Assembly: GCF_013284055.1 (NCBI RefSeq)
Contig: NZ_CP054143.1
Coordinates: 2,666,001 to 2,730,000, forward strand
From: Deefgea piscis
GTDB taxonomy: Bacteria; Pseudomonadota; Gammaproteobacteria; Burkholderiales; Chitinibacteraceae
Length of the DNA stretch: 64,000 nucleotides
Direction of reading: 5' to 3'
How positions within the stretch are numbered: the first letter of the stretch is position 1; the number at the start of each line of letters is the position of its first letter. Below the pieces are notes generated by a model. It did not search any database and was not told the origin of the DNA. It saw nothing but the letters and a program-made list of their open reading frames with translations. A program made the position numbers and the translations under genes. Of the stretch, positions 1-64,000 are shown piece by piece.

Positions 1-1221
1 TTAGACCCGGGTAAAAAACCGAAATACACCAACACCGATTACAAAGGCTATAGCCCAATGATTCCGTGCGCTCGAGCCATCGACGCATTGCTAGAACCCG
101 GTAAGGTGATTGATTACAACGGCCAAAAAGTTAAATTGCCACCGTATAAAATGGCGGTGTATAGCGGTTGCAATCAATGGCATCGTCAACAAGACCGTAA
201 CAAGATGAAAAAAGCCTTCCATCGCCTCGAAACGGTGGTGGCGGTGGATTACACCTGGACTGCAACCTGCCGTTTTGCCGACATCGTGTTACCAGCGTGT
301 ACGCAATTTGAGCGTAATGACATTGATGCGTATGGTTCATACAGCGGGCGAGGTGTGATTGCGATGCAAAAACTGGTTGATCCACTGTTTAGTTCTAAAA
401 CGGACTTTGAAATTTTCCGTGGCTTAACGCAGCGCTTTGGTCGCGATAAAGAATACAGCCGCAGTATGGATGAAATGCAATGGCTGGAATTCTTGTACGA
501 AAACTGTCGTAAAGAAAACGGTAGTAAATTCCCAATGCCACCGTTTAAAGAATTCTGGGCTAAAGGATTTGTATTATTCCCAGCGGGTAAACCGTGGGTG
601 CGCCATGCCGATTTCCGTGAAGACGCGGAACTCAATGCTTTGGGTACGCCATCGGGCTTTATTGAAATCTTTAGCCGCAAAATCGCCAGCTATAATTACG
701 CCGATTGCCCGGGGCATCCGGTGTGGATGGAAAAAAGCGAGCGCTCGCACGGTGGTCCGAATTCAAAACGCTACCCATTGTGGATGCAGTCGGCTCACCC
801 GGATAAACGCTTGCATTCGCAAATGTGTGACTCGGAACCAATGCGGGCCACGTATGCCATTCAAGGTCGCGAGCCATTATTTATGAGCCCTGAAGACGCG
901 CGTCAGCGTGGCATTAAGCATGGTGATTTGGTTCGGGTGTTTAACGATCGTGGCCAAGCTTTGGTGGGTGCGCATGTTTCTAGTGATTACCCGAAAGGCG
1001 TGGTACGTTTGCAAGAAGGGGCATGGTATGGCCCAACTGGCTCAGAAATTGGTGCGCTTGATACCTATGGTGATCCCAATACCATGACGCCAGATATTGG
1101 CTCGTCCAGTTTGGCACAAGCGATTAGTGCTAATACCTGCGTGGTCGAAGTTGAAAAATACAAAGGTAAAGCCCCCGCAGTGACTGCGTTTGGTGGCCCA
1201 ACTGAGGTAATGCCGAAATGA
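1..1221 (+). CDS. torA: Trimethylamine-N-oxide reductase, molybdopterin subunit (5' end outside window)
   Basis: The frame is open from base 1, so this is the C-terminal ~406 residues of a larger protein of the DMSO/TMAO reductase family. TorA enzymes reduce TMAO in the periplasm as a terminal electron acceptor using bis-MGD molybdenum. The end carries the family's molydopterin-dinucleotide-binding domain: the segments [30 protein letters not shown] and [12 protein letters not shown] closely follow the known TorA pattern. The stop codon overlaps the start of torD (ATGA), so enzyme and chaperone are co-translated. The N-terminal signal and cofactor domains and any torC lie upstream of the window. 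Confidence 0.93.
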
Positions 1222-1850
1222 ATGCAAGCACAGTAACATCGGAACAAGCAGAAGCGGCACCCGCCGATCAACGCGCGGCATTGTACGCTTGGTTTGCCAC
1301 GCTCTTTGCGCGTGAGTTGAATGAGGCGCAGCTACAAACTTGGTTTTCCGGTGCTGCTGAGCCGCTATTTGATGTGTTGGCGCAAGCGGGATTTGCGGCT
1401 GAAGTGAAGCAGATGCAAGAGTCGATCAATGTTTTACGTGATCTGCCCGATGCTCAACTTGAATTAGCGGCCGATTACACCATGTGTTTTCTGTTGGACG
1501 TTAAAAGCAGTGCTTTGCCATATGCTTCTTGTTATGTCGGGGAGCATAAAACGCTGTTTGGTCCAGAAGAAAAAGCCATGCGTGAAAAGCTTGAGTTCTA
1601 TGGCCTTGGCTTAGATAGTAATTATCCTGAAGCGGCCGATCATTTGGCGATTCAACTGGAGTTATTGTCATGGCTGGCCATGGCGGGCAAAGCGCAGGAC
1701 GAGCAAGAGATGGTGGCGTCTTTGCTGCGCTGGGTGCCGATGTTTAGCGAGAAATGCCAAACGATCGCAACGCAAGTGGCGTTTTATCCGGCACTGAGCC
1801 GTTTGCTATGCGGCATATTGCAAGCGGAAGCGGGTACATCCTTGGAATAA
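1218..1850 (+). CDS. torD: TorD cytoplasmic chaperone for TorA
   Basis: The 210-residue protein has the length of TorD/DmsD-family chaperones, all-helical proteins that bind the TorA Tat signal and hold the apo-enzyme ready for molybdenum cofactor insertion before export. Visible family traits are the helix [17 protein letters not shown] near the N-terminus, YTMCFLLD around residue 90 and the [17 protein letters not shown] region. The start overlaps the torA stop by four bases. An intrinsic terminator follows at 1873..1904, so torD ends the operon. Confidence 0.93.
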
Positions 1851-1872
1851 GGTAAGGATGGTGGCAGTATTA

Positions 1873-1904
1873 AAAATAAAAGGGCCGATGGCCCTTTTAT
1901 TTTT
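1873..1904 (+). terminator. Intrinsic terminator after torD
   Basis: A near-perfect hairpin AAAATAAAAGGGCC / GGCCCTTTTATTTT with a three-base loop begins 22 bases after the torD stop. The A-tract and T-tract on opposite arms make it bidirectional in appearance. Confidence 0.85.
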
Positions 1905-2002
1905 GCTGACGATGGTGAACTGCAATCCCGTTGTAGCGTCTAAGGCTGTGCTAAGCTTGCTCGATTCAGTGTTGACATTGGGATTTTGAGGAGGGTGCTG
2001 CG

Positions 2003-2059
2003 ATGCCATTAAAAAGCAAAAATATATTGCGAGTTGCTTCTTACAATATTCATAAGTAA
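2003..2059 (+). pseudogene. Severed 5' end of the ybhP-like EEP gene (host side of attL)
   Basis: A strong Shine-Dalgarno (GAGGAGG, 1989..1995) precedes an ATG at 2003. The 18 codons read MPLKSKNILRVASYNIHK and then a TAA at 2057. The peptide matches the start of the EEP-family protein that continues at 39164..39214 (KNIKNTLRIATYNIHKG). I infer this is the native start of that gene, cut off from its body by prophage integration in the YNIH codons. A TTGACA at 1973..1978 could be part of the native promoter. After integration the fragment can only make an 18-residue peptide. Confidence 0.8.
2042..2052 (+). other. Prophage attachment site attL (core TACAATATTCA)
   Basis: The 11-base TACAATATTCA is identical at 39200..39210. 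At both places it encodes Tyr-Asn-Ile-His of an EEP-family protein, and the flanking bases differ mostly at synonymous positions. Host coding sequence lies to its left and non-coding phage sequence to its right. The exact crossover bases cannot be fixed from one lysogen. Confidence 0.7.
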
Positions 2060-2067
2060 CGCAATTT

Positions 2068-2081
2068 TAAGTCTTTGATTT
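2068..2081 (+). repeat. 14-bp direct repeat flanking the att core, copy 1
   Basis: TAAGTCTTTGATTT occurs here, 15 bases to the phage side of attL, and again at 39089..39102 on the phage side of attR. Similarity extends loosely to a following AGG. In the excised circle the two would bracket the core, as integrase arm-type sites do. Confidence 0.6.
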
Positions 2082-2325
2082 AATAGGTTTTGTTTTTCGT
2101 TTTTCTAAATCCTCCGAAATAACTCCTAAATGGCATGGAAAAGATTTGATTGATGATTTTGAATCAAAGCCACCAATCGTAGCTTTCCTTGGTCCTTTCC
2201 GTTACACCATGTTGGTATGTCATCTAAGGCAGCAAGGCGCCCTTGCGTAAGTGTTTGCAAGAAAAAGTCGTATGCTTTAATGGCAGTACTTAAGCAATGC
2301 GTATTGGCATTGCTTATGTCGACAA
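2082..2325. other. Phage-end non-coding stretch with one hairpin
   Basis: No convincing gene is seen between attL and the KAP gene. The only structure is a perfect 10-bp inverted repeat, TAAGCAATGC / GCATTGCTTA with a six-base loop, at 2291..2316, ten bases past the stop of the minus-strand KAP gene. It lacks a T-run on either strand, so it may protect the mRNA 3' end rather than terminate. Confidence 0.5.
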
Positions 2326-3720
2326 CTATTTTAGTGATGATGACAATTCAACTAAATTTCGGTAGTCCTGAATATTCAATTCAATCTGATTGTCGTTCTT
2401 TTTTTTAGAGTAATTAGCAAGTTCTTTATATATCAATTCATTTTTTCTTTGATGTTGTAGCTGGAAATTTTCATTGAATCGTGGATGATTAATTCCTAAA
2501 TCATTTGTAGCATTAATTTTTTCCTCACAACTAAGCGCATCTGCAATTACGGTACGTGCAGATTCTTCGTTGATTTTTTTATTAATGAAAAAATCCAATG
2601 CTTGGATACTTTTCCCTCCTGTGTTGCCTATGCGAAGATCATAAATTTCTTTATGGTTTGAAAACTCAATTAATAATGAAACCAATGAAATAACATTGAT
2701 TGGATAGCCTTTGGGAGTTGTTTGTTTTTTAGCCCTTAAACAACTAGATAGCCTTGTAAAAAGCTGGTCCACATCTCGCAAAGTGAGTTCATAGACTATT
2801 GCAAGCTGCGTAATGGTTGTTTTCAGATTACTCGGATATAATTTGAAATGATTTGATGTTTCATTATTAATGACCTTCGAATTGATATAGTCGGTCATAC
2901 TTGGTGCGGGCAAACTTGCGATTCGATCAAAAAACCTTCTTAGGTATTTTTCTGAGTCGAAGCCATTCCCGTAAATTACCTTAATGGCATGTTTAATTTG
3001 CTCGGTATCTGTTGCCACAACAAACACAAAGCCAGGCACGTTAAAGAAATGTTTTATTGACTCCAAAAGCTCTACTGCATAACTTGGCCTGCAGCGATCA
3101 AGCTCGTCAACAAAAATAAATATTGGCAGCATGCATTTCGAATTGGTTTTTAAGGTTTCGCCAAGAGCTTCCAACTCATTTTTGATTGATTCAATTGCCG
3201 CAATTTGATCGTTGTAATCATTGGTAAGTGCATTTAAGAAATCTTTTGGCTCTTTGTCAAAAAGGTCTTTTGCAAGATCTTTGCCATCAGATGCTTCTCC
3301 GCCCAGTTTAGCTGCTAGCACCCCTGCTGCGTGAATAGCTGCGTGTTTTAAAAATTTCCCCAACACCCCTTTAACTTTGTCAAAATAATCACCAGAAACT
3401 TCATTGAGTTCAGATAGTTGAGTAACCAATTCGCTAGAAACAACTTGCAAGGGGGCATTACTAAAATCACTAATCCATGCATTAATATATACAGATGGGT
3501 TGCGCCGAGCCATCGCTTCTACATATAAACGCTTAAGCATTTCCGTTTTACCAGAGCCCCACTCAGAGTCAATATTCAGAACATAACCACCTTTTTCCTC
3601 AATTAAATAGTCAATGAGAAATTTCCCATATTCTTCTCGCTTGAGAAGGCATGAATCCCATTGGTGAGTGTCTTTCCAAGTTTTAAAATTTCCTGCCTTG
3701 TCGATCAGATCATTACCCAT
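2326..3720 (-). CDS. KAP-family P-loop NTPase
   Basis: The 464-residue protein has a Walker A (WGSGKT, residues 54-59) and a strong Walker B, PIFIFVDELDRCRP (199-212), followed by the KAP-type segment with FFNVPGFVFVVATDTEQI and the KYLRRFFDRI motif. KAP NTPases are STAND-related ATPases; several phage or plasmid members block superinfecting phages (for example PifA of F plasmid), which is known for the family but not shown here. The gene sits between attL and integrase, transcribed toward the phage end, with low GC relative to its neighbours. That position is typical of a moron, and exclusion or abortive infection is an inference. Confidence 0.85.
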   Translation of the reverse strand: MGNDLIDKAGNFKTWKDTHQWDSCLLKREEYGKFLIDYLIEEKGGYVLNIDSEWGSGKTEMLKRLYVEAMARRNPSVYINAWISDFSNAPLQVVSSELVTQLSELNEVSGDYFDKVKGVLGKFLKHAAIHAAGVLAAKLGGEASDGKDLAKDLFDKEPKDFLNALTNDYNDQIAAIESIKNELEALGETLKTNSKCMLPIFIFVDELDRCRPSYAVELLESIKHFFNVPGFVFVVATDTEQIKHAIKVIYGNGFDSEKYLRRFFDRIASLPAPSMTDYINSKVINNETSNHFKLYPSNLKTTITQLAIVYELTLRDVDQLFTRLSSCLRAKKQTTPKGYPINVISLVSLLIEFSNHKEIYDLRIGNTGGKSIQALDFFINKKINEESARTVIADALSCEEKINATNDLGINHPRFNENFQLQHQRKNELIYKELANYSKKKNDNQIELNIQDYRNLVELSSSLK

Positions 3721-3848
3721 AAAAGCAGACTCCGTTTGATTGATGTAAGAATCATATCGGAAACCATTCTGGCTTGTTGCTAAATCTGTCTTGGACAGTG
3801 TGGTTAGATGAAAAAGAATCGATCAATCAATTTTTCCGCATCCCAGCC

Positions 3849-4940
3849 TTAGATAGGCTCAACCACGACCCACTCTGAGCCGCGTGCGTCTAAGTACATG
3901 GCGCTGGTGTGGGCGGTTTTGTGGCCCCATAGGGCTTGGGCGAAGTCTTTGCCGTATTGCTTCTCGTACAGCCGACCTGACAGGCTGCGGATTTCGTGCA
4001 GTGTGGGTGGGTTTTCATCGATGATGCCTGCTGCTTCGCGTGCGTAAGTAAATGCGAGGCTGAGCGTGCGTAGGTTGATTTTTGAGCCGCTTGGAGCGTT
4101 GCCGACATTGCTTTCGTGGTGGATGAGTGATGTGGTGTCGTAGAGTTTGCGGCTCTCGTCAATGACGCGCCCGAGCGTGAAGCCGGGGAAGTCGTCCAGT
4201 GATAACTTGAGACTGAGCGCGACTGGGCTGCCCGTTTTGCTTTGCTTCACCCATAGTTTGCCGTCTTTAACATCGCTCAGGCTGAGCTTGGATAGGTCTT
4301 CGCGGCGTTGGCCCGATAGGATCGCCAGCATCAAGAGACGCGGTAGCCACGTCCAGCGGCATTCGGGGCTGATTGACCAAGCGTAAATGGCTTGGAATTG
4401 CTCGAGCGATAGGCGCGAGCGTTTGGTTTTGACGCCGTACACTTTGGTGATGTCGGCGGGGTTTTGCGTGATCCAGCCTGCGGCCATCGCTTCGCGAAAG
4501 CAATCAACAAGGCGGCTGCGAACGTGCTGCGCCATGCGCTTTTGATCTTTATCGACCCATGTTTGCAATAGATCGGCGACTTCCATGGTACTGATTTCGG
4601 CGATTTGGCGGCTGGCCCATGTGACTTTGGCCAGTGCCAGATAAGATTTGACGCTCGATAGGCTATTGGGGCGCAGGCCGCGATTGATCAAAATGGCGTC
4701 GTAGCGCTCTAGCCATGCGCCAAAGGTTTGATTGTGCTTGCCCGAAAGTCGGTCGATCAGCCTTGCGCTGGGTTGGGCGACATGGCTGTTGGCTTCGATG
4801 GCTTGACTGATGGCTTCGCGTTTATCGCGGCCTAAACCGTACTCGGTGCCAGTGCGTGGATCGCGCCAAGCGTAATATCCATCGCGGCAATACAGATTGA
4901 CGGGAAGGTGGCGATTAGCGAGTGAACGATTGCGGGCCAT
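3849..4940 (-). CDS. int: Lambda-type tyrosine integrase
   Basis: The 363-residue protein catalyses site-specific recombination between attP and attB. Its N-terminal ~55 residues (RHLPVNLYCRDGYYAWRDP, GLGRDKREAI) match the lambda Int arm-binding domain, residues ~70-165 form the core-binding domain, and the catalytic set R212, K235, H315, R318, H340 and nucleophile Y349 is complete. The excisionase-like gene ends eight bases upstream. The 128-bp gap to the KAP gene downstream holds no gene. Confidence 0.95.
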   Translation of the reverse strand: MARNRSLANRHLPVNLYCRDGYYAWRDPRTGTEYGLGRDKREAISQAIEANSHVAQPSARLIDRLSGKHNQTFGAWLERYDAILINRGLRPNSLSSVKSYLALAKVTWASRQIAEISTMEVADLLQTWVDKDQKRMAQHVRSRLVDCFREAMAAGWITQNPADITKVYGVKTKRSRLSLEQFQAIYAWSISPECRWTWLPRLLMLAILSGQRREDLSKLSLSDVKDGKLWVKQSKTGSPVALSLKLSLDDFPGFTLGRVIDESRKLYDTTSLIHHESNVGNAPSGSKINLRTLSLAFTYAREAAGIIDENPPTLHEIRSLSGRLYEKQYGKDFAQALWGHKTAHTSAMYLDARGSEWVVVEPI

Positions 4941-4948
4941 GATGTGCT

Positions 4949-5191
4949 TTATTGTGGAATGCGGTTAATGAGGCGATTGCCGCTGCGTATTGCTTTTGCA
5001 GCGGGTTCGCTGTGGTTTTGTGACGGTGGGCGATATTGCGCTTGCGGAATGACAAACCAAGTGCGGCCGATTTTAGTCGGTAGCGGCGTGATCCAGCCTT
5101 CTCGCGCCCAGCGTGTTAGCGTGTTGATCGTGGGGGCGTCGTCGCCAAATTCCGCGCGCGCCCAGTTTTGTAGAGTGGTTTGGCGAGCCAT
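4949..5191 (-). CDS. xis: Excisionase-like protein (lambda Xis family)
   Basis: An 80-residue basic protein directly upstream of int, preceded by GGGGAG eight bases before the ATG. The segment PTINTLTRWAREGWITPLPTKIGRTWFV is a winged-helix of the Xis type, which binds near attR, bends DNA and directs Int to excision. The order xis-int on the leftward transcript supports the call. A generic MerR-like phage regulator would be the alternative. Confidence 0.8.
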   Translation of the reverse strand: MARQTTLQNWARAEFGDDAPTINTLTRWAREGWITPLPTKIGRTWFVIPQAQYRPPSQNHSEPAAKAIRSGNRLINRIPQ

Positions 5192-5193
5192 CT

Positions 5194-5808
5194 TTAGTAT
5201 CTCCCCTTGTTACTAAATACGCGCCCAGTTGATTGAGGCTGGTGCATGTGGTGTTGGTAGCCGCCTTTGTCTTCGATTTCGTTCATGATCCCTAGGCGAC
5301 TGGGCTGGTAGCGGTCGTAATAGACGTAGGTTTTTGGTTCGTTCGCGGGGCTGATGGCGTGGTTGAATTTTGGTTTTAATACCGAGCCGTCGCCTTGTTT
5401 TACGCTGCTTTTTGCTGCGTTGGCGCGCTGTTTGGCGCTGGAATACGTAGCGACTTGGCGCTGGCTGTCGGTGTCGGGTTTAGTGCGTTTTGCACCACGG
5501 CCACGGCCTTGGTTTTCGAGCTGAAGGCGTTTGCTTTCGCTGATTTCGGGGGCGATAAACTCAGGGAATTCGCCTGTTTTGCGCCAAACGTGGCGTTTTT
5601 GAGTGCCTTCGCCAGTCGCTTTTACGAGCATGCCGTACTTGGCGGCGTTGGCGAAAAAGTTATTCGCTTGGGTGTATTCACTCGTCACGATGGCGTTGTG
5701 GTCAGTGGTGATGACCAATTCGCCGTCGATGCGGTCAAGTACCGATTGCACCCGTTTTGCACTGGTAATTGCTGCTGCAGGGTTGTTGGTTTTTAAATTG
5801 ATTTTCAT
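5194..5808 (-). CDS. Phage early protein of unknown function
   Basis: The 204-residue product is not recognised. I chose ATG 5808 rather than a longer frame because its ATGA overlaps the upstream gene's stop, as elsewhere in this operon. Residues ~1-95 look globular, with HNAIVTSEYTQANNFFANAAKYGMLVKATGEGTQKRHVW. The C-terminal half is basic, low-complexity and rich in Ser, Lys and Arg. The upstream half resembles small DNA-binding or modulator domains only in general composition. Confidence 0.7.
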   Translation of the reverse strand: MKINLKTNNPAAAITSAKRVQSVLDRIDGELVITTDHNAIVTSEYTQANNFFANAAKYGMLVKATGEGTQKRHVWRKTGEFPEFIAPEISESKRLQLENQGRGRGAKRTKPDTDSQRQVATYSSAKQRANAAKSSVKQGDGSVLKPKFNHAISPANEPKTYVYYDRYQPSRLGIMNEIEDKGGYQHHMHQPQSTGRVFSNKGRY

Positions 5809-6215
5809 GGTGCGATATCCAGCGGGTGGCGTGGCAGATGCATCCAATGCGTTGGGACTTCGCAGCATGGGTCGCCGTTGATGAAGTGCCACTGGCCGTC
5901 GAGGCGAAAGCCGCTCCAAACTTCGTTTTCACTGAGCGCCATGAGTACCGCGCATTCGTCGTCAGGGCCTTGTTCGGCGGTTTTAGTCCAGGCGCTACGT
6001 AGTTGATTTTTTAGCGATCTGATTCTGGCTAGGATTGCATCGTTGAATGTGGCCTCATCTGAGGCTATTCGACCAACTGTGCTTATCTCTATTTCAAGTT
6101 TGCCAATTCGATCTGCAGCTTCGCTGATTACGGAGTTTGCTACGCCATCGCCCGATTGAATTTCACAGGCCAATATGCGTAGCGCAGCGATGATAGTTGC
6201 ATTGCTTGAGCTCAT
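5805..6215 (-). CDS. Phage protein with a DUF551-like C-terminus
   Basis: A 136-residue protein. Residues 1-80 form a predicted helical, coiled-coil-like segment (GKLEIEISTVGRIASDEATFNDAILARIRSL quoted only in part here as EIEISTVGRI). The last 35 residues, GFRLDGQWHFI through THWMHLPRHP, look like the DUF551 module found in many phage early proteins, whose function is unknown. It overlaps both neighbours by four bases. Confidence 0.7.
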   Translation of the reverse strand: MSSSNATIIAALRILACEIQSGDGVANSVISEAADRIGKLEIEISTVGRIASDEATFNDAILARIRSLKNQLRSAWTKTAEQGPDDECAVLMALSENEVWSGFRLDGQWHFINGDPCCEVPTHWMHLPRHPLDIAP

Positions 6216-6409
6216 ATCTCACCGCCGTCGCTTTCTACGTCAGAGGTGTAGCGGGATGGCGGGGAGTCTTCTCGCTTTGTGATGAGTAGCTTTAGTTTTG
6301 TGCGGGTGGCGTTATCGTCGAGGGTATTGTCTGCGACGGAAAAGCGGCGGTCATTGTTGCCAATCGCCAGTGGATGTGCTTCGCCACTAAGAAAAATAAC
6401 TTCTTTCAT
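6212..6409 (-). CDS. 65-residue protein resembling a slice of the phage primase-helicase
   Basis: The start overlaps the stop of the dNMP kinase gene (ATGA) and its stop overlaps the next gene, so it is very likely translated. Residues 3-26 (VIFLSGEAHPLAIGNNDRRF) align with the primase encoded at 14750..17170 around its residues 597-620 (VVFLSNEAQPLVLERDDRRY), with about half the positions identical. It has no Walker motifs of its own. It may be a fragment of an ancestral DUF5906-type primase or a small protein built on its sensor motif. Confidence 0.7.
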   Translation of the reverse strand: MKEVIFLSGEAHPLAIGNNDRRFSVADNTLDDNATRTKLKLLITKREDSPPSRYTSDVESDGGEI

Positions 6410-7050
6410 GCTGCCTTCTCCCCAAAAATCGCCAGTGTCAATTTATCTGCGGCGTTTTCGATTAAGTGGTCGATGGTGCCGCTGTTGTTGATGTCGCAGT
6501 CGATCCAGCCTGATTTGATGCCTTGTTCGCTGGCGTGGTGGGTTACGGCGGTGAGATTGGGGCGTTGGATTTGCCATAGCCATGCGCCAAGTTGATTGAG
6601 TTGCTGGGCTTCGTTATCAAAGCGCACATCAGAGACCACGATGTGGCCGTCGATTTCGGCGATTTTGTTGGCGAGCTCGATTAAGAAATAGTCGGCGCCA
6701 AAGAGGGCGCGGCGGTAGTCGCCCCAGCGCTGCATAATCCAGCGCGGTGCACGCGGCATGCGCGCTTCGATTTCCCACTGCGAGCGATCATCACCCGCTA
6801 GCACGATCAAAATGTGTTGCAAGAAGCGGCTGTCTTGGCAGCCCGATATCGCGAGCGCGGTTTGAGGGATTTCTTTGGTGCTGCGCTCGGTGAGTAGCTC
6901 GGGCGCGATGCCCCAGGCAAAGCACACGTCGTCACGCAGTCGATCAGCGTAAGCAATTTTGGTGAATTTTTGCGTTACGAGGTAATCGGCAACGGTGTCT
7001 TTGCCTGCGCCTGCTTTGCCCGTAAGGCCAATGATGATTTGAGGTTTCAT
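6406..7050 (-). CDS. Phage deoxynucleoside monophosphate kinase
   Basis: The 214-residue protein starts with a P-loop, GLTGKAGAGKDTVADYL (residues 8-24), and continues with IAYADRLRDDVCFAWGI, QRWGDYRRALFGADYFL and VVSDVRFDNEAQQL, all typical of phage dNMP kinases that phosphorylate deoxynucleotides for phage DNA synthesis. It is overlapped by short genes on both sides. A broader adenylate-kinase-like NMP kinase is the only serious alternative. Confidence 0.85.
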   Translation of the reverse strand: MKPQIIIGLTGKAGAGKDTVADYLVTQKFTKIAYADRLRDDVCFAWGIAPELLTERSTKEIPQTALAISGCQDSRFLQHILIVLAGDDRSQWEIEARMPRAPRWIMQRWGDYRRALFGADYFLIELANKIAEIDGHIVVSDVRFDNEAQQLNQLGAWLWQIQRPNLTAVTHHASEQGIKSGWIDCDINNSGTIDHLIENAADKLTLAIFGEKAA

Positions 7051-7187
7051 GCTGCCACCTTGATGGTTTGGGTGGCTTGATAGCGATCACCCGTTTTGTG
7101 GGTAATGCGCCATCCGCGTAGCCGCCAAGTGCGCAAAACAAAATAGTCGTCAGTGCTGTCGATTAATTCAACTGTGAGCGTATGCAT
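7047..7187 (-). CDS. 46-residue phage protein
   Basis: The ATG at 7187 opens a frame ending in a TGA that overlaps the dNMP kinase ATG. The peptide begins MHTLTVELIDSTDDYFVLRT and is basic and rich in Trp, Arg and Thr, with alternating residues suggesting a small beta-sheet. Function is not recognised. The four-base coupling shared with the rest of the operon is the main evidence that it is real. Confidence 0.65.
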   Translation of the reverse strand: MHTLTVELIDSTDDYFVLRTWRLRGWRITHKTGDRYQATQTIKVAA

Positions 7188-7260
7188 GATGCTGTCCTTG
7201 TTTTGATTCACATCGCCAAGCCGTCTGTTAACAAACGGCTGGACGTTGGGAATGGGTGGA

Positions 7261-8166
7261 TTAGCGAGCGAAAGGATCGCCTGCGATGAGCGGGAAGCCG
7301 CTGTCGTTTTTGATTTGCGCGACGATGTCTTTGGCGGCGGCCTCTAGCACTTTGTCTTCGCGGACCAGTTCAAACCAAAGCACCAATTTGCCGTCTCGAA
7401 TGCGGTATTTCAGGCGGCAATCGATGCGGTAGGCAACGATTTCATCCGAAGCAGCAATCGGCTGTACAAAAACTGGAATGGCGATGGCGAAGCGCTCAAA
7501 CACTTTCATCTTGCTGCTAGTGACGGAGTCTTCTTGGTCGATGTATTCAAAGTTGATGCCGCCTGATTGCAGGCGCGCGGCGGATTTGAAGCGTTTTTCG
7601 TTGGTGGCTTCAAAGTTGAGCACCATTTCCATCATGTCGGTGGCGGTGGGTAGGCCGTCGATCAGGCAGATATTGGCGAGGTTGTCTTCGAGGAAGATGG
7701 CGAACTCGGTTTGGCTCATGACGTCGCAGTTGCGGCTTGTCCACTTTTTCCATTCCACCGAATTTGCCGGGGTGAATAGGGCTTTATGGTCGCGCCAGTT
7801 TTGCTCGGTGTAGCCGCTTTGGTGGTCGTTGATTAGCGCGGTGAAGTTAACTTTGCCTGCGGCGTAATCGGCTTGCAGATAAGTGCGGGTGCGGTGGGCT
7901 TCGCCGTGTTCTTTTAGGTACCAGACAAATGATTCGGCATCATCCAGGCGCACGGTGGCAGTTTTGCGTAGAGGGGTGTCTAGGTGTTTTTCAAAGTCGG
8001 GGTATTCGGCTTTGTAGCCATTTGGGATAAAGACTACAGGGCGATACCCTTCACGATAAGCGTCTAATTCAACGTTTTCTTGAAACGGCTTTTGGGCGGC
8101 TTTTAAGATTTGTGCAACAGAGCTGGGTTGGCTGACGAGTTCGGCTTCGATTTGTTCGACTGGCAT
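7261..8166 (-). CDS. DUF2303 family phage protein
   Basis: The 301-residue protein matches the DUF2303 family in length and pattern: a N-terminal VVFIPNGYKAEYPDFEKHL region, a central FTALINDHQSGYTEQNWRDH motif, and C-terminal EIVAYRIDCRLKYRIRDGKL. The family is found in early regions of many proteobacterial phages and its role is unknown; a ssDNA or recombination role has been suggested only from context. It is preceded by the 8181..8564 gene with a 14-base gap. Confidence 0.85.
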   Translation of the reverse strand: MPVEQIEAELVSQPSSVAQILKAAQKPFQENVELDAYREGYRPVVFIPNGYKAEYPDFEKHLDTPLRKTATVRLDDAESFVWYLKEHGEAHRTRTYLQADYAAGKVNFTALINDHQSGYTEQNWRDHKALFTPANSVEWKKWTSRNCDVMSQTEFAIFLEDNLANICLIDGLPTATDMMEMVLNFEATNEKRFKSAARLQSGGINFEYIDQEDSVTSSKMKVFERFAIAIPVFVQPIAASDEIVAYRIDCRLKYRIRDGKLVLWFELVREDKVLEAAAKDIVAQIKNDSGFPLIAGDPFAR

Positions 8167-8180
8167 GGTTTTTCCTTGGG

Positions 8181-8564
8181 TTATGCGACTTGTTTAACGG
8201 TGGTTTGGGTGGTGGTACCCAGATCGCGCACGGTAGTTGGGCTGGTCGCGTTGATGTCACGTAGATCGAGCTGGCGTTGCGTTGGATCGGTGGCGAGTAG
8301 GTCGCCTTCGGGCGTGCCAAACATGATCGATTCGCGGCGTGGTTGGCTTGGCTTGCTGAGCTTGATGTCATAACCCACACGCATCGCGCCAGATTGACGG
8401 CCTGCGGGTTTGATGTTGATTTTGACGGTGATGCTGCCGCCTTTGCCATTGTCGACGAGTGAAATGGCGGTGTTGAGCTCGCGGATGACTTCGCCGAGAT
8501 CCTCGACCAATTCGCCGCCGGCAATGTCGCGCAGAGTGTCTGTTGCTGAACGCATGGTGGACAT
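8181..8564 (-). CDS. First gene of the leftward early operon, unknown function
   Basis: A 127-residue protein that opens the leftward transcript. It has a helical N-terminus (TLRDIAGGELVEDLGEVIRE) and a beta-rich middle (GGSITVKINIKPAG). It regularly looks like a partner of DUF2303 genes by position, but I do not recognise a family. ATG 8564 and an in-frame ATG at 8555 are both possible starts. Confidence 0.7.
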   Translation of the reverse strand: MSTMRSATDTLRDIAGGELVEDLGEVIRELNTAISLVDNGKGGSITVKINIKPAGRQSGAMRVGYDIKLSKPSQPRRESIMFGTPEGDLLATDPTQRQLDLRDINATSPTTVRDLGTTTQTTVKQVA

Positions 8565-8641
8565 CCAAAAAAGCGCAGCGGGGAGGTTTGATTACTGGCT
8601 GAACACCCACATCAGCACCGCTGCGCTGGGGTGATGTGGTA

Positions 8642-8690
8642 ACTTTAGTGTGCTAAAGTTTTAGTGTCAATAAATATTTAGCAAGCTAAA
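8642..8690 (-). promoter_or_regulatory. Leftward early promoter PL with operator pair OL
   Basis: On the minus strand TTGACA (8670..8665) and TAAAGT (8647..8642) are 17 bases apart. Palindrome TTTAGTGTGCTAAA (8644..8657) covers the -10 box and TTTAGCAAGCTAAA (8677..8690) lies upstream of the -35 box. A half-site TTTAGTGT starts at 8660. The same palindrome family sits between cI and cro, so these are inferred repressor operators. Confidence 0.8.
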
Positions 8691-8697
8691 CATAATG

Positions 8698-8725
8698 GCG
8701 AAAAAAAACCGCCAGAAGGCGGTTT
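8698..8725 (-). terminator. Intrinsic terminator after the coiled-coil/GIY-YIG gene
   Basis: Read on the minus strand, AAACCGCC-TTCT-GGCGGTTT is followed by a run of T. It separates the 8744..10531 gene from PL. Confidence 0.85.
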
Positions 8726-8743
8726 GTGTTGGTTGTTTCTTTA

Positions 8744-10531
8744 CTATTCGATTTCTTCGCTAAGTTCTTCTAGTGGAGTGAGCGTCTCTAGCTTTAAAAG
8801 TCGTGCGAGATGCTGATTACGCTCTTCTTGGTTCATGTGTTTGATAGCTTGCGTTTCGCGGTATTCATGTGCGGCCGCGGTCAGAGTGAAGTGAGGCGCT
8901 TCTTTTAGTAAATCACCTCCAGTAAGTTCTGTGATGCTGCTTTTGATTTGTTGTAAATCGACGCAGAAAAACTCCTTACGGAAATTCACCATATTCATTC
9001 GCTGCAGGTTGAAACGGCGATGTAGCTCACGCTCAAGACCAGGGGCGTCGTCGCTATACATCATGGCATGAACATCAAAAGTAAACGGAACGGATGCATC
9101 ACCTAGTTCTTTAACGCGGTCCATTGGCTCGAGTCGACGGGTCATGCCGATTTTGAAAACGGTTTCGCCAAATGAACCAATATTTGAAATGACATAAACG
9201 TGTCCAGCACGGGTTTGTTGTGCCATCGAGAGTGCGCGTTGATTTTTAGCTTCTGCCTCGGTGAGTTTTTCTTGTAGCTCTGCCAATTTAAGTTCGAATT
9301 CTGTGCGTTGTTCATCGGTGGCCTTGGCAATTTGCGCTGCTGTTTTTTCCATGGCCTTGCGAATATTTTCTTCTTCTTTGGCTGCATCTTTAATTGCGCG
9401 CTCATATTCGCGACGGGCTTTTTCTTCTTCGCGGATTTGTTCTTTGATTTGGCGCTGTTCTTCACGCTCTTGATCGCGCAATGCTACTACTGTGGCGGCT
9501 AATTTAAGTTCTTGTAATCGAGACTCTAGGTAGGCAGGTGTAATTCGGGCGTCTCTGAATGCTTTGCCTAGATGATTCACCAGACTATATGCGTCATGAA
9601 TTTGTTGCTCTAGTTTCCCGATGTTTTCTGCTTTGATGGTGGCTAAAATTGAATCTACTTTGCCGTTAAATGCATCGGTTACGAATGCTATTGCGGTTTG
9701 GCTTCGATTGACTTCGACATAGTCACACAGGGCAGCCTTGCCCGTCTCGGTGAGTAATTTACTGTTTTTTCTGGCTGCGGTTAGCTGCAATCCTGCGTCA
9801 GTATGGCTAAATCCATCAGCTAAATCATCAAGTAGGCTTTGTGTGGGTTTGAGGTATTTGATGCCGTAGCCTTTTATTACATTTTCCATAGCGGTGACTG
9901 TGGCTTGGATTTCTTTGCTTCGCTCTAGTGCTGTATAAGCATCGCCAGCGATGCTTGTCGCGTTGTTTTGCGCTCTTAGTGTGATTTCTGCTGCTTGGTT
10001 ATTGGCAGCGTTAAGCGCTTGATCTGCTTTGTTGCGAAGTTCGGCTGCGTTAGTTCTAGCTGTTTTTAGTATTTGTTCTGCGTTTTCTTTTGCCGAATTG
10101 GCTATGGTTTCTGATTCGGTACGCGCACTGTTAAGTAGTGCGTTTGCCTTGTTTCTAAGTTCTGTAGCTTTGATGTTTGCATTTTGAATAGTGCTTTCTG
10201 CTGCTGATTTAGCGCTATTTTCAATGTTTTGTGCATGTGTTTTGTTTCTGTCGATGATTGCTTGCGATTCAGTTATTTTCTTTTTTATTTCTTCGTCGAT
10301 GTCAGCGATGGATTGGTATTTACTAAGTTTCTCGATATTTGACTTTAGGTCATCATTCTCTGCGTTTAGTATTTTATTTTTTGATTCAGCTTCTTTGATA
10401 GCTAGTTCTTGTATCGACTTTAATTCTTCTTCTCTTAATTTGGCGAGTTTGATGTTTGTTTGATGGGATTTTTTTTCTTTAATGTATAGAAAAAGTAAAA
10501 CAATAAGTGGGATTAATAATAAAGGTTCCAT
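8744..10531 (-). CDS. Membrane-anchored coiled-coil protein with T5orf172 (GIY-YIG-like) nuclease domain
   Basis: The 595-residue protein starts with a transmembrane helix (LLLIPLIVLLFLYI, residues 4-17). Alanine-rich coiled coil with repeats such as KATELRNKANALLNSARTE and NAAELRNKADQALNAANNQ follows (~20-220), then a DUF4041-like segment (~220-330) and another charged coil to ~440. A C-terminal GHVYVISNIGSFGETVFKIGMT module (~450-535) is of the T5orf172/MUG113 type, related to GIY-YIG nucleases. Terminators on both sides make it a self-contained transcription unit inside the early region, typical of a lysogenically expressed moron. Phage defence or exclusion is an inference. Confidence 0.85.
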   Translation of the reverse strand: MEPLLLIPLIVLLFLYIKEKKSHQTNIKLAKLREEELKSIQELAIKEAESKNKILNAENDDLKSNIEKLSKYQSIADIDEEIKKKITESQAIIDRNKTHAQNIENSAKSAAESTIQNANIKATELRNKANALLNSARTESETIANSAKENAEQILKTARTNAAELRNKADQALNAANNQAAEITLRAQNNATSIAGDAYTALERSKEIQATVTAMENVIKGYGIKYLKPTQSLLDDLADGFSHTDAGLQLTAARKNSKLLTETGKAALCDYVEVNRSQTAIAFVTDAFNGKVDSILATIKAENIGKLEQQIHDAYSLVNHLGKAFRDARITPAYLESRLQELKLAATVVALRDQEREEQRQIKEQIREEEKARREYERAIKDAAKEEENIRKAMEKTAAQIAKATDEQRTEFELKLAELQEKLTEAEAKNQRALSMAQQTRAGHVYVISNIGSFGETVFKIGMTRRLEPMDRVKELGDASVPFTFDVHAMMYSDDAPGLERELHRRFNLQRMNMVNFRKEFFCVDLQQIKSSITELTGGDLLKEAPHFTLTAAAHEYRETQAIKHMNQEERNQHLARLLKLETLTPLEELSEEIE

Positions 10532-10610
10532 AAGTGTTTTCTCTTTGTTTATTTGGTTTAGGTAAATTAATTGGTAAGCGTCTTGAAATTTACAGGAATG
10601 GCATACAAAA

Positions 10611-10631
10611 GAAAACCCGCCGAAGCGGGTT
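10611..10631 (-). terminator. Intrinsic terminator of the 13148-to-10666 leftward operon
   Basis: On the minus strand AACCCGC-TTCG-GCGGGTT is followed by TTC; the UUCG tetraloop makes it stable. It lies 35 bases past the stop of the 10666 gene. The stretch 10532..10610 between it and the next gene would have to hold that gene's own promoter. Confidence 0.8.
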
Positions 10632-10665
10632 GTGGTTTGTTCTTGGTTTATACGTGTATTGGGGG

Positions 10666-11457
10666 TTATTTGTTCGCGTTCTGTTCGATTTGACGAATTG
10701 CTTCGTTGTCGTCTGGGGCGATGATGCTGTTGACGCCGATCGAGAGTAGCGATTCGATCAATTTAGCGGTAGCGGCTTCAGCGTAGACGAGGTCTTCGTT
10801 GACCATGCAGACGGTGAGCGGTTCATCGTCAGTCTGTTGTTTTCTCAATTCTACGGCGGTGTTGATGGCGCTTTGTGGGGTGCCGTCGGTGACGATGCCA
10901 AATAGGCCAAGCCCTTCGAGGCGAATGATCTCATTGTGTGGCGCATCGTTAATGATGGTGATATGCCGGGCTAATCGTTTGCTGATTTCGATGAGCATTT
11001 GCGATTTGGCCGATGATGGGTTGTTGAGTTCGCCGCCGAGTTGTTCTTGTTTGGCAAGGCCGTGGTGAAAGCTGGTGCAGGCTTCGTAGAGCGAGTTGAC
11101 GGCGCTGCTGATGTCGGGAAAACGGCAGGGCATGGGTTCACCAAAGATCAGGCTATTGGGAAACGGGCTTTGGGTATCGCCTCGGGAGAGGGTTTCTTCG
11201 AGTATTTCGAGTTGGAATGTCCAGCTTTCGAGCGTCTCGGTGTTGTAGAGATCGGCAAGGGCGAGCGGGGGCATGATTTTCCAGACGAGTTGCGGGACTG
11301 GAGTTTCAATTTTTAATATGACGCCGAGTGCGCCTTGCTCGGCAGTGCCCCAGTGGCCGCGTAGATAAACAGGCCAGAAATGACCGGTGATGCCTTCGGG
11401 CATGATGCTGTCGGGGTTAATTTTTTGGGCGATGCGTTGTTCAAATTCGGGGGTCAT
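10666..11457 (-). CDS. Phage protein of unknown function (263 residues)
   Basis: The product is not recognised. It is acidic, soluble and without membrane segments. The C-terminal half has an alternating strand-helix pattern (LARHITIINDAPHNEIIRLE, GLFGIVTDGTPQSAINTAVE, VNSIIAPDDNEAIRQIEQ) like a small Rossmann or receiver-type fold, but no catalytic motif is clear. It overlaps the 3' end of the upstream gene by 17 bases, so the two are probably co-translated. Confidence 0.7.
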   Translation of the reverse strand: MTPEFEQRIAQKINPDSIMPEGITGHFWPVYLRGHWGTAEQGALGVILKIETPVPQLVWKIMPPLALADLYNTETLESWTFQLEILEETLSRGDTQSPFPNSLIFGEPMPCRFPDISSAVNSLYEACTSFHHGLAKQEQLGGELNNPSSAKSQMLIEISKRLARHITIINDAPHNEIIRLEGLGLFGIVTDGTPQSAINTAVELRKQQTDDEPLTVCMVNEDLVYAEAATAKLIESLLSIGVNSIIAPDDNEAIRQIEQNANK

Positions 11458-12229
11458 GGTGCGGATTCCATCGCGTGCGCGCTAGATTTAGTCGTGGGCG
11501 AATGAATTTAATGGCGGCGAGCGCGGCTTGGTCGGTGAGCATAAATTGTAACCATTCGAGTAGTTCTTCTATGGATGATAGCTGCTGTGGCAGTTTGGCG
11601 CACGCTGCTTGGACTTGTTGCTGGTGATGCTCGCTGGCGATGCCCCATGAATTGGTGAATCCGGCAAGGTGGGCGAGGTGGTTATGCGTACAGGTGAGCC
11701 GCTTTAGGCTGGGTATGGTCCAGTATTCGCCACCGAGTAGATCGCCGCCGTCGATGGCGGCGTAGCGGCCAACGCCGAGGCGGGTAGTCGGTGTGGCGCT
11801 GTTGAGGCAGAGCATTTCATTAATGCCGATGATTAATGCTAGGTCTGGCCATGCATTTAGGTCGCGCATGAGTGCGGCACTGTGAGTGGTGGATAGTGAC
11901 TCAGGGCTGCTGTTGGGGATTTCTTGCAGTGCCCAACAGGTGTGCAGCTCGTGCCAGTGATGATCTGGCCAAAGCTGGCTGAGTGTGGCGCGAGGCAACT
12001 GAATCAGCCACGCTGCGTCTGAGGGTTGGCAGTCGGCGTAGGCTTGTATCATCCAGTAGGCTAACTGATTGGCAAGTCCTTTACTGGTGTGAGGGTGTGC
12101 GAATAGATAGACGCGCCGCTGTACGCCAGTCTCGTCGTAGATGATACAGAGCACACATTTTGATTTAAAACCGGTGAGTTTACGAATCGGGGCGGCAAAG
12201 TTGTGGTGGTGTAGAACAGGAATGCTCAA
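11441..12229 (-). CDS. Phage protein of unknown function (262 residues)
   Basis: The product is not recognised. It begins MSIPVLHHHNFAAPIRKLTG, is rich in His, Trp and Cys, and has several LxxLxxL stretches late in the chain. The start overlaps the stop of the HTH gene (ATGA). Together with the following gene it forms a pair transcribed from the cI side, so it may be expressed in the lysogen. Confidence 0.7.
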   Translation of the reverse strand: MSIPVLHHHNFAAPIRKLTGFKSKCVLCIIYDETGVQRRVYLFAHPHTSKGLANQLAYWMIQAYADCQPSDAAWLIQLPRATLSQLWPDHHWHELHTCWALQEIPNSSPESLSTTHSAALMRDLNAWPDLALIIGINEMLCLNSATPTTRLGVGRYAAIDGGDLLGGEYWTIPSLKRLTCTHNHLAHLAGFTNSWGIASEHHQQQVQAACAKLPQQLSSIEELLEWLQFMLTDQAALAAIKFIRPRLNLARTRWNPHHDPRI

Positions 12230-12576
12230 GCGGAAAGCCTTGTTATTAAGTAGTAAACCGCTGCCGCGTCGTCGCGGGGTAGCGGGTTTGTTTGGAGCAT
12301 GGCGAGTATTTGTTGATTGTGGTCGATTTCTGACGATTGATTGTATTGACCGTTTTGGTCGTGTGCAATCGGGGGCGGCAGCGATAGGCTGCCATTATTT
12401 AGATTGAGTGCGGTTTCGATGTGTTTTGCGAGGCGTGCGCCGATGTTTCTGCGACCGCTGAGCAGATGCCCGACTTGATCAAGCTCGCGATAGATTGCGT
12501 TGGCAAAGGCGGTTTGACTTGGATAGGTGGCGGCGAGCCTCTTGAGGTTGAGTCGCCGAATTTCGCTGGTTTCCAT
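12226..12576 (-). CDS. Small HTH DNA-binding regulator
   Basis: The 116-residue protein carries an HTH-like N-terminus: RRLNLKRLAATYPSQTAFAN then a turn and HLLSGRRNIGARLAKHIETAL, similar to Cro/C1-type or phage-repressor-like domains. Residues 70-116 are a short linker and helix. It heads a three-gene unit with the two unknown genes below. A perfect palindrome directly upstream (12582..12600) is a likely autoregulatory site. Confidence 0.75.
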   Translation of the reverse strand: METSEIRRLNLKRLAATYPSQTAFANAIYRELDQVGHLLSGRRNIGARLAKHIETALNLNNGSLSLPPPIAHDQNGQYNQSSEIDHNQQILAMLQTNPLPRDDAAAVYYLITRLSA

Positions 12577-12581
12577 GACCG

Positions 12582-12600
12582 CGTAAGTTATTTACTTACG
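12582..12600. promoter_or_regulatory. Palindromic operator candidate upstream of the HTH gene
   Basis: CGTAAGT-TATTT-ACTTACG is a perfect 7-bp inverted repeat five bases upstream of the minus-strand ATG at 12576. A second palindrome, GGTCA-ACC-TGACC, lies at 12624..12636 just past the cI stop. Both differ from the TTTAG-type operators. Confidence 0.5.
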
Positions 12601-12641
12601 TTCAATTTTGGAATGTGCATTTTGGTCAACCTGACCAGCGG

Positions 12642-13148
12642 TTATGCTGACTTTTTAGGGGCGTTTTTTTGGCCTAGTTGGCTGATTTTTTCGCTGATGT
12701 CGTTGACTTCTTGGGCGCACTCTTCACTTGGCCGCGTGGCGTCGGTTGGAAATTGGCTGGGTGCTGTACCTGGTGCGGGCTGGTCGATGGTTGTTTTTTG
12801 GCTGATCGCATCGATAAAGGTGCTGAGTGCCGCGATTTCTTTTGGTGTGATGTTTTGATCTAAATCGAGTCTGATGAGTCGTTCAATCAACGGCATAACC
12901 GCTGGGCTGGCGATTGGTTTTGTTGTGTCCGCGCTATACATTTGACCTTCACCACTCGCTAGCCATAGCGGGGAGACGCCCATTGCATTCGCCGCTCGGA
13001 TGCATGTCGCCGCGTCCAAATTCTTAACAAGACCACTCCGCCATTGCGATACCGCACTGGCTGTCACTTTGGCTGCGTTTGCTAATGGCGCGGATTTAAT
13101 CCCGCTGGCCTGCATTGCCGCTTTGATGCGTTCAGATAGAAGACTCAT
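12642..13148 (-). CDS. cI: CI-like phage repressor without a peptidase domain
   Basis: The 168-residue protein has a classic HTH (residues ~8-60: IKAAMQASGIKSAPLANAAK, then VTASAVSQWRSGLVKNLDAA) followed by GVSPLWLASGEG, typical of XRE repressors. The C-terminal half is Pro/Thr-rich and helical; no S24 Ser-Lys peptidase motifs appear, so RecA-stimulated self-cleavage is not evident. I prefer ATG 13148, because the longer frame to 13205 would start inside an operator. The ATG is only one base from an operator, so the message may be leaderless, as for lambda cI from PRM. Confidence 0.85.
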   Translation of the reverse strand: MSLLSERIKAAMQASGIKSAPLANAAKVTASAVSQWRSGLVKNLDAATCIRAANAMGVSPLWLASGEGQMYSADTTKPIASPAVMPLIERLIRLDLDQNITPKEIAALSTFIDAISQKTTIDQPAPGTAPSQFPTDATRPSEECAQEVNDISEKISQLGQKNAPKKSA

Positions 13149-13149
13149 G

Positions 13150-13211
13150 TTTAGTAGGCTAAAGCAAAGCAGATTAAGTGTGCTTGCTTTTTGAATGTTT
13201 AGCATGCTAAA
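13150..13211. promoter_or_regulatory. Right operator region OR with promoter PR
   Basis: Palindromes TTTAGTAGGCTAAA (13150..13163) and TTTAGCATGCTAAA (13198..13211) bracket a weaker copy TTAAGTGTGCTTGC (13174..13187), giving three sites as in lambda OR. For cro, TTGCTT (13184..13189) and TAAAGT (13208..13213) form a promoter with an 18-base spacer whose -10 is identical to that of PL. Occupancy order and cI/cro preference cannot be read from sequence. Confidence 0.8.
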
Positions 13212-13219
13212 GTAATCCT

Positions 13220-13414
13220 ATGGATACGAATAAAGCAATCGAGCTGTATGGATCGCCCTCCGCGCTGGCAAAAGCCCTCGGAGTGACGGCCGGTGCTGTG
13301 AGCCAATGGATTACCAAGGGTTCAGTTCCGCCGATGCGTGTTTATCAATTGCAAGTATTAAGGCCTGAAGCGTTCGCTTCTAACAATTACTCCTCCAACA
13401 ACGCTCCCCAGTGA
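13220..13414 (+). CDS. cro: Cro-like repressor (YdaS-type HTH)
   Basis: The 64-residue protein, beginning MDTNKAIELYGSPSALAKAL and followed by GVTAGAVSQWITKGSVPP, is a textbook Cro/YdaS HTH. It diverges from cI across three operators and would shut down lysogenic transcription on induction. No Shine-Dalgarno is seen, and the transcription start predicted from TAAAGT falls at about the ATG, so a leaderless message is plausible. Confidence 0.9.
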   Translation: MDTNKAIELYGSPSALAKALGVTAGAVSQWITKGSVPPMRVYQLQVLRPEAFASNNYSSNNAPQ

Positions 13415-13423
13415 TGTTGGTTT

Positions 13424-13450
13424 CTGACTCCCCCAAAGAGTCAGCTTTTT
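13424..13450 (+). terminator. Terminator after cro (tR1-like)
   Basis: CTGACTC-CCCCAAA-GAGTCAG followed by CTTTTT, ten bases after the cro stop. A second hairpin without T-run, CCAAGCT / AGCTTGG, follows at 13461..13481. Confidence 0.8.
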
Positions 13451-13545
13451 ATTGCAGTTCCCAAGCTCAATCGTAGCTTGGGTGGTTTGGGTAAAAGGAT
13501 AATTCTACGAACGGCGTTATCCATCGTTAAAAAAGGAAAGTCGTG

Positions 13546-14025
13546 ATGAACAATGCTGAGGCTGCTAATCATTATCGCCGATTCGTTGAGGCGATTCAGG
13601 AATGCGTTCAGGCGGCGGGTGTGCGTCGTTTGAGTGTGGCGTTGGATCGTGCAGAGCCAAGTATCTACGGCATGGCTAATCCTAATTTACCTGAGAAACA
13701 ATTGAATGCTTTGCAGTTGGCTGAGGTGGTGAGCTTGAGCCAGTCTCCCGCGATTGCTAGCGCCTTGGCGGCTTTGACCGGGCATGTGGTGATTGAGTCG
13801 CGTTTATTGGCGTCTGATTTGATTTTTAATAGTCCTGCTGATTTGGCGGTGCAGGTGATGCGTCGGCAGTTGGGGGATAGTTCGGTGGTGGCAGGGCAGC
13901 TGGCTGCTGCGTTTAATGATTTGGTGATTACTCGGTCTGAGGCTGATGATCTTGAGGCGTCGATTGCTGATGCAATTAAGGGGCTGAACGCGATCCGCGC
14001 CACGCTGGCTCGGGTGGCATCATGA
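13546..14025 (+). CDS. CII-like phage regulatory protein
   Basis: The 159-residue protein sits where cII lies in lambda-like phages. ATG 13546 follows AAAGGAAAG at a good distance. The N-terminal half (YRRFVEAIQECVQAAGVRRL, SVALDRAEPSIYGMANPNLP, LNALQLAEVVSL) resembles the phage regulatory CII family (PF06892 type), which combines an HTH with a helical tail; the C-terminal LEASIADAIKGLNAIRATLARV fits an oligomerising helix. The assignment rests on pattern and position. Confidence 0.7.
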   Translation: MNNAEAANHYRRFVEAIQECVQAAGVRRLSVALDRAEPSIYGMANPNLPEKQLNALQLAEVVSLSQSPAIASALAALTGHVVIESRLLASDLIFNSPADLAVQVMRRQLGDSSVVAGQLAAAFNDLVITRSEADDLEASIADAIKGLNAIRATLARVAS

Positions 14026-14034
14026 GTTTCCATC

Positions 14035-14163
14035 ATGACTTATATTCAGCAGCGTATCAATCGCAGGGCTTGGGCAATAAGACGTTTACATCAGCGCGAG
14101 AAGAAGGCCGCAGCACATCAAGTGTGCGCGGCTTTGTTGTTGATGCTGGCTACGAAGGGCTAA
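14035..14163 (+). CDS. Possible 42-residue basic peptide
   Basis: An ATG nine bases after the CII-like stop opens a frame beginning MTYIQQRINRRAWAIRRLHQ and ending ALLLMLATKG. It is basic then hydrophobic. No clear Shine-Dalgarno is seen. Small early phage genes are common here, but coding is uncertain. Confidence 0.35.
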   Translation: MTYIQQRINRRAWAIRRLHQREKKAAAHQVCAALLLMLATKG

Positions 14164-14211
14164 CGGTGGCCGATGATTTTTCAATAGCTCTTATGGAGCA
14201 AGGAGGGTGCG

Positions 14212-14349
14212 ATGGAATTATTTATGCAAGAGTGGGCGGCTCGCAAGTTGTTTACGATGCTGGATACTGCGGAGGTGCTTGTTTGGTCTGGAACGAATCC
14301 GCCCCAACTGCTAGATCAAGTAGCATCGTCTTCGCAAACGGCTCAATAA
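14212..14349 (+). CDS. Possible 45-residue phage protein with strong RBS
   Basis: AGGAGG at 14201..14206 is five bases before an ATG at 14212. The peptide starts MELFMQEWAARKLFTMLDTA and is acidic and helical. The excellent Shine-Dalgarno is the main support. It overlaps an opposing small gene candidate (14252..14485), and probably only one of the two is real. Confidence 0.5.
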   Translation: MELFMQEWAARKLFTMLDTAEVLVWSGTNPPQLLDQVASSSQTAQ

Positions 14350-14485
14350 CAGGCATGTTGGCGAATGCTTGCAAGTGGGCGGCAAGGTCTGTGCCGTTGA
14401 CTGCATTGGCTTGGACTAAGGATGCAACTAAGCCCCGTAATACTTGTTGCATGGTGTTGAGTTGGTCAAGCTGGTCTTGTGTCAT
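14252..14485 (-). CDS. Possible 77-residue minus-strand phage protein
   Basis: From ATG 14485 the product begins MTQDQLDQLNTMQQVLRGLV and continues ASLVQANAVNGTDLAAHLQA, an amphipathic helical pattern with normal amino-acid use, unlike the extended frame upstream of it. It would be antisense within a rightward early region. No strong Shine-Dalgarno is visible. This composition makes it look more protein-like than the + strand alternatives across 14350..14485. Confidence 0.4.
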   Translation of the reverse strand: MTQDQLDQLNTMQQVLRGLVASLVQANAVNGTDLAAHLQAFANMPVIEPFAKTMLLDLAVGADSFQTKQAPPQYPAS

Positions 14486-14567
14486 GGTAGGTCTCGTGGT
14501 GGTGTTGGGTCGCATCATTCTAGCATGCAGCCCCCGCCTCCCCGTTGAAGGGTGGGGCGGCATCTTG

Positions 14568-14753
14568 ATGGCGCGTTCACTGCGGGTGAACACCATCAGC
14601 GAAAACTTACAACAATGCACCGGACAAAAGGTACTCCCTGAGCTTTCCCCTCTGCGGGTAATTCGGACCCCATGTTTTGGCATGTGGAAAGGCTTGAAAC
14701 ATAGTGAACGCGTTGCCGCACACTTTGTAAGTTACAAGGGGTGCGTTGCGTGA
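14568..14753 (+). CDS. Possible 61-residue protein coupled to the primase gene
   Basis: The frame begins MARSLRVNTISENLQQCTGQ and ends with a TGA overlapping GTG 14750 (GTGA), the favoured primase start. Small proteins in this position occur in many phages, but I recognise no family. The coupling is the only positive evidence. Confidence 0.35.
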   Translation: MARSLRVNTISENLQQCTGQKVLPELSPLRVIRTPCFGMWKGLKHSERVAAHFVSYKGCVA

Positions 14754-17170
14754 ACTCACTATCAAATTACGATGACGTATTCAATCAGCTGCAAGCGTTT
14801 GGCTTAGATATCACTTCGCTTGATTACAGCGGCAAAATGAAACGCTGCAAAATGGTCAATGGCGATCGCGAGTCACGCGGTTGGTACATTTTGTACGAAG
14901 TGCCAAAAACCGATGGCACTGGCTCATTTATCACTGGATCGTTTGGTGTTTGGCAAGGTGCCGATAATAACGCGCAAAAAGTATCGCTCGCCAAAGGTGT
15001 GACGCTCTCAAGTGAACAGGCCGAGGCGATCAAAGCGCGTGCGGCGGCTGACAAAAAGAAACAAGACACCGCGCTGCGCTTCAAAAATGAGAAAGCCGCT
15101 AAAGAAGCTAACGTCTATTGGAAAAAATTATCAACTGACGGTGAGTTCGAGTACCTCACTCGCAAGCAAGTCGGCGCCAATGGTGGACGCTTTAGCCCTC
15201 GGGGCAACTTTGCCATTCCATTGCAAGACGAAAAAGGCGCGATCCACGGCTTGCAAATCATTTATTGCGCTGCGGACAAAGCCAAAAAAGGCCGTGACAA
15301 AGATTTTTTCCCGCAAGGACTCGCTAAGAAAGGCCATTTTTACCAAATCGGCACGCCAACGTGGATCGTATTTATTGCTGAAGGTTTCGCCACCGCCGCC
15401 AGTATTCATGAAGCAACGGGTTTACCTGTCGTCGTCGCCTTTGACGCTGGCAATCTACAGCCAGTCGCGCAGGCCATCGCCAAAAAATACCCCAAAGCCA
15501 AAATCGTGATTGCTTGTGATGATGACTATCTCAAGAAATGCCCTAAGTGCAAAAAATATCACCTAGCTGATGTCGCTGAATGTGAATGCGGTCAAAAAAT
15601 GCCAAATGGCAATCCGGGTGTCACCATGGGCAAACTGGCCGCGCTCGCAGTCAGCGGCACCGTTGTCATTCCAAAATTTAACGACGAACGCCCGATAGAC
15701 AAAAAAGGCCCAACTGATTTTAACGACATCGCGGTGCTCGAAGGCCCACGCGTCGTCGAAGCACAAATCGCCGACCACCTCACGGCAATGGGTTTGCAGC
15801 CAGTCGCGCCCCGCGCGGTGGCGACAACACAAGGGGGAGGGGTTGCAAATGCATTAGTGATTGATGACGCCGAAATGATGTTTGGTCGTTTTAGTTTGGT
15901 CTACAACGGCGGCTCTGTGGCATTTGATCATGACCATCATTTATTGGTGCCGCTTGGCGATGTTCGTGATGCATGTACCGATAAAAACTTCGTGCGTATA
16001 TGGCAGGCCGATGCAAAACGCCGCCGCATCGTCAAAATTGAAGAAGTCGGCTTTGATCCCACCGAGCAAGACCCAAAAATAAAATGCAATCTATGGGCTG
16101 GCTGGCCAACTAGTCCAGAGCAGGGTGATTGCAGTGAATTGCTCGATCTACTGTATTACCTGGTGAGCAATGAAGACGATAAAAAAGAAGAGCTCTATCA
16201 ATGGGTTTTAAAGTGGCTCGCCTATCCGATTCAAAATCACGGCGCAAAAATGGAAACAGCGCTGGTATTTCATGGCCCACAAGGCACAGGTAAAAACCTA
16301 TTTTTTGAAACCATTATGCGGCTGTACGGTGAATACGGCGCAATCATCGACCAATCAGCCCTAGAAGATAAACATAACGACTGGGCCAGTCGTAAATTAT
16401 TTGTCGTTGCCGATGAAGTTATCGCTCGCCAAGAAATGCACCATATCAAAAATAAACTCAAAGCCATCGTCACCGGCAAGAAAATCCGCATTAACCCAAA
16501 AAACATCAAAGCCTACTGGGAATCAAATCACTGCAACGTGGTATTTCTATCCAATGAAGCGCAGCCATTAGTGCTAGAGCGTGATGACCGGCGCTACGTG
16601 GTGATTTGGACGCCGCCTAAAGAAGAGAAAAAATTCTACAACGCAATCCGATCCTCGCTCGACAACGGCGGACTCGCAGCGCTGCATTACCACCTATTAC
16701 ATCATGTCAATCTGGATGGTTTCACACCAGAAACCTACCCACCGATGACAGCAGCTAAAGCCGAACTGATCAACACCAGCATGGACTCGTGGGAGCAATT
16801 TGCTCGTGAGTGGGCCGCAGGTCAATTGTCATCCAGCCTGATTTTTCATCCGGATGAAAACGGGTCCCCCGTCATGGCTGCCGATATCGAAACCCTTTTT
16901 CAGCTCTACCGCAAATGGGCAGATCGTAATGGCTGCCGATACGTTGAACAAAAAAATCAATTCCTCACCAAAATTTCGCGCTTACCCAATTTTATGAAGC
17001 GTGTAGCCCAGCATGTGCAACTCGGCTTAAAAAAATCACAACTCACCATCGTATACCCACCCAATCACACGCTGCCGCCAAGCAATACCACCATGTCGGC
17101 ATGGAATTCACAACAAGTTGAACGTTTTATTGAGTGCATCAGCGCAGTAAAGCGAGTTTTTGATGATTGA
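14750..17170 (+). CDS. Phage primase-helicase (TOPRIM plus DUF5906-type SF3 helicase)
   Basis: GTG 14750 is preferred to GTG 14741 since AAGGGG (14737..14742) is then properly spaced; this gives 806 residues. The N-terminal third is a primase region, with a TOPRIM fold at ~205-325 (IAEGFATAA, AFDAGN, CDDD). A four-cysteine zinc knuckle (C264, C267, C278, C280) is inserted right after the acidic motif. The helicase half has Walker A GPQGTGK (509-515), Walker B LFVVADEV (550-557) and the sensor segment VVFLSNEAQPLVLERDDRR (597-615). It primes and unwinds phage DNA. The repeat array beginning two bases after its stop may be its origin. Confidence 0.9.
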   Translation: MNSLSNYDDVFNQLQAFGLDITSLDYSGKMKRCKMVNGDRESRGWYILYEVPKTDGTGSFITGSFGVWQGADNNAQKVSLAKGVTLSSEQAEAIKARAAADKKKQDTALRFKNEKAAKEANVYWKKLSTDGEFEYLTRKQVGANGGRFSPRGNFAIPLQDEKGAIHGLQIIYCAADKAKKGRDKDFFPQGLAKKGHFYQIGTPTWIVFIAEGFATAASIHEATGLPVVVAFDAGNLQPVAQAIAKKYPKAKIVIACDDDYLKKCPKCKKYHLADVAECECGQKMPNGNPGVTMGKLAALAVSGTVVIPKFNDERPIDKKGPTDFNDIAVLEGPRVVEAQIADHLTAMGLQPVAPRAVATTQGGGVANALVIDDAEMMFGRFSLVYNGGSVAFDHDHHLLVPLGDVRDACTDKNFVRIWQADAKRRRIVKIEEVGFDPTEQDPKIKCNLWAGWPTSPEQGDCSELLDLLYYLVSNEDDKKEELYQWVLKWLAYPIQNHGAKMETALVFHGPQGTGKNLFFETIMRLYGEYGAIIDQSALEDKHNDWASRKLFVVADEVIARQEMHHIKNKLKAIVTGKKIRINPKNIKAYWESNHCNVVFLSNEAQPLVLERDDRRYVVIWTPPKEEKKFYNAIRSSLDNGGLAALHYHLLHHVNLDGFTPETYPPMTAAKAELINTSMDSWEQFAREWAAGQLSSSLIFHPDENGSPVMAADIETLFQLYRKWADRNGCRYVEQKNQFLTKISRLPNFMKRVAQHVQLGLKKSQLTIVYPPNHTLPPSNTTMSAWNSQQVERFIECISAVKRVFDD

Positions 17171-17171
17171 T

Positions 17172-17426
17172 GTTAGACCTGTTAGCCACTTGGTTAGCCA
17201 TAAAAAACCACGCAAACCCGCGTATTCATTAGCTTTGTTAGATAAGTTAGACCAGTTAGACACCCGCGCACGTATACGCACACGCGAACACATTAATGAT
17301 TGTGTTAATTTTATTAATCTCACATACACATAGCCTATCTAACACATCTAACGTGCCTAACATCATTATATAAAACAATGAGTTAGGCTAAAAAAATACG
17401 CTAACAAGGTGCTTAACATGTCTAAC
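17172..17426. repeat. Iteron-like GTTAG / CTAAC array, possible replication origin or operator
   Basis: GTTAG occurs at 17172, 17181, 17193, 17237, 17246 and 17255; the inverse CTAAC occurs at 17339, 17348 and 17357, then 17401 and 17422, plus one GTTAG at 17382. Three clusters each hold three copies, mostly spaced exactly 9 bp. The first two clusters point one way and the third the other, around an AT-rich stretch (17290..17320). Lying directly after the primase gene, it is a candidate origin; binding by a regulator of the next operon is the alternative. Confidence 0.6.
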
Positions 17427-17624
17427 ATTGCAAAAAATAGCCAAAAATCAAATCTGCGTGAAGCCATGCCCGTCACCACTGCTTTTATTGATGCCCTACG
17501 CGCCGCATTTGGTGCCGATGCCATCAACCCCAGCATCAAGTCGGGCATCAACGGCCAGCCGACGTTTTACGCCTCAGAAAACGGCATAGAAGTCGGCACC
17601 AAGGCCAAAAAGGTACAAGCATGA
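17418..17624 (+). CDS. 68-residue phage protein heading the packaging operon
   Basis: ATG 17418 lies nine bases after AAGGTG and embeds in the last CTAAC repeats. The peptide begins MSNIAKNSQKSNLREAMPVT, has a helical middle (TAFIDALRAAFGADAI) and ends basic (TKAKKVQA). I recognise no family. It overlaps the next gene by four bases (ATGA), so it is probably co-translated with it. Confidence 0.65.
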   Translation: MSNIAKNSQKSNLREAMPVTTAFIDALRAAFGADAINPSIKSGINGQPTFYASENGIEVGTKAKKVQA

Positions 17625-18346
17625 AAGTCACAATCACAGTCGATCAAGGCGCAATCAAAGCGCTGGGCGCTAATCTAGGCCGCAAAGTGCAACGCAGCAC
17701 TGCGATTGCACTCACCAAGACCGCCTGGCAAACCAAGGCCGATGTTGTCGAGCAAATGAAAAGCAAAATCGACCGCCCTACGACGTTCACTTTGAATAGC
17801 CTAGTGGTGCGTCCTGCAAAATATGATCGCGGTAGCATGACCGCAAAAGTAGAGGCCAAAGACTGGCAAGAAAAATACCTACGCAATATTGTCAGTGGTG
17901 TTGGTGAATCAAAGCGCCACCTCAAACGCTTTGAGCTGGCCTTGCAAGCCGTCAACCAAATGCCACGTGGCTGGGTTGCCGTACCCGCCAAAGAGTTTGC
18001 CCTTGATGCCTACGGCGGCATGGGGCGCGGCATCTTAATGAAAATTATCAGTCAAATCGGCACCGAGCTACTCAGTGGCTACCAAAACAAATCAACCGAC
18101 GCAAAAGTAAAAGCACGTAATCAAAAGCGCAACGGCACGTTCTTTGCCATGCAGCCCGGTAATCGCGAAGGCCTGCCACCTGGCGTTTATCAGCGTCGCC
18201 GATTTGGCAGCGGCTGGGGCTCGCGCATGGTGCTGGCCTATGTAAAACAAGCGCGATACAAGCCGCAAATCGATCTGGAAAAAATCGCAGAAAAAGCTGT
18301 TTCCGAACATTTTCAAACCGAATTTATCAAGGCGCTGCAATCATGA
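17621..18346 (+). CDS. Minor tail protein, lambda gpZ-like (tentative)
   Basis: The 241-residue basic protein starts with MKVTITVDQGAIKALGANLG and then KVQRSTAIALTKTAWQTKAD, resembling lambda minor tail protein Z (Minor_tail_Z) in its early helices. The C-terminus ARYKPQIDLEKIAEKAVSEHF also fits tail-completion proteins. Its place before the terminase genes is unusual for Z. It overlaps the terminase small subunit gene by four bases. Confidence 0.55.
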   Translation: MKVTITVDQGAIKALGANLGRKVQRSTAIALTKTAWQTKADVVEQMKSKIDRPTTFTLNSLVVRPAKYDRGSMTAKVEAKDWQEKYLRNIVSGVGESKRHLKRFELALQAVNQMPRGWVAVPAKEFALDAYGGMGRGILMKIISQIGTELLSGYQNKSTDAKVKARNQKRNGTFFAMQPGNREGLPPGVYQRRRFGSGWGSRMVLAYVKQARYKPQIDLEKIAEKAVSEHFQTEFIKALQS

Positions 18347-18882
18347 CCCAACTCGTCACCCAAGCCGAATTCGCTCGCATGACCGGCTATGCCAAAAGCT
18401 ATATCACCAAGCTCAAGCAAGCGGGGCGGCTCGTGATCATCGATGACAAAGTTGATGTCGCCGCCAGTCAAGCGCGCATTGCAGCAACCGATGGTGCCGC
18501 GCGGCCCGATGTGAGTGATCGCCACGCACAACATCGCGAAGGTATCGAAACAGAAGGCATGCCCGATGATATCCCCAGCGATATACCCAGCAAGGCCGCA
18601 TCAGAAGCCAAAACCGCCCACTTCAAAGCCATGCAGTCAGAAGCCGACTATCGCTTGCGGATTGGTGAGCTGGTCGAAGCCAGCGAAGTGAGCCACGCCG
18701 TGGCCGATATCTCCATTTCTTTTCGCCAAGCACTGGAAAACCTACCCGCACGCATCGCCAGCGAGCTGGTCGGCAAGGACTTAGACAGCATCCGCGCCAC
18801 GCTAAAAACCGAAATCCACGCCGCGCTATCCGAAATGGAGCGCAATTTTGATAAGAAGTTGAAGGAGATGAGTGATGACTGA
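18343..18882 (+). CDS. Terminase small subunit (Nu1-like)
   Basis: The 179-residue protein begins TQAEFARMTGYAKSYITKLK, an Nu1-type winged-helix that binds the packaging site. A charged linker follows, then SEADYRLRIGELVEASEVSH and a helical C-terminus that would bind the large subunit. It is followed, with one small gene between, by the GpA-type large subunit. Confidence 0.85.
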   Translation: MTQLVTQAEFARMTGYAKSYITKLKQAGRLVIIDDKVDVAASQARIAATDGAARPDVSDRHAQHREGIETEGMPDDIPSDIPSKAASEAKTAHFKAMQSEADYRLRIGELVEASEVSHAVADISISFRQALENLPARIASELVGKDLDSIRATLKTEIHAALSEMERNFDKKLKEMSDD

Positions 18883-19195
18883 TCGTGAGTTATTAGATTC
18901 GGCGGCAAAGGCGGCTGGTATTGGGCCTTTGGATTGGGATTATCCTGCTTTAGAAGGGCATGGCATGTTTTTTGGGCCTAGGCTCCAAAGGCCAAAAGGT
19001 GTTGTGATGGCTGCAATGAATAAGTATTGGAATCCGCTAGCAGATGACGGAGACGCACTGAGCTTGGCAGTACATTTGCGAATGCTGGTCGATGCCGATG
19101 ATTTGTCTGTGAATGGGATGTATTTTGAGTCTGGTGATGATCGTTTTGCCGCCGTGCGACGTGCAATTGTTGCTTGTGCAGCAGCAAAGGCCTAA
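18875..19195 (+). CDS. Phage ABA-sandwich domain protein
   Basis: ATG 18875 is seven bases after AAGGAG. The 106-residue protein carries DRELLDSAAKAAGI and YWNPLADDGDALSLAVHLRM, the signature of a small phage domain family (Phage_ABA_S type) usually found in early regions. Function is unknown. It overlaps the end of the terminase small subunit gene and ends two bases before terL, so it looks like an insertion within the terminase pair. Confidence 0.75.
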   Translation: MTDRELLDSAAKAAGIGPLDWDYPALEGHGMFFGPRLQRPKGVVMAAMNKYWNPLADDGDALSLAVHLRMLVDADDLSVNGMYFESGDDRFAAVRRAIVACAAAKA

Positions 19196-19197
19196 GC

Positions 19198-21141
19198 ATG
19201 CAAACCGCCAACGCCTTTAACCTTGCCTACCGCGCTGCGCGTCGTGCGGTTCGCCCTAAGCAATTTATTACCGTCTCTGAATGGGCAGATCAAAACCGCA
19301 AACTGTCCAGCGAGGGCAGTGCTGAGCATGGTGAGTGGAAAACCAGCCGCACGCCATATTTGCGCGAGATCATGGACGCACTGTCTGAAGACAGTCCTGT
19401 GCGCGAAGTCTGGTTTCAAAAGTCATCCCAAGTCGGGGGTACCGAGGCGGGATCGAACTGGCTGGGCTACATCATGGCACACGCCAAAGGCCCAGTCGGG
19501 GTCATCATGCCGACTGAAAAAGCCTTAAAAGACTGGTTTAGTCAAAAGTTCGACCCAATGGCCGAGCAAACCCCCGCTGTTCGTGACGTACTGGCCAGTC
19601 GAAGCAATAAGGGTGGCGATAATAGTGCCGAGCGTAAAAAATTCGTTGGCGGTATTTTATATGCCAAAACGGCCGGCTCAACGACTGACCTAAAATCGAC
19701 CTCGCTACGCTATGCACTGGCTGATGAAGTTGATGAATATGACTGGTCTACATTGCAAGGTGATCCAGTTGAATTGCTTAAAGTGCGGCTCACCACGTTT
19801 CATGACCGCAAAATGTTCGGCGTATCGAGCCCAACGATCAAAGACGCAAGCAAAATCGAAGAAAAATTCGAGGGCGGCGATCAACGCCGCTATATGCTGG
19901 CCTGCCCACATTGCGGCGAACGCCAGTATTTACGCTGGGGCCAAGTGCAGTGGCGTCGTCTTGGAGAATACGTGCGGCAAGCCTGGTATGTTTGCGAACA
20001 CAATGGCTGCATTATCGAAGAGCACGAAAAAACCGCCATGCTCGCCGGTGGTGTGTGGCAAGCGCACAATCCATCAGCCCCGTATCGCAGCTACCATATT
20101 AACGCCATCTATTCGCCCGTCGGCCTTGGCCTGTCTTGGGTTGAGCTCGCTAACGAATGGATCGCCGCGCAAGGCCTGCCCGAGAAACTGATGGTGTTTA
20201 TGAATACCCGCCTCGGTGAAACATGGGCTGATCGCAGTCACGATCTTAAACCGAATACCTTGCTCGCTCGCGCTGAGCCTTACGACTTACGCACCATCCC
20301 GATTGGCTGCGTGGCACTCACTGCCGGCGTCGATACCCAAGATGATCGCTTAGAAATCCAAATTCGTGGCTGGGGCCGAGATAGCAAATCGTGGGTGATT
20401 GATTACCATATTCTGTATGGCAATCCAGCAGAAGAAAGCCTTTGGGATTCGCTCGCTGAATACCTTAACGGCGCGGAATTCGTTAATGCTTGGGGCAAAA
20501 TCATGCGCCTCGAAGCATCGGCCATCGATACCGGTGGTCATCACACCCACATGGTGTATCAATTCGTGCGCTCACAGCGTGTGCGCCGCCCCATGGCCAT
20601 CAAGGGCGCCAATACCACCGGCCGCGCCATTTTAAGTAAACCGACTCAGCAAGATGTGAACTGGAAAGGGCAAACCATTAAAAAAGGCGTGCAACTCTAT
20701 ACCGTCGGTGGCGATACCGCCAAGCACTGGCTGTATGCGCGATTAAATGCCGATACCGATAAACCCGCAGATGCGCGGTTAGAGCATTTCAGCCATGAGC
20801 TCGAAGCCAAATGGTACGACGGCCTAGTGTCCGAAGCCTTTAACCCGAAAAAGAATCGCTGGGAAATCAAAAAAGGCAAACGCAATGAGCCGCTCGATAC
20901 CGCAGTCTATGCACTCGCGGCCAGTCATCACCCTGAGCTGCACATTCACAAATGGAAGCAGTTCGATTGGGATAAACGCGAAGCCATGCTGCAGCCGGCA
21001 CACGTTGTTCCGGTCGAAGTGCCGCTGGATAAGCCCGATCCTGCTGCTGCACTCATTGCACCGCTCGCACCTTTGCCGCCTGCCAAGCCCAAGCAGCAAC
21101 AACGCCCACGCCGCCAAGGGGGCTATGCTAAAAATTGGTAA
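19198..21141 (+). CDS. Terminase large subunit, GpA family
   Basis: The 647-residue protein has the length and motifs of lambda GpA (PF05876): an N-terminal WADQNRKLSSEGSAEHGEWK, FQKSSQVGGTEAGSNWLGYI in the ATPase, LRYALADEVDEYDW as Walker B, a Cys-rich CPHCGERQYLRWGQ segment and the nuclease region VALTAGVDTQDDRLEIQIRG. ATG 19198 is chosen as the first start consistent with the family. It powers DNA packaging and cuts at cos. Confidence 0.95.
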   Translation: MQTANAFNLAYRAARRAVRPKQFITVSEWADQNRKLSSEGSAEHGEWKTSRTPYLREIMDALSEDSPVREVWFQKSSQVGGTEAGSNWLGYIMAHAKGPVGVIMPTEKALKDWFSQKFDPMAEQTPAVRDVLASRSNKGGDNSAERKKFVGGILYAKTAGSTTDLKSTSLRYALADEVDEYDWSTLQGDPVELLKVRLTTFHDRKMFGVSSPTIKDASKIEEKFEGGDQRRYMLACPHCGERQYLRWGQVQWRRLGEYVRQAWYVCEHNGCIIEEHEKTAMLAGGVWQAHNPSAPYRSYHINAIYSPVGLGLSWVELANEWIAAQGLPEKLMVFMNTRLGETWADRSHDLKPNTLLARAEPYDLRTIPIGCVALTAGVDTQDDRLEIQIRGWGRDSKSWVIDYHILYGNPAEESLWDSLAEYLNGAEFVNAWGKIMRLEASAIDTGGHHTHMVYQFVRSQRVRRPMAIKGANTTGRAILSKPTQQDVNWKGQTIKKGVQLYTVGGDTAKHWLYARLNADTDKPADARLEHFSHELEAKWYDGLVSEAFNPKKNRWEIKKGKRNEPLDTAVYALAASHHPELHIHKWKQFDWDKREAMLQPAHVVPVEVPLDKPDPAAALIAPLAPLPPAKPKQQQRPRRQGGYAKNW

Positions 21142-21277
21142 GAAAAAAAGTTACTTTGTTGACACCGATTGTTATTTATTTATCAGAAATATCGAGTAAA
21201 ATAAGTCAATAAAACAAAGTCTTGCCGTGTGGGATTGGACAAGACTAAGGAGTCTCTGGGGAATTACGGAGACGGGA

Positions 21278-21745
21278 ATGCTGCTTATTAATGTAGACGC
21301 GCAATTAACCGCTTTGGCACAACTTAAAGAGCTCGAAGTTGAAGGTTCAGGTGGGTTTGCTCAAGCAAAGTACGGCGAAGTGAGCGGTGGTGGTCGTAAA
21401 GGTGCAATGCTGCCCAGTGGCTTGTATTACCAAGTCACCGTTAAAGGGCGTGATGATCGGGATTACACCTTTGATCGTAAAGATTTGGATTTAACCTTAA
21501 AACTGATTTTAGCGCTCCCTAATCCACAAGATCGGGAAGTGCTGGAACTGGTTTATTTGCGCTACGGCACAATGGTTGAAAAAGCAAAATTTATGGGGGT
21601 ATCAAAGCAAACATTAAATTATCGCTGGCATTGCGCCGTTCAGCGGTTTGGCTTTCACTGGCAAGAACTCAAGCAAAGCCTACGTTTGCCACAAGGTACG
21701 GGTGTTATGGGTCGCTTTAAATCGGATTTGGCGGCAAATAATTAA
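21278..21745 (+). CDS. Q-like late regulator candidate with sigma-70 region-4-type HTH
   Basis: ATG 21278 follows GGAGACGGGA. The 155-residue protein ends with DREVLELVYLRYGTMVEKAK and FMGVSKQTLNYRWHCAVQRF, an HTH like sigma region 4. It lies alone between terL and the head genes, and directly upstream of a strong promoter-terminator pair. The layout resembles lambda Q with pR'-tR'; antitermination is an inference. A TTGACA at 21159..21164 lies upstream, with a poor -10. Confidence 0.6.
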   Translation: MLLINVDAQLTALAQLKELEVEGSGGFAQAKYGEVSGGGRKGAMLPSGLYYQVTVKGRDDRDYTFDRKDLDLTLKLILALPNPQDREVLELVYLRYGTMVEKAKFMGVSKQTLNYRWHCAVQRFGFHWQELKQSLRLPQGTGVMGRFKSDLAANN

Positions 21746-21754
21746 CAAAAAAAC

Positions 21755-21784
21755 TTGACACTAATTTTTACCATCATCTATAGT
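21755..21784 (+). promoter_or_regulatory. Strong sigma-70 promoter, pR'-like
   Basis: TTGACA (21755..21760) and TATAGT (21779..21784) with an 18-base spacer, starting nine bases after the Q-like stop. It reads into a terminator ~45 bases downstream. Confidence 0.8.
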
Positions 21785-21826
21785 GGTGCTACAGTGAACA
21801 AAGTTGCGTTCAGGTAGTTTAAAGAA

Positions 21827-21857
21827 AGCCCCTAGCAGAAATGCAGGGGCTTTTTTG
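21827..21857 (+). terminator. Promoter-proximal terminator (tR'-like)
   Basis: AAGCCCCT / AGGGGCTT stem with an 11-base loop and a run of six T. With the promoter at 21755 it would give an RNA of about 65 bases unless antitermination occurs. Confidence 0.85.
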
Positions 21858-21880
21858 CGTCCACTCGTTTGTTTTTGATC

Positions 21881-21965
21881 TGCAAAGGCCAGTGTTTTGG
21901 GTTTCAAGGCTCCCCAAGCCCCGCTCCCCAAGCGGCATTCCCAACTCAAAACACTGTCCTTTGCA
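21881..21965 (+). ncRNA. Structured late leader RNA with three-way junction
   Basis: TGCAAAGG-C-CAGTGTTTTG (21881..21899) pairs with CAAAACACTG-T-CCTTTGCA (21947..21965), an 18-bp stem with one mismatch. Inside are two adjacent hairpins with the same CCCCA loop: GGCT-CCCCA-AGCC (21908..21920) and CCGCT-CCCCA-AGCGG (21921..21935). No coding frame explains it. I do not recognise a known RNA family; calling it ncRNA is by structure only, and a DNA-level role is possible. Confidence 0.55.
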
Positions 21966-21981
21966 TGTCTGTGCAACCCAA

Positions 21982-22041
21982 CCCTGATGCGCTGAGCACT
22001 TCGGTGCAACATGCCCAGGGCACGGCGGATTACCCCCGCCG
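21982..22041 (+). other. Two further hairpins in the late leader
   Basis: CCCTG (21982..21986) / CAGGG (22016..22020) encloses a UUCG-capped GCAC-TTCG-GTGC hairpin (21996..22007). Then CGGCGG (22023..22028) pairs with CCGCCG (22036..22041). Confidence 0.5.
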
Positions 22042-22061
22042 TCCTCATTCTTTTCGCCTCG

Positions 22062-22074
22062 AAGGAGGTGATCC
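22062..22074 (+). promoter_or_regulatory. Perfect 13-base anti-16S (extended Shine-Dalgarno) without a clear start codon
   Basis: AAGGAGGTGATCC is the full complement of the 16S rRNA 3' end. No ATG, GTG or TTG lies 5-10 bases downstream; only an ATT at 22074 would be spaced correctly. It is separated by a terminator from the first gene at 22131. Confidence 0.5.
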
Positions 22075-22078
22075 ATTC

Positions 22079-22113
22079 AACCCGCCACTGTATCGCAGTT
22101 GGCGGGTTTTTTT
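22079..22113 (+). terminator. Intrinsic terminator before the head genes, type A
   Basis: AACCCGCC / GGCGGGTT with an inner ACTG/CAGT stem and a seven-T tail. A near-copy occurs at 26191..26225. Confidence 0.8.
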
Positions 22114-22130
22114 ATGCCCGGAGAATCGCC

Positions 22131-22328
22131 ATGCGCCATGCGCCAATTCGCTTACTCGCTGCTTTGGCTGCCATTGCTTTTGCCAATGCCCCCCATGTGA
22201 ATCTGCCGGTGGTGTCAGGCCATGATCGCCCCTTGCTCGCTACGGGTCGCGGTACCGCCAAGGTCAAACGCGCAGCGGCCAAGGTTCGCAATAAAAAACA
22301 TCGCAACAAGGCAAAACACCATGGCTGA
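22131..22328 (+). CDS. 65-residue basic phage protein at the start of the head operon
   Basis: ATG 22131 follows GGAG by seven bases. A hydrophobic N-terminus (IRLLAALAAIAFANAP) precedes a Lys/Arg/His-rich tail (KRAAAKVRNKKHRNKAKHHG). It could be membrane-directed or bind nucleic acid; no family is recognised. It overlaps the next gene by eight bases. Confidence 0.65.
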   Translation: MRHAPIRLLAALAAIAFANAPHVNLPVVSGHDRPLLATGRGTAKVKRAAAKVRNKKHRNKAKHHG

Positions 22329-22590
22329 CCCAATCCCCAGTGTGGACTTAGTGTTTGCACGAGACGCCCTCGCTGCCGCGCGCGCTGCTTATTTAAGCTA
22401 TCAGCAAGGCGGTAATGCTGTTGTTCAGGAATATCGGATTGGGGGTGGTGGCGGTGCCGATCGCTCGATGAAATATCGCGATGGCGCAGATTTTCTCAAG
22501 CAGATCACCCACTGGCAAAAAGAAGTGAGAACTTTGGAAGCAGCAGAGGGCTTTAAACCTCGGACTGCTCAAATTAAGGTGCGCTTTTAA
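22321..22590 (+). CDS. Head-tail joining protein, gpW-like
   Basis: The 89-residue protein sits directly before the portal gene, as W does in lambda. It has an N-terminal helix (LVFARDALAAARAAYLSYQQ), a beta pair (VVQEYRIGGG, RSMKYRDGADF) and a final helix (ITHWQKEVRTLEAAEG), the gpW fold order. gpW closes the portal after packaging and recruits the tail. The portal start overlaps its stop. Confidence 0.75.
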   Translation: MADPIPSVDLVFARDALAAARAAYLSYQQGGNAVVQEYRIGGGGGADRSMKYRDGADFLKQITHWQKEVRTLEAAEGFKPRTAQIKVRF

Positions 22591-24245
22591 TGTTCGACTG
22601 GATAAAAAAAACCTTTGGCTTGCGCAGTATGCCGCCTCCTGCGGCAAAGCGACTTTTTGCTGCCGCCAATACTGGGCGGTTAACCGCCAGTTGGGGCACC
22701 ACACCCACCACCATTAACCAAGATTTACAGCGTGGCCTGCGCCAATTGCGCGCTCGCTCGCGCGATCTCGCACGCAATAACGACTACGCCCGTAATTTTG
22801 TACGGCTCTGTGTGCGAAATATCGTCGGGCCAGAAGGCTTTGGGCTGCAAGTACAAGCCGCCAGACCGGATGGCAAGATTGACACTGTCGATTCAAAAAC
22901 CATTGCCGATGCATTTTGGCTCTGGGCCAAACGTGGCCAGTGTGACGTGACAGGCCAACACAGCTTACTCACGCTGCAGCGTTTAATTATTGAAACGCTG
23001 GTCAAAGATGGTGAGTGCTTAATTCGCCGTGTTAAAGGCAAGGGCGATTTCGGTTATCAGCTGCAAATGCTCGACGTAGGCTTGCTCGATGAAACGCTCA
23101 ACACCGAAGCCGCTAGCGGCAATCGTATCGTGATGGGGGTTGAGCTCGATGAATGGGATAAGCCAGTGGCCTATCACATCAAACAAGCCAACCGCCTTGC
23201 GGGAGAACGCTTGCGAGTTTTAGCTGATGAAATCTGGCACTTGTTCTTACCCCTTGAAATCGGTCAACAACGCGGCGTGCCGTGGATGACCACCGGCATG
23301 ATTCGCATGAATATGCTCGGGGGCTATGAAGAAGCCGCCGTCACGGCGGCGCGAGTCGGCGCGGCCAAAATGGGCTTTTTCACCCAAGACGAAACCAGCT
23401 CAGGCGGTGCCGCGCTCGGTGAGTACGAAGATGCCGCCCAAGCGGTGATTACCGACGCTGAGCCAGGGACGTTCGAGACCTTGCCCGTCGGCATGAAGTT
23501 TGAATCGTTCAATCCCGATTATCCGCATGCGCTGTATGGCGAATTCACTAAAGCGTGTTTACGCGGCATGGCAGCGGGCATGGGCGTTTCATACAACGGG
23601 CTCACTGGTGACTTGGAAAACGTCAATTACAGCTCGATTCGTGCCGGTTTACTCGATGAACGTGATGAATGGATGGCGCTGCAAAGCTGGTTAATCGATG
23701 TGTTTTTGGCGCCCATGTATTCCGAATGGTTGCCATTAGCGATTTTGTCGGGCCAGTTGGCCTTACCGATGAGCAAGTTAGCTAAATTTGACGCCGCTCG
23801 CTGGCAAGGTCGCCGCTGGCAGTGGGTTGACCCTAAGAAAGATATGGAAGCCAGCATTCTGGCTATCGAGAATGGTTTATCAACGTGGAGTGATGTGCTT
23901 ACAAGCCTTGGGATTGATCCTGAAGAATTTAAGCAACGATTCCAGCGGGATATTAATGAATTCGGGCCACTCATTAAGCAAATGAAGGCGTTTTCTGGTG
24001 GAGTACAAGATGCAGTGGGGGGGGGCGACACACTGAAGTCGATGGCTGACACCTATGGGGTGTTGGTTCGTGCTGGGGCGGTAACGCCGCAAACAGGGGA
24101 CGAGGAATTCATGCGTTCAGCGACAGGACTCCCTGCTGCGAGCGCTGAAGTTAAAACGGCTTGGCAAGATGTTGGCGGCGTAAGGCGTCCAGTTACCCTG
24201 GCTGTTGAGACGCCACCGCCACCCCCCGAAAAAACTGAATCTTAA
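22590..24245 (+). CDS. Portal protein, lambda gpB family
   Basis: The 551-residue protein matches the lambda portal family (PF05136): SRDLARNNDYARNFVRLCVR and NIVGPEGFGLQVQ near the N-terminus, VKDGECLIRRV, a HLFLPLEIGQQRGVPWMTTG motif, and ENVNYSSIRAGLLDERDEW before the crown. It forms the dodecameric channel through which terminase pumps DNA. The C-terminus is Pro-rich. Confidence 0.95.
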   Translation: MFDWIKKTFGLRSMPPPAAKRLFAAANTGRLTASWGTTPTTINQDLQRGLRQLRARSRDLARNNDYARNFVRLCVRNIVGPEGFGLQVQAARPDGKIDTVDSKTIADAFWLWAKRGQCDVTGQHSLLTLQRLIIETLVKDGECLIRRVKGKGDFGYQLQMLDVGLLDETLNTEAASGNRIVMGVELDEWDKPVAYHIKQANRLAGERLRVLADEIWHLFLPLEIGQQRGVPWMTTGMIRMNMLGGYEEAAVTAARVGAAKMGFFTQDETSSGGAALGEYEDAAQAVITDAEPGTFETLPVGMKFESFNPDYPHALYGEFTKACLRGMAAGMGVSYNGLTGDLENVNYSSIRAGLLDERDEWMALQSWLIDVFLAPMYSEWLPLAILSGQLALPMSKLAKFDAARWQGRRWQWVDPKKDMEASILAIENGLSTWSDVLTSLGIDPEEFKQRFQRDINEFGPLIKQMKAFSGGVQDAVGGGDTLKSMADTYGVLVRAGAVTPQTGDEEFMRSATGLPAASAEVKTAWQDVGGVRRPVTLAVETPPPPPEKTES

Positions 24246-24248
24246 ACC

Positions 24249-24271
24249 ACGCCCGCTGATGCGGGCGTTTT
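24249..24271 (+). terminator. Hairpin with short T-run between portal and capsid genes
   Basis: ACGCCCGC-TGAT-GCGGGCGT followed by TTT, just after the portal stop. Confidence 0.65.
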
Positions 24272-24288
24272 GACGTCTGGAGGTGCAG

Positions 24289-26178
24289 ATGGCGAATAAA
24301 AAGCCAAACATTGCCCACCGCGCTTTTAGCGTGGTGCGCGATGCGATTGATACCGAGGCTCGCACCGTCGAGCTGGCATTTTCAAGTGAAGAACCATACG
24401 AGCGCTGGTGGGGCGTCGAGATTTTGGACCATAAGCCCGAATCCATTCGCATGGGACGGCTCAATAACGCCGCGCCGCTGCTGATGGATCACAACCTGCG
24501 CGATCAAGTTGGCGTCGTGGAGTCGGTGCGATTAGACAACAGCACTGGCCGCGCCACAGTGCGCTTTGGCCAGTCGCCGCGAGCGACTGAAATCTGGCAA
24601 GACATCGTCGATGGCATCCGCAGCAAGGTGTCAGTCGGCTACCTCATCAACGCTTATCAATTGGAATCCAAATCGGGCGAAATCGAAACCTATCGCGTCA
24701 CCGATTGGGAGCCTTACGAAATTTCCATTGTGTCTGTCCCGGCCGACGACACCGTGGGGGTCGGTCGCAGTGCCGACGAATTCGATCCGCGCCCGCTGGC
24801 TGCAGAACGTGTGATCGAAACGGTGGCAACACCACAACCCGAAGTAAAAACCGACCTTATTAATTCAGTGGAGCAAAAACAAATGGAAGTAATCGTAGAT
24901 CCAAACGCGGTACTGACCGCAGAGCGTAACCGCGTTGCTGAAATCAACGCGATTGCCAAGCAATTTGGCCATGCTGCTAGCGCGACCAAAGCCATTGCTG
25001 AAGGTTTGGGGGTGAATGACTATCGCGCCCTCGTGATGGATGACCTTGCCAAGCAAAAAGGGTCTGGTGTCGTACGCGCCTCAGAAAACGACGTGCAAAC
25101 GGGCTTGAGTGATGCAGAAGCGGCGAGCTTTAGCTTCCGTAAATTGATTTGCAGCCTGTCTGATCCAACCATGGCCAAAGAGGCAGCCTTTGAATTAGAA
25201 GCTTGCCGCGCAGCAGCGCAAACCCGCAGCTCAATTGCCAAAGGCTCGGGGGCGCAGGTAAGCATTCCGCATGAAGTCATTATGCGCCAATTGGTTCGCC
25301 CAGCGATGAAGCGTGATTTGCTCGTCGGCACGCTGACAGCGGGTGGCCATACTGTACAGACTGATTTACAGCACGGCTCTTTTGTTGATTTGCTGGTCAA
25401 TCAAATGGTGCTTGAACAGCTCGGCATTACCCGCATGACGGGCTTGGTCGGCAATGTGGCGATTCCACGGCAAACTGGCGGTGCCGCATGCTATTGGGTG
25501 GCTGAAAATGGCGCACCGACTGAGACGCAAGCCGCGTTTGATCAGGTCGCACTCACACCGAAAACCATCGCTGCATTTACCGAGGTATCACGCTTACTGC
25601 TAAAACAAAGTTCGCTAGACGTTGAAGCTTTTATTCAAATGGACTTGCAACGCAGCATGGCGCTGGGCTTGGATTTTGCAGCAATCAATGGTTCGGCAAC
25701 GGGTAATCAGCCGCGCGGCATCTTGGCTACAGCAGGGATTGGTTCAGTCGCGGGTGGTGCGAACGGTTTGGCGCCAACTTGGGACAATATCGTTGATCTC
25801 GAATCAGCCATTGCCAATCTGAATGCCGGCAACGGCGCGTACTTAACCAACACCAAAGTGCGCGGCCGCTTAAAGAAAACCCAGCAATTCTCGGGTACCA
25901 ACGGCACATCGATTTGGGACGTGATCGCGGGTAATGTCGCAGTATCAAATCAAGTGCCAAGTAACCTGACTAAAGGCACATCGAGCGGCGTGTGCTCGGC
26001 ATTGATTTACGGCAATTGGGCTGACTTGCTGATGGGCCTGTGGGGCGGTTTGGATTTGCTGGTTGATCCATACAGCAACAGCACTACCGGCGCGGTGCGT
26101 GTGACGGCATTCCAATCCGCTGATTTTACCGTGCGCCACCCTGAATCATTCTCTGCCATGGTCGATGCATTGACCTAA
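24289..26178 (+). CDS. Prohead protease fused to HK97-type major capsid protein
   Basis: ATG 24289 is five bases after TGGAGG. Residues ~1-190 are a U35-type prohead protease, with LLMDHNLRDQVG (His68) and IRSKVSVGYLINAYQL (Ser115). After a linker and scaffold-like helix (~195-300), residues ~310-629 form an HK97-fold capsid protein with SIPHEVIMRQLVRPAMKRDL, a GNVAIPRQTGGAACYWVAEN strand region and a C-terminal FTVRHPESFSAMVDALT. The fusion would free the capsid domain by self-processing. Confidence 0.92.
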   Translation: MANKKPNIAHRAFSVVRDAIDTEARTVELAFSSEEPYERWWGVEILDHKPESIRMGRLNNAAPLLMDHNLRDQVGVVESVRLDNSTGRATVRFGQSPRATEIWQDIVDGIRSKVSVGYLINAYQLESKSGEIETYRVTDWEPYEISIVSVPADDTVGVGRSADEFDPRPLAAERVIETVATPQPEVKTDLINSVEQKQMEVIVDPNAVLTAERNRVAEINAIAKQFGHAASATKAIAEGLGVNDYRALVMDDLAKQKGSGVVRASENDVQTGLSDAEAASFSFRKLICSLSDPTMAKEAAFELEACRAAAQTRSSIAKGSGAQVSIPHEVIMRQLVRPAMKRDLLVGTLTAGGHTVQTDLQHGSFVDLLVNQMVLEQLGITRMTGLVGNVAIPRQTGGAACYWVAENGAPTETQAAFDQVALTPKTIAAFTEVSRLLLKQSSLDVEAFIQMDLQRSMALGLDFAAINGSATGNQPRGILATAGIGSVAGGANGLAPTWDNIVDLESAIANLNAGNGAYLTNTKVRGRLKKTQQFSGTNGTSIWDVIAGNVAVSNQVPSNLTKGTSSGVCSALIYGNWADLLMGLWGGLDLLVDPYSNSTTGAVRVTAFQSADFTVRHPESFSAMVDALT

Positions 26179-26190
26179 TTGTTTAACCGA

Positions 26191-26225
26191 AACCCGCCGC
26201 TGTGTCGCAGTCGGCGGGTTTTTTT
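26191..26225 (+). terminator. Intrinsic terminator after the capsid gene, type A copy 2
   Basis: AACCCGCCG / CGGCGGGTT with inner CTG/CAG stem and seven T. It differs from the 22079 element at few positions. Confidence 0.85.
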
Positions 26226-26238
26226 ATGGGGTGTTGCA

Positions 26239-26439
26239 ATGAAACTGATTGAAATTTTAGAGGCATGCCTGATTGGCGGTCAGCATCATGAAGTCGGTGA
26301 GCAAGTCGAGATTTCCGACGATGAAGCTTATGTGCTGTCTAGCTGCAAGCGCGTGCGTTATGTCGATGCAGCTGCACCGATTAACGAAACGACTGTCGAC
26401 GAATCAAATCCCGAAATCAAGGACAAAGGCGAAAAATGA
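26239..26439 (+). CDS. 66-residue acidic head-region phage protein
   Basis: The product begins MKLIEILEACLIGGQHHEVG with EQVEISDDEAYVLSSCKRVR, like the short beta-barrel-like proteins found after capsid genes in lambda-like phages. It has an acidic, Asp/Glu/Lys tail. Function is unknown. It overlaps the next gene by four bases. Confidence 0.7.
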   Translation: MKLIEILEACLIGGQHHEVGEQVEISDDEAYVLSSCKRVRYVDAAAPINETTVDESNPEIKDKGEK

Positions 26440-26708
26440 CCGAAAACCCCGCCGCTTTCTTGGTGGATTTCGGTGTGCCGATGACCTTTGGCGCAGTCGT
26501 GAGCAAGGTGATTTTTGATGAAGTCAACGCCGCTGCGCAGTTTGGTGGTTTCGCTGGCAAAAGCATCAGCATCACGTATGACCCCGCTGATTTTGTCGGC
26601 CTCGATGTGGGCTCACACGTCACGATCAATGCGCAGCTATTTGAGGTCATGAGTCCACCCGAAGGCGATGCGCTACTGCGCGTCAATCTGCAAAAGGTAA
26701 CCCCATGA
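26436..26708 (+). CDS. Head-tail connector, FII-like
   Basis: The 90-residue protein shows a beta-rich pattern (SISITYDPADFVGLDVGSHV, TINAQLFEVMSPPEGDALLR) like lambda gpFII head-tail joining proteins, and sits in the expected position after the capsid and before the tail terminator. Similarity is by pattern and location. Confidence 0.65.
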   Translation: MTENPAAFLVDFGVPMTFGAVVSKVIFDEVNAAAQFGGFAGKSISITYDPADFVGLDVGSHVTINAQLFEVMSPPEGDALLRVNLQKVTP

Positions 26709-27121
26709 CCGCATTGCAACGCATCCGCGACGCGCTCGCGGTTTTAACGCAATCCACGCTGCCTGGTGTACCGGTGGTCACGACTGAAGAAGCCGCTTTT
26801 GCCAATTCAGTCACTCGTGCGGTGGTGATTCAGCCGCTCGATGCTCAGCCGGTCAGTGGTTATCCAATGGGTAATCACGCGGTTGATCAGCCGTTCTCCG
26901 TCACTTTAATCGCGCGCGGTAGTGATCCTATCGCGCTGATCGAGGCGATGGACTCCGCGTTGTTTGCCGTCATCAGCGACAGCCGCCAATTAGGCGACGC
27001 TGTGAAATGGGAATGGCTGGGTGATCGTTGGGAGCATTCGCAAATGTCGGACGCCAACTACGCCATCAAGCGCGTGATTTGGAAAGCCACGTATCTGACC
27101 GAACGCGGTCGCCGTATTTAA
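26705..27121 (+). CDS. Tail terminator, gpU-like
   Basis: The 138-residue protein begins MTALQRIRDALAVLTQSTLP and has PFSVTLIARGSDPIALIEAM and a late YAIKRVIWKATYLTERG, the layout of tail terminators that cap the tail tube. It overlaps the FII-like gene by four bases and precedes the tube protein. Confidence 0.7.
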   Translation: MTALQRIRDALAVLTQSTLPGVPVVTTEEAAFANSVTRAVVIQPLDAQPVSGYPMGNHAVDQPFSVTLIARGSDPIALIEAMDSALFAVISDSRQLGDAVKWEWLGDRWEHSQMSDANYAIKRVIWKATYLTERGRRI

Positions 27122-27143
27122 ATTTTATTCTTAGGAGCTTCAA

Positions 27144-27791
27144 ATGGCTGATATTTATGTACCCGCTGGATCGAAAATCTTTATTCAATCGGCAATCACT
27201 GCCGCACAAAACGTCACGGCATTAACCATTGGTAAACCGTCTGTAGCGACCGCGCAAACCACCGCGCCAGCCAACGGCGACTACATTGCATTCAGCAATA
27301 TGGTTGGCCCAAGCCAGCTCAATGATGGCTTAGTCAAAGCGGCAAATATCAACGGTGCGGCAAAAACGTTTGAGCTTAAAGACCAAGATACTACCGGCTA
27401 TTCGGCGTTGGTCTCGGGCCAGATGCAAATCGTTACGCTGGGTACCGAGCTGACGACCGCCAGCGAGTTCAGCTTTAGTGGTGGTGCGCAGCAGTTTGCC
27501 GAATACAAGGTGCTGTCTGAAACCACCAAACGCAAAATTCCGACCGAAACCGACGGCATCGAAACCCAAGTGAAAGTCTTATGGGACCCGATGGATCCGG
27601 TGCAGATGCGCTTGCGTCAAGCATCCGACACGCGTCAAAAATTGGCGATGAAGATCCAATACCCCAATGGACTCGAAATGCTGTTCTTTGGCTATATCGG
27701 CTTTTCGGGTACGCCCGAAGGCAGTGGCAGTGAAGTCCATACCTCAACGGTGAGTATCACGCAGGCATCAGCACCGCGTTACACCAAGTGA
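27144..27791 (+). CDS. Major tail tube protein
   Basis: The 215-residue protein begins with MADIYVPAGSKIFIQSAITA and has the beta-rich tail-tube pattern (VSGQMQIVTLGTELTTASEF, PNGLEMLFFGYIGFSGTPEG, VHTSTVSITQAS). It follows TAGGAGC. It polymerises around the tape measure. Two hairpin-T-run elements follow it, consistent with limiting read-through to downstream genes. Confidence 0.85.
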   Translation: MADIYVPAGSKIFIQSAITAAQNVTALTIGKPSVATAQTTAPANGDYIAFSNMVGPSQLNDGLVKAANINGAAKTFELKDQDTTGYSALVSGQMQIVTLGTELTTASEFSFSGGAQQFAEYKVLSETTKRKIPTETDGIETQVKVLWDPMDPVQMRLRQASDTRQKLAMKIQYPNGLEMLFFGYIGFSGTPEGSGSEVHTSTVSITQASAPRYTK

Positions 27792-27833
27792 TCATCGATT
27801 GACATCTGCTGCCGCAGTGAGTGTTTAGTTATT

Positions 27834-27908
27834 TTGCTGCGGTCGGCTTTTGCCAGTTTATGGCATGGCTGACGCAGCAATTTTTAAGACTCGCGCGCGG
27901 GTCTTTAT
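27834..27908 (+). terminator. Tandem terminators after the tail tube gene
   Basis: TTGCTGCG (27834..27841) / CGCAGCAA (27873..27880) with inner TGCCA/TGGCA and TTTTT; then AAGACTCG / CGGGTCTT (27886..27905) with a short T-run. Confidence 0.75.
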
Positions 27909-27928
27909 TCAAATTTAAAGGATTTTCA

Positions 27929-28255
27929 ATGTTCAAACTCACACCAAAACCGACATTCAAAGCAAAAGTTGGCCTCACGATGCCCGGTCAAGAAAAGCAA
28001 GTCGAAGTTACGATTGAATTCAAGCATCTGCCGCGCCCGCAAGTGAAAGAATTCTTTGAGACGCTGGAAGGTAAAAAAGACCACGAAGCACTTGGCGAAA
28101 TCATAGTCGATTGGGCTGGTATCGTAGACGATGGAGCAGCAGTGCCGTTTGATAGTGTGGCGCTCGAAACTTTGTGCACCAATTACCCAACCGCAGCAGC
28201 CGATCTATTTGTCGGTTTCCGCAAATCGTTTTTGGAATCGCGCGCAAAAAACTAA
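27929..28255 (+). CDS. Tail assembly chaperone, gpG-like
   Basis: ATG 27929 follows AAAGGAT. The 108-residue protein starts MFKLTPKPTFKAKVGLTMPG with VEVTIEFKHLPRPQVKEFFE, typical of phage tail assembly chaperones. It ends with a slippery A-AAA-AAC immediately before TAA, so a fraction of ribosomes should continue into the -1 frame. These proteins hold the tape measure during tail assembly. Confidence 0.88.
   Translation: MFKLTPKPTFKAKVGLTMPGQEKQVEVTIEFKHLPRPQVKEFFETLEGKKDHEALGEIIVDWAGIVDDGAAVPFDSVALETLCTNYPTAAADLFVGFRKSFLESRAKN
28246..28252 (+). other. Programmed -1 ribosomal frameshift site
   Basis: The heptamer A-AAA-AAC is in the zero frame (codons GCA AAA AAC) and is followed directly by the TAA stop. 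The -1 frame is open from here to 28602 and encodes the gpT-like domain. Confidence 0.85.
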
Positions 28256-28602
28256 AACAGATCGCACAGGCGATTGCTCGGCCTGCGCGATCCACCGCCC
28301 CGACACTGCCACCTGGCTTGCCGCCTGACTTGGCCGCAGAGTATCTAGCCCAAATGCCCGCCGCCACGCCGACTGAAATCGACGTCTACCCCGAAAACTG
28401 GCTGGCATATCAGGTATTTATGGCGATGGGTACCCAGTGGCGTGTGGGTCTGAACGGTAAGACCGGCTTGGATTACAACATCATACCCATGATGGAGCGG
28501 CGCTTTAAAGTCGAGCCAGATCAATCTGATGATCTATTTGAAGCGCTGCAAGTGCTCGAGGTCGAAACCCTAACCATTTGGTCGGAGCAAAACAATGGCT
28601 GA
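28252..28602 (+). CDS. gpT-like extension of the tail chaperone (DUF1799), made by -1 frameshift
   Basis: The frame is -1 relative to the gpG-like gene and has no good start of its own. Joined at A-AAA-AAC it gives a ~224-residue fusion. The C-terminal part, TEIDVYPENWLAYQVFMAMG and LDYNIIPMMERRFKV, is the DUF1799 pattern. In lambda the analogous gpGT bridges tape measure and tube subunits. The stop overlaps the tape-measure start. Confidence 0.85.
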   Translation, partial: LKQIAQAIARPARSTAPTLPPGLPPDLAAEYLAQMPAATPTEIDVYPENWLAYQVFMAMGTQWRVGLNGKTGLDYNIIPMMERRFKVEPDQSDDLFEALQVLEVETLTIWSEQNNG

Positions 28603-31600
28603 CAATAATGTAACCATCAAAATCAACGCCGACGCGGGGGGCGTAGAGCGTGAAGCGCGTAAGGCATCGACTTCGATTAGCGATATGGCGCGCGGTATGG
28701 CCGGTAGCTTCACTGGTTCAGCGGCCGCTGCGGCCAATTTAAATGGCAGTTTAGGCCAAATGGCCAATTCAGCCCGTGGCGCGTTTGATATTAAAAACAT
28801 CGGTCTTTTTACCGCCTCAATGGTTGCTGCCGGTGTAGCTGCCGCTGGTTTAGCAGCTAGTTTTGGCATCGGCAAATTAGTCAGCGTCGAGCGTGAATTT
28901 GGCACGCTCAATGCCCAGCTTGAAACCGCCACCGGTTCGATCGATGCCGCCAAAGCCAAGTTTGCTGAATTAGAGGGCTTGGCTGGCACACTGCCCGAGT
29001 CGCTGCAAGACGTAGTCGGCGGCTTCGTCAAACTCAAAAACTTGGGTTTAGACCCTTCGTCAAAAGCCATTGCCAGCTACGCCAATACCGCCGGTGCACT
29101 GGGTAAATCACTTAATGAAATGATTGAGGCCGTCGCTGATGCGTCAACCGGTGAATTTGAGCGCCTGAAAGAATTCGGTATTAAAGCCAGCAAGCAGGGC
29201 GATCAAGTCAAGCTGACGTTTCAAGGTGTAACCACCACGGTTAAAAATAACGCCCAAGAAATCGAAGGTTATTTACGCAAATTAGGTGACGTTACTTTTG
29301 CGGGTGGCGCCGAAAAGCGCATGAAAAGCCTAGAGGGTGAAGTCTCTAATCTTGGCGATACTTGGGATGGTGTCTTTCGTAAAATCAACGGTGCGGGCGT
29401 CGGCAGTATGCTGGCGACAGGTGTCAATGAAATCACTGAAAGCTTAAAAAGTGCGGGGGTTGAATTAGAAAGCGCGGCTTCTAGCTTTAGTGGATGGGTG
29501 CAAGACAATGCCGATTCGTTGGGCCGTGTTTGGGATCAAACCAAAGGCTTAGTGGGTGATTTGTGGGATGCGGGCAGCGCGATTGCCAGTTGGGCGGCTG
29601 AAATCAATACTGCGCTGGGTGGTGCTGATGTGATGGCATTTACCATTTTTAGTATTCGGCTCGGTATTGCTGGACTGATTGACGGTTTCAATTTAGTTAA
29701 CGCGACGGTTGTCGGTATGGGTGGGGTTTTGGTCGATGCGCTGGTTGCACCGATTAATGCCGCACTGCAAGGCATCGCCAATTTAACCAGTGGTTTTGCC
29801 AAAGTTTTATCCGCCGGCGCATCAGTGGCTAGTGTCACCGGCGCAGATACCATCGCAGCTGGATTTAATAAAGCCAGTGGTGCGGTTGGTAGCTTTAGCG
29901 TCGCCACGCTGGATGTGAAAAAAACCCTCGGTGGCCTTGGCCAAAGTGCGCGTGATTACGCTGATGGTGTGGTGGATTCATTTGGGCGTGGCGATACGGC
30001 AACGCAGCGGTTAATTAATGGCAGCGATCTGGCTACCGAAGCACTTAAAAAAACCGGCAAAGCGGCTGATGATGTCACTCAGCCAATTAAAAAAACCGCC
30101 GATGCATCCGATGCCGCCGCTAAAGCGATGAAACGCGCTGCCGATGCCGCTGAAAACTTCGGTGCCTCACTCAGTAAACGCCTCGCTGAAGACGGCCTTG
30201 ATGAATTCGGCAAACTACGCCTCGAGGCCGAAAAAATCGCCGCGCCGCTTAAAAATGGCGCTGTTTTGTTGGGGGCTTGGAATACGCAGATTGATCGGTT
30301 AATGAGCGCTAAGTTGGCGCGTGAAGAGATTGATCGACTCAGCAAAGCCTTTAGCGATGCGGCCAAAAGCAATGCCGAATTAGTCAATTCGGCACGCGAT
30401 GAGGCCGAGCAATTTGGTTTGAGTAAAGTACAGATTGCTGAATTGACGCTGGCCAAAAAAGAATTACTCCTCGTTGAAATGCAGCGCGAAGCCAATATGG
30501 GCGCGGGTATCAACAGCATGGACAACGAGCAGCAATTGCTCAAAGACCAAATTAAGGCAATGAAAGAAGCGCTTGGCTTTCAAAAGCAATTTGAAGGCAA
30601 AGAGATCACTGCCGAATGGATTAAAAACCAAGCTGACGCCGCGCAAAAAACCCGTGACGAATGGCAAAAAACCAGTGATAGCATCAGCTCATCGATCACC
30701 GATGCACTGATGCGCGGCTTTGAAGATGGCAAAGACTTTGCCAAAAACTTCAAAGACACGCTGGTGAATATGTTCAAGACTTTGATCTTGCAGCCCACGG
30801 TTAAAATGGGGATTCAGGGTGGGCTTAGTGCGGTAGGTTTAGGTAGTTTGGCAGGCACGGCCAATGCCAGTGCTGGCGGCGTTAATTTGGGTGGCATGGA
30901 TTTAAGCAGTCTCGTCACTAAAGGCATCGGCGGTATCGCGTCTTTAGTTGGCGCTTCGGCATCTGGCATCGGCGGTATTGCTGCCGGTGCTTCGGTTGCT
31001 GGGCAAGGGGCGACACTCGCCGCCTCATCAATGGGCAGCTTGGCTTCATCACTCGGTAGCGTGGCCTCAACACTGGGCACGGTAATGCCTTACGTCGGTG
31101 TGGCCATCGCGGCGTATACCATGTTTAAAAAATTTGAGGGGGGCGAAACCCGCAGCGGTACTGATTTGGCGGTGGATGCAGCAGGCAGTGTGCGTAAAAT
31201 CCAAGGCCCATCGGGCGGCGATTTCACCCAAGGCGGCGCAGCCAATCAGTTGTCGGCAATGGTCAGTAACGTAAACGGCATTTTGGCAGCCACCGGTTCG
31301 CAGCTCAAAGTCGCTAGTGGCTATGGCGCGCTCGAAACCAGTAAAAATGGCAAGGGCTTTGCGTATGCCGGCGGGGTGTTATCGAATGGCGTTGGTTTTG
31401 GGAATGTTGGCGACAACGAGACGCTGCGCCAAGTTGGACGCGGTAGTAAAACCGCAGAACAAGCCGCCGCTGAATACACCACACGGATTAATGATGCAAT
31501 GGTGTCGGCTATCGCCGCCTCTGATGCACCTGGCGCGGTTAAAAAAATCATTGCTAACGGCGGCGCATCCGATGCCGTGATTGCCGCGATCGGTGAGCAA

Positions 31601-33241
31601 GCTAATGCCGTGGCGGGGTTTGGCGCGGTGATTGGTTTACTGCCGATGGCGCAATTGTCGGCATTAACGTATGACGCTAAAGCGGGTTTGCTGGGGTTTA
31701 CTGGCGGTTTAGAAAACCTGACTGGCTCGCTCAAAACGTATTACGACAACTTTTATACCGACGCTGAAAAAACCGCCAATGTCACGCGCAATATGACTGA
31801 TGCGCTGAACGCTGTCGGGGTGAAATTGCCCGAGACCCGCGAGGCGTTTCGGGCGGTGGTTGAGGCGCAAGATTTAACTACCGAATCGGGGCAAAAAGCC
31901 TATGCCGCTTTGCTGGGGGTGTCGGGCGCATTTGCTGAATTACACCCGGTGATTAATGCCGTCGATGAATCGGCCACCGCCGCCGCAGCGGCGCTCGAAA
32001 TGCAAAATCGGGCGGCCAAAAGTGCGGCTGAAATTGCGACTGAGCGTTTTAATTTAGAGGGCCAGTTATTGGCCGCGCAAGGTAATACCGTCGCATTGCG
32101 TGAGCGTGAATTGGCGGTGATCAGTGCCAGTAATCGCGCTATTCAAAATCAGATTTATGCCTTGCAAGATCAAAAGGCGGCAGCTGATGCGGCGATGACC
32201 GCGCTGGAAAAGTCAGCCAATGCGGAGAAATTAGCCGCAAAATCGGCGCTCGATGGGCGTTTAGGTGTGCTGAACGAGCAAAAAAATGCTGAAGTTGCGG
32301 CATTTGAAGCGCAAAAGGCGATTATTGCCGCGCAAAATTCCGCGCGATTAGACATGGCCACCGCGCAGCTCGACGCACAAAAAGCCGCTTATCAAGCACA
32401 GATCGACGGGGCTAAATCGGCATTAAGCGCTTTGAAGTCAGTGTTTAATGGGATTCAATCGGCAATTGATCGCTTAACCGGCAGTCAGCAAGACTTGGCA
32501 GATGTGCAGTATGAGCAAGCCAAGGCGGCTGTTGCTGGCGCTTTGCAGTCGGCCAAATCGGGCACGTTTACACCGAGCGATGCACTCAATCAGCAGCTCG
32601 ATGTTGTGAGCCGCATTGATGCCAATCGGTTTAGTAGTGCCGCTGATTTTGCTCGCGAGCAGTTAGTGACAGCAGGGCAGTTGCGTGAGTTAGGCAGCTT
32701 GGTGGACGCCAAAATCAGTACGGCGGATCAGCAGGTGGTGTTACTTGAGCAATCGATTGCCGCGATTGAGTCGCAAGGTCGCGACATGAAGGCGGCTTTT
32801 GAAGCCAGCGCCGCCGCGCAATTCAAACAGCTAGAAACGCAGCATAAAGACAATCTGGGCAAGCTTGATACGCAAATCGGGCTGGCGCAAAACCAATATG
32901 ACGCTGATATTTTTCGGCTGGATGGGATTGTCTCTGCCGCCCGCGAGCAGCTTGAAATTGCAAAAGGCACATGGACCGAAACCAAGTCACTGAATGAATC
33001 GACGCAAGCTTTTAATGCGTCGCTCGCTGCTTTGCTGGCTCAGCAAGCACAGCGTAGTGCGGCCAGTGATGCGCGGTTGGCTGAATTGGCCGCACTCAAT
33101 GCCGAACTAATCAAAGAGTTGCAAGGTTTACGTAGTGATCAAGCCGCGCAAAGCCGTGCTATCGCCGAATCCACGCAAAAAACCGCCAAGGTTTTGGCGC
33201 GCTGGGATGGGGATGGTCAACCTGAAGTGAGGGCGGTATGA
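28595..33241 (+). CDS. Tail tape measure protein
   Basis: The 1548-residue protein begins NVTIKINADAGGVEREARKA and has Ala/Gly-rich helical repeats, hydrophobic segments (~75-95, ~345-370, ~800-850) and long coiled coils near 1130-1330. Typical tape-measure features include GLDPSSKAIASYANTAGALG and SISSSITDALMRGFEDGKDF. If tail length scales as in lambda (about 1.5 Angstrom per residue) the tail would be ~230 nm. It overlaps its neighbours at both ends. Confidence 0.93.
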   Translation: MADNNVTIKINADAGGVEREARKASTSISDMARGMAGSFTGSAAAAANLNGSLGQMANSARGAFDIKNIGLFTASMVAAGVAAAGLAASFGIGKLVSVEREFGTLNAQLETATGSIDAAKAKFAELEGLAGTLPESLQDVVGGFVKLKNLGLDPSSKAIASYANTAGALGKSLNEMIEAVADASTGEFERLKEFGIKASKQGDQVKLTFQGVTTTVKNNAQEIEGYLRKLGDVTFAGGAEKRMKSLEGEVSNLGDTWDGVFRKINGAGVGSMLATGVNEITESLKSAGVELESAASSFSGWVQDNADSLGRVWDQTKGLVGDLWDAGSAIASWAAEINTALGGADVMAFTIFSIRLGIAGLIDGFNLVNATVVGMGGVLVDALVAPINAALQGIANLTSGFAKVLSAGASVASVTGADTIAAGFNKASGAVGSFSVATLDVKKTLGGLGQSARDYADGVVDSFGRGDTATQRLINGSDLATEALKKTGKAADDVTQPIKKTADASDAAAKAMKRAADAAENFGASLSKRLAEDGLDEFGKLRLEAEKIAAPLKNGAVLLGAWNTQIDRLMSAKLAREEIDRLSKAFSDAAKSNAELVNSARDEAEQFGLSKVQIAELTLAKKELLLVEMQREANMGAGINSMDNEQQLLKDQIKAMKEALGFQKQFEGKEITAEWIKNQADAAQKTRDEWQKTSDSISSSITDALMRGFEDGKDFAKNFKDTLVNMFKTLILQPTVKMGIQGGLSAVGLGSLAGTANASAGGVNLGGMDLSSLVTKGIGGIASLVGASASGIGGIAAGASVAGQGATLAASSMGSLASSLGSVASTLGTVMPYVGVAIAAYTMFKKFEGGETRSGTDLAVDAAGSVRKIQGPSGGDFTQGGAANQLSAMVSNVNGILAATGSQLKVASGYGALETSKNGKGFAYAGGVLSNGVGFGNVGDNETLRQVGRGSKTAEQAAAEYTTRINDAMVSAIAASDAPGAVKKIIANGGASDAVIAAIGEQANAVAGFGAVIGLLPMAQLSALTYDAKAGLLGFTGGLENLTGSLKTYYDNFYTDAEKTANVTRNMTDALNAVGVKLPETREAFRAVVEAQDLTTESGQKAYAALLGVSGAFAELHPVINAVDESATAAAAALEMQNRAAKSAAEIATERFNLEGQLLAAQGNTVALRERELAVISASNRAIQNQIYALQDQKAAADAAMTALEKSANAEKLAAKSALDGRLGVLNEQKNAEVAAFEAQKAIIAAQNSARLDMATAQLDAQKAAYQAQIDGAKSALSALKSVFNGIQSAIDRLTGSQQDLADVQYEQAKAAVAGALQSAKSGTFTPSDALNQQLDVVSRIDANRFSSAADFAREQLVTAGQLRELGSLVDAKISTADQQVVLLEQSIAAIESQGRDMKAAFEASAAAQFKQLETQHKDNLGKLDTQIGLAQNQYDADIFRLDGIVSAAREQLEIAKGTWTETKSLNESTQAFNASLAALLAQQAQRSAASDARLAELAALNAELIKELQGLRSDQAAQSRAIAESTQKTAKVLARWDGDGQPEVRAV

Positions 33242-34140
33242 GTTTAAAAATTGTACAGCCGATCAATCTTAGTGATGCCGCGTTAAGCAGCAGCTCAGTA
33301 CCGGAAAATGACTATCCGGTATGGGCTGCTGCCACTGCGTATATCGTCGGGCAGCGGGTGATCCGCACACAAACGCATCGGATTTATGAGCGTGTGGCCG
33401 CGGGTACCACCGCTGCTTTGCCCGAGGTGGACAAGCTCAATTGGATTGATGTTGGGCCGACTAATCGCTGGGCGATGTTTGATCAAGTCAACAGCACTAA
33501 AACTGTCAAGGCGGGGTCGATTGTGGTTGAAATCACCCCCGCCAAGGTCGTCAACACGGTGGCGCTGCTCAATGTCGAAGCCGAAACCGTACTGATTGAG
33601 TTGATTGATCTGGTCGATGGCCTGGTATATAGCCGCCAAATCCAAATGCTGGATAACGGCATTGTAACCAGCTGGTGGCAGTGGTGTTTTGCCCCCATTA
33701 AGCGCAAAAGCATGGTGATCTTAACCGACTTGCCTGCCTATGGTACCGCCAAAATTCGGCTGACCATTACCAATTCGGCAGGCAATGTCACGCTGGGTAC
33801 TGCGATTGTCGGTGCGCAAGTTGAATTTGGTGAGGGCATCGAAATGGGCGCCAAAGCTGGCATTCAGGATTTCTCGCGCAAAGAGCGCGATCAGTGGGGC
33901 AATTTTGTGCTGACCGAGCGCAATTTTGCCAAGCGCGGTGTCTGGCAAATGAAGGTACTCAATACCCAAATCGACGGCCTAATGGACTATTTATCCACGC
34001 TACGCGCCAAGCCGTGTTTATGGATCGGTGCCGAACAATATAACGCCACGGTGATTTATGGCTTTTTTAAGGAGTTCGATATTGTGATCGCCTACGCCAA
34101 TTTAAGTGAATGCAATTTAGAAATTGAGGGGTTAACTTAA
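33238..34140 (+). CDS. Tail tip protein with carbohydrate-binding-like segment
   Basis: The 300-residue protein contains VWAAATAYIVGQRVIRTQTH, reminiscent of the CBM5/12 chitin-binding motif, at residues ~28-50. Further strands include ARNWIDV-like and VLLNVEAETVLIELIDLVDG. A FNKSMG-like motif is not seen. It follows the tape measure, so a distal tail or tip role is inferred. The carbohydrate-binding guess is weak. Confidence 0.6.
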   Translation: MSLKIVQPINLSDAALSSSSVPENDYPVWAAATAYIVGQRVIRTQTHRIYERVAAGTTAALPEVDKLNWIDVGPTNRWAMFDQVNSTKTVKAGSIVVEITPAKVVNTVALLNVEAETVLIELIDLVDGLVYSRQIQMLDNGIVTSWWQWCFAPIKRKSMVILTDLPAYGTAKIRLTITNSAGNVTLGTAIVGAQVEFGEGIEMGAKAGIQDFSRKERDQWGNFVLTERNFAKRGVWQMKVLNTQIDGLMDYLSTLRAKPCLWIGAEQYNATVIYGFFKEFDIVIAYANLSECNLEIEGLT

Positions 34141-34727
34141 TGCCAGTTCCTGTTATTCCCGCTTTACCTCCAGCACCTTCGCGTGCCGATTCGGGCTCGG
34201 TGTTTGCAGAAAAAGCCGACGCCCATGTTGCCGCATTGGCTGGGTGGACCGCTAAAGCCAATGATCTGGGTGCTTACATCAACGCCGCAGGCGAGCAGGT
34301 CGCCACCGATGCCGCAGCGGTCGCAGCGCAAACTGATGCCGTGCAGTCTGCTGCCGCGCAAGCCAGTGCCGCCGCCGCTGCCGCGCAAGCCGCCGCTGGT
34401 TTACCGCCCACGGCGCAATTTGGTCAAGTCATCCACACCGAAGGGCAGACGAATATCATCAACGCCAGCGTGCAGCTGCAAACGGGCCGCGCGTATGAGT
34501 GCGACACCTCAGCCGCCGCTTTTAGCGTTCCCTTGCCGCTAAATCCAAATGTCGGTGACTTTGTTTGGCTGAATGATCATTTAGGTACGTTCGCAAAAAA
34601 CAATTTAACTGTTTTGCGTAATGGCAAAAAAATCCAAGGCAAAAGCGAGGATTACATCATGGATCTGAATTACTTAAATAATCAGCTGACCTATATCAGC
34701 GCCAGCCACGGATGGGCGATTAAATGA
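34140..34727 (+). CDS. Tail fibre-like protein with Ala-rich coil
   Basis: The 195-residue protein has a Pro-rich N-terminus, then a long Ala-rich coil (VATDAAAVAAQTDAVQSAAA), the kind that trimerises fibre shafts. A beta-rich end follows (NIINASVQLQTGRAYECDTS, YLNNQLTYISASHGWAI). It starts as TAATG with the previous stop and overlaps the next gene by ATGA. Confidence 0.7.
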   Translation: MPVPVIPALPPAPSRADSGSVFAEKADAHVAALAGWTAKANDLGAYINAAGEQVATDAAAVAAQTDAVQSAAAQASAAAAAAQAAAGLPPTAQFGQVIHTEGQTNIINASVQLQTGRAYECDTSAAAFSVPLPLNPNVGDFVWLNDHLGTFAKNNLTVLRNGKKIQGKSEDYIMDLNYLNNQLTYISASHGWAIK

Positions 34728-35584
34728 GAGCTAGCGCACTATTTGGATCGGGCGGCACGCCCCGTGCATGCGGGCAATTGCCGCCATTTGGTAGCGGCCA
34801 ATTCATGGTGTTTTTCAAAACCACACCATTCGTTATCCCTGCTGGCGTTTCGTCGGTTCGAGTCCGTGTTTTTGGTGCGGGTGGCGGCTCGATTGTTGGT
34901 GGCGCTGGCGGTGGTGGCGGTGGTTTCGCGATGGGCGTATTCGATGTGGTCGAGGGTGCAAGCCACACCGCGACGGTCGGGCTTGGTGTAGTGAGCGGCA
35001 CAGGCGGCACATCCAGCTTTGGTGCGCTGATTTCTGCAACTGGCGGCACGGCGGGTACGGCGACGGTTGGCGGTACGGGTGGCGTGGGTATCGGCGGCGA
35101 TTTTAGAGCCAATGGCGGTAAGGCTGGTAACGCAAACGGTTCAGGCGGTGGTGGTGCAGGCTCGCAATTAGGGCGTGGCGGCAATACCGGTAATGGCGTT
35201 TGCGGCGGCGGCGGTGTTTCGCCAATGGGTGATGTGGCGGCGGGGGTAAGTACTGGCGGCTCTGCGTTTGGTGGTACAGATGCACACGGTAATTACAATA
35301 CTAGCAGCCCAACAATCAGTAATCTATATAACGCACCGGCTGTAAATTCAGGGTTTTTGGGTGATTTTTTAGGTGGTGGTGGTGGCAATGGCAATCAAGT
35401 AACGGGTGGTATTGGTGGTGGTGGCAGCGGCGGTATTGGCGGCTATACGCAAGGCGGATTAGGTGGCGCCTTTGGCGGTGGCGGTGGTGGCTCAGTTAAT
35501 GGCTCTGCTGGTGGCATAGCCGGTGGCTGTGGCGGAAATTTTCCGTCCAAGGGCGGCGAAGGCCTAATTGTTGTGGAGTGGTGA
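34724..35584 (+). CDS. Glycine-rich receptor-binding adhesin candidate
   Basis: The 286-residue protein starts with a beta domain (FKTTPFVIPAGVSSVRVRVF) then many runs of Gly (GGAGGGGGGFAMGVF, DFLGGGGGNGNQVTGGIGGG). T-even gp38-type adhesins use glycine-rich motifs as a polyglycine sandwich to display receptor loops, so a host-recognition role is plausible. It ends with GEGLIVVEW, a motif seen in similar phage proteins. Its place at the tail-tip end of the operon supports that role. Confidence 0.7.
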   Translation: MRASALFGSGGTPRACGQLPPFGSGQFMVFFKTTPFVIPAGVSSVRVRVFGAGGGSIVGGAGGGGGGFAMGVFDVVEGASHTATVGLGVVSGTGGTSSFGALISATGGTAGTATVGGTGGVGIGGDFRANGGKAGNANGSGGGGAGSQLGRGGNTGNGVCGGGGVSPMGDVAAGVSTGGSAFGGTDAHGNYNTSSPTISNLYNAPAVNSGFLGDFLGGGGGNGNQVTGGIGGGGSGGIGGYTQGGLGGAFGGGGGGSVNGSAGGIAGGCGGNFPSKGGEGLIVVEW

Positions 35585-35586
35585 GC

Positions 35587-36042
35587 ATGAAAGCACTAAT
35601 CGAAAATAACGCTGTTGTCGCGGCATCAAATAATCCAGACCAAGACTTTCACCCGATTCTGGCTGCTCAATTTGTCGTGGTACCTGAGTTTGTTCAGCAG
35701 GGTTGGCGGCAGATCAATGGTCAATGGTCTGAGCCGCTGGTAAACGTATTGACGTGGGATAACGCCAGTCGAGCGTATTTCCACATCGACATTGGTGCGT
35801 TTTACGACCGATTCGGTAGTCGTAAATTAGGCATTCTGTCGAGCACTGATCCGCTGGTCATGGCTGTGGTACGTGACACTAGTGTGCGCCAGTACATCGA
35901 TCTTAAAAACCCTGACGTATCAGCAGGCGTAAATGCCTTGGTTTCAGTTGGCTTGTTAAATGAAGAGCAGGCCTCGGCGGTCATGAATTTAACAACCCAA
36001 GACAACGAGCGTTTTGTTAAGGGCTTGCCACAGCCTGAGTAG
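35587..36042 (+). CDS. Tail fibre assembly-like protein
   Basis: The 151-residue protein follows the adhesin directly. It begins MKALIENNAVVAASNNPDQD, has VPEFVQQGWRQINGQWSEP and ends with a helical segment. Many phages carry an adhesin-specific chaperone or fibre assembly protein in this slot; homology is not certain. Confidence 0.55.
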   Translation: MKALIENNAVVAASNNPDQDFHPILAAQFVVVPEFVQQGWRQINGQWSEPLVNVLTWDNASRAYFHIDIGAFYDRFGSRKLGILSSTDPLVMAVVRDTSVRQYIDLKNPDVSAGVNALVSVGLLNEEQASAVMNLTTQDNERFVKGLPQPE

Positions 36043-36063
36043 TTGCCATTGCAAAATCAATAG

Positions 36064-36090
36064 CCCGCCAAACTAATGGCGGGTTTTTTT
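36064..36090 (+). terminator. Intrinsic terminator before the lysis genes
   Basis: CCCGCCA-AACTAA-TGGCGGG followed by seven T. Confidence 0.85.
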
Positions 36091-36113
36091 ACGCCCTTCA
36101 AAAAGGAATCGGC

Positions 36114-36431
36114 ATGCAAGAAGAATTGAAATCGTTTTGGGAAACCCTAGCGCTACTGTTCGTTGTTGGCGCCATTGTGCCGATTGCTCGGGCACTCGCC
36201 AGTGCCGCACCGGACAACTGGCGCATGGTGCTGGGGCGTGCGGTGCTTAACGGCATTTTGAGTGTGTCGGCGCTGGTGGTGTTGTTGTGGTTTTCGCCGC
36301 CATCGCTGGCATTAGTCGGTGTGGCGTGTGCCCTGGGTACGCTGGGCCAGTCGGGCGTCGAGCATTGGGCGCGTTTATTTAGCGAAAAGCGCGGCTGGAT
36401 TAAATCAAGCACCGACGATGCAGCTCAGTAA
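36114..36431 (+). CDS. Holin
   Basis: The 105-residue protein has three hydrophobic stretches (LALLFVVGAIVPIARALA; VLNGILSVSALVVLLWF; LALVGVACALGTLG) and a charged C-terminus, the layout of class I phage holins. It opens the lysis cassette directly upstream of an endolysin gene, after GAAGAATTGAA. It would permeabilise the inner membrane at the end of infection. Confidence 0.8.
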   Translation: MQEELKSFWETLALLFVVGAIVPIARALASAAPDNWRMVLGRAVLNGILSVSALVVLLWFSPPSLALVGVACALGTLGQSGVEHWARLFSEKRGWIKSSTDDAAQ

Positions 36432-36441
36432 AGGAAAAATC

Positions 36442-36876
36442 ATGTCTAGTCGTGAACTTAAAGATTTACACGCAAGTATTCGCACGCTGGCAGCGAAATT
36501 TGTGGCTGAAGCCAATGCCACTTTGCAGCAGCAAAATCCAGCGCTCGAGGTACGTTTGACTTGCACTTGGCGGCCACAGTCTGAGCAAAACGCTTTGTAC
36601 GCACAGGGCAGAACTAAGCCTGGGCCAAAGGTGACGTGGGTGACGCAAAGCGCGCATAACACCGATTTACCCGACACGCCCGATGGTGATGCTGAGGCGC
36701 TCGATGTGGGCGTGTTTGAAAACGGCAAATACTTGCAAGGCAACACCGCGCGTGAGTTGGGCTTTTACCTGCGGCTCGGGCCAATTGGTGAGCGCTATGG
36801 TCTGGTATGGGGTGGGCGCTGGCAAACGCCTGATTACCCGCATTATGAGCGTAAAGAATGGCGGACTGCTAAATAA
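36442..36876 (+). CDS. M15-family L-Ala-D-Glu endopeptidase endolysin
   Basis: ATG 36442 follows AAAGGAAA; 144 residues. Visible zinc ligands of the VanY/M15 fold are His in VTQSAHNTDLPD, Asp in GDAEALDVGVF and His in DYPHYERKEW. TWRPQSEQNALYAQGRTKPG is the usual N-terminal motif. There is no signal peptide, so it depends on the holin. Like T5 endolysin it would cut peptide cross-bridges. Confidence 0.92.
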   Translation: MSSRELKDLHASIRTLAAKFVAEANATLQQQNPALEVRLTCTWRPQSEQNALYAQGRTKPGPKVTWVTQSAHNTDLPDTPDGDAEALDVGVFENGKYLQGNTARELGFYLRLGPIGERYGLVWGGRWQTPDYPHYERKEWRTAK

Positions 36877-36969
36877 TCCACAGCAGCGGTGGGTAAGCCC
36901 AGTAAATCCAAGCCAAAAAGCTTGGGTTTCTGGGCTTTGCACTGTGTTGCACAAAAAGGTATCGAACGA

Positions 36970-37503
36970 ATGTTCAATTTAATTCCTGAAAAATACCGAC
37001 TTCTAGCCCTAGGGCTATTGCTGCTGTTTTTCTTTGCCGGTGGTTTGCGACTGGGTTGGGTGCTATCGGCTAACAGTAAAGATGCGGCAGAGCTAAAAAC
37101 CGTAACAAAGGTAGCAATCAAGACGGACAAAAAACAGGCGTCAGCAACTAAAGCGGCGGTGGCCAACGCCAGCGCTATCGAGCAAACGCGAGTCATTTAC
37201 AAAACAATCACTAAAGAGGTGGTGAAATATGCGCAATCTAAAAATGCGGCCGATTCGAGTAAAACAATGGCTAGTGGTGTGTGCGATCAGCGTTTGGATG
37301 CTGAGTGGGTGCGCATCCACGACCTTGCTGCACGTCCCGACATCGCCGCCAGCGCACCTAATGAATTATCCGAGCCAGTTGGAAAAGCTGACGCCCTCGG
37401 CGTCATCGCCAGAAACTACGAAACTTGTCAGCAATGGCGAAACGAGATAATCGGCTGGCAAAGTTGGTGGTCAAGTCAAACAGAGCCGCAATCTGGCAAT
37501 TAA
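36970..37503 (+). CDS. Rz-like inner-membrane spanin (i-spanin)
   Basis: The 177-residue protein has an N-terminal transmembrane helix (YRLLALGLLLLFFFAGGLRL, residues ~9-28) and a helical periplasmic domain. It follows the endolysin gene and contains a second gene in another frame. Together with Rz1 it disrupts the outer membrane in the last step of lysis. Confidence 0.85.
   Translation: MFNLIPEKYRLLALGLLLLFFFAGGLRLGWVLSANSKDAAELKTVTKVAIKTDKKQASATKAAVANASAIEQTRVIYKTITKEVVKYAQSKNAADSSKTMASGVCDQRLDAEWVRIHDLAARPDIAASAPNELSEPVGKADALGVIARNYETCQQWRNEIIGWQSWWSSQTEPQSGN
37229..37450 (+). CDS. Embedded Rz1-like outer-membrane lipoprotein (o-spanin)
   Basis: The frame lies wholly inside Rz, in the +1 frame. 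It encodes a 73-residue product, or 68 from ATG 37244. A signal sequence (KQWLVVCAISVWMLSGC) ends in a lipobox LSGC, and the mature part is short and Pro/Ser-rich. Nested Rz1 genes of this type are well known. Confidence 0.88.
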   Translation: MRNLKMRPIRVKQWLVVCAISVWMLSGCASTTLLHVPTSPPAHLMNYPSQLEKLTPSASSPETTKLVSNGETR

Positions 37504-37527
37504 CCGTACAAGTTACGGTTTTATTTT
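37502..37527 (+). terminator. Terminator after the spanin genes
   Basis: AACCGTA-CAAGT-TACGGTT followed by TTATTTT. Confidence 0.75.
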
Positions 37528-37580
37528 ACATAAAGGTGGCGTGTATTACTGCGCCGCTGTAATTAGACAAAGGGTTTGAT

Positions 37581-38879
37581 ATGACTCAAAAGCTCACCGC
37601 CGCGCAAACTCGCGCGATTACGTTTTGGAATAATCTCGAAAAGTACCCCTTAATCGGCGATGTGGCCACAGCGTTGGGTGTATCACGTCAGGCGCTGGAA
37701 GCGATTCGTTTACGCATTCGCGCCGTTGACCCCAAGGCTTTAATTGATCGACCGCGTGTGGCGCCACAAAAAAAGCTTGAAGCGGTGAATGATCCAATAG
37801 CACCGGTTGCGCCGGCTGCACCGATTGTGCCGGGTGCGACGGTTGATGCGGAAGTGCGCACGCTGCGCGCCCAAATCAAAGCCATGCAGACCGAAACGCT
37901 CGACGCCGATTTTATCAAGCGGCAAATCGTCAAGCTGGCTGAAACCAGTATCGAGCCGCCGAACTGGCTAGTGAATGCGCCGCAAGAAGAAGGCTCTTTG
38001 GGTGTGCCGACGCTATTCGCGAGTGATTGGCACTGGGCAGAAGTCGTTGATCCCCGCCAGATTAACGGCTGCAACGAATACAACCTCGAGATCGCCCATC
38101 GCCGCGCTAAAGCGCTGATCGATAAAACCATTGGCCTGCTGCGTAACGAGTTCACGCGGCCTTGTCATCAGGGTATTGTCTTCGCGCTCGGTGGTGATAT
38201 GGTCTCTGGCGATATACATGATGAATTAATGGCAACCAATCAATGCGAAATCATGCCGACGGTCATCGATCTGCTAGAGATTTTAGCCTGGTGCATTAAA
38301 ACGCTAGCCGATGAATTCGGCGCGGTCTTTGTGCCGTGTGTGTCCGGCAACCATGGGCGCAATACGCATAAAATTCGCGCCAAAGGGCGCAACTTCACCA
38401 GCTTTGACTGGCTGACGTATGTGATGCTCAGCAAGCTATTCGAGAACGATAGCCGCGTGACGTTCCTGATCCCTGACGGCCCCGATGCGTATTACCGCGT
38501 ATTTGGTACCCGTTACCTGCTGACGCACGGCGATCAATTTCGTGGCGGCGACGGCATGATCGGCGCACTCGGGCCAATCTTGCGCGGCGATCATAAAAAG
38601 CGCGGCCGTAACGGACAAATCGATATGAGCTACGACGTGATGCTGCTCGGTCACTGGCATCAATATATCCACCACCAGCGCGTGATCGTGAATGGTTCGC
38701 TCAAAGGTTACGATGAATACGCCTTCGCGAATAACTTCGGCTTTGAGCGTGCGCGGCAAGCTTTGTGGCTGACGCACCCAAAACACGGCATTACATTCCC
38801 ATTCGCAGTCAACGTTGACGACAACCAAGGCGAAATCGTTACCGACTGGGTGAGCGTGCCAGACGCACAAGCGGCATAG
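37581..38879 (+). CDS. Phage calcineurin-like metallophosphoesterase with N-terminal HTH
   Basis: The 432-residue protein begins with an HTH-like segment (PLIGDVATALGVSRQALEAI) and an Ala/Pro linker. A metallophosphatase core follows (~145-420) with all motifs: SDWHWAEV, GGDMVSGDIHDE, GNHGRN, THGDQFRGGDG and GHWHQY. Such proteins may act on nucleic acids or nucleotides; the substrate is unknown. It lies downstream of the lysis genes and their terminator. Confidence 0.88.
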   Translation: MTQKLTAAQTRAITFWNNLEKYPLIGDVATALGVSRQALEAIRLRIRAVDPKALIDRPRVAPQKKLEAVNDPIAPVAPAAPIVPGATVDAEVRTLRAQIKAMQTETLDADFIKRQIVKLAETSIEPPNWLVNAPQEEGSLGVPTLFASDWHWAEVVDPRQINGCNEYNLEIAHRRAKALIDKTIGLLRNEFTRPCHQGIVFALGGDMVSGDIHDELMATNQCEIMPTVIDLLEILAWCIKTLADEFGAVFVPCVSGNHGRNTHKIRAKGRNFTSFDWLTYVMLSKLFENDSRVTFLIPDGPDAYYRVFGTRYLLTHGDQFRGGDGMIGALGPILRGDHKKRGRNGQIDMSYDVMLLGHWHQYIHHQRVIVNGSLKGYDEYAFANNFGFERARQALWLTHPKHGITFPFAVNVDDNQGEIVTDWVSVPDAQAA

Positions 38880-38881
38880 CG

Positions 38882-39037
38882 ATGTCAGAAACCGAAGCTG
38901 AAGCGCTCGATATTCGCCTGGGCGAATTGATTGCTCTTGATCTAAAAGGCGAACTAAAAGACCTCGAAGAGCTGATCCAATGCGCGAGTGATTGGCATCA
39001 GTTTTGGCGGGGGATATTGGATATATACCAAAAATAG
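38882..39037 (+). CDS. 51-residue acidic phage protein
   Basis: The ATG starts two bases after the phosphoesterase stop. The product begins MSETEAEALDIRLGELIALD and continues as an acidic amphipathic helix (LKGELKDLEELIQCASDWHQ). It is probably co-translated. No family recognised. Confidence 0.65.
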   Translation: MSETEAEALDIRLGELIALDLKGELKDLEELIQCASDWHQFWRGILDIYQK

Positions 39038-39088
39038 TGATGGTGGGTTGGTGGATAATATAGGCTAAAATCATCCTAAATCGACTGC

Positions 39089-39102
39089 TAAGTCTTTGAT
39101 TT
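39089..39102 (+). repeat. 14-bp direct repeat flanking the att core, copy 2
   Basis: TAAGTCTTTGATTT, identical to 2068..2081. It lies 97 bases to the phage side of attR. Confidence 0.6.
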
Positions 39103-39118
39103 TATTAGGCCGCTTTTG

Positions 39119-39937
39119 ATGGTTTTAGTCTGTAAAAATCACCCTAAAAACATAGGTAAGTGCTTGAAAAATATAAAAAATACACTGCGTATTGCTACAT
39201 ACAATATTCACAAAGGCATGTCACCGCTCAACCAGAATTTTGTACTGCATGGCGTGCGTCACGCCTTAAAAGCACTCGATCCAGATATTGTTTTTTTGCA
39301 GGAAGTACAGGGCCTGCACCATGATTTAGCTAAGAAAATCCATACTTGGCCGCGGGATGCACAGCATGTGTATTTGGCTGGCGATGCGCTGTTTTCTGCT
39401 TACGGTAGTAATGCCCATTATTTACTTGGGCATCACGGTAATGCTTTGTTGTCGCGGTTTCCAATTTTGCATCGCAGTAATCACGACTTAACTTTGCACC
39501 GGTTTGAGCAACGCGGTTTATTGTATTGTCAGCTGGATTTACCGCATTGGACACAGTCTTTGCATGCTTTTTGTGTGCATTTGAATTTACGCGCCTCGGA
39601 TCGGCGTAAGCAATTGCAACTGATGATTCGTGCCATTGCTGAGCAAGTGCCTGCAGATGCGCCGCTGGTGCTGGCGGGGGATTTTAACGATTGGCGCGGT
39701 GAAGTCAGCGAAGTGTTGCAATCTGAATTGGGCATGGATGAAGTTTTTCAGTCTTTGCACGGCGCGCATGCGCGTAGTTTTCCTGCCAGAATGCCGTTTT
39801 TTTCATTAGATCGTATTTATACCCGTGGTTTTACCATTGAATCGGCCGAGGTGTTGCAAGGCGCGCCTTGGCGCAGTTTGTCGGACCACGCGCCTTTATT
39901 GGCTACATTATCTTTGGCAGGTGCTCAAAAGGCATGA
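39119..39937 (+). CDS. YbhP-like EEP-family phosphodiesterase, chimeric across attR
   Basis: The 272-residue protein has the endonuclease/exonuclease/phosphatase motifs RIATYNIHKG, DIVFLQEV, GNALLSRFP, LAGDFNDW, LDRIYT and SDHAPL. The first ~30 codons come from the phage side of attR; the rest is host. ATG 39119 lacks a good Shine-Dalgarno. TTG 39164, after AGGTAAG, gives MKNIKNTLRIATYNIHKG, very like the severed host start, and may be the true one. As in enteric ybhP-clsB pairs it overlaps clsB (ATGA). A membrane-lipid role is inferred from context. Confidence 0.85.
   Translation: MVLVCKNHPKNIGKCLKNIKNTLRIATYNIHKGMSPLNQNFVLHGVRHALKALDPDIVFLQEVQGLHHDLAKKIHTWPRDAQHVYLAGDALFSAYGSNAHYLLGHHGNALLSRFPILHRSNHDLTLHRFEQRGLLYCQLDLPHWTQSLHAFCVHLNLRASDRRKQLQLMIRAIAEQVPADAPLVLAGDFNDWRGEVSEVLQSELGMDEVFQSLHGAHARSFPARMPFFSLDRIYTRGFTIESAEVLQGAPWRSLSDHAPLLATLSLAGAQKA
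39200..39210 (+). other. Prophage attachment site attR (core TACAATATTCA)
   Basis: Second copy of the 11-base core, inside the YNIH codons of the EEP gene. Host coding sequence continues to its right. Confidence 0.7.
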
Positions 39938-41094
39938 CGCAATACTTGGACGGACATCAGCTGACTTTATTGCGTGATGGCTTAGAGTTTTTCCCTGCGC
40001 TGCTGTCGGCGATTGACGCCGCGCAGTTTGAAATTCGCCTTGAAACGTATATTTTTGCGACCGATGACATCGGTCTTGCAGTTGCTCACGCCTTGATGGC
40101 CGCCGCTAAGCGCGGCGTTCGAGTCGGCTTATTACTGGATGGCTTTGGTGCCTATGCTTTTCCGGCAACGCTGCGCCAAGAGATGCAGGACGCCGGGGTG
40201 CAAGTATTGTTTTTCCGTCCCGAGGTGAGCCGTTTCGCGCTTAAGCGCTCACGTTTGCGGCGTTTGCATCGTAAATTATCTTGTATTGATGGCCAGCTGG
40301 CGTTTATCGGCGGGATCAATATCATCAGCGATGATGATGGTCCCGGCATGGCGCCGCGCTATGATTATGCCGTTGCCGTTAAAGGGCCGGTGGTGCTGGA
40401 TATTGAGCAGGCCTTGCTGCGTGAGTGGCAGTACACCGCATGGATGCAATTTAAAAAATCGATTTTTGCGCGCAGGCAATGGCCATTACCAGCGGTAGTC
40501 GGGGACGCTAAAGCGCGCCTGGTGGTGCGAGATAATGCGCGCAATCGACATGCGATCGAAAAAGCCTATTTGCAAGCGATTGAAGCGGCGCAATCCGAAA
40601 TCATGATTGCCAATGCGTATTTTTTGCCCGGTCTGCGTTTACGCCAAGCTTTAATGCGCGCTGCCAAGCGCGGGGTGAAGGTGGTATTGCTACTACAAGA
40701 CGAGCGCGATCATGCCTTGCTGCAATACGCCAGCTGGGCGTATTACCGTGATTTATTGCACGCCGGCGTTGAAATTTATCAATATAAAAGCGGCTTTATG
40801 CACGCCAAAGTGGCGGTGATTGATCACGCTTGGGCCACCGTTGGCTCAAGCAATATTGATCCATTTAGTTTGTTGCTGGCGCGCGAGGCGAATCTTGTGA
40901 TTGAAGATGCGTCTTTTGCGCAGCAGCTGCGATCTGATTTGCAATGCCGCTTGCAGCGTGATGCGGTGCTGATTTTGCCCGAGCATGTGCATCAAGCCAG
41001 TTATTTACGCCGCGCTGTGGTATGGACGTGTTACGGACTCGTTCGGCTGCTGCTCGGTGTTTCGGGCTACGGTGGCAGAAAATACCTTGAATAA
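39934..41094 (+). CDS. clsB: Cardiolipin synthase B
   Basis: ATG 39934 overlaps the ybhP-like stop; 386 residues. Two phospholipase-D motifs are intact: HRKLSCIDGQLAFIGGINI (~109-127) and MHAKVAVIDHAWATVGSSNI (~289-308). ClsB-type enzymes make cardiolipin or transfer phosphatidyl groups at the inner membrane. There is no N-terminal membrane anchor, but the C-terminus has a hydrophobic patch (VVWTCYGLVRLLLGV). Confidence 0.92.
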   Translation: MTQYLDGHQLTLLRDGLEFFPALLSAIDAAQFEIRLETYIFATDDIGLAVAHALMAAAKRGVRVGLLLDGFGAYAFPATLRQEMQDAGVQVLFFRPEVSRFALKRSRLRRLHRKLSCIDGQLAFIGGINIISDDDGPGMAPRYDYAVAVKGPVVLDIEQALLREWQYTAWMQFKKSIFARRQWPLPAVVGDAKARLVVRDNARNRHAIEKAYLQAIEAAQSEIMIANAYFLPGLRLRQALMRAAKRGVKVVLLLQDERDHALLQYASWAYYRDLLHAGVEIYQYKSGFMHAKVAVIDHAWATVGSSNIDPFSLLLAREANLVIEDASFAQQLRSDLQCRLQRDAVLILPEHVHQASYLRRAVVWTCYGLVRLLLGVSGYGGRKYLE

Positions 41095-41226
41095 CAGCGC
41101 GTTATTTGAGCAAAAATACCAAGTCAATTGGCATGGTTGGGTTTGGTGTGGGCTATATCGCTGAGTTGAGCGTTAAAGAAGCCGCGTGAAAGCCAAAGCA
41201 AGGTTTGAATTTTTCAGTAAACAGCG

Positions 41227-41255
41227 TTGGGCGTACTCGGTAGCTTTGGTAGAAT
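41227..41255 (+). promoter_or_regulatory. Predicted sigma-70 promoter of cysS
   Basis: TTGGGC (41227..41232) and TAGAAT (41250..41255) with a 17-base spacer, 30 bases before ATG 41285. Confidence 0.6.
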
Positions 41256-41284
41256 GACGGACTAAATCCAATTACGAGCCCTTT

Positions 41285-42676
41285 ATGATCACTTTGTACA
41301 ATACCTTGGCCCGCGAGAAGCAGGAATTTAAACCGATGACGCCCGGCATTGTGAACATGTATGTTTGCGGCATGACGGTTTACGATTATTGCCATATTGG
41401 CCATGCGCGGATGGTGGTGGTGTTTGACGTCATCACGCGTTGGTTTCGCGAGTCGGGTTACCAAGTGAATTATGTGCGTAATATCACTGATATTGATGAC
41501 AAAATCATTCGCCGTGCCGCTGAAAATGGCGAGTCGATTCATTCGCTTACCGAGCGCTTTATTGCCGCAATGAATGAAGATTTTGCTGCGCTGGGCATTA
41601 TTCGCCCAGATCATGAGCCACGTGCTACTGAGCATATTCATGGCATGCAGTCGATTATTGGGCAGTTGTTTGATCGTGGTTTAGCGTATTCGGCCCCTAA
41701 TGGCGATGTGTATTATTCGGTGCGTAAATTCCAAGGTTACGGCAAATTATCGCGTAAAAATTTAGATGATCAGCGTGCCGGTGAACGCGTTGATATTGAC
41801 GAAAACAAGCAAGATCCGGCGGATTTTGTGTTGTGGAAAAGCGCTAAAGCTGAAGAGCCTAACGAAGTGAAGTGGGCTTCACCGTGGGGTAGCGGTCGTC
41901 CCGGCTGGCATATTGAATGCTCAGCAATGAGTTGCCACCATTTGGGCGAGCAGTTTGATATTCATGGTGGTGGTGAGGATTTACAGTTTCCGCATCATGA
42001 AAATGAAATCGCCCAATCGGAGGGCGCGCACGGCCATCCGTATGTGAATTACTGGCTGCATAATGGCTTTATCAATGTTGATAATGAAAAAATGTCGAAA
42101 AGCCTCGGTAATTTTTTCATTATTCGTGACGTTTTAGCGCAGTACGATGCGGAAGTTTTGCGCTTCTTTATTTTGCGCGCGCATTATCGCAGCCCACTCA
42201 ATTACAGCGACGCGCATTTGGACGATGCTAAAAATGCCTTAACGCGGTTATACACCACGTTAAAGTCGATTCCTGCTCAAACCGTGGCCATCGATTGGTC
42301 ACTCCCGATGGCGGCGCGCTTTAAAGCGGCGATGGATGATGATTTTGCCACCACCGAAGCGGTGGCAGTGTTGTTTGAATTGGCCTTGCAAGCCAATAAA
42401 CACGGCGTCACTGAGCAAGGTATTGCTGCGGCGAGTCTATTAAAAGCCTTGGCCAATGTACTGGGTTTATTGCAGCGCGATCCAGAGGCGTATTTGCAAG
42501 CGGGTAGTCGTGATAACGCTTGGCAAGCTGAGCAAATCGAAGCGGCAATCGCTGCGCGCAAAGCGGCGCGGGCGGCAAAAAACTGGGCTGAGTCCGATCG
42601 AATTCGGGATGAATTGGCCGCAGCCGGGATTGTGCTGGAAGATACGGCGCAAGGTACTGGCTGGCGTCGAGAGTAA
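41285..42676 (+). CDS. cysS: Cysteinyl-tRNA synthetase
   Basis: The 463-residue class I synthetase has the HIGH motif ([11 protein letters not shown], ~32-42), the KMSKS motif ([11 protein letters not shown]), and the zinc-binding [15 protein letters not shown] with [12 protein letters not shown]. It charges tRNA-Cys in the cytoplasm. Its own promoter and terminator mark a single-gene unit. Confidence 0.97.
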
Positions 42677-42737
42677 TCACGGCTAGGGCTGGCGCGGCGA
42701 CATGATCGAATCAGCCCATCAACAGATTTAAAGTGAT

Positions 42738-42772
42738 TGATCGCTAGGTAACACTTGGCGATCATTTTTTTT
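42738..42772 (+). terminator. Terminator of cysS
   Basis: TGATCGC / GCGATCA stem with eight T following. Confidence 0.85.
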
Positions 42773-42893
42773 GCGAAGGTTTTTTCAAGAAATCGCGGCT
42801 AGGCGGCCTGTGCATCGATCGGTGAGTGCGGGTCCTGCCGGATGGCGGACTTGAATCAATGACGCAACACCCATTTTGAGGACTCTATTGATC

Positions 42894-44711
42894 ATGAGCA
42901 TCCAATACAAAATTACGCCCCACCATATTGCCGCGCATTTGTTTGCGGTTGAGCTGACGATTGAGCAGCCTGATGCGGTAGGGCAGATCGTGCATTTGCC
43001 AAGTTGGATTCCGGGGAGTTATTTGCTACGCGAATTTGCCAAACATATCGTTAGTATTGAGGCCGAATCAGCCGGCGTGCGCGTGCCGCTAACGAAGTTA
43101 GACAAATCGAGCTGGCAAGCGGCAGCAGTCGCAGCGCCGTTGCGGGTAAGGTATCAGGTATATGCCTTTGATTTATCGGTGCGCGGTGCGTATTTGGATC
43201 ATGAGCGGGGCTTTTTTAATGGCACCAGCGTTTTCTTGGCGGTGGCCGGTCAAGAAGATCAACCTTGCGGTTTAACTATTGTTCCGAGCCAGAACGATAC
43301 TTGGAAAGTAGCCACCAGCCTGCCAGTGCAGCAGGTCGATGCCGCTGGTTTTGGTCAGTATCTGGCGCAAAACTATGATGATTTAATCGATCATCCGGTT
43401 GAAATGAGTGATTTTTCTCAAATTGAGTTTATGGCTGCTGGCGTGCCGCATCGCATCGTGATTGCCGGTCGGCATCAAGCTGATTTGCCGCGGTTGGCGC
43501 AGGACTTACAAAAAATCTGTGAGTATCAAATTCAATTTTTTGGCACACCGGCGCCATTTAAAGATTATTTGTTTCTGACTCTGGCGGTGGGCGAGGGCTA
43601 CGGCGGCTTAGAGCATCGCGCATCGACGGCTTTAATTTGCAATCGCAGTGACTTGCCTCGTGCGTATGAAGCTGAAGTGAAATCGGGCTATCGTCAATTT
43701 TTGGGTTTGTGCAGCCATGAATATTTTCATAGCTGGAATGTGAAGCGCATTAAGCCCGCGGCGTATGCGCCGTATGATTTAAGCCAAGAGAATTATTCGC
43801 GGCTGTTGTGGGCGTTTGAGGGCATTACATCGTATTACGATGATTTATGTTTGCTGCGCGCGGGGCTGATTACGGAGCAGGCCTATTTGGATTTATTGTC
43901 ACAAACCATAACCAGTGTAGAGCGGGGGTATGGCCGTCTAGTGCAGAATCTAGAAGACGCCAGCTTTGATACCTGGATTAAGTATTATCGACAAGATGAA
44001 AATAGCCCCAATGCGCTGGTGAGCTATTACACCAAAGGTGCGCTATTTGCATTGTGTTTGGATTTAACGATACGCCAAGCCACCCAGCAGCAAAAATCGT
44101 TGGATGATGTGATGCGTGCATTGTGGAAAGAGTATGGCTCGACTTTCGAGGCCACAGGACGAGGAATTGCCGAAACCGAGTGGGAAGCTTTGGCCCAACG
44201 GGTGACGGGCGTTGATTTGTCCGATTTATTTGAATTAGGCTTACGTTCAACTGCGCCGCTGCCACTGCAAGATTTGCTCGCCGATTTAGATATCGTATGG
44301 CAACAAAGGGCCGCCGATTCGGCGCAAGATCGAGGTGGCTGGGTAGCACAAGCAGCCGCGCCCAAGTTGAGTTTGGGTGTGAAGAGCGCAAGTGATGCCA
44401 TGGGCGTGAAGTTGCTCAATGTGATGACAGCGGGTGCCGCAGAACAAGCGGGCTTGGCCGCAGGAGACGTGTTGGTGGCGATTGATGGCTTGCGAGTGAC
44501 TACCAGTCAACTTGACGCCATGCTAGCGACTGCGGCGCAAGGCGCCGAGTTGCCGGTGCGCTCGCTTGCAGTGCATGCGTTTCGCCGTGATGTGCTGTTT
44601 AGCTGCCAAGTAACGCCACAATGGGCGGCTTTGGATACCATTGGTTTACAGCCAAACCCAGTGGAAAACCTTGATAAATCGAAAGCTAGAAGAAAGTGGT
44701 TGATTGGATAG
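42894..44711 (+). CDS. M61 family metallopeptidase with PDZ domain
   Basis: The 605-residue protein has an N-terminal beta domain (YKITPHHIAAHLFAVELTIE, LPSWIPGSYLLREFAKHI), the zinc site CSHEYFHSWNVKRIKP (HEXXH) with ENYSRLLWAFEGITSYYDDL, and a C-terminal PDZ domain (EQAGLAAGDVLVAIDGLRVT). M61 enzymes are glycyl aminopeptidase-like proteases. No signal peptide is apparent. TTG 42888, better spaced from GAGG, is an alternative start. Confidence 0.92.
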   Translation: MSIQYKITPHHIAAHLFAVELTIEQPDAVGQIVHLPSWIPGSYLLREFAKHIVSIEAESAGVRVPLTKLDKSSWQAAAVAAPLRVRYQVYAFDLSVRGAYLDHERGFFNGTSVFLAVAGQEDQPCGLTIVPSQNDTWKVATSLPVQQVDAAGFGQYLAQNYDDLIDHPVEMSDFSQIEFMAAGVPHRIVIAGRHQADLPRLAQDLQKICEYQIQFFGTPAPFKDYLFLTLAVGEGYGGLEHRASTALICNRSDLPRAYEAEVKSGYRQFLGLCSHEYFHSWNVKRIKPAAYAPYDLSQENYSRLLWAFEGITSYYDDLCLLRAGLITEQAYLDLLSQTITSVERGYGRLVQNLEDASFDTWIKYYRQDENSPNALVSYYTKGALFALCLDLTIRQATQQQKSLDDVMRALWKEYGSTFEATGRGIAETEWEALAQRVTGVDLSDLFELGLRSTAPLPLQDLLADLDIVWQQRAADSAQDRGGWVAQAAAPKLSLGVKSASDAMGVKLLNVMTAGAAEQAGLAAGDVLVAIDGLRVTTSQLDAMLATAAQGAELPVRSLAVHAFRRDVLFSCQVTPQWAALDTIGLQPNPVENLDKSKARRKWLIG

Positions 44712-44796
44712 ATTTCGCATAACTTTCTTTGCGCGCTGCAGCAAATCGGTCTATTAATTAAACTCGATGAATGTAAATTGAGTTTGAGGCGCCATT

Positions 44797-46938
44797 TTGG
44801 ACTTTCGCACAAGACTGATTAATCAATTTAGGGGGGCAAGAACCAAGGTTCTATTGGTTTTGCTGTTGCTAAATTTGTTAATTTCTATGGCTTTGTCTGC
44901 GGCGCTGTATGTGTTTTTAAATACAGCCTTAATTGCCGAGCTGGATGGTCGTTTATTGACTGCAGCGCGAGCTATCCCTTTTGTCTTGCCCGAAGATTAT
45001 CTGGATCGCGCTCTTAGCGGTCGAACGATTTCTAGTGCCGATTATGAACGCAATGTACTGCAGTTAAATCGCTATGCCGAGCAAGTTGGCGTGCGTTATT
45101 TATACGTCTTAGCGATGGAGCAAGGTCAGGTGCGTTATCTAGCAGACAGCGCCAGTCCGGCCGAAGTCAAAGCCGGGCGTTATGGACATTTTTTGCAGTC
45201 CTATACCGATCAAGAGTTGCGATTTAAGGTCGCGCTAGATAGTGGTAAAACTTATTTTGGTGAGGTGAGGGATGAATATGGCGTTTTTCGCTCAACCGCC
45301 ATGGCGCTACCTCGCAAGGGTGGCGGGTTTTATGTTTTAGCTGCAGATATCTCGATGCAATCGGTCATGGCGCAGCAAAATCAGCTTAAAGTTCAGGCTG
45401 CTTTGTGTTGTTTAGTGCTGTTTTTAATGGGTGCCGGTGTGGCATCTATTTTGGCAAATAAAATGACCGCACCATTGCGGCGATTTTCTTTGGCGGTGCG
45501 CCGTTTTGCCGCAGGTGAATTTGATGTCCGCATGCCAATTCATCGGCATGATGAATTAGGTAGCTTGGCTTCGGCATTTAATGCCATGGGCGATGCGATT
45601 TCAGCGCGCGAGCATTTATTACGCCAGTTAGCATTTACTGATCGATTAACTGGCTTGCCCAATCGCGTGAAGTTTGCTGAAGCCTTAACTGTGGTGCTCA
45701 GTAAAAACCCATTGTGGCTTGCAGTGGCGATGATTGATTTGGCTGACTTTCGTTATGTCAATGATGCATTTGGTTTTGAAGCGGGTGACCGTGCTTTATG
45801 CATTATCGCCGACCGATTTTCTTTGCTGCAAGCTAACCCCGTTCGGTTGGTCGGGCGAGTGTCGGGCAATGTGTTTGCCTTATTGCTATCGGCGGAGAAT
45901 GAATCGCAAGTTCAGCTGCAAATGCGGCAAATCGAAGAAGCCCTATCGGCGTCGCTGTTATTGGGCGAGCAAAAAATTCATATTGCGATCCGATCGGGGA
46001 TTGCCATCTTTCCACAGCATGCTAATACCGCAGAAGGCTTGTTGCGTCATGCTGAAGTGGCGATGTTCTTTGCCAAATTGAATCGAGAAGGCAGTGTTTT
46101 ATATGACCCTTCGCGAGAAGAAAATCGTTTAAATCAATTTACGCTGTTGGGTGATTTACGAGAAGCCTTGCAAGAGAATCATTTAGTGGTGTATTACCAA
46201 CCCAAAATTAATGTGGCCACTGGGCAGGTCAATGCCGCTGAAGCATTGGTGCGTTGGCAGCATCCGAATCGTGGTTGGATTTCTCCAGGGTTGTTTATTC
46301 CATTTGCGGAAAAAACCGGGAAACTACGCGGCATTACTGAATGGGTGCTGCACGAAGTATTGCGTCAGCAAGTCGCTTGGCAGCAAACCGGACTGCGCTT
46401 ACTGATTTCAGTGAATGTGGGGGTGAGTGATGTCGAGGATGTGCAATTTGTCGATTTTGTTGAAGCGCAACTGCTTAAGGCGGGAGACGCGGCTAATCTT
46501 TGCCTAGAAATCACCGAAACTGGCGTCATGCATAAGCCCGATGTGATGCTGCAAAATCTCGCTCGCCTACGCTGCCTTGGCGTGCGGCTATCGATTGATG
46601 ATTTTGGTACCGGATATTCGTCCTTTGCCTATTTGGCCAAAATGCCGGTGAATGAATTAAAGATTGACCAAGTGTTTGTGATGTCGATGAATAGCACGTT
46701 TGAGAGTGTGTCTATCGTTCGCTCCATGATTGAAATCGGCCACATATTGGGTCTAAAAGTCGTTGCCGAAGGGGTGGAAACCATTGCGATCTGGCAGGCG
46801 CTGGCGGTGATGGGCTGCGATGAAGTGCAAGGCTATTTAATCGCCGAGCCCATGAGTAGCGCCGCTTTGGTGGCGTGGTTGGATAAAGCATCACACTTGC
46901 CTGCTGAGTTAACGCCGCCGAGTATGTCAAACTTTTAA
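44797..46938 (+). CDS. Membrane c-di-GMP protein: HAMP, degenerate GGDEF, intact EAL
   Basis: The TTG start (GAGG eight bases upstream) begins a 713-residue protein. A transmembrane helix (~19-47), a periplasmic sensor, a second helix (~200-225), HAMP and GGDEF-type domain (~280-435) are followed by EAL (~450-700). The GGDEF signature is replaced by RVSGNVFALLL, so cyclase activity is unlikely. EAL residues are present: EALVRW, SVNV, LEITETG, SIDDFGTGYSS, LKIDQ, EGVET. It is probably a c-di-GMP phosphodiesterase. Confidence 0.9.
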   Translation: MDFRTRLINQFRGARTKVLLVLLLLNLLISMALSAALYVFLNTALIAELDGRLLTAARAIPFVLPEDYLDRALSGRTISSADYERNVLQLNRYAEQVGVRYLYVLAMEQGQVRYLADSASPAEVKAGRYGHFLQSYTDQELRFKVALDSGKTYFGEVRDEYGVFRSTAMALPRKGGGFYVLAADISMQSVMAQQNQLKVQAALCCLVLFLMGAGVASILANKMTAPLRRFSLAVRRFAAGEFDVRMPIHRHDELGSLASAFNAMGDAISAREHLLRQLAFTDRLTGLPNRVKFAEALTVVLSKNPLWLAVAMIDLADFRYVNDAFGFEAGDRALCIIADRFSLLQANPVRLVGRVSGNVFALLLSAENESQVQLQMRQIEEALSASLLLGEQKIHIAIRSGIAIFPQHANTAEGLLRHAEVAMFFAKLNREGSVLYDPSREENRLNQFTLLGDLREALQENHLVVYYQPKINVATGQVNAAEALVRWQHPNRGWISPGLFIPFAEKTGKLRGITEWVLHEVLRQQVAWQQTGLRLLISVNVGVSDVEDVQFVDFVEAQLLKAGDAANLCLEITETGVMHKPDVMLQNLARLRCLGVRLSIDDFGTGYSSFAYLAKMPVNELKIDQVFVMSMNSTFESVSIVRSMIEIGHILGLKVVAEGVETIAIWQALAVMGCDEVQGYLIAEPMSSAALVAWLDKASHLPAELTPPSMSNF

Positions 46939-47717
46939 ACGCCTTGGCGCAGTAAGAAGTGGGCGGTGACGATGCCAGCATCCCAAGTCATTTGGCTAAG
47001 ATCGTTGATCGCTTGTTCTGGTGAAATACGATAAAAAGCGGCGACTTCGCCATCTTGGTTGTGCGGTATAAAATCTGCTGGCAACGCCAAATCAAAGCAA
47101 TACAATAGCTCGCGGTGAGTGCCATCAATTTCATTGCGTTGCATGAGGATGGTTTCTTGCAACACCAGCGCGGTGCTGAATTGGGCATTCAAGCCCGCTT
47201 CTTCAAATAATTCACGGATTGCACAATCTTTAGGGTCTTCACCAAGGGGTATGCCGCCAGCGGCTACATTGTCTAATCGGTCGGGGTCAATACTCTTGGT
47301 TTTTGCACGCCGTGCAATGCATAGGCTGCCATCAGGGTAGTAACCATTGATGTGCACTGCGCGGCTGAGTAGGCCAAATCGGCGAAAGGCGGCGCGCTCT
47401 AATGCCAATACAGGCTGAGTAAAATCGTTAGCCGCAATCAAACTCGGGGCGTATACCCCGTATTGTTCATTCCGCCATCCTTGAATTAAGCCTTGCTGCT
47501 GCAAGAGCTTGGCGGCCTTGTGCATGGCTTGTGCGGGCTGCGGGCTGTCAAGATAGAGTGTTTGCTGGTTTATTTTCCAGTCTTGAGTCTGACTACATAA
47601 TATCGATGCGATTTCCGGCCCAACCCAGCCAAGCTGATTGCTACCGAAATAAAAAGGCAGTAATCCCGCAGGATTAAACACCGGTTGTTGCGCAAGGTAG
47701 TGGGCGATCGTTGGCAT
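46935..47717 (-). CDS. Nudix hydrolase, DUF4743/TPK-related type
   Basis: The 260-residue protein has a full Nudix box GGIPLGEDPKDCAIRELFEE-AGL (~157-180, split here) and a N-terminal DUF4743-like region of Nudix proteins related to thiamine pyrophosphokinase N-domains (FYFGSNQLGWVGPEIASILC). It probably cleaves a nucleoside-diphosphate-type substrate. The 3' end overlaps that of the EAL gene by four bases, tail to tail. Confidence 0.88.
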   Translation of the reverse strand: MPTIAHYLAQQPVFNPAGLLPFYFGSNQLGWVGPEIASILCSQTQDWKINQQTLYLDSPQPAQAMHKAAKLLQQQGLIQGWRNEQYGVYAPSLIAANDFTQPVLALERAAFRRFGLLSRAVHINGYYPDGSLCIARRAKTKSIDPDRLDNVAAGGIPLGEDPKDCAIRELFEEAGLNAQFSTALVLQETILMQRNEIDGTHRELLYCFDLALPADFIPHNQDGEVAAFYRISPEQAINDLSQMTWDAGIVTAHFLLRQGV

Positions 47718-47835
47718 CTTGAGCTCTAAAAATTAAATTTAACGATGTAGGTGAAATATCTAGCCGATCGATGATCGGTAGTGCCGCAGGATACGCTACA
47801 ATTTGGGCGTAAAACTGGACCCTACGGAGCATATA

Positions 47836-49356
47836 ATGAGTAAGATTCGCCAAGACGATCTCATCACCAGCATTGCCGATAGCTTGCAATACATTAGCTA
47901 TTACCACCCTAAGGATTATATCCAAGCTTTAGGTCGGGCTTATGAATTAGAAGAGAGCCCTGCTGCTAAAGATGCCATCGCGCAAATCCTAACCAATAGC
48001 CGCATGTGTGCCGAAGGCCATCGCCCGATTTGCCAAGATACCGGCATTGTCACTGTGTTCGTTCGTGTTGGGATGGACGTGCAGTGGGAAGGCGCGACGA
48101 TGGGCGTGACGGATATGATTAACGAAGGCGTGCGCCGTGCTTACATGCACCCCGACAATAAATTGCGCGCTTCGATTTTGATGGATCCTGCAGGCTTACG
48201 TAAAAACACCAAGGACAATACGCCAGCGGTGATTCACTATGAAATCGTACCGGGCTGTACGGTGGAAATTGATATCGCAGCCAAGGGCGGCGGCTCGGAA
48301 AACAAAACTAAATTTGTCATGCTCAATCCTTCAGACTCCATCGTCGATTGGGTGCTGAAAACCGTACCTTTGATGGGCGCAGGCTGGTGTCCACCCGGCA
48401 TGCTGGGGATTGGTATTGGCGGTACGGCCGAAAAAGCCATGGTGATGGCCAAAGAAGCGTTGATGGAAGAAATCGACATTCACGAATTAATCGCCCGTGG
48501 CCCGCAAAATCGCGTTGAAGAACTGCGTGTCGAGCTGTATGAGAAAGTCAACGCACTAGGTATTGGCGCGCAAGGCTTGGGTGGTTTGGCGACGGTACTT
48601 GATGTGAAGATCAAAGACTACCCAACGCATGCCGCTAGCTTGCCGGTGGCGATGATTCCTAACTGCGCGGCAACGCGCCATGTGCACTTTACGCTCGATG
48701 GCTCAGGCCCTGCGGTATTGGAAGTGCCTAAATTGGAAGACTGGCCCGATGTAACGTGGACGCCATCTAGCGCCGCCACCCGCGTGGATTTGAATTCGGT
48801 AACGCGTGAAGAAGTTGCAACCTGGAAACCCGGCCAAACGCTGCTACTTAACGGCAAAATGCTGACTGGGCGTGATGCAGCGCATAAGCGCATGGTGGAT
48901 ATGCTCAATAAGGGCGAGAAGCTGCCAGTGGATTTTGCTGGGCGCTTTATTTATTACGTTGGCCCAGTTGATGCTGTACGTGACGAAATTATCGGACCTG
49001 CTGGCCCAACCACCGCGACGCGAATGGATAAATTTACCGAGCAAGTGCTGGCAGAAACCGGCTTGCTGGGCATGATCGGTAAAGCAGAGCGCGGCCCAGC
49101 TGGGATTGATGCGATCAAAAAACACCAATCAGTGTATTTGATGGCCGTTGGCGGCGCTGCTTACTTAGTGTCGAAAGCGATCAAAGCCAGCCGCGTAGTC
49201 GGTTTTGCCGATTTGGGCATGGAAGGCATTTACGAGTTTGACGTGGTCGATATGCCTGTTACCGTCGCCGTGGATTCGAATGGCACGTCGGTACACGCAA
49301 CTGCGCCAAAAGAGTGGCAAGCCAAAATTGGTAAAATCCCAGTCGCAGAGGTTTGA
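47836..49356 (+). CDS. Class I (iron-sulfur) fumarate hydratase
   Basis: The 506-residue protein is of the oxygen-sensitive 4Fe-4S fumarase class (FumA/FumB type) that hydrates fumarate to malate in the TCA cycle. Cluster cysteines lie in GHRPICQDTGIVTVF, WCPPGMLGIGIGG and IPNCAATRHVHFTLDGSG. The C-terminal half has YVGPVDAVRDEIIGPAGPTT and FADLGMEGIYEFDV. ATG 47836 follows ACGGAG. Confidence 0.95.
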   Translation: MSKIRQDDLITSIADSLQYISYYHPKDYIQALGRAYELEESPAAKDAIAQILTNSRMCAEGHRPICQDTGIVTVFVRVGMDVQWEGATMGVTDMINEGVRRAYMHPDNKLRASILMDPAGLRKNTKDNTPAVIHYEIVPGCTVEIDIAAKGGGSENKTKFVMLNPSDSIVDWVLKTVPLMGAGWCPPGMLGIGIGGTAEKAMVMAKEALMEEIDIHELIARGPQNRVEELRVELYEKVNALGIGAQGLGGLATVLDVKIKDYPTHAASLPVAMIPNCAATRHVHFTLDGSGPAVLEVPKLEDWPDVTWTPSSAATRVDLNSVTREEVATWKPGQTLLLNGKMLTGRDAAHKRMVDMLNKGEKLPVDFAGRFIYYVGPVDAVRDEIIGPAGPTTATRMDKFTEQVLAETGLLGMIGKAERGPAGIDAIKKHQSVYLMAVGGAAYLVSKAIKASRVVGFADLGMEGIYEFDVVDMPVTVAVDSNGTSVHATAPKEWQAKIGKIPVAEV

Positions 49357-49448
49357 TCTGAAATAGGCTAGGGCGCACTGGATTTGAATTAATCCCGCGC
49401 CGCGCTTGCCTTTAAGGGGTGGCTTCGGTATGATTCGGCCTCTCTTGC

Positions 49449-49538
49449 GGAGAGATGTATGAGTGGTTTAAGTTAGTCGCCTGGAAAGCGGCCACAGGTT
49501 AATCCCTGTCGGGGGTTCGAATCCCCCTCTCTCCGCCA
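49449..49538 (+). tRNA. tRNA-Ser (GGA)
   Basis: A 90-base cloverleaf: acceptor GGAGAGA / TCTCTCC, anticodon stem GTCGC / GCGGC around loop CTGGAAA (anticodon GGA), a long serine-type variable arm (CCACAGGTTAATCCCTGTC), T-loop GGTTCGAATCC and encoded CCA. It reads UCC/UCU codons. Confidence 0.95.
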
Positions 49539-49550
49539 CAGATTAAAGCT

Positions 49551-49577
49551 AAAGCCCTGATTGTTCAGGGCTTTTTT
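49551..49577 (+). terminator. Terminator after tRNA-Ser
   Basis: AAAGCCCTGA-TTGT-TCAGGGCTTTTTT. Confidence 0.88.
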
Positions 49578-49641
49578 GTCGTCTGCCGGTTCTGTCTCCC
49601 CATTTAACCCCACGGTTGAGCAAGTCGACCGCCTCTTTCGG

Positions 49642-49918
49642 ATGAAAAACTCAGCGTGGCTCACGCTGCGGCGCATGATTTGCGACAAAAGTATGCGAAT
49701 TATCGCGATCGATATGCTCGCCGCCATTGCCCGCAAAGACGACGACCGTCGTCGTTGTCAAGCCGATGGCATTCTAAAGCCAAGGCGCATGCCTTTATGC
49801 TGGCCGCCCGAAAGAAGCTGAGCTCACCGCAAAATTACTGGCCTGCTAGCAGGGAAAATCGTGCAGTGTTATTCAAGATTTGCTGGGGTGTGGGCGCGGA
49901 ACGATTAAACGGGTATGA
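49642..49918 (+). pseudogene. Broken serine recombinase (resolvase C-terminus)
   Basis: Frame 1 reads DMLAAIARKDDDRRRCQADG, the conserved hinge region of resolvases/invertases. Near 49770 a frame change continues KAKAHAFMLAARKK; a second change near 49815 continues EAELTAKLLAC, a TAG stop, QGKSCSVIQDLLGCGRGTIK and RV-stop. The last part is the resolvase HTH. Two frameshifts and a stop mark it as dead. It lies against tRNA-Ser, a common integration spot. The catalytic domain is gone. Confidence 0.75.
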
Positions 49919-50319
49919 GATTCAAAGATAAACCAACCAACTTTACGTGATTGGACTAGTTGCAATCAGCGTGCCGACTCGATTTACGATAACTATATCG
50001 ATTTTAAGTATTAATTGAAGTAAAACTGCAAAACCAACACCTACTGCCATGAAGCTTTTATGCTTAGTAAAATAAACGTATTATCTCAGTCTAAACATTA
50101 ATAAAATGTACCACCATGCACACGAAGCCTGTTTTATCGCAAACTCGATTAAAACCGAGGTTCGTCTAGAGTCAATAGATGCAGACGCTTAGCAAGCGCA
50201 TTATTTTTGTGCTTTGACGGACGGCAGTCGGCGGAGCAGACAATCGTCTTCAATGAATGACTCTAAGTCAATAGTTGAGAAAAGATAGTGTCGTAACTAT
50301 TACATGGAAAAATGAATCA
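49919..50319. other. Intergenic stretch, no gene seen
   Basis: About 400 AT-rich bases with no coding frame or tRNA. A short GC-rich patch at 50217..50245 (GACGGACGGCAGTCGGCGGA) resembles parts of the repeats at 50845 and 51375. Confidence 0.5.
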
Positions 50320-50679
50320 ATGATGACCTTTGAAGATAAATGTAATTACGCAATTAAAGAGCTTGAAAACGCTGGCATTTGGAAATCAAACTACAATCCA
50401 CCAATTTTAAAGTTGGCTCGGAAACTAGGATTTAAAGTTCCATTTCCTCATTACAACTCTTTTTTAAATAATGCGCTTTCAGCTGGAATTTATTTTGGTG
50501 TTTTCTGGGGGCTGTTTATGTATTTCATTGTATGGGGCCAACAAAATATGCCGGCGACTAAAATGCTATCAGCGGCCACACTTGCCGGCGCTTTTTTTGG
50601 TTTATCTATGGCCTCATATTACAAATACAGCTTTAAAAAAAATAAATTAACACCTTGGTGTGAAATTAAAAATAACTAA
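50320..50679 (+). CDS. Small membrane protein, DUF6404-like
   Basis: From ATG 50320 the 119-residue product has a soluble N-terminus (DKCNYAIKELENAGIWKSNY, NPPILKLARKLGFKVPFPHY) and two transmembrane segments (AGIYFGVFWGLFMYFIVWG; TLAGAFFGLSMASYYKY). The N-terminal pattern resembles the DUF6404 family of unknown function. AT-rich composition, unlike the flanking core genes, suggests acquisition. Confidence 0.7.
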   Translation: MMTFEDKCNYAIKELENAGIWKSNYNPPILKLARKLGFKVPFPHYNSFLNNALSAGIYFGVFWGLFMYFIVWGQQNMPATKMLSAATLAGAFFGLSMASYYKYSFKKNKLTPWCEIKNN

Positions 50680-50844
50680 CAAGCAAATTCAACAGAACAG
50701 TCCAAGATGCAACTGCTTTGTATTCATATTCTGAGAGTCATGATGTTATTCTGAAGTGAGTTGGCAGTTGCCATTGATTGCAATCAATCGGACTGGCCCA
50801 TCCATTACCAGCCACTCATCGTGCCGAAGACTGGGTTTCTGCAA

Positions 50845-50880
50845 TGGGTCGAAAACCGGCGGTAGTCGGCCAGAAACCGA
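50845..50880 (+). repeat. 36-bp intergenic repeat, copy 1
   Basis: Begins TGGGTCGAAAACCGGCGGTA and is matched at 33 of 36 positions by 51375..51410. Confidence 0.7.
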
Positions 50881-50982
50881 CCTTCCAATTGGCGTTAAAG
50901 TCTTTTCAGACACAGGCTTTCATGCTGGCGAGCAACAAGGCCGAGTAAATTGCTACATCACTGCCTTCGAAGAGGAATTCAA

Positions 50983-51257
50983 TTGGACTACGCCTTAATT
51001 CAAACAATACTTGGCATGAGTCTAGCGGTATTGACCGCTTTATTATCCGACATCGCCGCGGACAAATGTGCCGCAATATCGCTATTGCCCTTGGCTTGAT
51101 GGGTGGCATCCTCGGTGTAGTTCAAGGTCTGATGATTTCGGTGCCACTAGCCTCGGCTTTCCCTAGTTTGTCACCAGCAATCATCGCACTACTACCTTGT
51201 ACCTTGGCGATTATCATGGCAGCGTTGCTGCAATCGCGTTACGGTCATGAAATTTAA
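50983..51257 (+). pseudogene. Probable frameshifted small membrane protein
   Basis: A TTG at 50983 with GAGG eight bases upstream opens MDYALIQTILGMSLAVLTAL and LSDIAADK, a membrane helix. The frame stops soon after, while another frame from 51066 (MCRNIAIALGLMGGILGVVQ ... ALLPCTLAIIMAALLQ) adds two more helices to 51257. One base gained or lost near 51060 would join them. Alternatively only 51066..51257 (63 residues) is translated. Confidence 0.4.
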
Positions 51258-51374
51258 TTTACGGCTAATTCGGCGTCAATCGTAGCACGGTTGGGCTAAA
51301 TGAAATGCAGCCCAACGTTCACCGCGATTGTTGGGCTTCGCAAGCTCAGCACCAACCTACAAAACATTTCGCTT

Positions 51375-51410
51375 TGGGTCGAAAACAGGCGGTAGTCGGC
51401 CAGCAACGGA
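51375..51410 (+). repeat. 36-bp intergenic repeat, copy 2
   Basis: Begins TGGGTCGAAAACAGGCGGTA; three mismatches to 50845..50880. It lies in a 229-base non-coding gap. Confidence 0.7.
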
Positions 51411-51486
51411 CAATTGCAAAACGGCTGGTGGCGTAATTTTGTAATCGCCACTACTGGTACGCATCACGCAATAAACAGAGTTTCCA

Positions 51487-51801
51487 ATGCTATGGGATAT
51501 CGAAATGTCGAAATATCAGTTTTTTAAAAGAACAGTCGAAGGTCAGGATGAGATATGTCACTTGTGCGTCGATAATGCTCAATTTATTGCCAGTAGAGCG
51601 CAATTACTGACTCAAGGTTTTGAAGTTGTTGGCTATCTGATATACGCCCCGAATGAAACAGTAGCCATTGAACGTTTTAACGCTGAGATGGCTTGCCCTT
51701 TATTGGAAAGCGGGGATACATTACCTAACTCTTTTGAACTGAACTGGTACCGTGAGGTCGTTCAAAAATGCATTAGCAAAAGGCTATTTAACTCAAAATA
51801 A
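51487..51801 (+). CDS. Small hypothetical protein (104 residues)
   Basis: The product reads MLWDIEMSKYQFFKRTVEGQ and is a soluble, mixed alpha/beta chain with LTQGFEVVGYLIYAPNETVA. ATG 51505 (MSKYQFFKR) is an equally likely start; no strong Shine-Dalgarno is present for either. No family recognised. It stands alone between repeat-bearing gaps. Confidence 0.6.
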   Translation: MLWDIEMSKYQFFKRTVEGQDEICHLCVDNAQFIASRAQLLTQGFEVVGYLIYAPNETVAIERFNAEMACPLLESGDTLPNSFELNWYREVVQKCISKRLFNSK

Positions 51802-52001
51802 GATATTTTTCGCACCCTTGCTCCGAATATAAAGTACTGAACTCCCGCTTTGAATCGGGTGTAGTAGCTCAAGACGACAATAAACGAATATCAAATGAAT
51901 TAGGTTTGGTGATAAATTCCGTGAGCAGATTTTGGTTTTGATTAGGCCAGCAATCTGAGTTGCAATTAATTATATGCAAATTTTCCATTAGGCAATAGCC
52001 A
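51802..52001. other. Intergenic, no gene seen
   Basis: Two hundred bases of AT-rich sequence without a clear feature. Confidence 0.5.
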
Positions 52002-52418
52002 ATGAAAGCAATGCTCCTGGTCGTTTTTGTTGTTGTTTTGCTATTTTTCTGGGTAGGAGCTGAGACTAGCCGAAGAAATAAGCAAATTGAGAAGGCATTT
52101 TCAGGAAGAGAATCACTAACAATCGAACAGTTCTATTCGCGCTACTTTCAAGATAAGGGCATCCCGTTTTCAATAGTTGCTGGGGTAGTAAAAACGCTTG
52201 AAGAGCAACTTAATGCAGATATGTCGCGCATTAGACCTGATGATGACTTCTCAAAAATCCTCGAATTCTTTTGGGCTTATGATGACATGGCGGATGTAGC
52301 AATCGTAGTGGAATTTGAAAAGCTTTTTGATATTGTCATTTCGAATGATGAAGCAGAATCCACCCACACCATTGCAGACATAGTAAATTTAATTCATTTC
52401 AAACGTGAAGCGCGCTGA
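52002..52418 (+). CDS. Membrane-anchored acyl-carrier-protein-like domain, DUF1493-like
   Basis: The 138-residue protein has an N-terminal transmembrane helix (MLLVVFVVVLLFFWVGA) and a C-terminal ACP-like four-helix pattern: DMSRIRPDDDFSK, then VAIVVEFEKLFDIVISNDEA and HTIADIVNLI. The usual DSL phosphopantetheine serine is absent (DDMAD). This resembles DUF1493 proteins. It cannot carry an acyl group by the normal route, so an adaptor role is possible. Confidence 0.65.
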   Translation: MKAMLLVVFVVVLLFFWVGAETSRRNKQIEKAFSGRESLTIEQFYSRYFQDKGIPFSIVAGVVKTLEEQLNADMSRIRPDDDFSKILEFFWAYDDMADVAIVVEFEKLFDIVISNDEAESTHTIADIVNLIHFKREAR

Positions 52419-52452
52419 GCTTCTGTAACTTAATAGTTAGGGTTAATTCTTC

Positions 52453-52716
52453 ATGAGTGCATTTAACACGGTGCTCTTCGTTTTGGCTGCAGTCGGTTTC
52501 TATATATGCTGGTTCTCGGCTAAGGCAATCTATTTGCATCAGCAAGGTATTCCCATTCTTCATCGCAATGGCATGGCAACACCCTTTTTTATTTGGCCTT
52601 TCTTCTTTTTCTTTGGGCTCATGATAATTTCTGGCTCATTGCCTGGGTTGCTAGGCCATCCCATGTGGTTGGTTGATATGGTTTTTTCACTAATTTTCCA
52701 CAGTATTGGCTCATGA
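52453..52716 (+). CDS. Small two-helix membrane protein
   Basis: The 87-residue product has hydrophobic segments TVLFVLAAVGFYICWFSA and FFIWPFFFFFGLMIISGSLP, with HQQGIPILHRNG between. It starts 34 bases after the ACP-like gene and is probably in the same transcript. No family recognised. Confidence 0.65.
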   Translation: MSAFNTVLFVLAAVGFYICWFSAKAIYLHQQGIPILHRNGMATPFFIWPFFFFFGLMIISGSLPGLLGHPMWLVDMVFSLIFHSIGS

Positions 52717-53381
52717 GGATGTTTGAATACTCAGTCCCCAACAAGTCATTCAGCCGGACTGGCCGGGACGCGGCAGCTTTATATTCTTCACCAGACACTC
52801 GTTGGTGTTATTTGGCGATGAATTTGAAATTAAAGACGGCGGCGTGGTTTCGACCAAAAGCCCGAGCAATTGGCTTTCCCGCGAATTCCCTCTCAATCGA
52901 TGCTTATTGCGGCGTTGTTACGTCCAAAACCGAAAGCCAGCAACACAAAAACATAACTCACCCGAGGTCACGGGGAAAATCGGTCTACTTGAATCGGTTT
53001 TGCTGGCACTTGTTACAACGTGATTTTGAAATTCAGAACGGTAAAATCAAGAAATTGGGCGTTTCCTGCCAACTACTATGTGTTGAGACAACACGGCATT
53101 GAGTAAGCAGGTATCGTTCCAGCCCCTCCACACTAGATGTACACACAAAATAAATCGAGTGGCATCACAAGCAAAAACTGAAATTGCAACGACAGTGCTT
53201 GCCTAAGAGACTGGCTGCAATCCGCCGAAAAATAGGCTATTCAGGAGTTTGTAAGCTTTTTGTATAAACGAGCAGTTTTGCTATGAAAAGCGCTGATTTA
53301 ACAACAATGCTGCGTAGAGTAATGCGTCGACAGTAAGCTTGTAATACGCTACGGATTTACAACTTAAGCTTACATAAAATT
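52717..53381. other. Long non-coding or decayed stretch
   Basis: Frames are open here (52713..53102 and 52802..53023) but their composition is not protein-like. The first begins with the NKSFSRTGRDAA peptide, a translation of decayed repeat often seen behind accessory genes (from memory, not checked). From 53103 to the ATG at 53382 there is nothing recognisable beyond AT-rich sequence likely to hold the promoter of the next gene. Confidence 0.5.
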
Positions 53382-54002
53382 ATGAGTAAAATCGTCGCGT
53401 TTGCTTTGCTTGTTGTCAGTGTATTGTTTGTTTTGCCCGTCGCTAGTGCCAAATTAACCGAGCAGCAAGCCAATAGTTTGTATAACAAAGCGCAAACGGG
53501 CGATAAAAATGCAGTGGGTACTTTGCTCGCGGCGGCGCAAAGCGGTGATGCCTTTGCGCAAAATAAAATCGGCAATTTAGCTCGAGGTTATGATGATGCT
53601 GCGGCTATAGCGTGGTATCGCAAATCAGCAGATCAAGGCTATGCCAACGCCCAATACAATATGGGGCTCTGTTATTACAATGGATTTGGCACAGCAATCA
53701 ATTACGCCGAGGCTGCTGCGTGGTATCGCAAGTCGGTCGCACAAGGCTACGACAAAGCGCAGTACAACTTAGGAACTATGTATAAGAGCGGTAAAGGTGT
53801 ACCGCAAGACTTAGCTCAAGCCTTGAATTTGTACCGCAAAGCCGCTGAGCAAGGGAATCGGTCTGCGCAAAGTGCGCTGGGGTTTCATTACTTGACGGGA
53901 CAAGGGATTGAAGTCAACTCTGCTTTGGGAGAGGCATGGATTAAAAAAGCGGCAGCGCAAGGCGAAGAGCGTGCGTTGAAATATCTAGCGAATAACAAAT
54001 AA
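53382..54002 (+). CDS. Secreted Sel1-repeat protein
   Basis: The 206-residue protein has a signal peptide (VAFALLVVSVLFVLPVASA) and four Sel1/TPR-like repeats: AAIAWYRKSADQGYANAQYN, AAAWYRKSVAQGYDKAQYNL, ALNLYRKAAEQGNRSAQSAL and EAWIKKAAAQGEERALKYL. Such repeats mediate protein binding in the periplasm. The TAATG junction ties it to the TPM protein gene. Confidence 0.9.
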   Translation: MSKIVAFALLVVSVLFVLPVASAKLTEQQANSLYNKAQTGDKNAVGTLLAAAQSGDAFAQNKIGNLARGYDDAAAIAWYRKSADQGYANAQYNMGLCYYNGFGTAINYAEAAAWYRKSVAQGYDKAQYNLGTMYKSGKGVPQDLAQALNLYRKAAEQGNRSAQSALGFHYLTGQGIEVNSALGEAWIKKAAAQGEERALKYLANNK

Positions 54003-55150
54003 TGAGTCGCAGCACCATCTGTGGTATCGCGCTGTGTGTGGTTTCGCTATCGGCATTGGGTTTTTGGCATTACAGACAAGCCCCCGATGCAGGCATGCTT
54101 GTTGTTGCATCTGCCCCCGTTTCGGCGTCAAAGCCATTGCCTATAGACGCTCACCTCATCGATCAAACTGGCATCATTCCCGTTGGGGATATACCGCGCT
54201 TTGAGCAGTATATGGGCTGGATTTTGCGAGAATCAGGGATTGATGTGCGGATGGTTTTTTTGCCCGATATGGGCAATAAAACCATTGAGGCTCAGGCGGT
54301 AGATTGGATGGCGCAATTGCAAATCGGTAAGCAAACCGGTCAACAACGCGGTCTTTTGTTGTTGTACGACCTGCAAGGGCAACGACTAAAGGTTGAGGTC
54401 GGTTATGGTTTAGAAGCAGTCTTTCCTGATGTTTTTGTAAACTATCTTGTGCAAGAGCATGCGAAAATATTCTTTGCTTCAGGGGATGTCTCTCTGGGTT
54501 TGCGCTTACTGCTGCGTCTATTGCAACATCGCATGCGCGAGGCGGTGATTGGCAACGACTTCGACCCGCGCACAATCGTTAAGGCCCGCGAGTTAGCCTA
54601 TCTTTCTGGTGGTGCTGGTGTGAATGCGGCGGTTGCTCTTGGTTCCAAGCAAGGCAGTCAAGCAATTGTGCCGTCAAAAAGTAAAGCGGCCTTTCCAGCT
54701 GGTCAATCCCCAACAAGTACATATCACACCTATCTGGCATGGTTGGCGCATTGGCCGATGGATCCCGATGCTCAATTTTTCACCCCCGAGTCTCGCCAAT
54801 ATTTAGCCTCATTGCCGAGCAGCCCTGCTTATGCGGAATTCATATTGCTCAGTGAATACGGTAAGCAATTTAAGATCGTCGAGCGCGGCGACTTGGCTTT
54901 ACTGTACTTCACCAATACGCCATTGGTGTCGCCACACTTTTTTATAAAAGTAGATGGTGAATGGCGTTTGGACTTGATGGCTGAGGTGCGCAATACACGT
55001 GAGCATACTGGCGGCGAATACACATGGGCATATTCCGGCGATCAAGATAAATACACGTATGCCTTTCGGGATTTACTCGTGACGCTCAAGGGCTATCGGC
55101 GGATACAAGATGGCGATAATCGAATGCTCGTTATTCGAGGGGAGGATTAA
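54002..55150 (+). CDS. TPM-domain protein, membrane-anchored
   Basis: The 382-residue protein has an N-terminal signal anchor (ICGIALCVVSLSALGFW) and a TPM fold (~45-190: LIDQTGIIPVGDIPRFEQYM, VRMVFLPDM, RGLLLLYDLQGQRLKVEVGY, GLEAVFPDVFVNYLVQE). A second C-terminal domain of unknown type follows (~240-382, FIKVDGEWRLDLMAEVRN). TPM domains occur in plant and bacterial phosphatases and membrane-complex factors. Function here is unknown; the Sel1 gene is its likely partner. Confidence 0.85.
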   Translation: MSRSTICGIALCVVSLSALGFWHYRQAPDAGMLVVASAPVSASKPLPIDAHLIDQTGIIPVGDIPRFEQYMGWILRESGIDVRMVFLPDMGNKTIEAQAVDWMAQLQIGKQTGQQRGLLLLYDLQGQRLKVEVGYGLEAVFPDVFVNYLVQEHAKIFFASGDVSLGLRLLLRLLQHRMREAVIGNDFDPRTIVKARELAYLSGGAGVNAAVALGSKQGSQAIVPSKSKAAFPAGQSPTSTYHTYLAWLAHWPMDPDAQFFTPESRQYLASLPSSPAYAEFILLSEYGKQFKIVERGDLALLYFTNTPLVSPHFFIKVDGEWRLDLMAEVRNTREHTGGEYTWAYSGDQDKYTYAFRDLLVTLKGYRRIQDGDNRMLVIRGED

Positions 55151-55517
55151 TTGACAGCGACTGACATCTATACAGGTGCGATATGACTGTTTGGCGTTGA
55201 GGCGAGCCATTCCAATTGATCAAATAAATTCGCAAGTACGCGTGGCGCTGTTTAATAAAATCGGGGGTATATGGCTAAGGATAAACTCCAGATTAACCTA
55301 TTTAAACATACCCCATTTGAATGAATAGAAACGACGTGTCTGATGCTTGCCAAACATATCTTGGATACGTAAATGGCCATTTTGTAGCGTGCCTCGGAAC
55401 ATATTCGTGCCAGTATTAGAAGCGCAAGGTGCTCGCCCAGCCAAATAAAAAGCATTGCTTGTGGCTTGCTCCGGATGCGATCGATGTCATGAATGCCCAA
55501 ATATTGGGGAGAATAAA
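55151..55517. other. Intergenic stretch with possible gene remnant
   Basis: No intact gene. On the minus strand, ~55400..55293, a frame reads NMFRGTLQNGHLRIQDMFGK and HQTRRFYSFKWGMFK-stop, which looks like a C-terminal remnant with an interrupted upstream part. The family is not recognised. Confidence 0.35.
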
Positions 55518-56771
55518 ATGCTAAGTTTGGCAGATCAATCCACCCTGTTTGGGCTGTGTGTAGCACTTGGTATCGGGCTGCTGGTCGGGGCTGAGCGTGA
55601 GCGGCGCAAGGGGAGTGGCCCCAAAAGAGTAGCGGCTGGCATTCGCACGTTTGTGGTCTGCGCCTTGCTTGGCGCGGTGAGTGTTATCTTGGGCGATGGA
55701 TTATTACTGGCCGTAACGACGTTGATTGTGGGGGTCGGCGTGTTTATTGCCTACCAACGCATTCAGGATCAGGATCCTGGTATGACAACCGAGTTTGCGT
55801 TGTTGTTAACTTGTCTGTTGGGTGGCTTGGCCATCCGTGAATCGATGTTGGCTGCAGCAGTCGGGGTCGTGTTGGCGCTGCTATTGGCCGCGAAAGATCG
55901 CTTGCATCATTTCGTGCGTAGCGTACTGACTGCGCAGGAGCTCAAAGACATTATTTTGTTCTCAGCCATGGCCTTGATTGTGTTGCCTCTCGCGCCCGAC
56001 CGTTTTATGGGGCCATTTGATGCGATCAATCCGCGTGCGGTGGCGCGTTTGATCGTCGCAGTCATGGCGATTAGTGCGCTTGGCTATTTGGCGATGCGCG
56101 CCTTGGGCGCGCGTTACGGCCTGCCGTTGGCGGGGTTTGCCGCCGGTTTTGTTTCAAGTACCGCCACAATATATGCCATGGGCGAGCGCGTGTCGCGCCA
56201 ACCCGCGATGATGAGTGGTGCAGTGGCTGGGGCCGTGCTTTCGTCCATTGCCACCATTATTCAAATGATGGTCGTCATTGGCCTGATACAAACATCGCTA
56301 TTAACCGCCTTGGTCTGGCCCTTGTCACTCGGTGGATTTGCCGCCAGCCTATATGGTCTGCTGTTTGTATGGCAAAAAGACGCCGTCAGTGCCGCTGAAA
56401 ACGCAGGTGACGATATCGGACGCGCTTTTAGTTTAAAGTCAGCGGCGGTGTTTGCTGGGCTAGTGAGTTTGATCTTGCTTTTATCGGCCGCGTTAAATGC
56501 TTACTTGGGGGCGCGCGGCATGTGGCTAGGTGCGGCATTAACCGGCTTAGCCGATGCACATGCAACGGCGGCATCGGCCGCCTCATTGATGGCCGACAAT
56601 AAGATCTCGAGCGCGCAAGCGGTTGGGCCAATTTTGATTGGCCTGACCAGCAATACGCTGATGAAAGCGATTGTTGCTTTTAAGTCTGGCGGCGTTCAGT
56701 ACGCAAAGCGTATCGTGCCGGGCTTGGTTTTGATGATACTCGCCGTTTGGGTTGGCGCATGGCTAGGTTGA
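55518..56771 (+). CDS. MgtC/DUF4010 inner-membrane protein
   Basis: The 417-residue protein has an N-terminal MgtC-like part (GLCVALGIGLLVGAERERRK, VAAGIRTFVVCALLGAVS, DPGMTTEFALLLTCLLGGLA) and a C-terminal DUF4010 part, with 11-12 predicted membrane helices. ATG 55518 follows GGGGAG. The family is linked to magnesium or acid stress only for true MgtC; this member's function is unknown. Confidence 0.88.
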   Translation: MLSLADQSTLFGLCVALGIGLLVGAERERRKGSGPKRVAAGIRTFVVCALLGAVSVILGDGLLLAVTTLIVGVGVFIAYQRIQDQDPGMTTEFALLLTCLLGGLAIRESMLAAAVGVVLALLLAAKDRLHHFVRSVLTAQELKDIILFSAMALIVLPLAPDRFMGPFDAINPRAVARLIVAVMAISALGYLAMRALGARYGLPLAGFAAGFVSSTATIYAMGERVSRQPAMMSGAVAGAVLSSIATIIQMMVVIGLIQTSLLTALVWPLSLGGFAASLYGLLFVWQKDAVSAAENAGDDIGRAFSLKSAAVFAGLVSLILLLSAALNAYLGARGMWLGAALTGLADAHATAASAASLMADNKISSAQAVGPILIGLTSNTLMKAIVAFKSGGVQYAKRIVPGLVLMILAVWVGAWLG

Positions 56772-56935
56772 GCGTTGTGCTGGCAGGATTGGGCTGTTTA
56801 AATGTGACGGCAATGCACGAACAAACTTTTTAGCCGAGCGAGTTCGGCTTGCGGTTAAGCGGGATCCTGTGTTTTTGATTTCGACCGTGCATTTAAAATG
56901 GTAATCTCGCAGCCATTTATGAATTGTTGTTTGGC

Positions 56936-57304
56936 ATGGTTGAGGGCTGGGTTTTGGAATTTTTTAGAGTGTTTTTGTTGTTTGCTTTTACTGCCGTGGC
57001 AGAGATTGTTGGCTGTTATTTGGTGTGGCGAGTTGTCAAGCAAGGCGGTAGCGCGTGGTATTTGATTCCGGCGGCGGTGTCATTGGCTTTGTTTGCATAT
57101 TGCTTAGCCCTGCATCCGAGTGCCACCGGACGAATTTATGCCGCATACGGCGGGATGTATATCGCTGTGGCATTAGTATGGCTGCGCGTGGTGGATGGGG
57201 TGACCTTAACCCGTTGGGATGGTTTGGGGGCCTTGTTGGCTTTGCTGGGGATGGCGGTGATTGCTTTTCAGCCCATCGCCGATTCAGCGTCCGGTTTTAA
57301 ATAA
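56936..57304 (+). CDS. YnfA/UPF0060 small membrane protein
   Basis: The family is ~108 residues with four helices: [77 protein letters not shown] 56936 gives 122 residues; TTG 56954, right after GAGGG at a suitable distance, gives 116 and matches the family start better. YnfA proteins resemble small multidrug transporters. Confidence 0.88.
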
Positions 57305-57370
57305 TGGCGTAATTTTAACTTGGCGTTGGTTGTTTTCCGGCGCGAGCGTGTTCCGTGTAAAATCAGTACC

Positions 57371-58360
57371 ATGAACTATGAACTGATTATTCCCGATACG
57401 GTCTGGCGTGATGAAGATTTACGCCCATTAATCAACCGCGATTTAACATTGCCAGCATTGGCTACGCTGTATGGCAAGGGGCAGCAGCAACGCTGCCCGA
57501 TTGGCCCGATGGCTACGGCGGCAGATTTCTTAGCGCAGCGGCTCAATTACCCATCCTCATCGCTCACTGCCTTGGCTTTGGCGCAAGACTTTCCCGCGGC
57601 GCAACCGGGGTATTGGCTGTGTTGCGACCCCATTCATTTGCGCATTGATCGTGATCGACTCACGATGCTTGGCGTGCCTTTATTTCAAATTAGCCAAGCT
57701 GAAGCCGATGCTTTAGTGGCCGCACTCAATCAGCAGTTTGCCGATGATGGTTTTTTGTTTGTGGCCGTCACACCGAGCCGCTGGTATTTACGCTTGCCGG
57801 CCGACCCGCAATTGCAATTCACCCCATTGGCCGACGCTTTGGGCGGCAATATGCAAGACTATTTGCCGCAGGGCGAGCAGGCTTTGCAATTTAATGCCGT
57901 TCTCAATGAAATCCAAATGTTGCTGTATGGGCATCGCGTGAATGATGAACGCGATGCCGCCGGCATTGCAATGATTAATAGTGTCTGGCTATGGGGCGGC
58001 GCTCAGATTCCGACTGCAGTCGCTTTGCCCGTTTCGCCTAAGGTTTTGGGCGGCGATCATCGCGTAGCGGCTTTAGTGGGCGCGCATTGGCAAAGTGCAC
58101 CAGCGGTGGCCGATTTGCCAGCGCATGATGTGATGGTGGTGCTCGATCAATTAAGTATTGATGCGATTTATGGTCGTGCTTATGAATGGCGCTGTCAGTG
58201 GGAATGGTTAGAGCAGCATTGGTTTGCTCCGCTACTGGCTCAGTTGCAGGCGGGGCAGTTGCAATCGCTTACGTTAACGCTGCCCAGTGCTGGCACCAAG
58301 GTGCGGGTGAGCCGATTGGATTTGTATCGTTTTTGGCGCGCGCCACGACTGCCGTTTTAA
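57371..58360 (+). CDS. RpfE/ApgM-like phosphoglycerate-mutase-type protein
   Basis: The 329-residue protein starts MNYELIIPDTVWRDEDLRPL and has YWLCCDPIHLRIDRDRLTML, LNEIQMLLYGHRVNDERDAA, NSVWLWGGAQIPT and SIDAIYGRAYEWRCQWEWLE. In beta- and gammaproteobacteria this protein, called RpfE-type regulatory or cofactor-independent phosphoglycerate mutase-like, precedes recJ as here. Catalytic activity is not evident. Confidence 0.8.
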   Translation: MNYELIIPDTVWRDEDLRPLINRDLTLPALATLYGKGQQQRCPIGPMATAADFLAQRLNYPSSSLTALALAQDFPAAQPGYWLCCDPIHLRIDRDRLTMLGVPLFQISQAEADALVAALNQQFADDGFLFVAVTPSRWYLRLPADPQLQFTPLADALGGNMQDYLPQGEQALQFNAVLNEIQMLLYGHRVNDERDAAGIAMINSVWLWGGAQIPTAVALPVSPKVLGGDHRVAALVGAHWQSAPAVADLPAHDVMVVLDQLSIDAIYGRAYEWRCQWEWLEQHWFAPLLAQLQAGQLQSLTLTLPSAGTKVRVSRLDLYRFWRAPRLPF

Positions 58361-58415
58361 GCGCATCTGCGCGGCCCAAGCTGCTTGGCTTGGGTGTATT
58401 GATTAAAGGATTTTT

Positions 58416-60131
58416 GTGCTGACTATTCGTCCTCGTCCCGTTCCGGCCCAGCTAGAAAACGCATTGTTAACGGCTGGATTTTCAGCCTTGCATGCGCGGC
58501 TTTATGCTGCGCGTGGCATTGCCGATCCGCAAGAACTCGAGTATGAGTTAAAGCACCTATTGCCGTTTAGCCAACTCAAAAACGCCGCTGAAATGGGCGC
58601 TCGTTTGGCCGATGCCATCGCTGCTGGGCAGCGCATGTTGATTGTTGGCGATTACGATTGTGATGGCGCAACGGCCACCGCTTTGGGTATGAGAGGTTTG
58701 GCGGCATTTGGCGCGGTAGTGGATTTTATTGTGCCCAATCGTTTTGAATATGGTTATGGTCTTACGCCAGAAATTGTCGCTTTGGCGGCCGAGCGCCATC
58801 CGAATATTATTATTACCGTGGACAATGGCATCGCCAGTCATGCTGGGGTTGAGGCGGCGCGCGCACTGGGTATTGAGGTGTTAATTACCGACCATCATTT
58901 ACCGGCCGATACGTTACCGGATGCTTTGATTGTGAACCCCAATCAGCCCGAATGTGCGTTCCCGAGTAAAAATCTCGCCGGTGTTGGCGTGATGTTTTAT
59001 GTGTTGATGGCACTGCGTGCCGAGCTGCGCTCGCGCGGCGCATTTGCGGGCAAAACTGAGCCTAATTTGGCGCAATGGCTTGATATCGTCGCCTTGGGTA
59101 CCGTGGCCGACGTGGTTAAGCTCGATGCAAATAATCGGATTTTGGTTGAGCAAGGCTTAAAAAGAATGCGCGCTGGCCGCGCTGCGCCCGGGATTATGGC
59201 TTTGTTTAGTGCTGCGGGGCGTTTTCATGCTCGAGCCAGTTGCTTTGACTTGGGTTTTGCCTTGGGGCCGCGCCTGAATGCCGCCGGGCGTTTGGACGAT
59301 ATGAGTTTTGGTATCAACACTTTGCTGGCCGCCAGTGAAGAGGCGGCTTTGCCTTTAGCGCGTGAACTAGACCAATTAAATCGAGCGCGCCGCGATATTG
59401 AACAAGGCATGCGCGCTGAGGCCGAGTTGGCATTGGCCAGTGTGGCGGTGGATGACAGCTTTAGTATTGCGCTGTACAACCCCGATTGGCATCAAGGCGT
59501 GGTGGGGATTGTGGCATCGCGAATGAAAGATCGTTTTCATCGGCCAACCATTGTTTTTGCCAATGGCAATGGTGATGAAATCAAAGGCTCGGGGCGCTCG
59601 ATTCCCGGTTTGCATTTGCGCGATGCGCTGGATTTAGTCTCCAAACGCCATCCGCATTTAATTCGTAAATTTGGCGGGCATGCGATGGCGGCGGGTTTGT
59701 CGTTAAATGTTCGCGATTTTGCCGAATTTAAAGCCGCATTTGAAAGCGTTTGCCGTGAATTACTCAATGAAGGTGATTTAAGCCGCATTATCGAAACCGA
59801 TGGTGAGTTGCCGCCAGATGCTTTTGTGTTGGCCACTGCCGAAGGTTTAGAAAGCCAAGTTTGGGGGCAGGGGTTTCCTGCACCTGTATTTCAGGGGCAA
59901 TTTCGGGTATTAGAGCAGCGTATTGTCGGCGAAAAGCATAGCAAGCTTAAATTGGCGACAAAGTCAGGTATTGCTGTAGAGGCCATGCAATTTAACTACT
60001 GCGAGCCAATACCTAAAGATATCACTGCGGTGTACAAAATCAATGTGAATGAATTTAGAGGTGAGCGGATGTTGCAATTGCAATTGGAGTTGAGTCGTCC
60101 ATTTAATCAGCAGGATGAGTGCTCACTATGA
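58416..60131 (+). CDS. recJ: Single-stranded-DNA exonuclease RecJ
   Basis: The 571-residue protein has the DHH phosphoesterase motifs GDYDCDGATATALG, TVDNGIASHAGVEAAR, LITDHHLPADTLPDALIVNP and LDIVALGTVADVVKL, the LGPRLNAAGRLDD motif and the DHHA1 segment SGRSIPGLHLRDALDL with KFGGHAMAAGLSL. RecJ degrades ssDNA 5'-3' in recombination and repair. GTG 58416 follows AAAGGA. Confidence 0.97.
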   Translation: MLTIRPRPVPAQLENALLTAGFSALHARLYAARGIADPQELEYELKHLLPFSQLKNAAEMGARLADAIAAGQRMLIVGDYDCDGATATALGMRGLAAFGAVVDFIVPNRFEYGYGLTPEIVALAAERHPNIIITVDNGIASHAGVEAARALGIEVLITDHHLPADTLPDALIVNPNQPECAFPSKNLAGVGVMFYVLMALRAELRSRGAFAGKTEPNLAQWLDIVALGTVADVVKLDANNRILVEQGLKRMRAGRAAPGIMALFSAAGRFHARASCFDLGFALGPRLNAAGRLDDMSFGINTLLAASEEAALPLARELDQLNRARRDIEQGMRAEAELALASVAVDDSFSIALYNPDWHQGVVGIVASRMKDRFHRPTIVFANGNGDEIKGSGRSIPGLHLRDALDLVSKRHPHLIRKFGGHAMAAGLSLNVRDFAEFKAAFESVCRELLNEGDLSRIIETDGELPPDAFVLATAEGLESQVWGQGFPAPVFQGQFRVLEQRIVGEKHSKLKLATKSGIAVEAMQFNYCEPIPKDITAVYKINVNEFRGERMLQLQLELSRPFNQQDECSL

Positions 60132-61426
60132 AGCGCCGAGGGCGATTGGCGTCTTGGTTATTCACGGCAGTCAGCCGATGGTTAGGCGCCAGTGGGCTGG
60201 TGCTGGCCACCTTGGGCGTAATGCCTGCAGCACAGGCGAGTTTTTTATTGCCCAGTGCGGAGGCGGCTTCTCGCATGCAATTGGCCTGCCAGCCGACGAT
60301 GATTCTTGGCTTAATGTCGTGTGAATCTTTGCCCGAACCCGCGCCGATTCGGGGTAATGCCACAGAAATTATTCCCGCTGAGTTTGTGGCGCCGAGTAAC
60401 GAGATAGCAACGATGGGCGCGCAGGTGGATGAAACACCGCAAGCACCGTTTTTAGATTTGGTGCCGCGTCGGGTCAAAGCCGGTCGGTTTAGCTTGAGTT
60501 GGCAAAATGGCATGGGGCAGGTAGGGCAATGGTGGGAGGTTTGGGATAATCAGCAGTTGCGTTATCGCGGCAAAGATTTTATTCAGCGCCCTTTACCCAC
60601 GCTGTCTGCATCCGCTACTGATACCGCTAGTTCTACTACCCAAACGCAATCTGAAGTGGTGCTCAATGATGTGCAAGGCGGCGTTTTTACCATAGAAAAA
60701 ATCGAGCCCGGTGAGCATCAATGGGAAGTGCGGTTGTGTAATGGATCGCAAGCAGCGCCTAAATGTAGTGCTGCCTATGCGCAAACGTGGGTTGAGTTGG
60801 CAGAGCAAAGCACTGAGTCGCAGCACGTGCCAGGTCAGCCCGAATTGGCTTGGTTTCCTGCTGTCGTCACCGACGGCAAAATTATGCTGCAATGGCATTT
60901 GTATTGGGGGAAAACCGGTGATCAATGGCAAGTACTCAATGCGGGCAAAGTGATTTATCGGTCTAGCCAATTTACTGAGCATACTGAAAATAGCCAAGCA
61001 GGCAGCGTACAACTGCCTTTAGTGGATGGCGTTTATTCGCTGGCAGTGCGTTTATGTCAGGAAAGTCGCTGTAGTGAGTCCCGGGCGCAGACAGTCGAGG
61101 CCATGCTGGGCCCGGCACTCGCGCCAACGCCACCTGAAGTCAATGTGTATACCGATAGCGATGCTGAGCTGGGCTCAGGATTGGTGGCGGGGCAGGTGCT
61201 GGTTAGTTGGCAAACCGCTGCTGCGAGCGTAGCACCTGAGACTTGGCGTTTGCTCGATGAAAATTCGCGGCAGGTGATTGTTAGCCAAAAAATTAAACGC
61301 GCCTGTCAGGCCGGTGTGTGGTGCGGCAGTTGGCAAGGCGTGCCGCCAACTCGGCCAGCGCATTGGCGGGTGCAGCTTTGCCGTGCGCAGCAATGCGTTG
61401 AGAGCCAACGCTTGGTCGTACCATAA
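60128..61426 (+). CDS. Secreted protein with three chitinase-A-N-like Ig repeats
   Basis: The 432-residue protein has a signal peptide (WLGASGLVLATLGVMPAAQA). Three repeats of about 100 residues follow, each ending in a Cys-pair strand: VRLCNGSQAAPKC, VRLCQESRCSES and VQLCRAQQCVES. The second, MLQWHLYWGKTGDQWQVLNA and GVYSLAVRLC, resembles the N-terminal Ig domain of chitinase A. There is no catalytic domain. It overlaps recJ by four bases. A substrate-binding or surface role is inferred. Confidence 0.75.
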   Translation: MKRRGRLASWLFTAVSRWLGASGLVLATLGVMPAAQASFLLPSAEAASRMQLACQPTMILGLMSCESLPEPAPIRGNATEIIPAEFVAPSNEIATMGAQVDETPQAPFLDLVPRRVKAGRFSLSWQNGMGQVGQWWEVWDNQQLRYRGKDFIQRPLPTLSASATDTASSTTQTQSEVVLNDVQGGVFTIEKIEPGEHQWEVRLCNGSQAAPKCSAAYAQTWVELAEQSTESQHVPGQPELAWFPAVVTDGKIMLQWHLYWGKTGDQWQVLNAGKVIYRSSQFTEHTENSQAGSVQLPLVDGVYSLAVRLCQESRCSESRAQTVEAMLGPALAPTPPEVNVYTDSDAELGSGLVAGQVLVSWQTAAASVAPETWRLLDENSRQVIVSQKIKRACQAGVWCGSWQGVPPTRPAHWRVQLCRAQQCVESQRLVVP

Positions 61427-61435
61427 CTTGGTGAT

Positions 61436-62197
61436 CTATTTCGGCTCAGCGCCTTGCGATGATGCGGTCGAAGTGGGCGTAATTTTTAGAATTAATTGCT
61501 GGGTAATTAATTGGCCTAAGCTCGCCGTGGGGTCAAAGTTGGCGCTGAGGGTGGCGGCGGTTATTAAGGCTTGAGATAAGGGCTGCGCTTGTTGTAATTG
61601 ACGTAAAAATTGTGCATTGGCCGCATCGATGACTTGGTATTGATCGCGCCAAATCATGACTGATTCGGCTTGGTGTAAGTCTTGCGGCGCAGCTTGCCCA
61701 TGATGCATGGCGTAAATACTGGCAATCGGCCATGGTGACTCGATAATGCTGACGGCGGGATGCAAGGTAAAAACAAGCTCGCCCAGCTCGTTGACGGATT
61801 CAGCCAAAGATTGTGCGCTAATCGCAGTGCAATCGTCTGCAGTATGGGCAATATGCATCGCCCAATCAAAATGAGCCATGTCACTTAAATAGGGGTAGGC
61901 TTGTGCTGGGGCAAATTGCGCAATAAACGCGGGAAAATGTGCGCCTTCGCGCTGCAAGTTGGCACTATGGCAGGGGGTTTGTTCGGTATAGCAGTCAGCC
62001 ATCGCCATAAAAAATTCATCCCCCAATAAAGCAAAAATGGTGGGATAGGCAATTTGCAAGGCATTGGCGCGATTGAGCCGGACATTATTACGGTAAACCG
62101 CCATATTGGCTTGTGTTGCCGTGCTAAGAAATTGCTTGGGCCGATCGGGGTGGTCCATCGCTTGAGCAAATTCAAGCAAAAGCGTGTGATAGTTCAT
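61436..62197 (-). CDS. bufC: BufC, DUF2063 partner of the bufferin-modifying enzyme
   Basis: ATG 62197 (MNYHTLLLEFAQAMDHPDRP) overlaps the bufB stop; 253 residues. DUF2063 proteins partner DUF692 enzymes and bind the precursor peptide. The family pattern YRNNVRLNRANALQIAYPTI and FALLGDEFFMAMADCYTEQ is clear, followed by FPAFIAQFAPAQAYPYLSDM and AHFDWAMHIAH. It is the last gene of the operon. Confidence 0.88.
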   Translation of the reverse strand: MNYHTLLLEFAQAMDHPDRPKQFLSTATQANMAVYRNNVRLNRANALQIAYPTIFALLGDEFFMAMADCYTEQTPCHSANLQREGAHFPAFIAQFAPAQAYPYLSDMAHFDWAMHIAHTADDCTAISAQSLAESVNELGELVFTLHPAVSIIESPWPIASIYAMHHGQAAPQDLHQAESVMIWRDQYQVIDAANAQFLRQLQQAQPLSQALITAATLSANFDPTASLGQLITQQLILKITPTSTASSQGAEPK

Positions 62198-63036
62198 GCG
62201 ACTTGCCCTTGCCAGATGGCGGCGCAATGTGCATCGAGTTGTTGATAATCCTGCATTAAATCGGCCAATGCGGGGATGTTTTGGTCACGCTCAAGCAAGA
62301 CCGGAATCGGGCCGGTTTGTGCCAAAACCAAATCGAGTAATTGCCATGTGGCTGGTAGCGGCGCTGCACCATGGGTATCGATGGCGACACCAGAAAAAAC
62401 CTCAAATCCGGCAATATGAATTTCCGCAATCGATTGAATCGGCAAATGGGCGATTTCAATTTTGGGGTCAATGCCTAAATTGATTTGGCTGACAATGAGG
62501 TTGTTGACGTCGAGTAATAAGCCACAACCGGTTTGCGCGACTAATTCAGCCAGTATTTCACTTTCTAAGTATTGATCCTCTTTAAATTGAATATAACTCG
62601 ATACATTTTCTAGCAAGATCGGACGTTGCAGCCGCGCTTGTACGGTGTTGATGCGCTCGCTAATGAGGGCAATAACCCCTTCAACGCGAGGTACGGGTAA
62701 TAAATCTGCGTAAGCGCGTTGCGCGATGCGGTTCCACGCCAAATGTTCAGAAATCGCTTGTGGCTGGATGCGTTCGACCAGTTGCTGCAATTGCGTAAGG
62801 TGCTGCGTATCCAGCGCATCGGGACTGCCTAGCCCCATGGCGACGCCATGTAAGCTAATTGGATAGTCGGCGCGGATTTTTTCGAGCGCTGCAATCGGCG
62901 CGCCACCGCCAAAATAATTCTCGCTATGCACTTCCCACCAAGACACTGGCGGGCGCTGGTGAATAACTTGTTGAATATGGGGGCTTCTAAGTCCTAAACC
63001 GGCGCAGGCGGGGAGTGTGGTCAGCATCGCAATCAA
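62194..63036 (-). CDS. bufB: BufB, DUF692 multinuclear iron oxidase (MNIO)
   Basis: The 280-residue protein (277 from ATG 63027) is of the DUF692/MNIO family. These TIM-barrel enzymes use two or three irons to convert cysteines of RiPP precursors, in bufferins to thiooxazole-type groups that chelate copper. Family motifs: LGLRSPHIQQVI, WWEVHSENYFGGGAP, ISEHLAWN, LLENVSSYIQF, GLLLDVNNLIVS, EIHIAGF and IDTHGA. It is overlapped by bufC and preceded by a hairpin. Confidence 0.92.
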   Translation of the reverse strand: MIAMLTTLPACAGLGLRSPHIQQVIHQRPPVSWWEVHSENYFGGGAPIAALEKIRADYPISLHGVAMGLGSPDALDTQHLTQLQQLVERIQPQAISEHLAWNRIAQRAYADLLPVPRVEGVIALISERINTVQARLQRPILLENVSSYIQFKEDQYLESEILAELVAQTGCGLLLDVNNLIVSQINLGIDPKIEIAHLPIQSIAEIHIAGFEVFSGVAIDTHGAAPLPATWQLLDLVLAQTGPIPVLLERDQNIPALADLMQDYQQLDAHCAAIWQGQVA

Positions 63037-63058
63037 CTTGGAATGTTAAAGATTGAAT

Positions 63059-63091
63059 GCGGCAGGATGAGTAGCCTATCTCACCTGCCGC
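63059..63091 (-). terminator. Strong hairpin between bufA and bufB
   Basis: GCGGCAGG-A-TGAG / CTCA-CCTGCCGC, a 12-bp stem with one bulged A and an eight-base loop. It has no long T-run on the minus strand, so it is probably an attenuator or mRNA stabiliser favouring bufA. Confidence 0.65.
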
Positions 63092-63101
63092 AGTGAGGTA
63101 A

Positions 63102-63350
63102 TCACATTGCTTTGAGCATGCCTTTCATTTCTGTGCAGGTGCCTTTGGCAACGTACTTCCATTCTTTGGGATCCATGCTGGCACCCGCTTGGCCGGCGCA
63201 AGAATGACCATTGGCGGCGCAATCATTGGCGCCCGCTTTGGCAATGCCATAGCATTTTTCTTTGGCGGCATCGGCGGCTAAAGCCGGTTGTGCAGCGGCA
63301 GCTAAAACGGCAACCATGGCTGAGGCAAGTAAGATTGATTTATTGTTCAT
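63102..63350 (-). CDS. bufA: BufA, bufferin precursor (DUF2282)
   Basis: ATG 63350 is seven bases after GGAG and is preferred to ATG 63356. The 82-residue protein has a Sec signal peptide (ILLASAMVAVLAAAAQPALA). Four cysteines, Cys33, Cys44, Cys51 and Cys72, lie in the family motifs EKCYGIAKAGANDCAANGHS, HSCAGQAG and YVAKGTC. It is a RiPP precursor that, after cysteine modification by BufB-BufC, is exported and sequesters copper in the periplasm (established for the family). Confidence 0.93.
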   Translation of the reverse strand: MNNKSILLASAMVAVLAAAAQPALAADAAKEKCYGIAKAGANDCAANGHSCAGQAGASMDPKEWKYVAKGTCTEMKGMLKAM

Positions 63351-63565
63351 TTTCATTCTCCAGCGTATCTAATCAAGTAAGAAAAGCAGCGTTTGTCTGT
63401 ATCGACACAATGGTAGTCGTGGCGACTGCTTTGTTATTACACAAATCGGAGAAAAAAATTAAAATAATTTTTATAGTTGTGATGTATTAGAGGTATATCT
63501 TCAGAAGTTATTTAGAATGGTGCTTATGTTGATATACCCATAGGAATAATTTTGGCGTAGAGAAT
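63351..63565. promoter_or_regulatory. Upstream region of the bufferin operon
   Basis: About 215 AT-rich bases upstream of bufA with no gene; it must hold the operon's promoter. No unmistakable -10/-35 pair or metal-regulator box is seen. The stretch 63451..63480 is very A/T-rich. Confidence 0.4.
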
Positions 63566-63604
63566 AAAAACCGCTCAGATGCTATTTCGCACGTGAACGG
63601 TTTT
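63566..63604 (-). terminator. Terminator of serB
   Basis: AAAACCGCTCA / TGAACGGTTTT, ten of eleven pairs matched, with T-runs on both strands. It lies 40 bases past the serB stop. Confidence 0.8.
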
Positions 63605-63641
63605 AGTGGTGTCGCTGGGGACTACATCTCAGGCGCAAAGA

Positions 63642-64000
63642 TTATTTAAAATAATTTAAGACGCCATCGAGGCCAACATAATTGATTTTGTAAGGCGCTT
63701 CGGCTTGCACCTTAGGTTTGGCGTGGCAAGCTACGCCAAAACCAGCGGCATTGAGCATCAGTAAATCATTGGCGCCATCGCCCATTGCCACGACTTGCTC
63801 GTGGCGTAAACCGAGTTCATCGCGCATGGCGATCAATTCAGCGCGTTTTCTTTCGGCATTGACGATGTCGCCAACAATGCGGCCGGTGAGTTTGCCGTTT
63901 TCGATTTCCAGTACATTGGCAATGGTGCGAGTAAGCCCAAGTTGCGTTTTAAGCTTGTCAGTAAAAAAAGTAAATCCACCGGAGATCAATAAGGTTTGTG
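63642..64000 (-). CDS. serB: Phosphoserine phosphatase, C-terminal part (start outside window)
   Basis: The last ~119 residues of a HAD-superfamily SerB, which removes phosphate from phosphoserine in serine synthesis. Visible motifs are TLLISGGFTFFTDKLKTQLG, KRAELIAMRDELGL and the Mg-binding VVAMGDGANDLLMLNAAGFG, then GVACHAKPKVQAEAPYKIN. The frame is open through base 64000, so the N-terminal domains are missing. Confidence 0.95.
   Translation of the reverse strand, partial: QTLLISGGFTFFTDKLKTQLGLTRTIANVLEIENGKLTGRIVGDIVNAERKRAELIAMRDELGLRHEQVVAMGDGANDLLMLNAAGFGVACHAKPKVQAEAPYKINYVGLDGVLNYFK

Follow-up and report, generated by a model that had tools for sequence, protein, structure and literature searches.

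How can a prophage enter a gene through the codons of a probable catalytic residue and still leave a complete reading frame behind? This question was raised by a 64,000-nucleotide stretch of Deefgea piscis DNA (hereafter, the window), in which a ybhP-like gene is interrupted by a 37,158-bp prophage at 2042–39199. Features located below lie on the forward strand unless stated otherwise. The native left neighbour of ybhP is a narJ-like gene (1218–1850; nitrate reductase delta, Pfam Nitrate_red_del), which adjoins it also in two genomes of the same genus, G001 and G002. On its 3′ side lies a perfect 15-bp inverted repeat (1872–1904), which is probably a terminator, though a scan listed none. Next comes the native ybhP start with 18 codons (2003–2059; MPLKSKNILRVASYNIHK, then a stop on the phage side), which has an intact counterpart in G001 and G002 and is here severed from the body of the gene. 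The body (39200–39937; endonuclease/exonuclease/phosphatase family, Pfam Exo_endo_phos) picks up in frame beyond the prophage as ...LRIATYNIHKGMSPLN... and overlaps a clsB-like gene with a PLD domain (39934–41094; Pfam PLDc_2) by the ATGA at 39934–39937. Both the 18-codon left piece and the in-frame right body were thus seen, which confirms the split gene described in the initial annotation. A ybhP homologue was present in 40 of the 41 genomes searched, including that of D. piscis itself. The PF03372 (Exo_endo_phos) match of the product begins at the attachment core, and the N-terminal Asn motif is present, of which Y, N, H, K, and G are invariant among 17 aligned homologues. The Asn of YNIHKG is taken by us to be the catalytic residue of the EEP superfamily; the alignment to TDP2 at this motif was very weak. 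The sequence places the crossover in codons of this motif, which supports the earlier proposal that integration passed through the Asn codon.

The uninterrupted gene predicted for relatives was found in both G001 and G002, where window positions 1–2055 and 39176–41094 are contiguous (88–93% identical) around one intact ybhP beginning MPLKSKNILRVASYNIHKGM. The initial annotation had named, as evidence against integration, a prophage-free relative with both the fragment and the full gene. Neither genome is of that kind, since the left flank (window 1218–2060), used as a query, retrieved no separate 18-codon fragment from them. The contiguity of both flanks around one intact gene also means that the structure is not due to chance. 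A fortuitous resemblance or an assembly join of the two pieces is contradicted by these empty sites, which match both flanks, and the recurrence of the same structure in other genera and another family leaves it next to no probability.

The prophage is composed of phage gene families and is absent from G001 and G002. Between the cores it carries temperate siphovirus-like genes for a lambda/HK022-type integrase, repressor, primase, terminase, portal, capsid, tail, tape measure, and spanin-like protein. A KAP-family P-loop NTPase gene on the reverse strand (2326–3720; Pfam KAP_NTPase, PADLOC PDC-S20) is probably an accessory or defence gene; it also matches the PADLOC PifA model, more weakly than PDC-S20. 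The presumed integrase for the ybhP site is a tyrosine recombinase encoded at 3849–4940, again on the reverse strand. Its domains above cut-off are PF09003 (Arm-DNA-bind_1), PF22022 (Phage_int_M), and PF00589 (Phage_integrase), which are arm-binding, core-binding, and catalytic, respectively. It shares 41% identity with HK022 Int over 99% of the length, and belongs to the lambda-Int type. The two copies of the core TACAATATTCA lie 37,158 bp apart, at 2042–2052 (attL) and 39200–39210 (attR). The attL/attR identity blocks of the four complete elements of this kind intersect in 7 bp, comprising the Asn-Ile/Leu codons and one base of the His codon; the overlap of lambda is 7 bp as well.

At attR, the host body is preceded by a 5′ coding end supplied by the phage (39164–39199; MKNIKNTLRIAT). 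The start of the rebuilt gene is most likely the TTG at 39164, with an AGG at 39154. This TTG is a weaker start than the native ATG, and an alternative in-frame ATG at 39119 has no evident Shine-Dalgarno sequence. An in-frame start and N-terminus on the prophage side support the claim that phage DNA restores the 5′ end. Such insertion into ybhP was also observed with both junctions in three other genera (G048, G317, and G473) and as half-junctions in L137 and G848. In G048, a Formivibrio MAG that was the sole return of a single scan of genome contigs, the native MDRRLRIASYNI is stranded after a NUDIX-like gene and the mimic MDKRLRIASYNIHKG stands on the body, the empty site being found in its congener G024. 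The corresponding pairs are MKPLHVTTYNIH / MNPLKVTTYNIHKG in G317 and MHAIHVLTYNLH / MNSISVLTYNLHKG in G473. L137 shows an endolysin gene, the mimic, and the ybhP body in this order, and G848 has a stranded ybhP fragment in a record with an integrase of the same clade. The G048 mimic has 11 of 24 bases changed, yet 7 of 8 residues are identical to the native ones (p 0.00005). The protein is kept despite DNA differences in G317 (p 0.005) and, at p 0.057, in G473; the same test on the window's own mimic was not significant (p 0.36).

Eight lambda-Int integrases form a clade (support 100/99) in a tree built from 19 selected rows. Five of them are those seen with a ybhP junction, and the other three, from G844, G847, and G849, come without an att site in view. 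The five alone are not separated from the rest by a single branch (3 changes, with 29 of 500 shuffles needing no more), because the three of unseen site fall among them. Among 42 viral loci with related integrases, one had a ybhP fragment in the flank that was retrieved, namely L097, the phage of G473 again; L095 and L098 match the phages of the window and G317, and both sequences end before the junction. No ybhP junction was detected in G844 and G849 (whole records) or G847 (two 20-kb stretches of 42.4 kb), and no ybhP body in 14 viral records, which are partial and hence carry little weight. A class-wide search returned 1 of 369 at E 1e-60, the window's own genome. Four genomes with more distant integrases were set aside: in G468 (5e-84), ybhP is on another contig without the repeats described below, and the drafts G010, G111, and G353 carry ybhP on another contig and show no fragment of it within 1.5 kb. 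As a separate observation, the orientation of the phage in G048 is reversed relative to the core.

Whether the rebuilt gene is expressed bears on a second claim of the initial annotation, namely that the phage supplies the promoter of ybhP-clsB. The substitute N-terminus is supported, and the promoter stays conjectural; the window leader was no better than shuffles in a promoter scan (139 of 300 as good). The values were 17 for G048, 53 for L137, 68 for G317, and 297 for G473, and the scan cannot discriminate since native leaders score no better in it. The lack of a promoter-like site above shuffles, together with the weak TTG, would agree with an off switch, in which the frame is kept, the native promoter is cut off, and lysogens express ybhP-clsB little or not at all until excision restores it. 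The mutL island of Streptococcus pyogenes offers a precedent (PMC3430984), and since the start region and the repeats described below overlap, Int bound there could prevent initiation. Such a switch is nevertheless unlikely in our judgement: G048 and G317 preserve the amino acids encoded by the mimic codons, a constraint not expected of silent genes; the ybhP frame is free of stops in the four lysogens and ten repeat-bearing genomes; and a scan in which native leaders do no better lends it little.

The repeats resemble arm-type sites. One lies 111 bp before the core (39089–39102), and a second, which holds the proposed TTG, lies 43 bp before it (39157–39170). The case for the second rests on position, as it scores 14.6 and the interior of the prophage has three stray matches with scores of 14.1–15.5. 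The pair was found at −111/−109 and −43/−42 in all five elements with a phage leader. Another repeat, TAAGTCTTTGATTT, lies on the P′ side of the core (2068–2081); arm-like sequence occurs at similar positions in other elements, mostly weaker, being clear in the window and G848 only and weak in G048, G317, and G473. We infer that these repeats act as arm-type sites bound by Int. The likeness to lambda/HK022 extends over an Int with Arm-DNA-bind_1 and catalytic domains, a 7-bp shared block, and repeats on both sides of the window core, with the difference that the target here is a protein gene whose 5′ end is restored. The attB site of lambda is intergenic.

On the basis of the junctions, empty sites, recurrence, integrase clade, and repeat geometry, it is very probable that a phage with a lambda-Int-type recombinase inserts at the short overlap coding Asn-Ile of YNIHKG in ybhP and supplies a substitute start at attR, which may outlast the prophage. 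Conservation of the Asn-Ile stretch among hosts presumably reflects a requirement of the protein. On one side of its core, attP would carry the substitute ybhP start, made of a pair of Int arm-type repeats, a start codon that falls within the second of them or at most 4 bases from its end, and 8–12 codons resembling the native protein start. Integration would strand the old start in attL and rebuild the gene at attR, and therefore the enzyme and the overlapping clsB could still be translated. As the prophage decays, the phage leader may persist as the sole 5′ end of ybhP. In this mechanism, Int would bind the repeats, the rebuilt gene would be expressed, and leaders found in isolation would be fossils.

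Candidates for such fossils were obtained with a repeat model built from ten sites selected by eye from four lysogens and L137, none of these five elements being among the 96 other genomes searched. The position and spacing limits were derived from the same five, whose leave-one-out scores ranged from 28.9 to 39.1. A similar pair upstream of ybhP scored at least 20 in 10 of the 96 genomes, the highest of 8300 shuffles being 19.6. This count stands because 13 ybhP loci first dropped by a motif filter were rescored and all were negative (best −1.6); G443 is marginal among the ten (20.1). No related integrase was detected in the DNA examined around the ten leaders, where absence of a prophage means no match to four integrases and a by-eye check of the nearest longer ORFs. 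Genomes that have the pair but no found prophage (10) outnumber the elements that carry it (6), and for several of the ten it is present in congeners too. These counts would also suit a host regulatory element of ybhP that was copied by phages, the ten genomes simply having the native element, as would the resemblance of the phage leader to that of G005 (0 of 1000 shuffles as good), a genome without such an integrase. We regard this origin as quite improbable: the repeat also lies on the phage side of attL, where there is no ybhP; the pair is unevenly distributed in one genus (G156 has it, whereas its congeners G288, G398, G429, and G430 do not); 86 of the 96 genomes score below 20; and in G019 a phage endolysin gene lies just upstream of the repeats. 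The ten isolated leaders are viewed as putative fossil attR sites left after prophage loss. More broadly, and with confidence falling a little short of even, the phage lineage may have repeatedly rewritten the leader and N-terminus of ybhP over a long time. Its att arm would double as 5′ untranslated region and start, so that bound Int could tune ybhP-clsB. Such leaders would have become native in six genera after prophage loss, and a later clade phage would have landed on an old leader in G848.

The D. piscis prophage belongs to the integrative elements that restore the 5′ end of their target, with the native start stranded and an in-frame start and N-terminus supplied. Elements in dusA likewise replace the 5′ end of their target gene, and dusA-specific integrases, prophages, and islands occur in over 200 bacteria (PMC4482086, PMC8409611). 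Both kinds have a tyrosine recombinase, insertion at the 5′ end of a conserved protein gene, and a new 5′ coding end. The prophage is not inserted in dusA and hence lies outside the dusA-site elements; its integrase falls in another clade, that of lambda/HK022 Int, whereas the published descriptions set the dusA integrases apart from those of phages and relate them to Rci (PMC4482086, PMC8409611). A new promoter was demonstrated with lacZ fusions for one dusA element (PMC8409611); for ybhP, expression of the rebuilt gene is a prediction. The residues affected in dusA were not known cofactor or tRNA binders (PMC4482086, 2015). In ybhP, a probable catalytic residue is encoded where the crossover falls, the leader consists of two arm-type repeats, and there are possible fossil leaders. 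SXT, as cited in PMC8409611, gives prfC a new promoter and N-terminus; the new N-terminus is common to both cases, and SXT is conjugative and uses another gene. In PMC3430984, mutL is another 5′-end target, occupied by phage-like SpyCI islands, of which a decayed one supplies a promoter rescuing mutL and parallels the proposed fossil leaders; the SpyCI system differs in its growth-dependent switch, host group, and gene. With dusA, prfC, and mutL as precedents, the description of 5′-end restoration as unusual was too strong. Integration, 5′ restoration, and the empty site are thus the supported parts of the initial annotation; a phage promoter for ybhP-clsB stays conjectural. Since dusA and prfC already show 5′-end restoration, ybhP is a new target and variant. 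Lambda-type integrases have used this protein gene repeatedly, at codons in which the host can probably tolerate no change. Empty sites, lysogens, a stacked lysogen, and possible fossils form a natural series for tracing what becomes of a gene start brought in by a phage. Should the fossil reading be correct, host genes would acquire new leaders and starts from prophages.

Several further loci were left out of these counts. Leaders scoring below 20 were those of G014 (16.7), G229 (15.8), G023, G445, G010, G058, G018, and lower ones, and ORFs upstream of ybhP in G010 and G013, suspected to be phage genes, had no PHROG match. G005 was not counted because the repeat pair is absent from its leader (score −5.9), despite the resemblance given above. 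Its ybhP is separated from narJ by a gene cluster of about 29.5 kb without an integrase of this type, which was rejected as an insertion at the ybhP site. By eye, this cluster appeared to be of polysaccharide type.

Two copies of TACAATATTCA, at positions 2042 and 39200, bound a 37,158-bp prophage, whose genes for an integrase, repressor, primase, terminase, portal, capsid, tail, tape measure, and spanin-like protein make it a temperate siphovirus-like phage by gene content. To its left lie narJ and then an 18-codon start, MPLKSKNILRVASYNIHK, whose stop comes from the phage side. To its right, the body of a ybhP-like gene of the endonuclease/exonuclease/phosphatase family resumes after KNTLRIAT and is followed by a PLD-domain (clsB-like) gene, with an ATGA overlap between the two. 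The initial annotation had proposed that a prophage split one ybhP gene here, which predicted an intact gene in relatives. This was indeed found in two genomes of the same genus (G001 and G002), which match positions 1–2055 and 39176–41094 without interruption and encode an uninterrupted MPLKSKNILRVASYNIHKGMSPLN. A ybhP homologue was present in 40 of the 41 genomes searched, the window's own genome included. Between attL and the integrase, the prophage carries a KAP-family NTPase gene (2326–3720, minus strand), which matches the PADLOC candidate PDC-S20 and, less strongly, PifA, and is likely an accessory or phage-exclusion gene. Another phage gene (8744–10531, minus strand) gave a PADLOC match to PD-Lambda-1 (3e-113) and a match to PHROG 1847, of unknown function.

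The window integrase, which is of the lambda/HK022 type, was used to search 43 genomes of the same family, Chitinibacteraceae, giving a close relative in a Formivibrio MAG (G048). Searching 399 genomes of the order gave four matches at E 1e-40 or better (the window's own, G317, G111, and G353), and 61 genomes of G317's family gave three (G473, G317, and the more distant G468). ybhP is broken in the same codons in G048, G317, and G473. In G048, a NUDIX-like gene precedes the stranded MDRRLRIASYNI, and about 38.5 kb further MDKRLRIASYNIHKG is joined to the body; ybhP is whole at this site in its congener G024. G317 has MKPLHVTTYNIH stranded and MNPLKVTTYNIHKG on the body at a distance of 37.7 kb, and G473 has MHAIHVLTYNLH and MNSISVLTYNLHKG, respectively, about 43.7 kb apart. 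Furthermore, on a viral contig (L137) an endolysin gene is followed by a leader and then by the ybhP body, and a phage record (G848) contains the stranded fragment MKSITICTYNI together with a related integrase. Counting the window, four elements are thus complete and two are represented by one half each. The integrase of G048 (L051, L062) is on the body side, and those of the other three complete elements are on the fragment side; attP orientation is flipped within the clade, the G048 phage being reversed relative to the core. A tree built from 19 chosen rows grouped eight integrases in one clade (support 100/99), consisting of those of the window, G048, G317, G473, and G848, plus G844, G847, and G849, which had no att site in the DNA scanned. 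No integrase among these eight was seen at a site other than ybhP, and the five with a ybhP junction do not by themselves make up one side of a branch in this tree. The 1.5-kb flanks of the more distant integrases of G010, G111, and G353 exhibited no sign of ybhP.

Identity between attL and attR extends over 11 bp in the window, 10 bp in G048, 8 bp in G317, and 17 bp in G473, and the four blocks intersect in 7 bp, AA(C/T)(A/C)T(T/C/G)C. This block comprises an Asn codon, an Ile/Leu codon, and one base of His, with Leu in both the host and phage copies of G473 and Ile in the others. The overlap of lambda Int is seven bp in length. The Asn at the crossover is presumably the catalytic metal-site Asn of the ybhP superfamily; the TDP2 alignment around it is very weak.

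The phage-supplied 5′ end was compared with the stranded native piece across the last 8 codons ahead of the core, where p refers to random placement of the differences. In G048, 11 of 24 bases but 1 of 8 residues differ (p 0.00005), and in G317 8 of 24 bases and 2 of 8 residues (p 0.005), so that protein-level conservation is clear for these two. It is borderline in G473 (8 of 24 bases, 3 of 8 residues, p 0.057), and for the window no significant signal was obtained over the 8 codons (6 of 24 bases, 3 of 8 residues, p 0.36). The new start of the window ybhP is best read as TTG at 39164, with AGG at 39154, and ATG at 39119 is a possible alternative. In a promoter scan, the leader was equalled by 139 of 300 shuffles for the window, 17 for G048, 53 for L137, 68 for G317, and 297 for G473, and a separate search of the window leader gave zero sites; given this outcome, we can only infer that ybhP is expressed from phage signals. 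Restoration of a 5′ end has been published: the papers describe new 5′ sequence, a replacement beta strand, and putative promoters for dusA elements (PMC4482086), lacZ fusions demonstrating the new promoter and N-terminus of a dusA element, with prfC/SXT cited alongside (PMC8409611), and rescue of mutL by an internal promoter of a decayed island (PMC3430984). No report of ybhP as a prophage site was evident in the literature searched, which largely excluded subscription journals. ybhP is hence a new target, representing a variation on this published kind of restoration.

Each of the five elements with a visible phage leader contains two repeats of the TAAGTnnTTGATTT form, which were chosen by eye and of which the second copy is often imperfect. 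In all five, the repeats start 111–109 and 43–42 bp before the core with a spacing of 67–68 bp, and the start codon lies inside the second repeat or at most 4 bases from its end. On the opposite side of the core lies an additional repeat, which is distinct in the window (at 2068) and in G848, and weak in G048, G317, and G473. Such a layout is that expected of Int arm sites, for which the repeats are candidates. The exact 14-mer is confined to the two ends of the window prophage. Three stray matches within the prophage reach scores of 14.1 to 15.5, against 14.6 for the window's second repeat, so that this repeat is credible by its position, not its score.

A matrix built from the ten repeats of these five leaders was applied to the 150 bp upstream of ybhP in 96 genomes (83 + 13). 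Scores of at least 20 were obtained in ten genomes of six genera (G454, G441, G053, G156, G051, G019, G450, G013, G057, and G443); the top score among 8300 shuffles was 19.6, which makes G443 (20.1) marginal. A seeded scan of the remaining fetched DNA (2.46 million bases counting both strands, from partly redundant loci, the 96 excluded) gave 16 pairs scoring at least 20 at nine distinct places, every one at a ybhP junction; the G848 pair consisted of the second repeat of the host leader and the P′-side repeat. Four clade integrases used as queries had no match in up to 40 kb upstream of the ten leaders, a span shortened by contig ends to 1.4 kb in G053, 11 kb in G450, and 27 kb in G443. We read these leaders as putative fossil attR leaders. 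That the repeats are instead a host regulatory element of ybhP copied by phages fits poorly with their patchy distribution and with the presence of a repeat in the phage-side part of attL. G019 has an endolysin gene (phrog_315, 2e-59), apparently complete, whose end is about 90 bp from the first repeat on its upstream side, and the endolysin gene near the L137 leader belongs to the same families. At the G019 locus (L149, 19270–19770), this lone GH108 endolysin gene is immediately upstream of ybhP and its arm-type repeats, and a clade integrase is absent from the 40 kb read. Suspect ORFs in G010 and G013 had no PHROG match. The stranded host leader of G848 (L143, 9060–9215), cut by a clade prophage, is itself of the repeat type, like those of G441 and G450; this suggests that a second phage probably entered a site already rewritten by an earlier one, giving stacked integrations. 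In G005, narJ and ybhP are separated by about 29.5 kb of clustered genes that look polysaccharide-type by eye (C12, 21726–51280; L021, L022), and the ybhP leader there is similar to the TTG leader of the phage, without the repeat pair.
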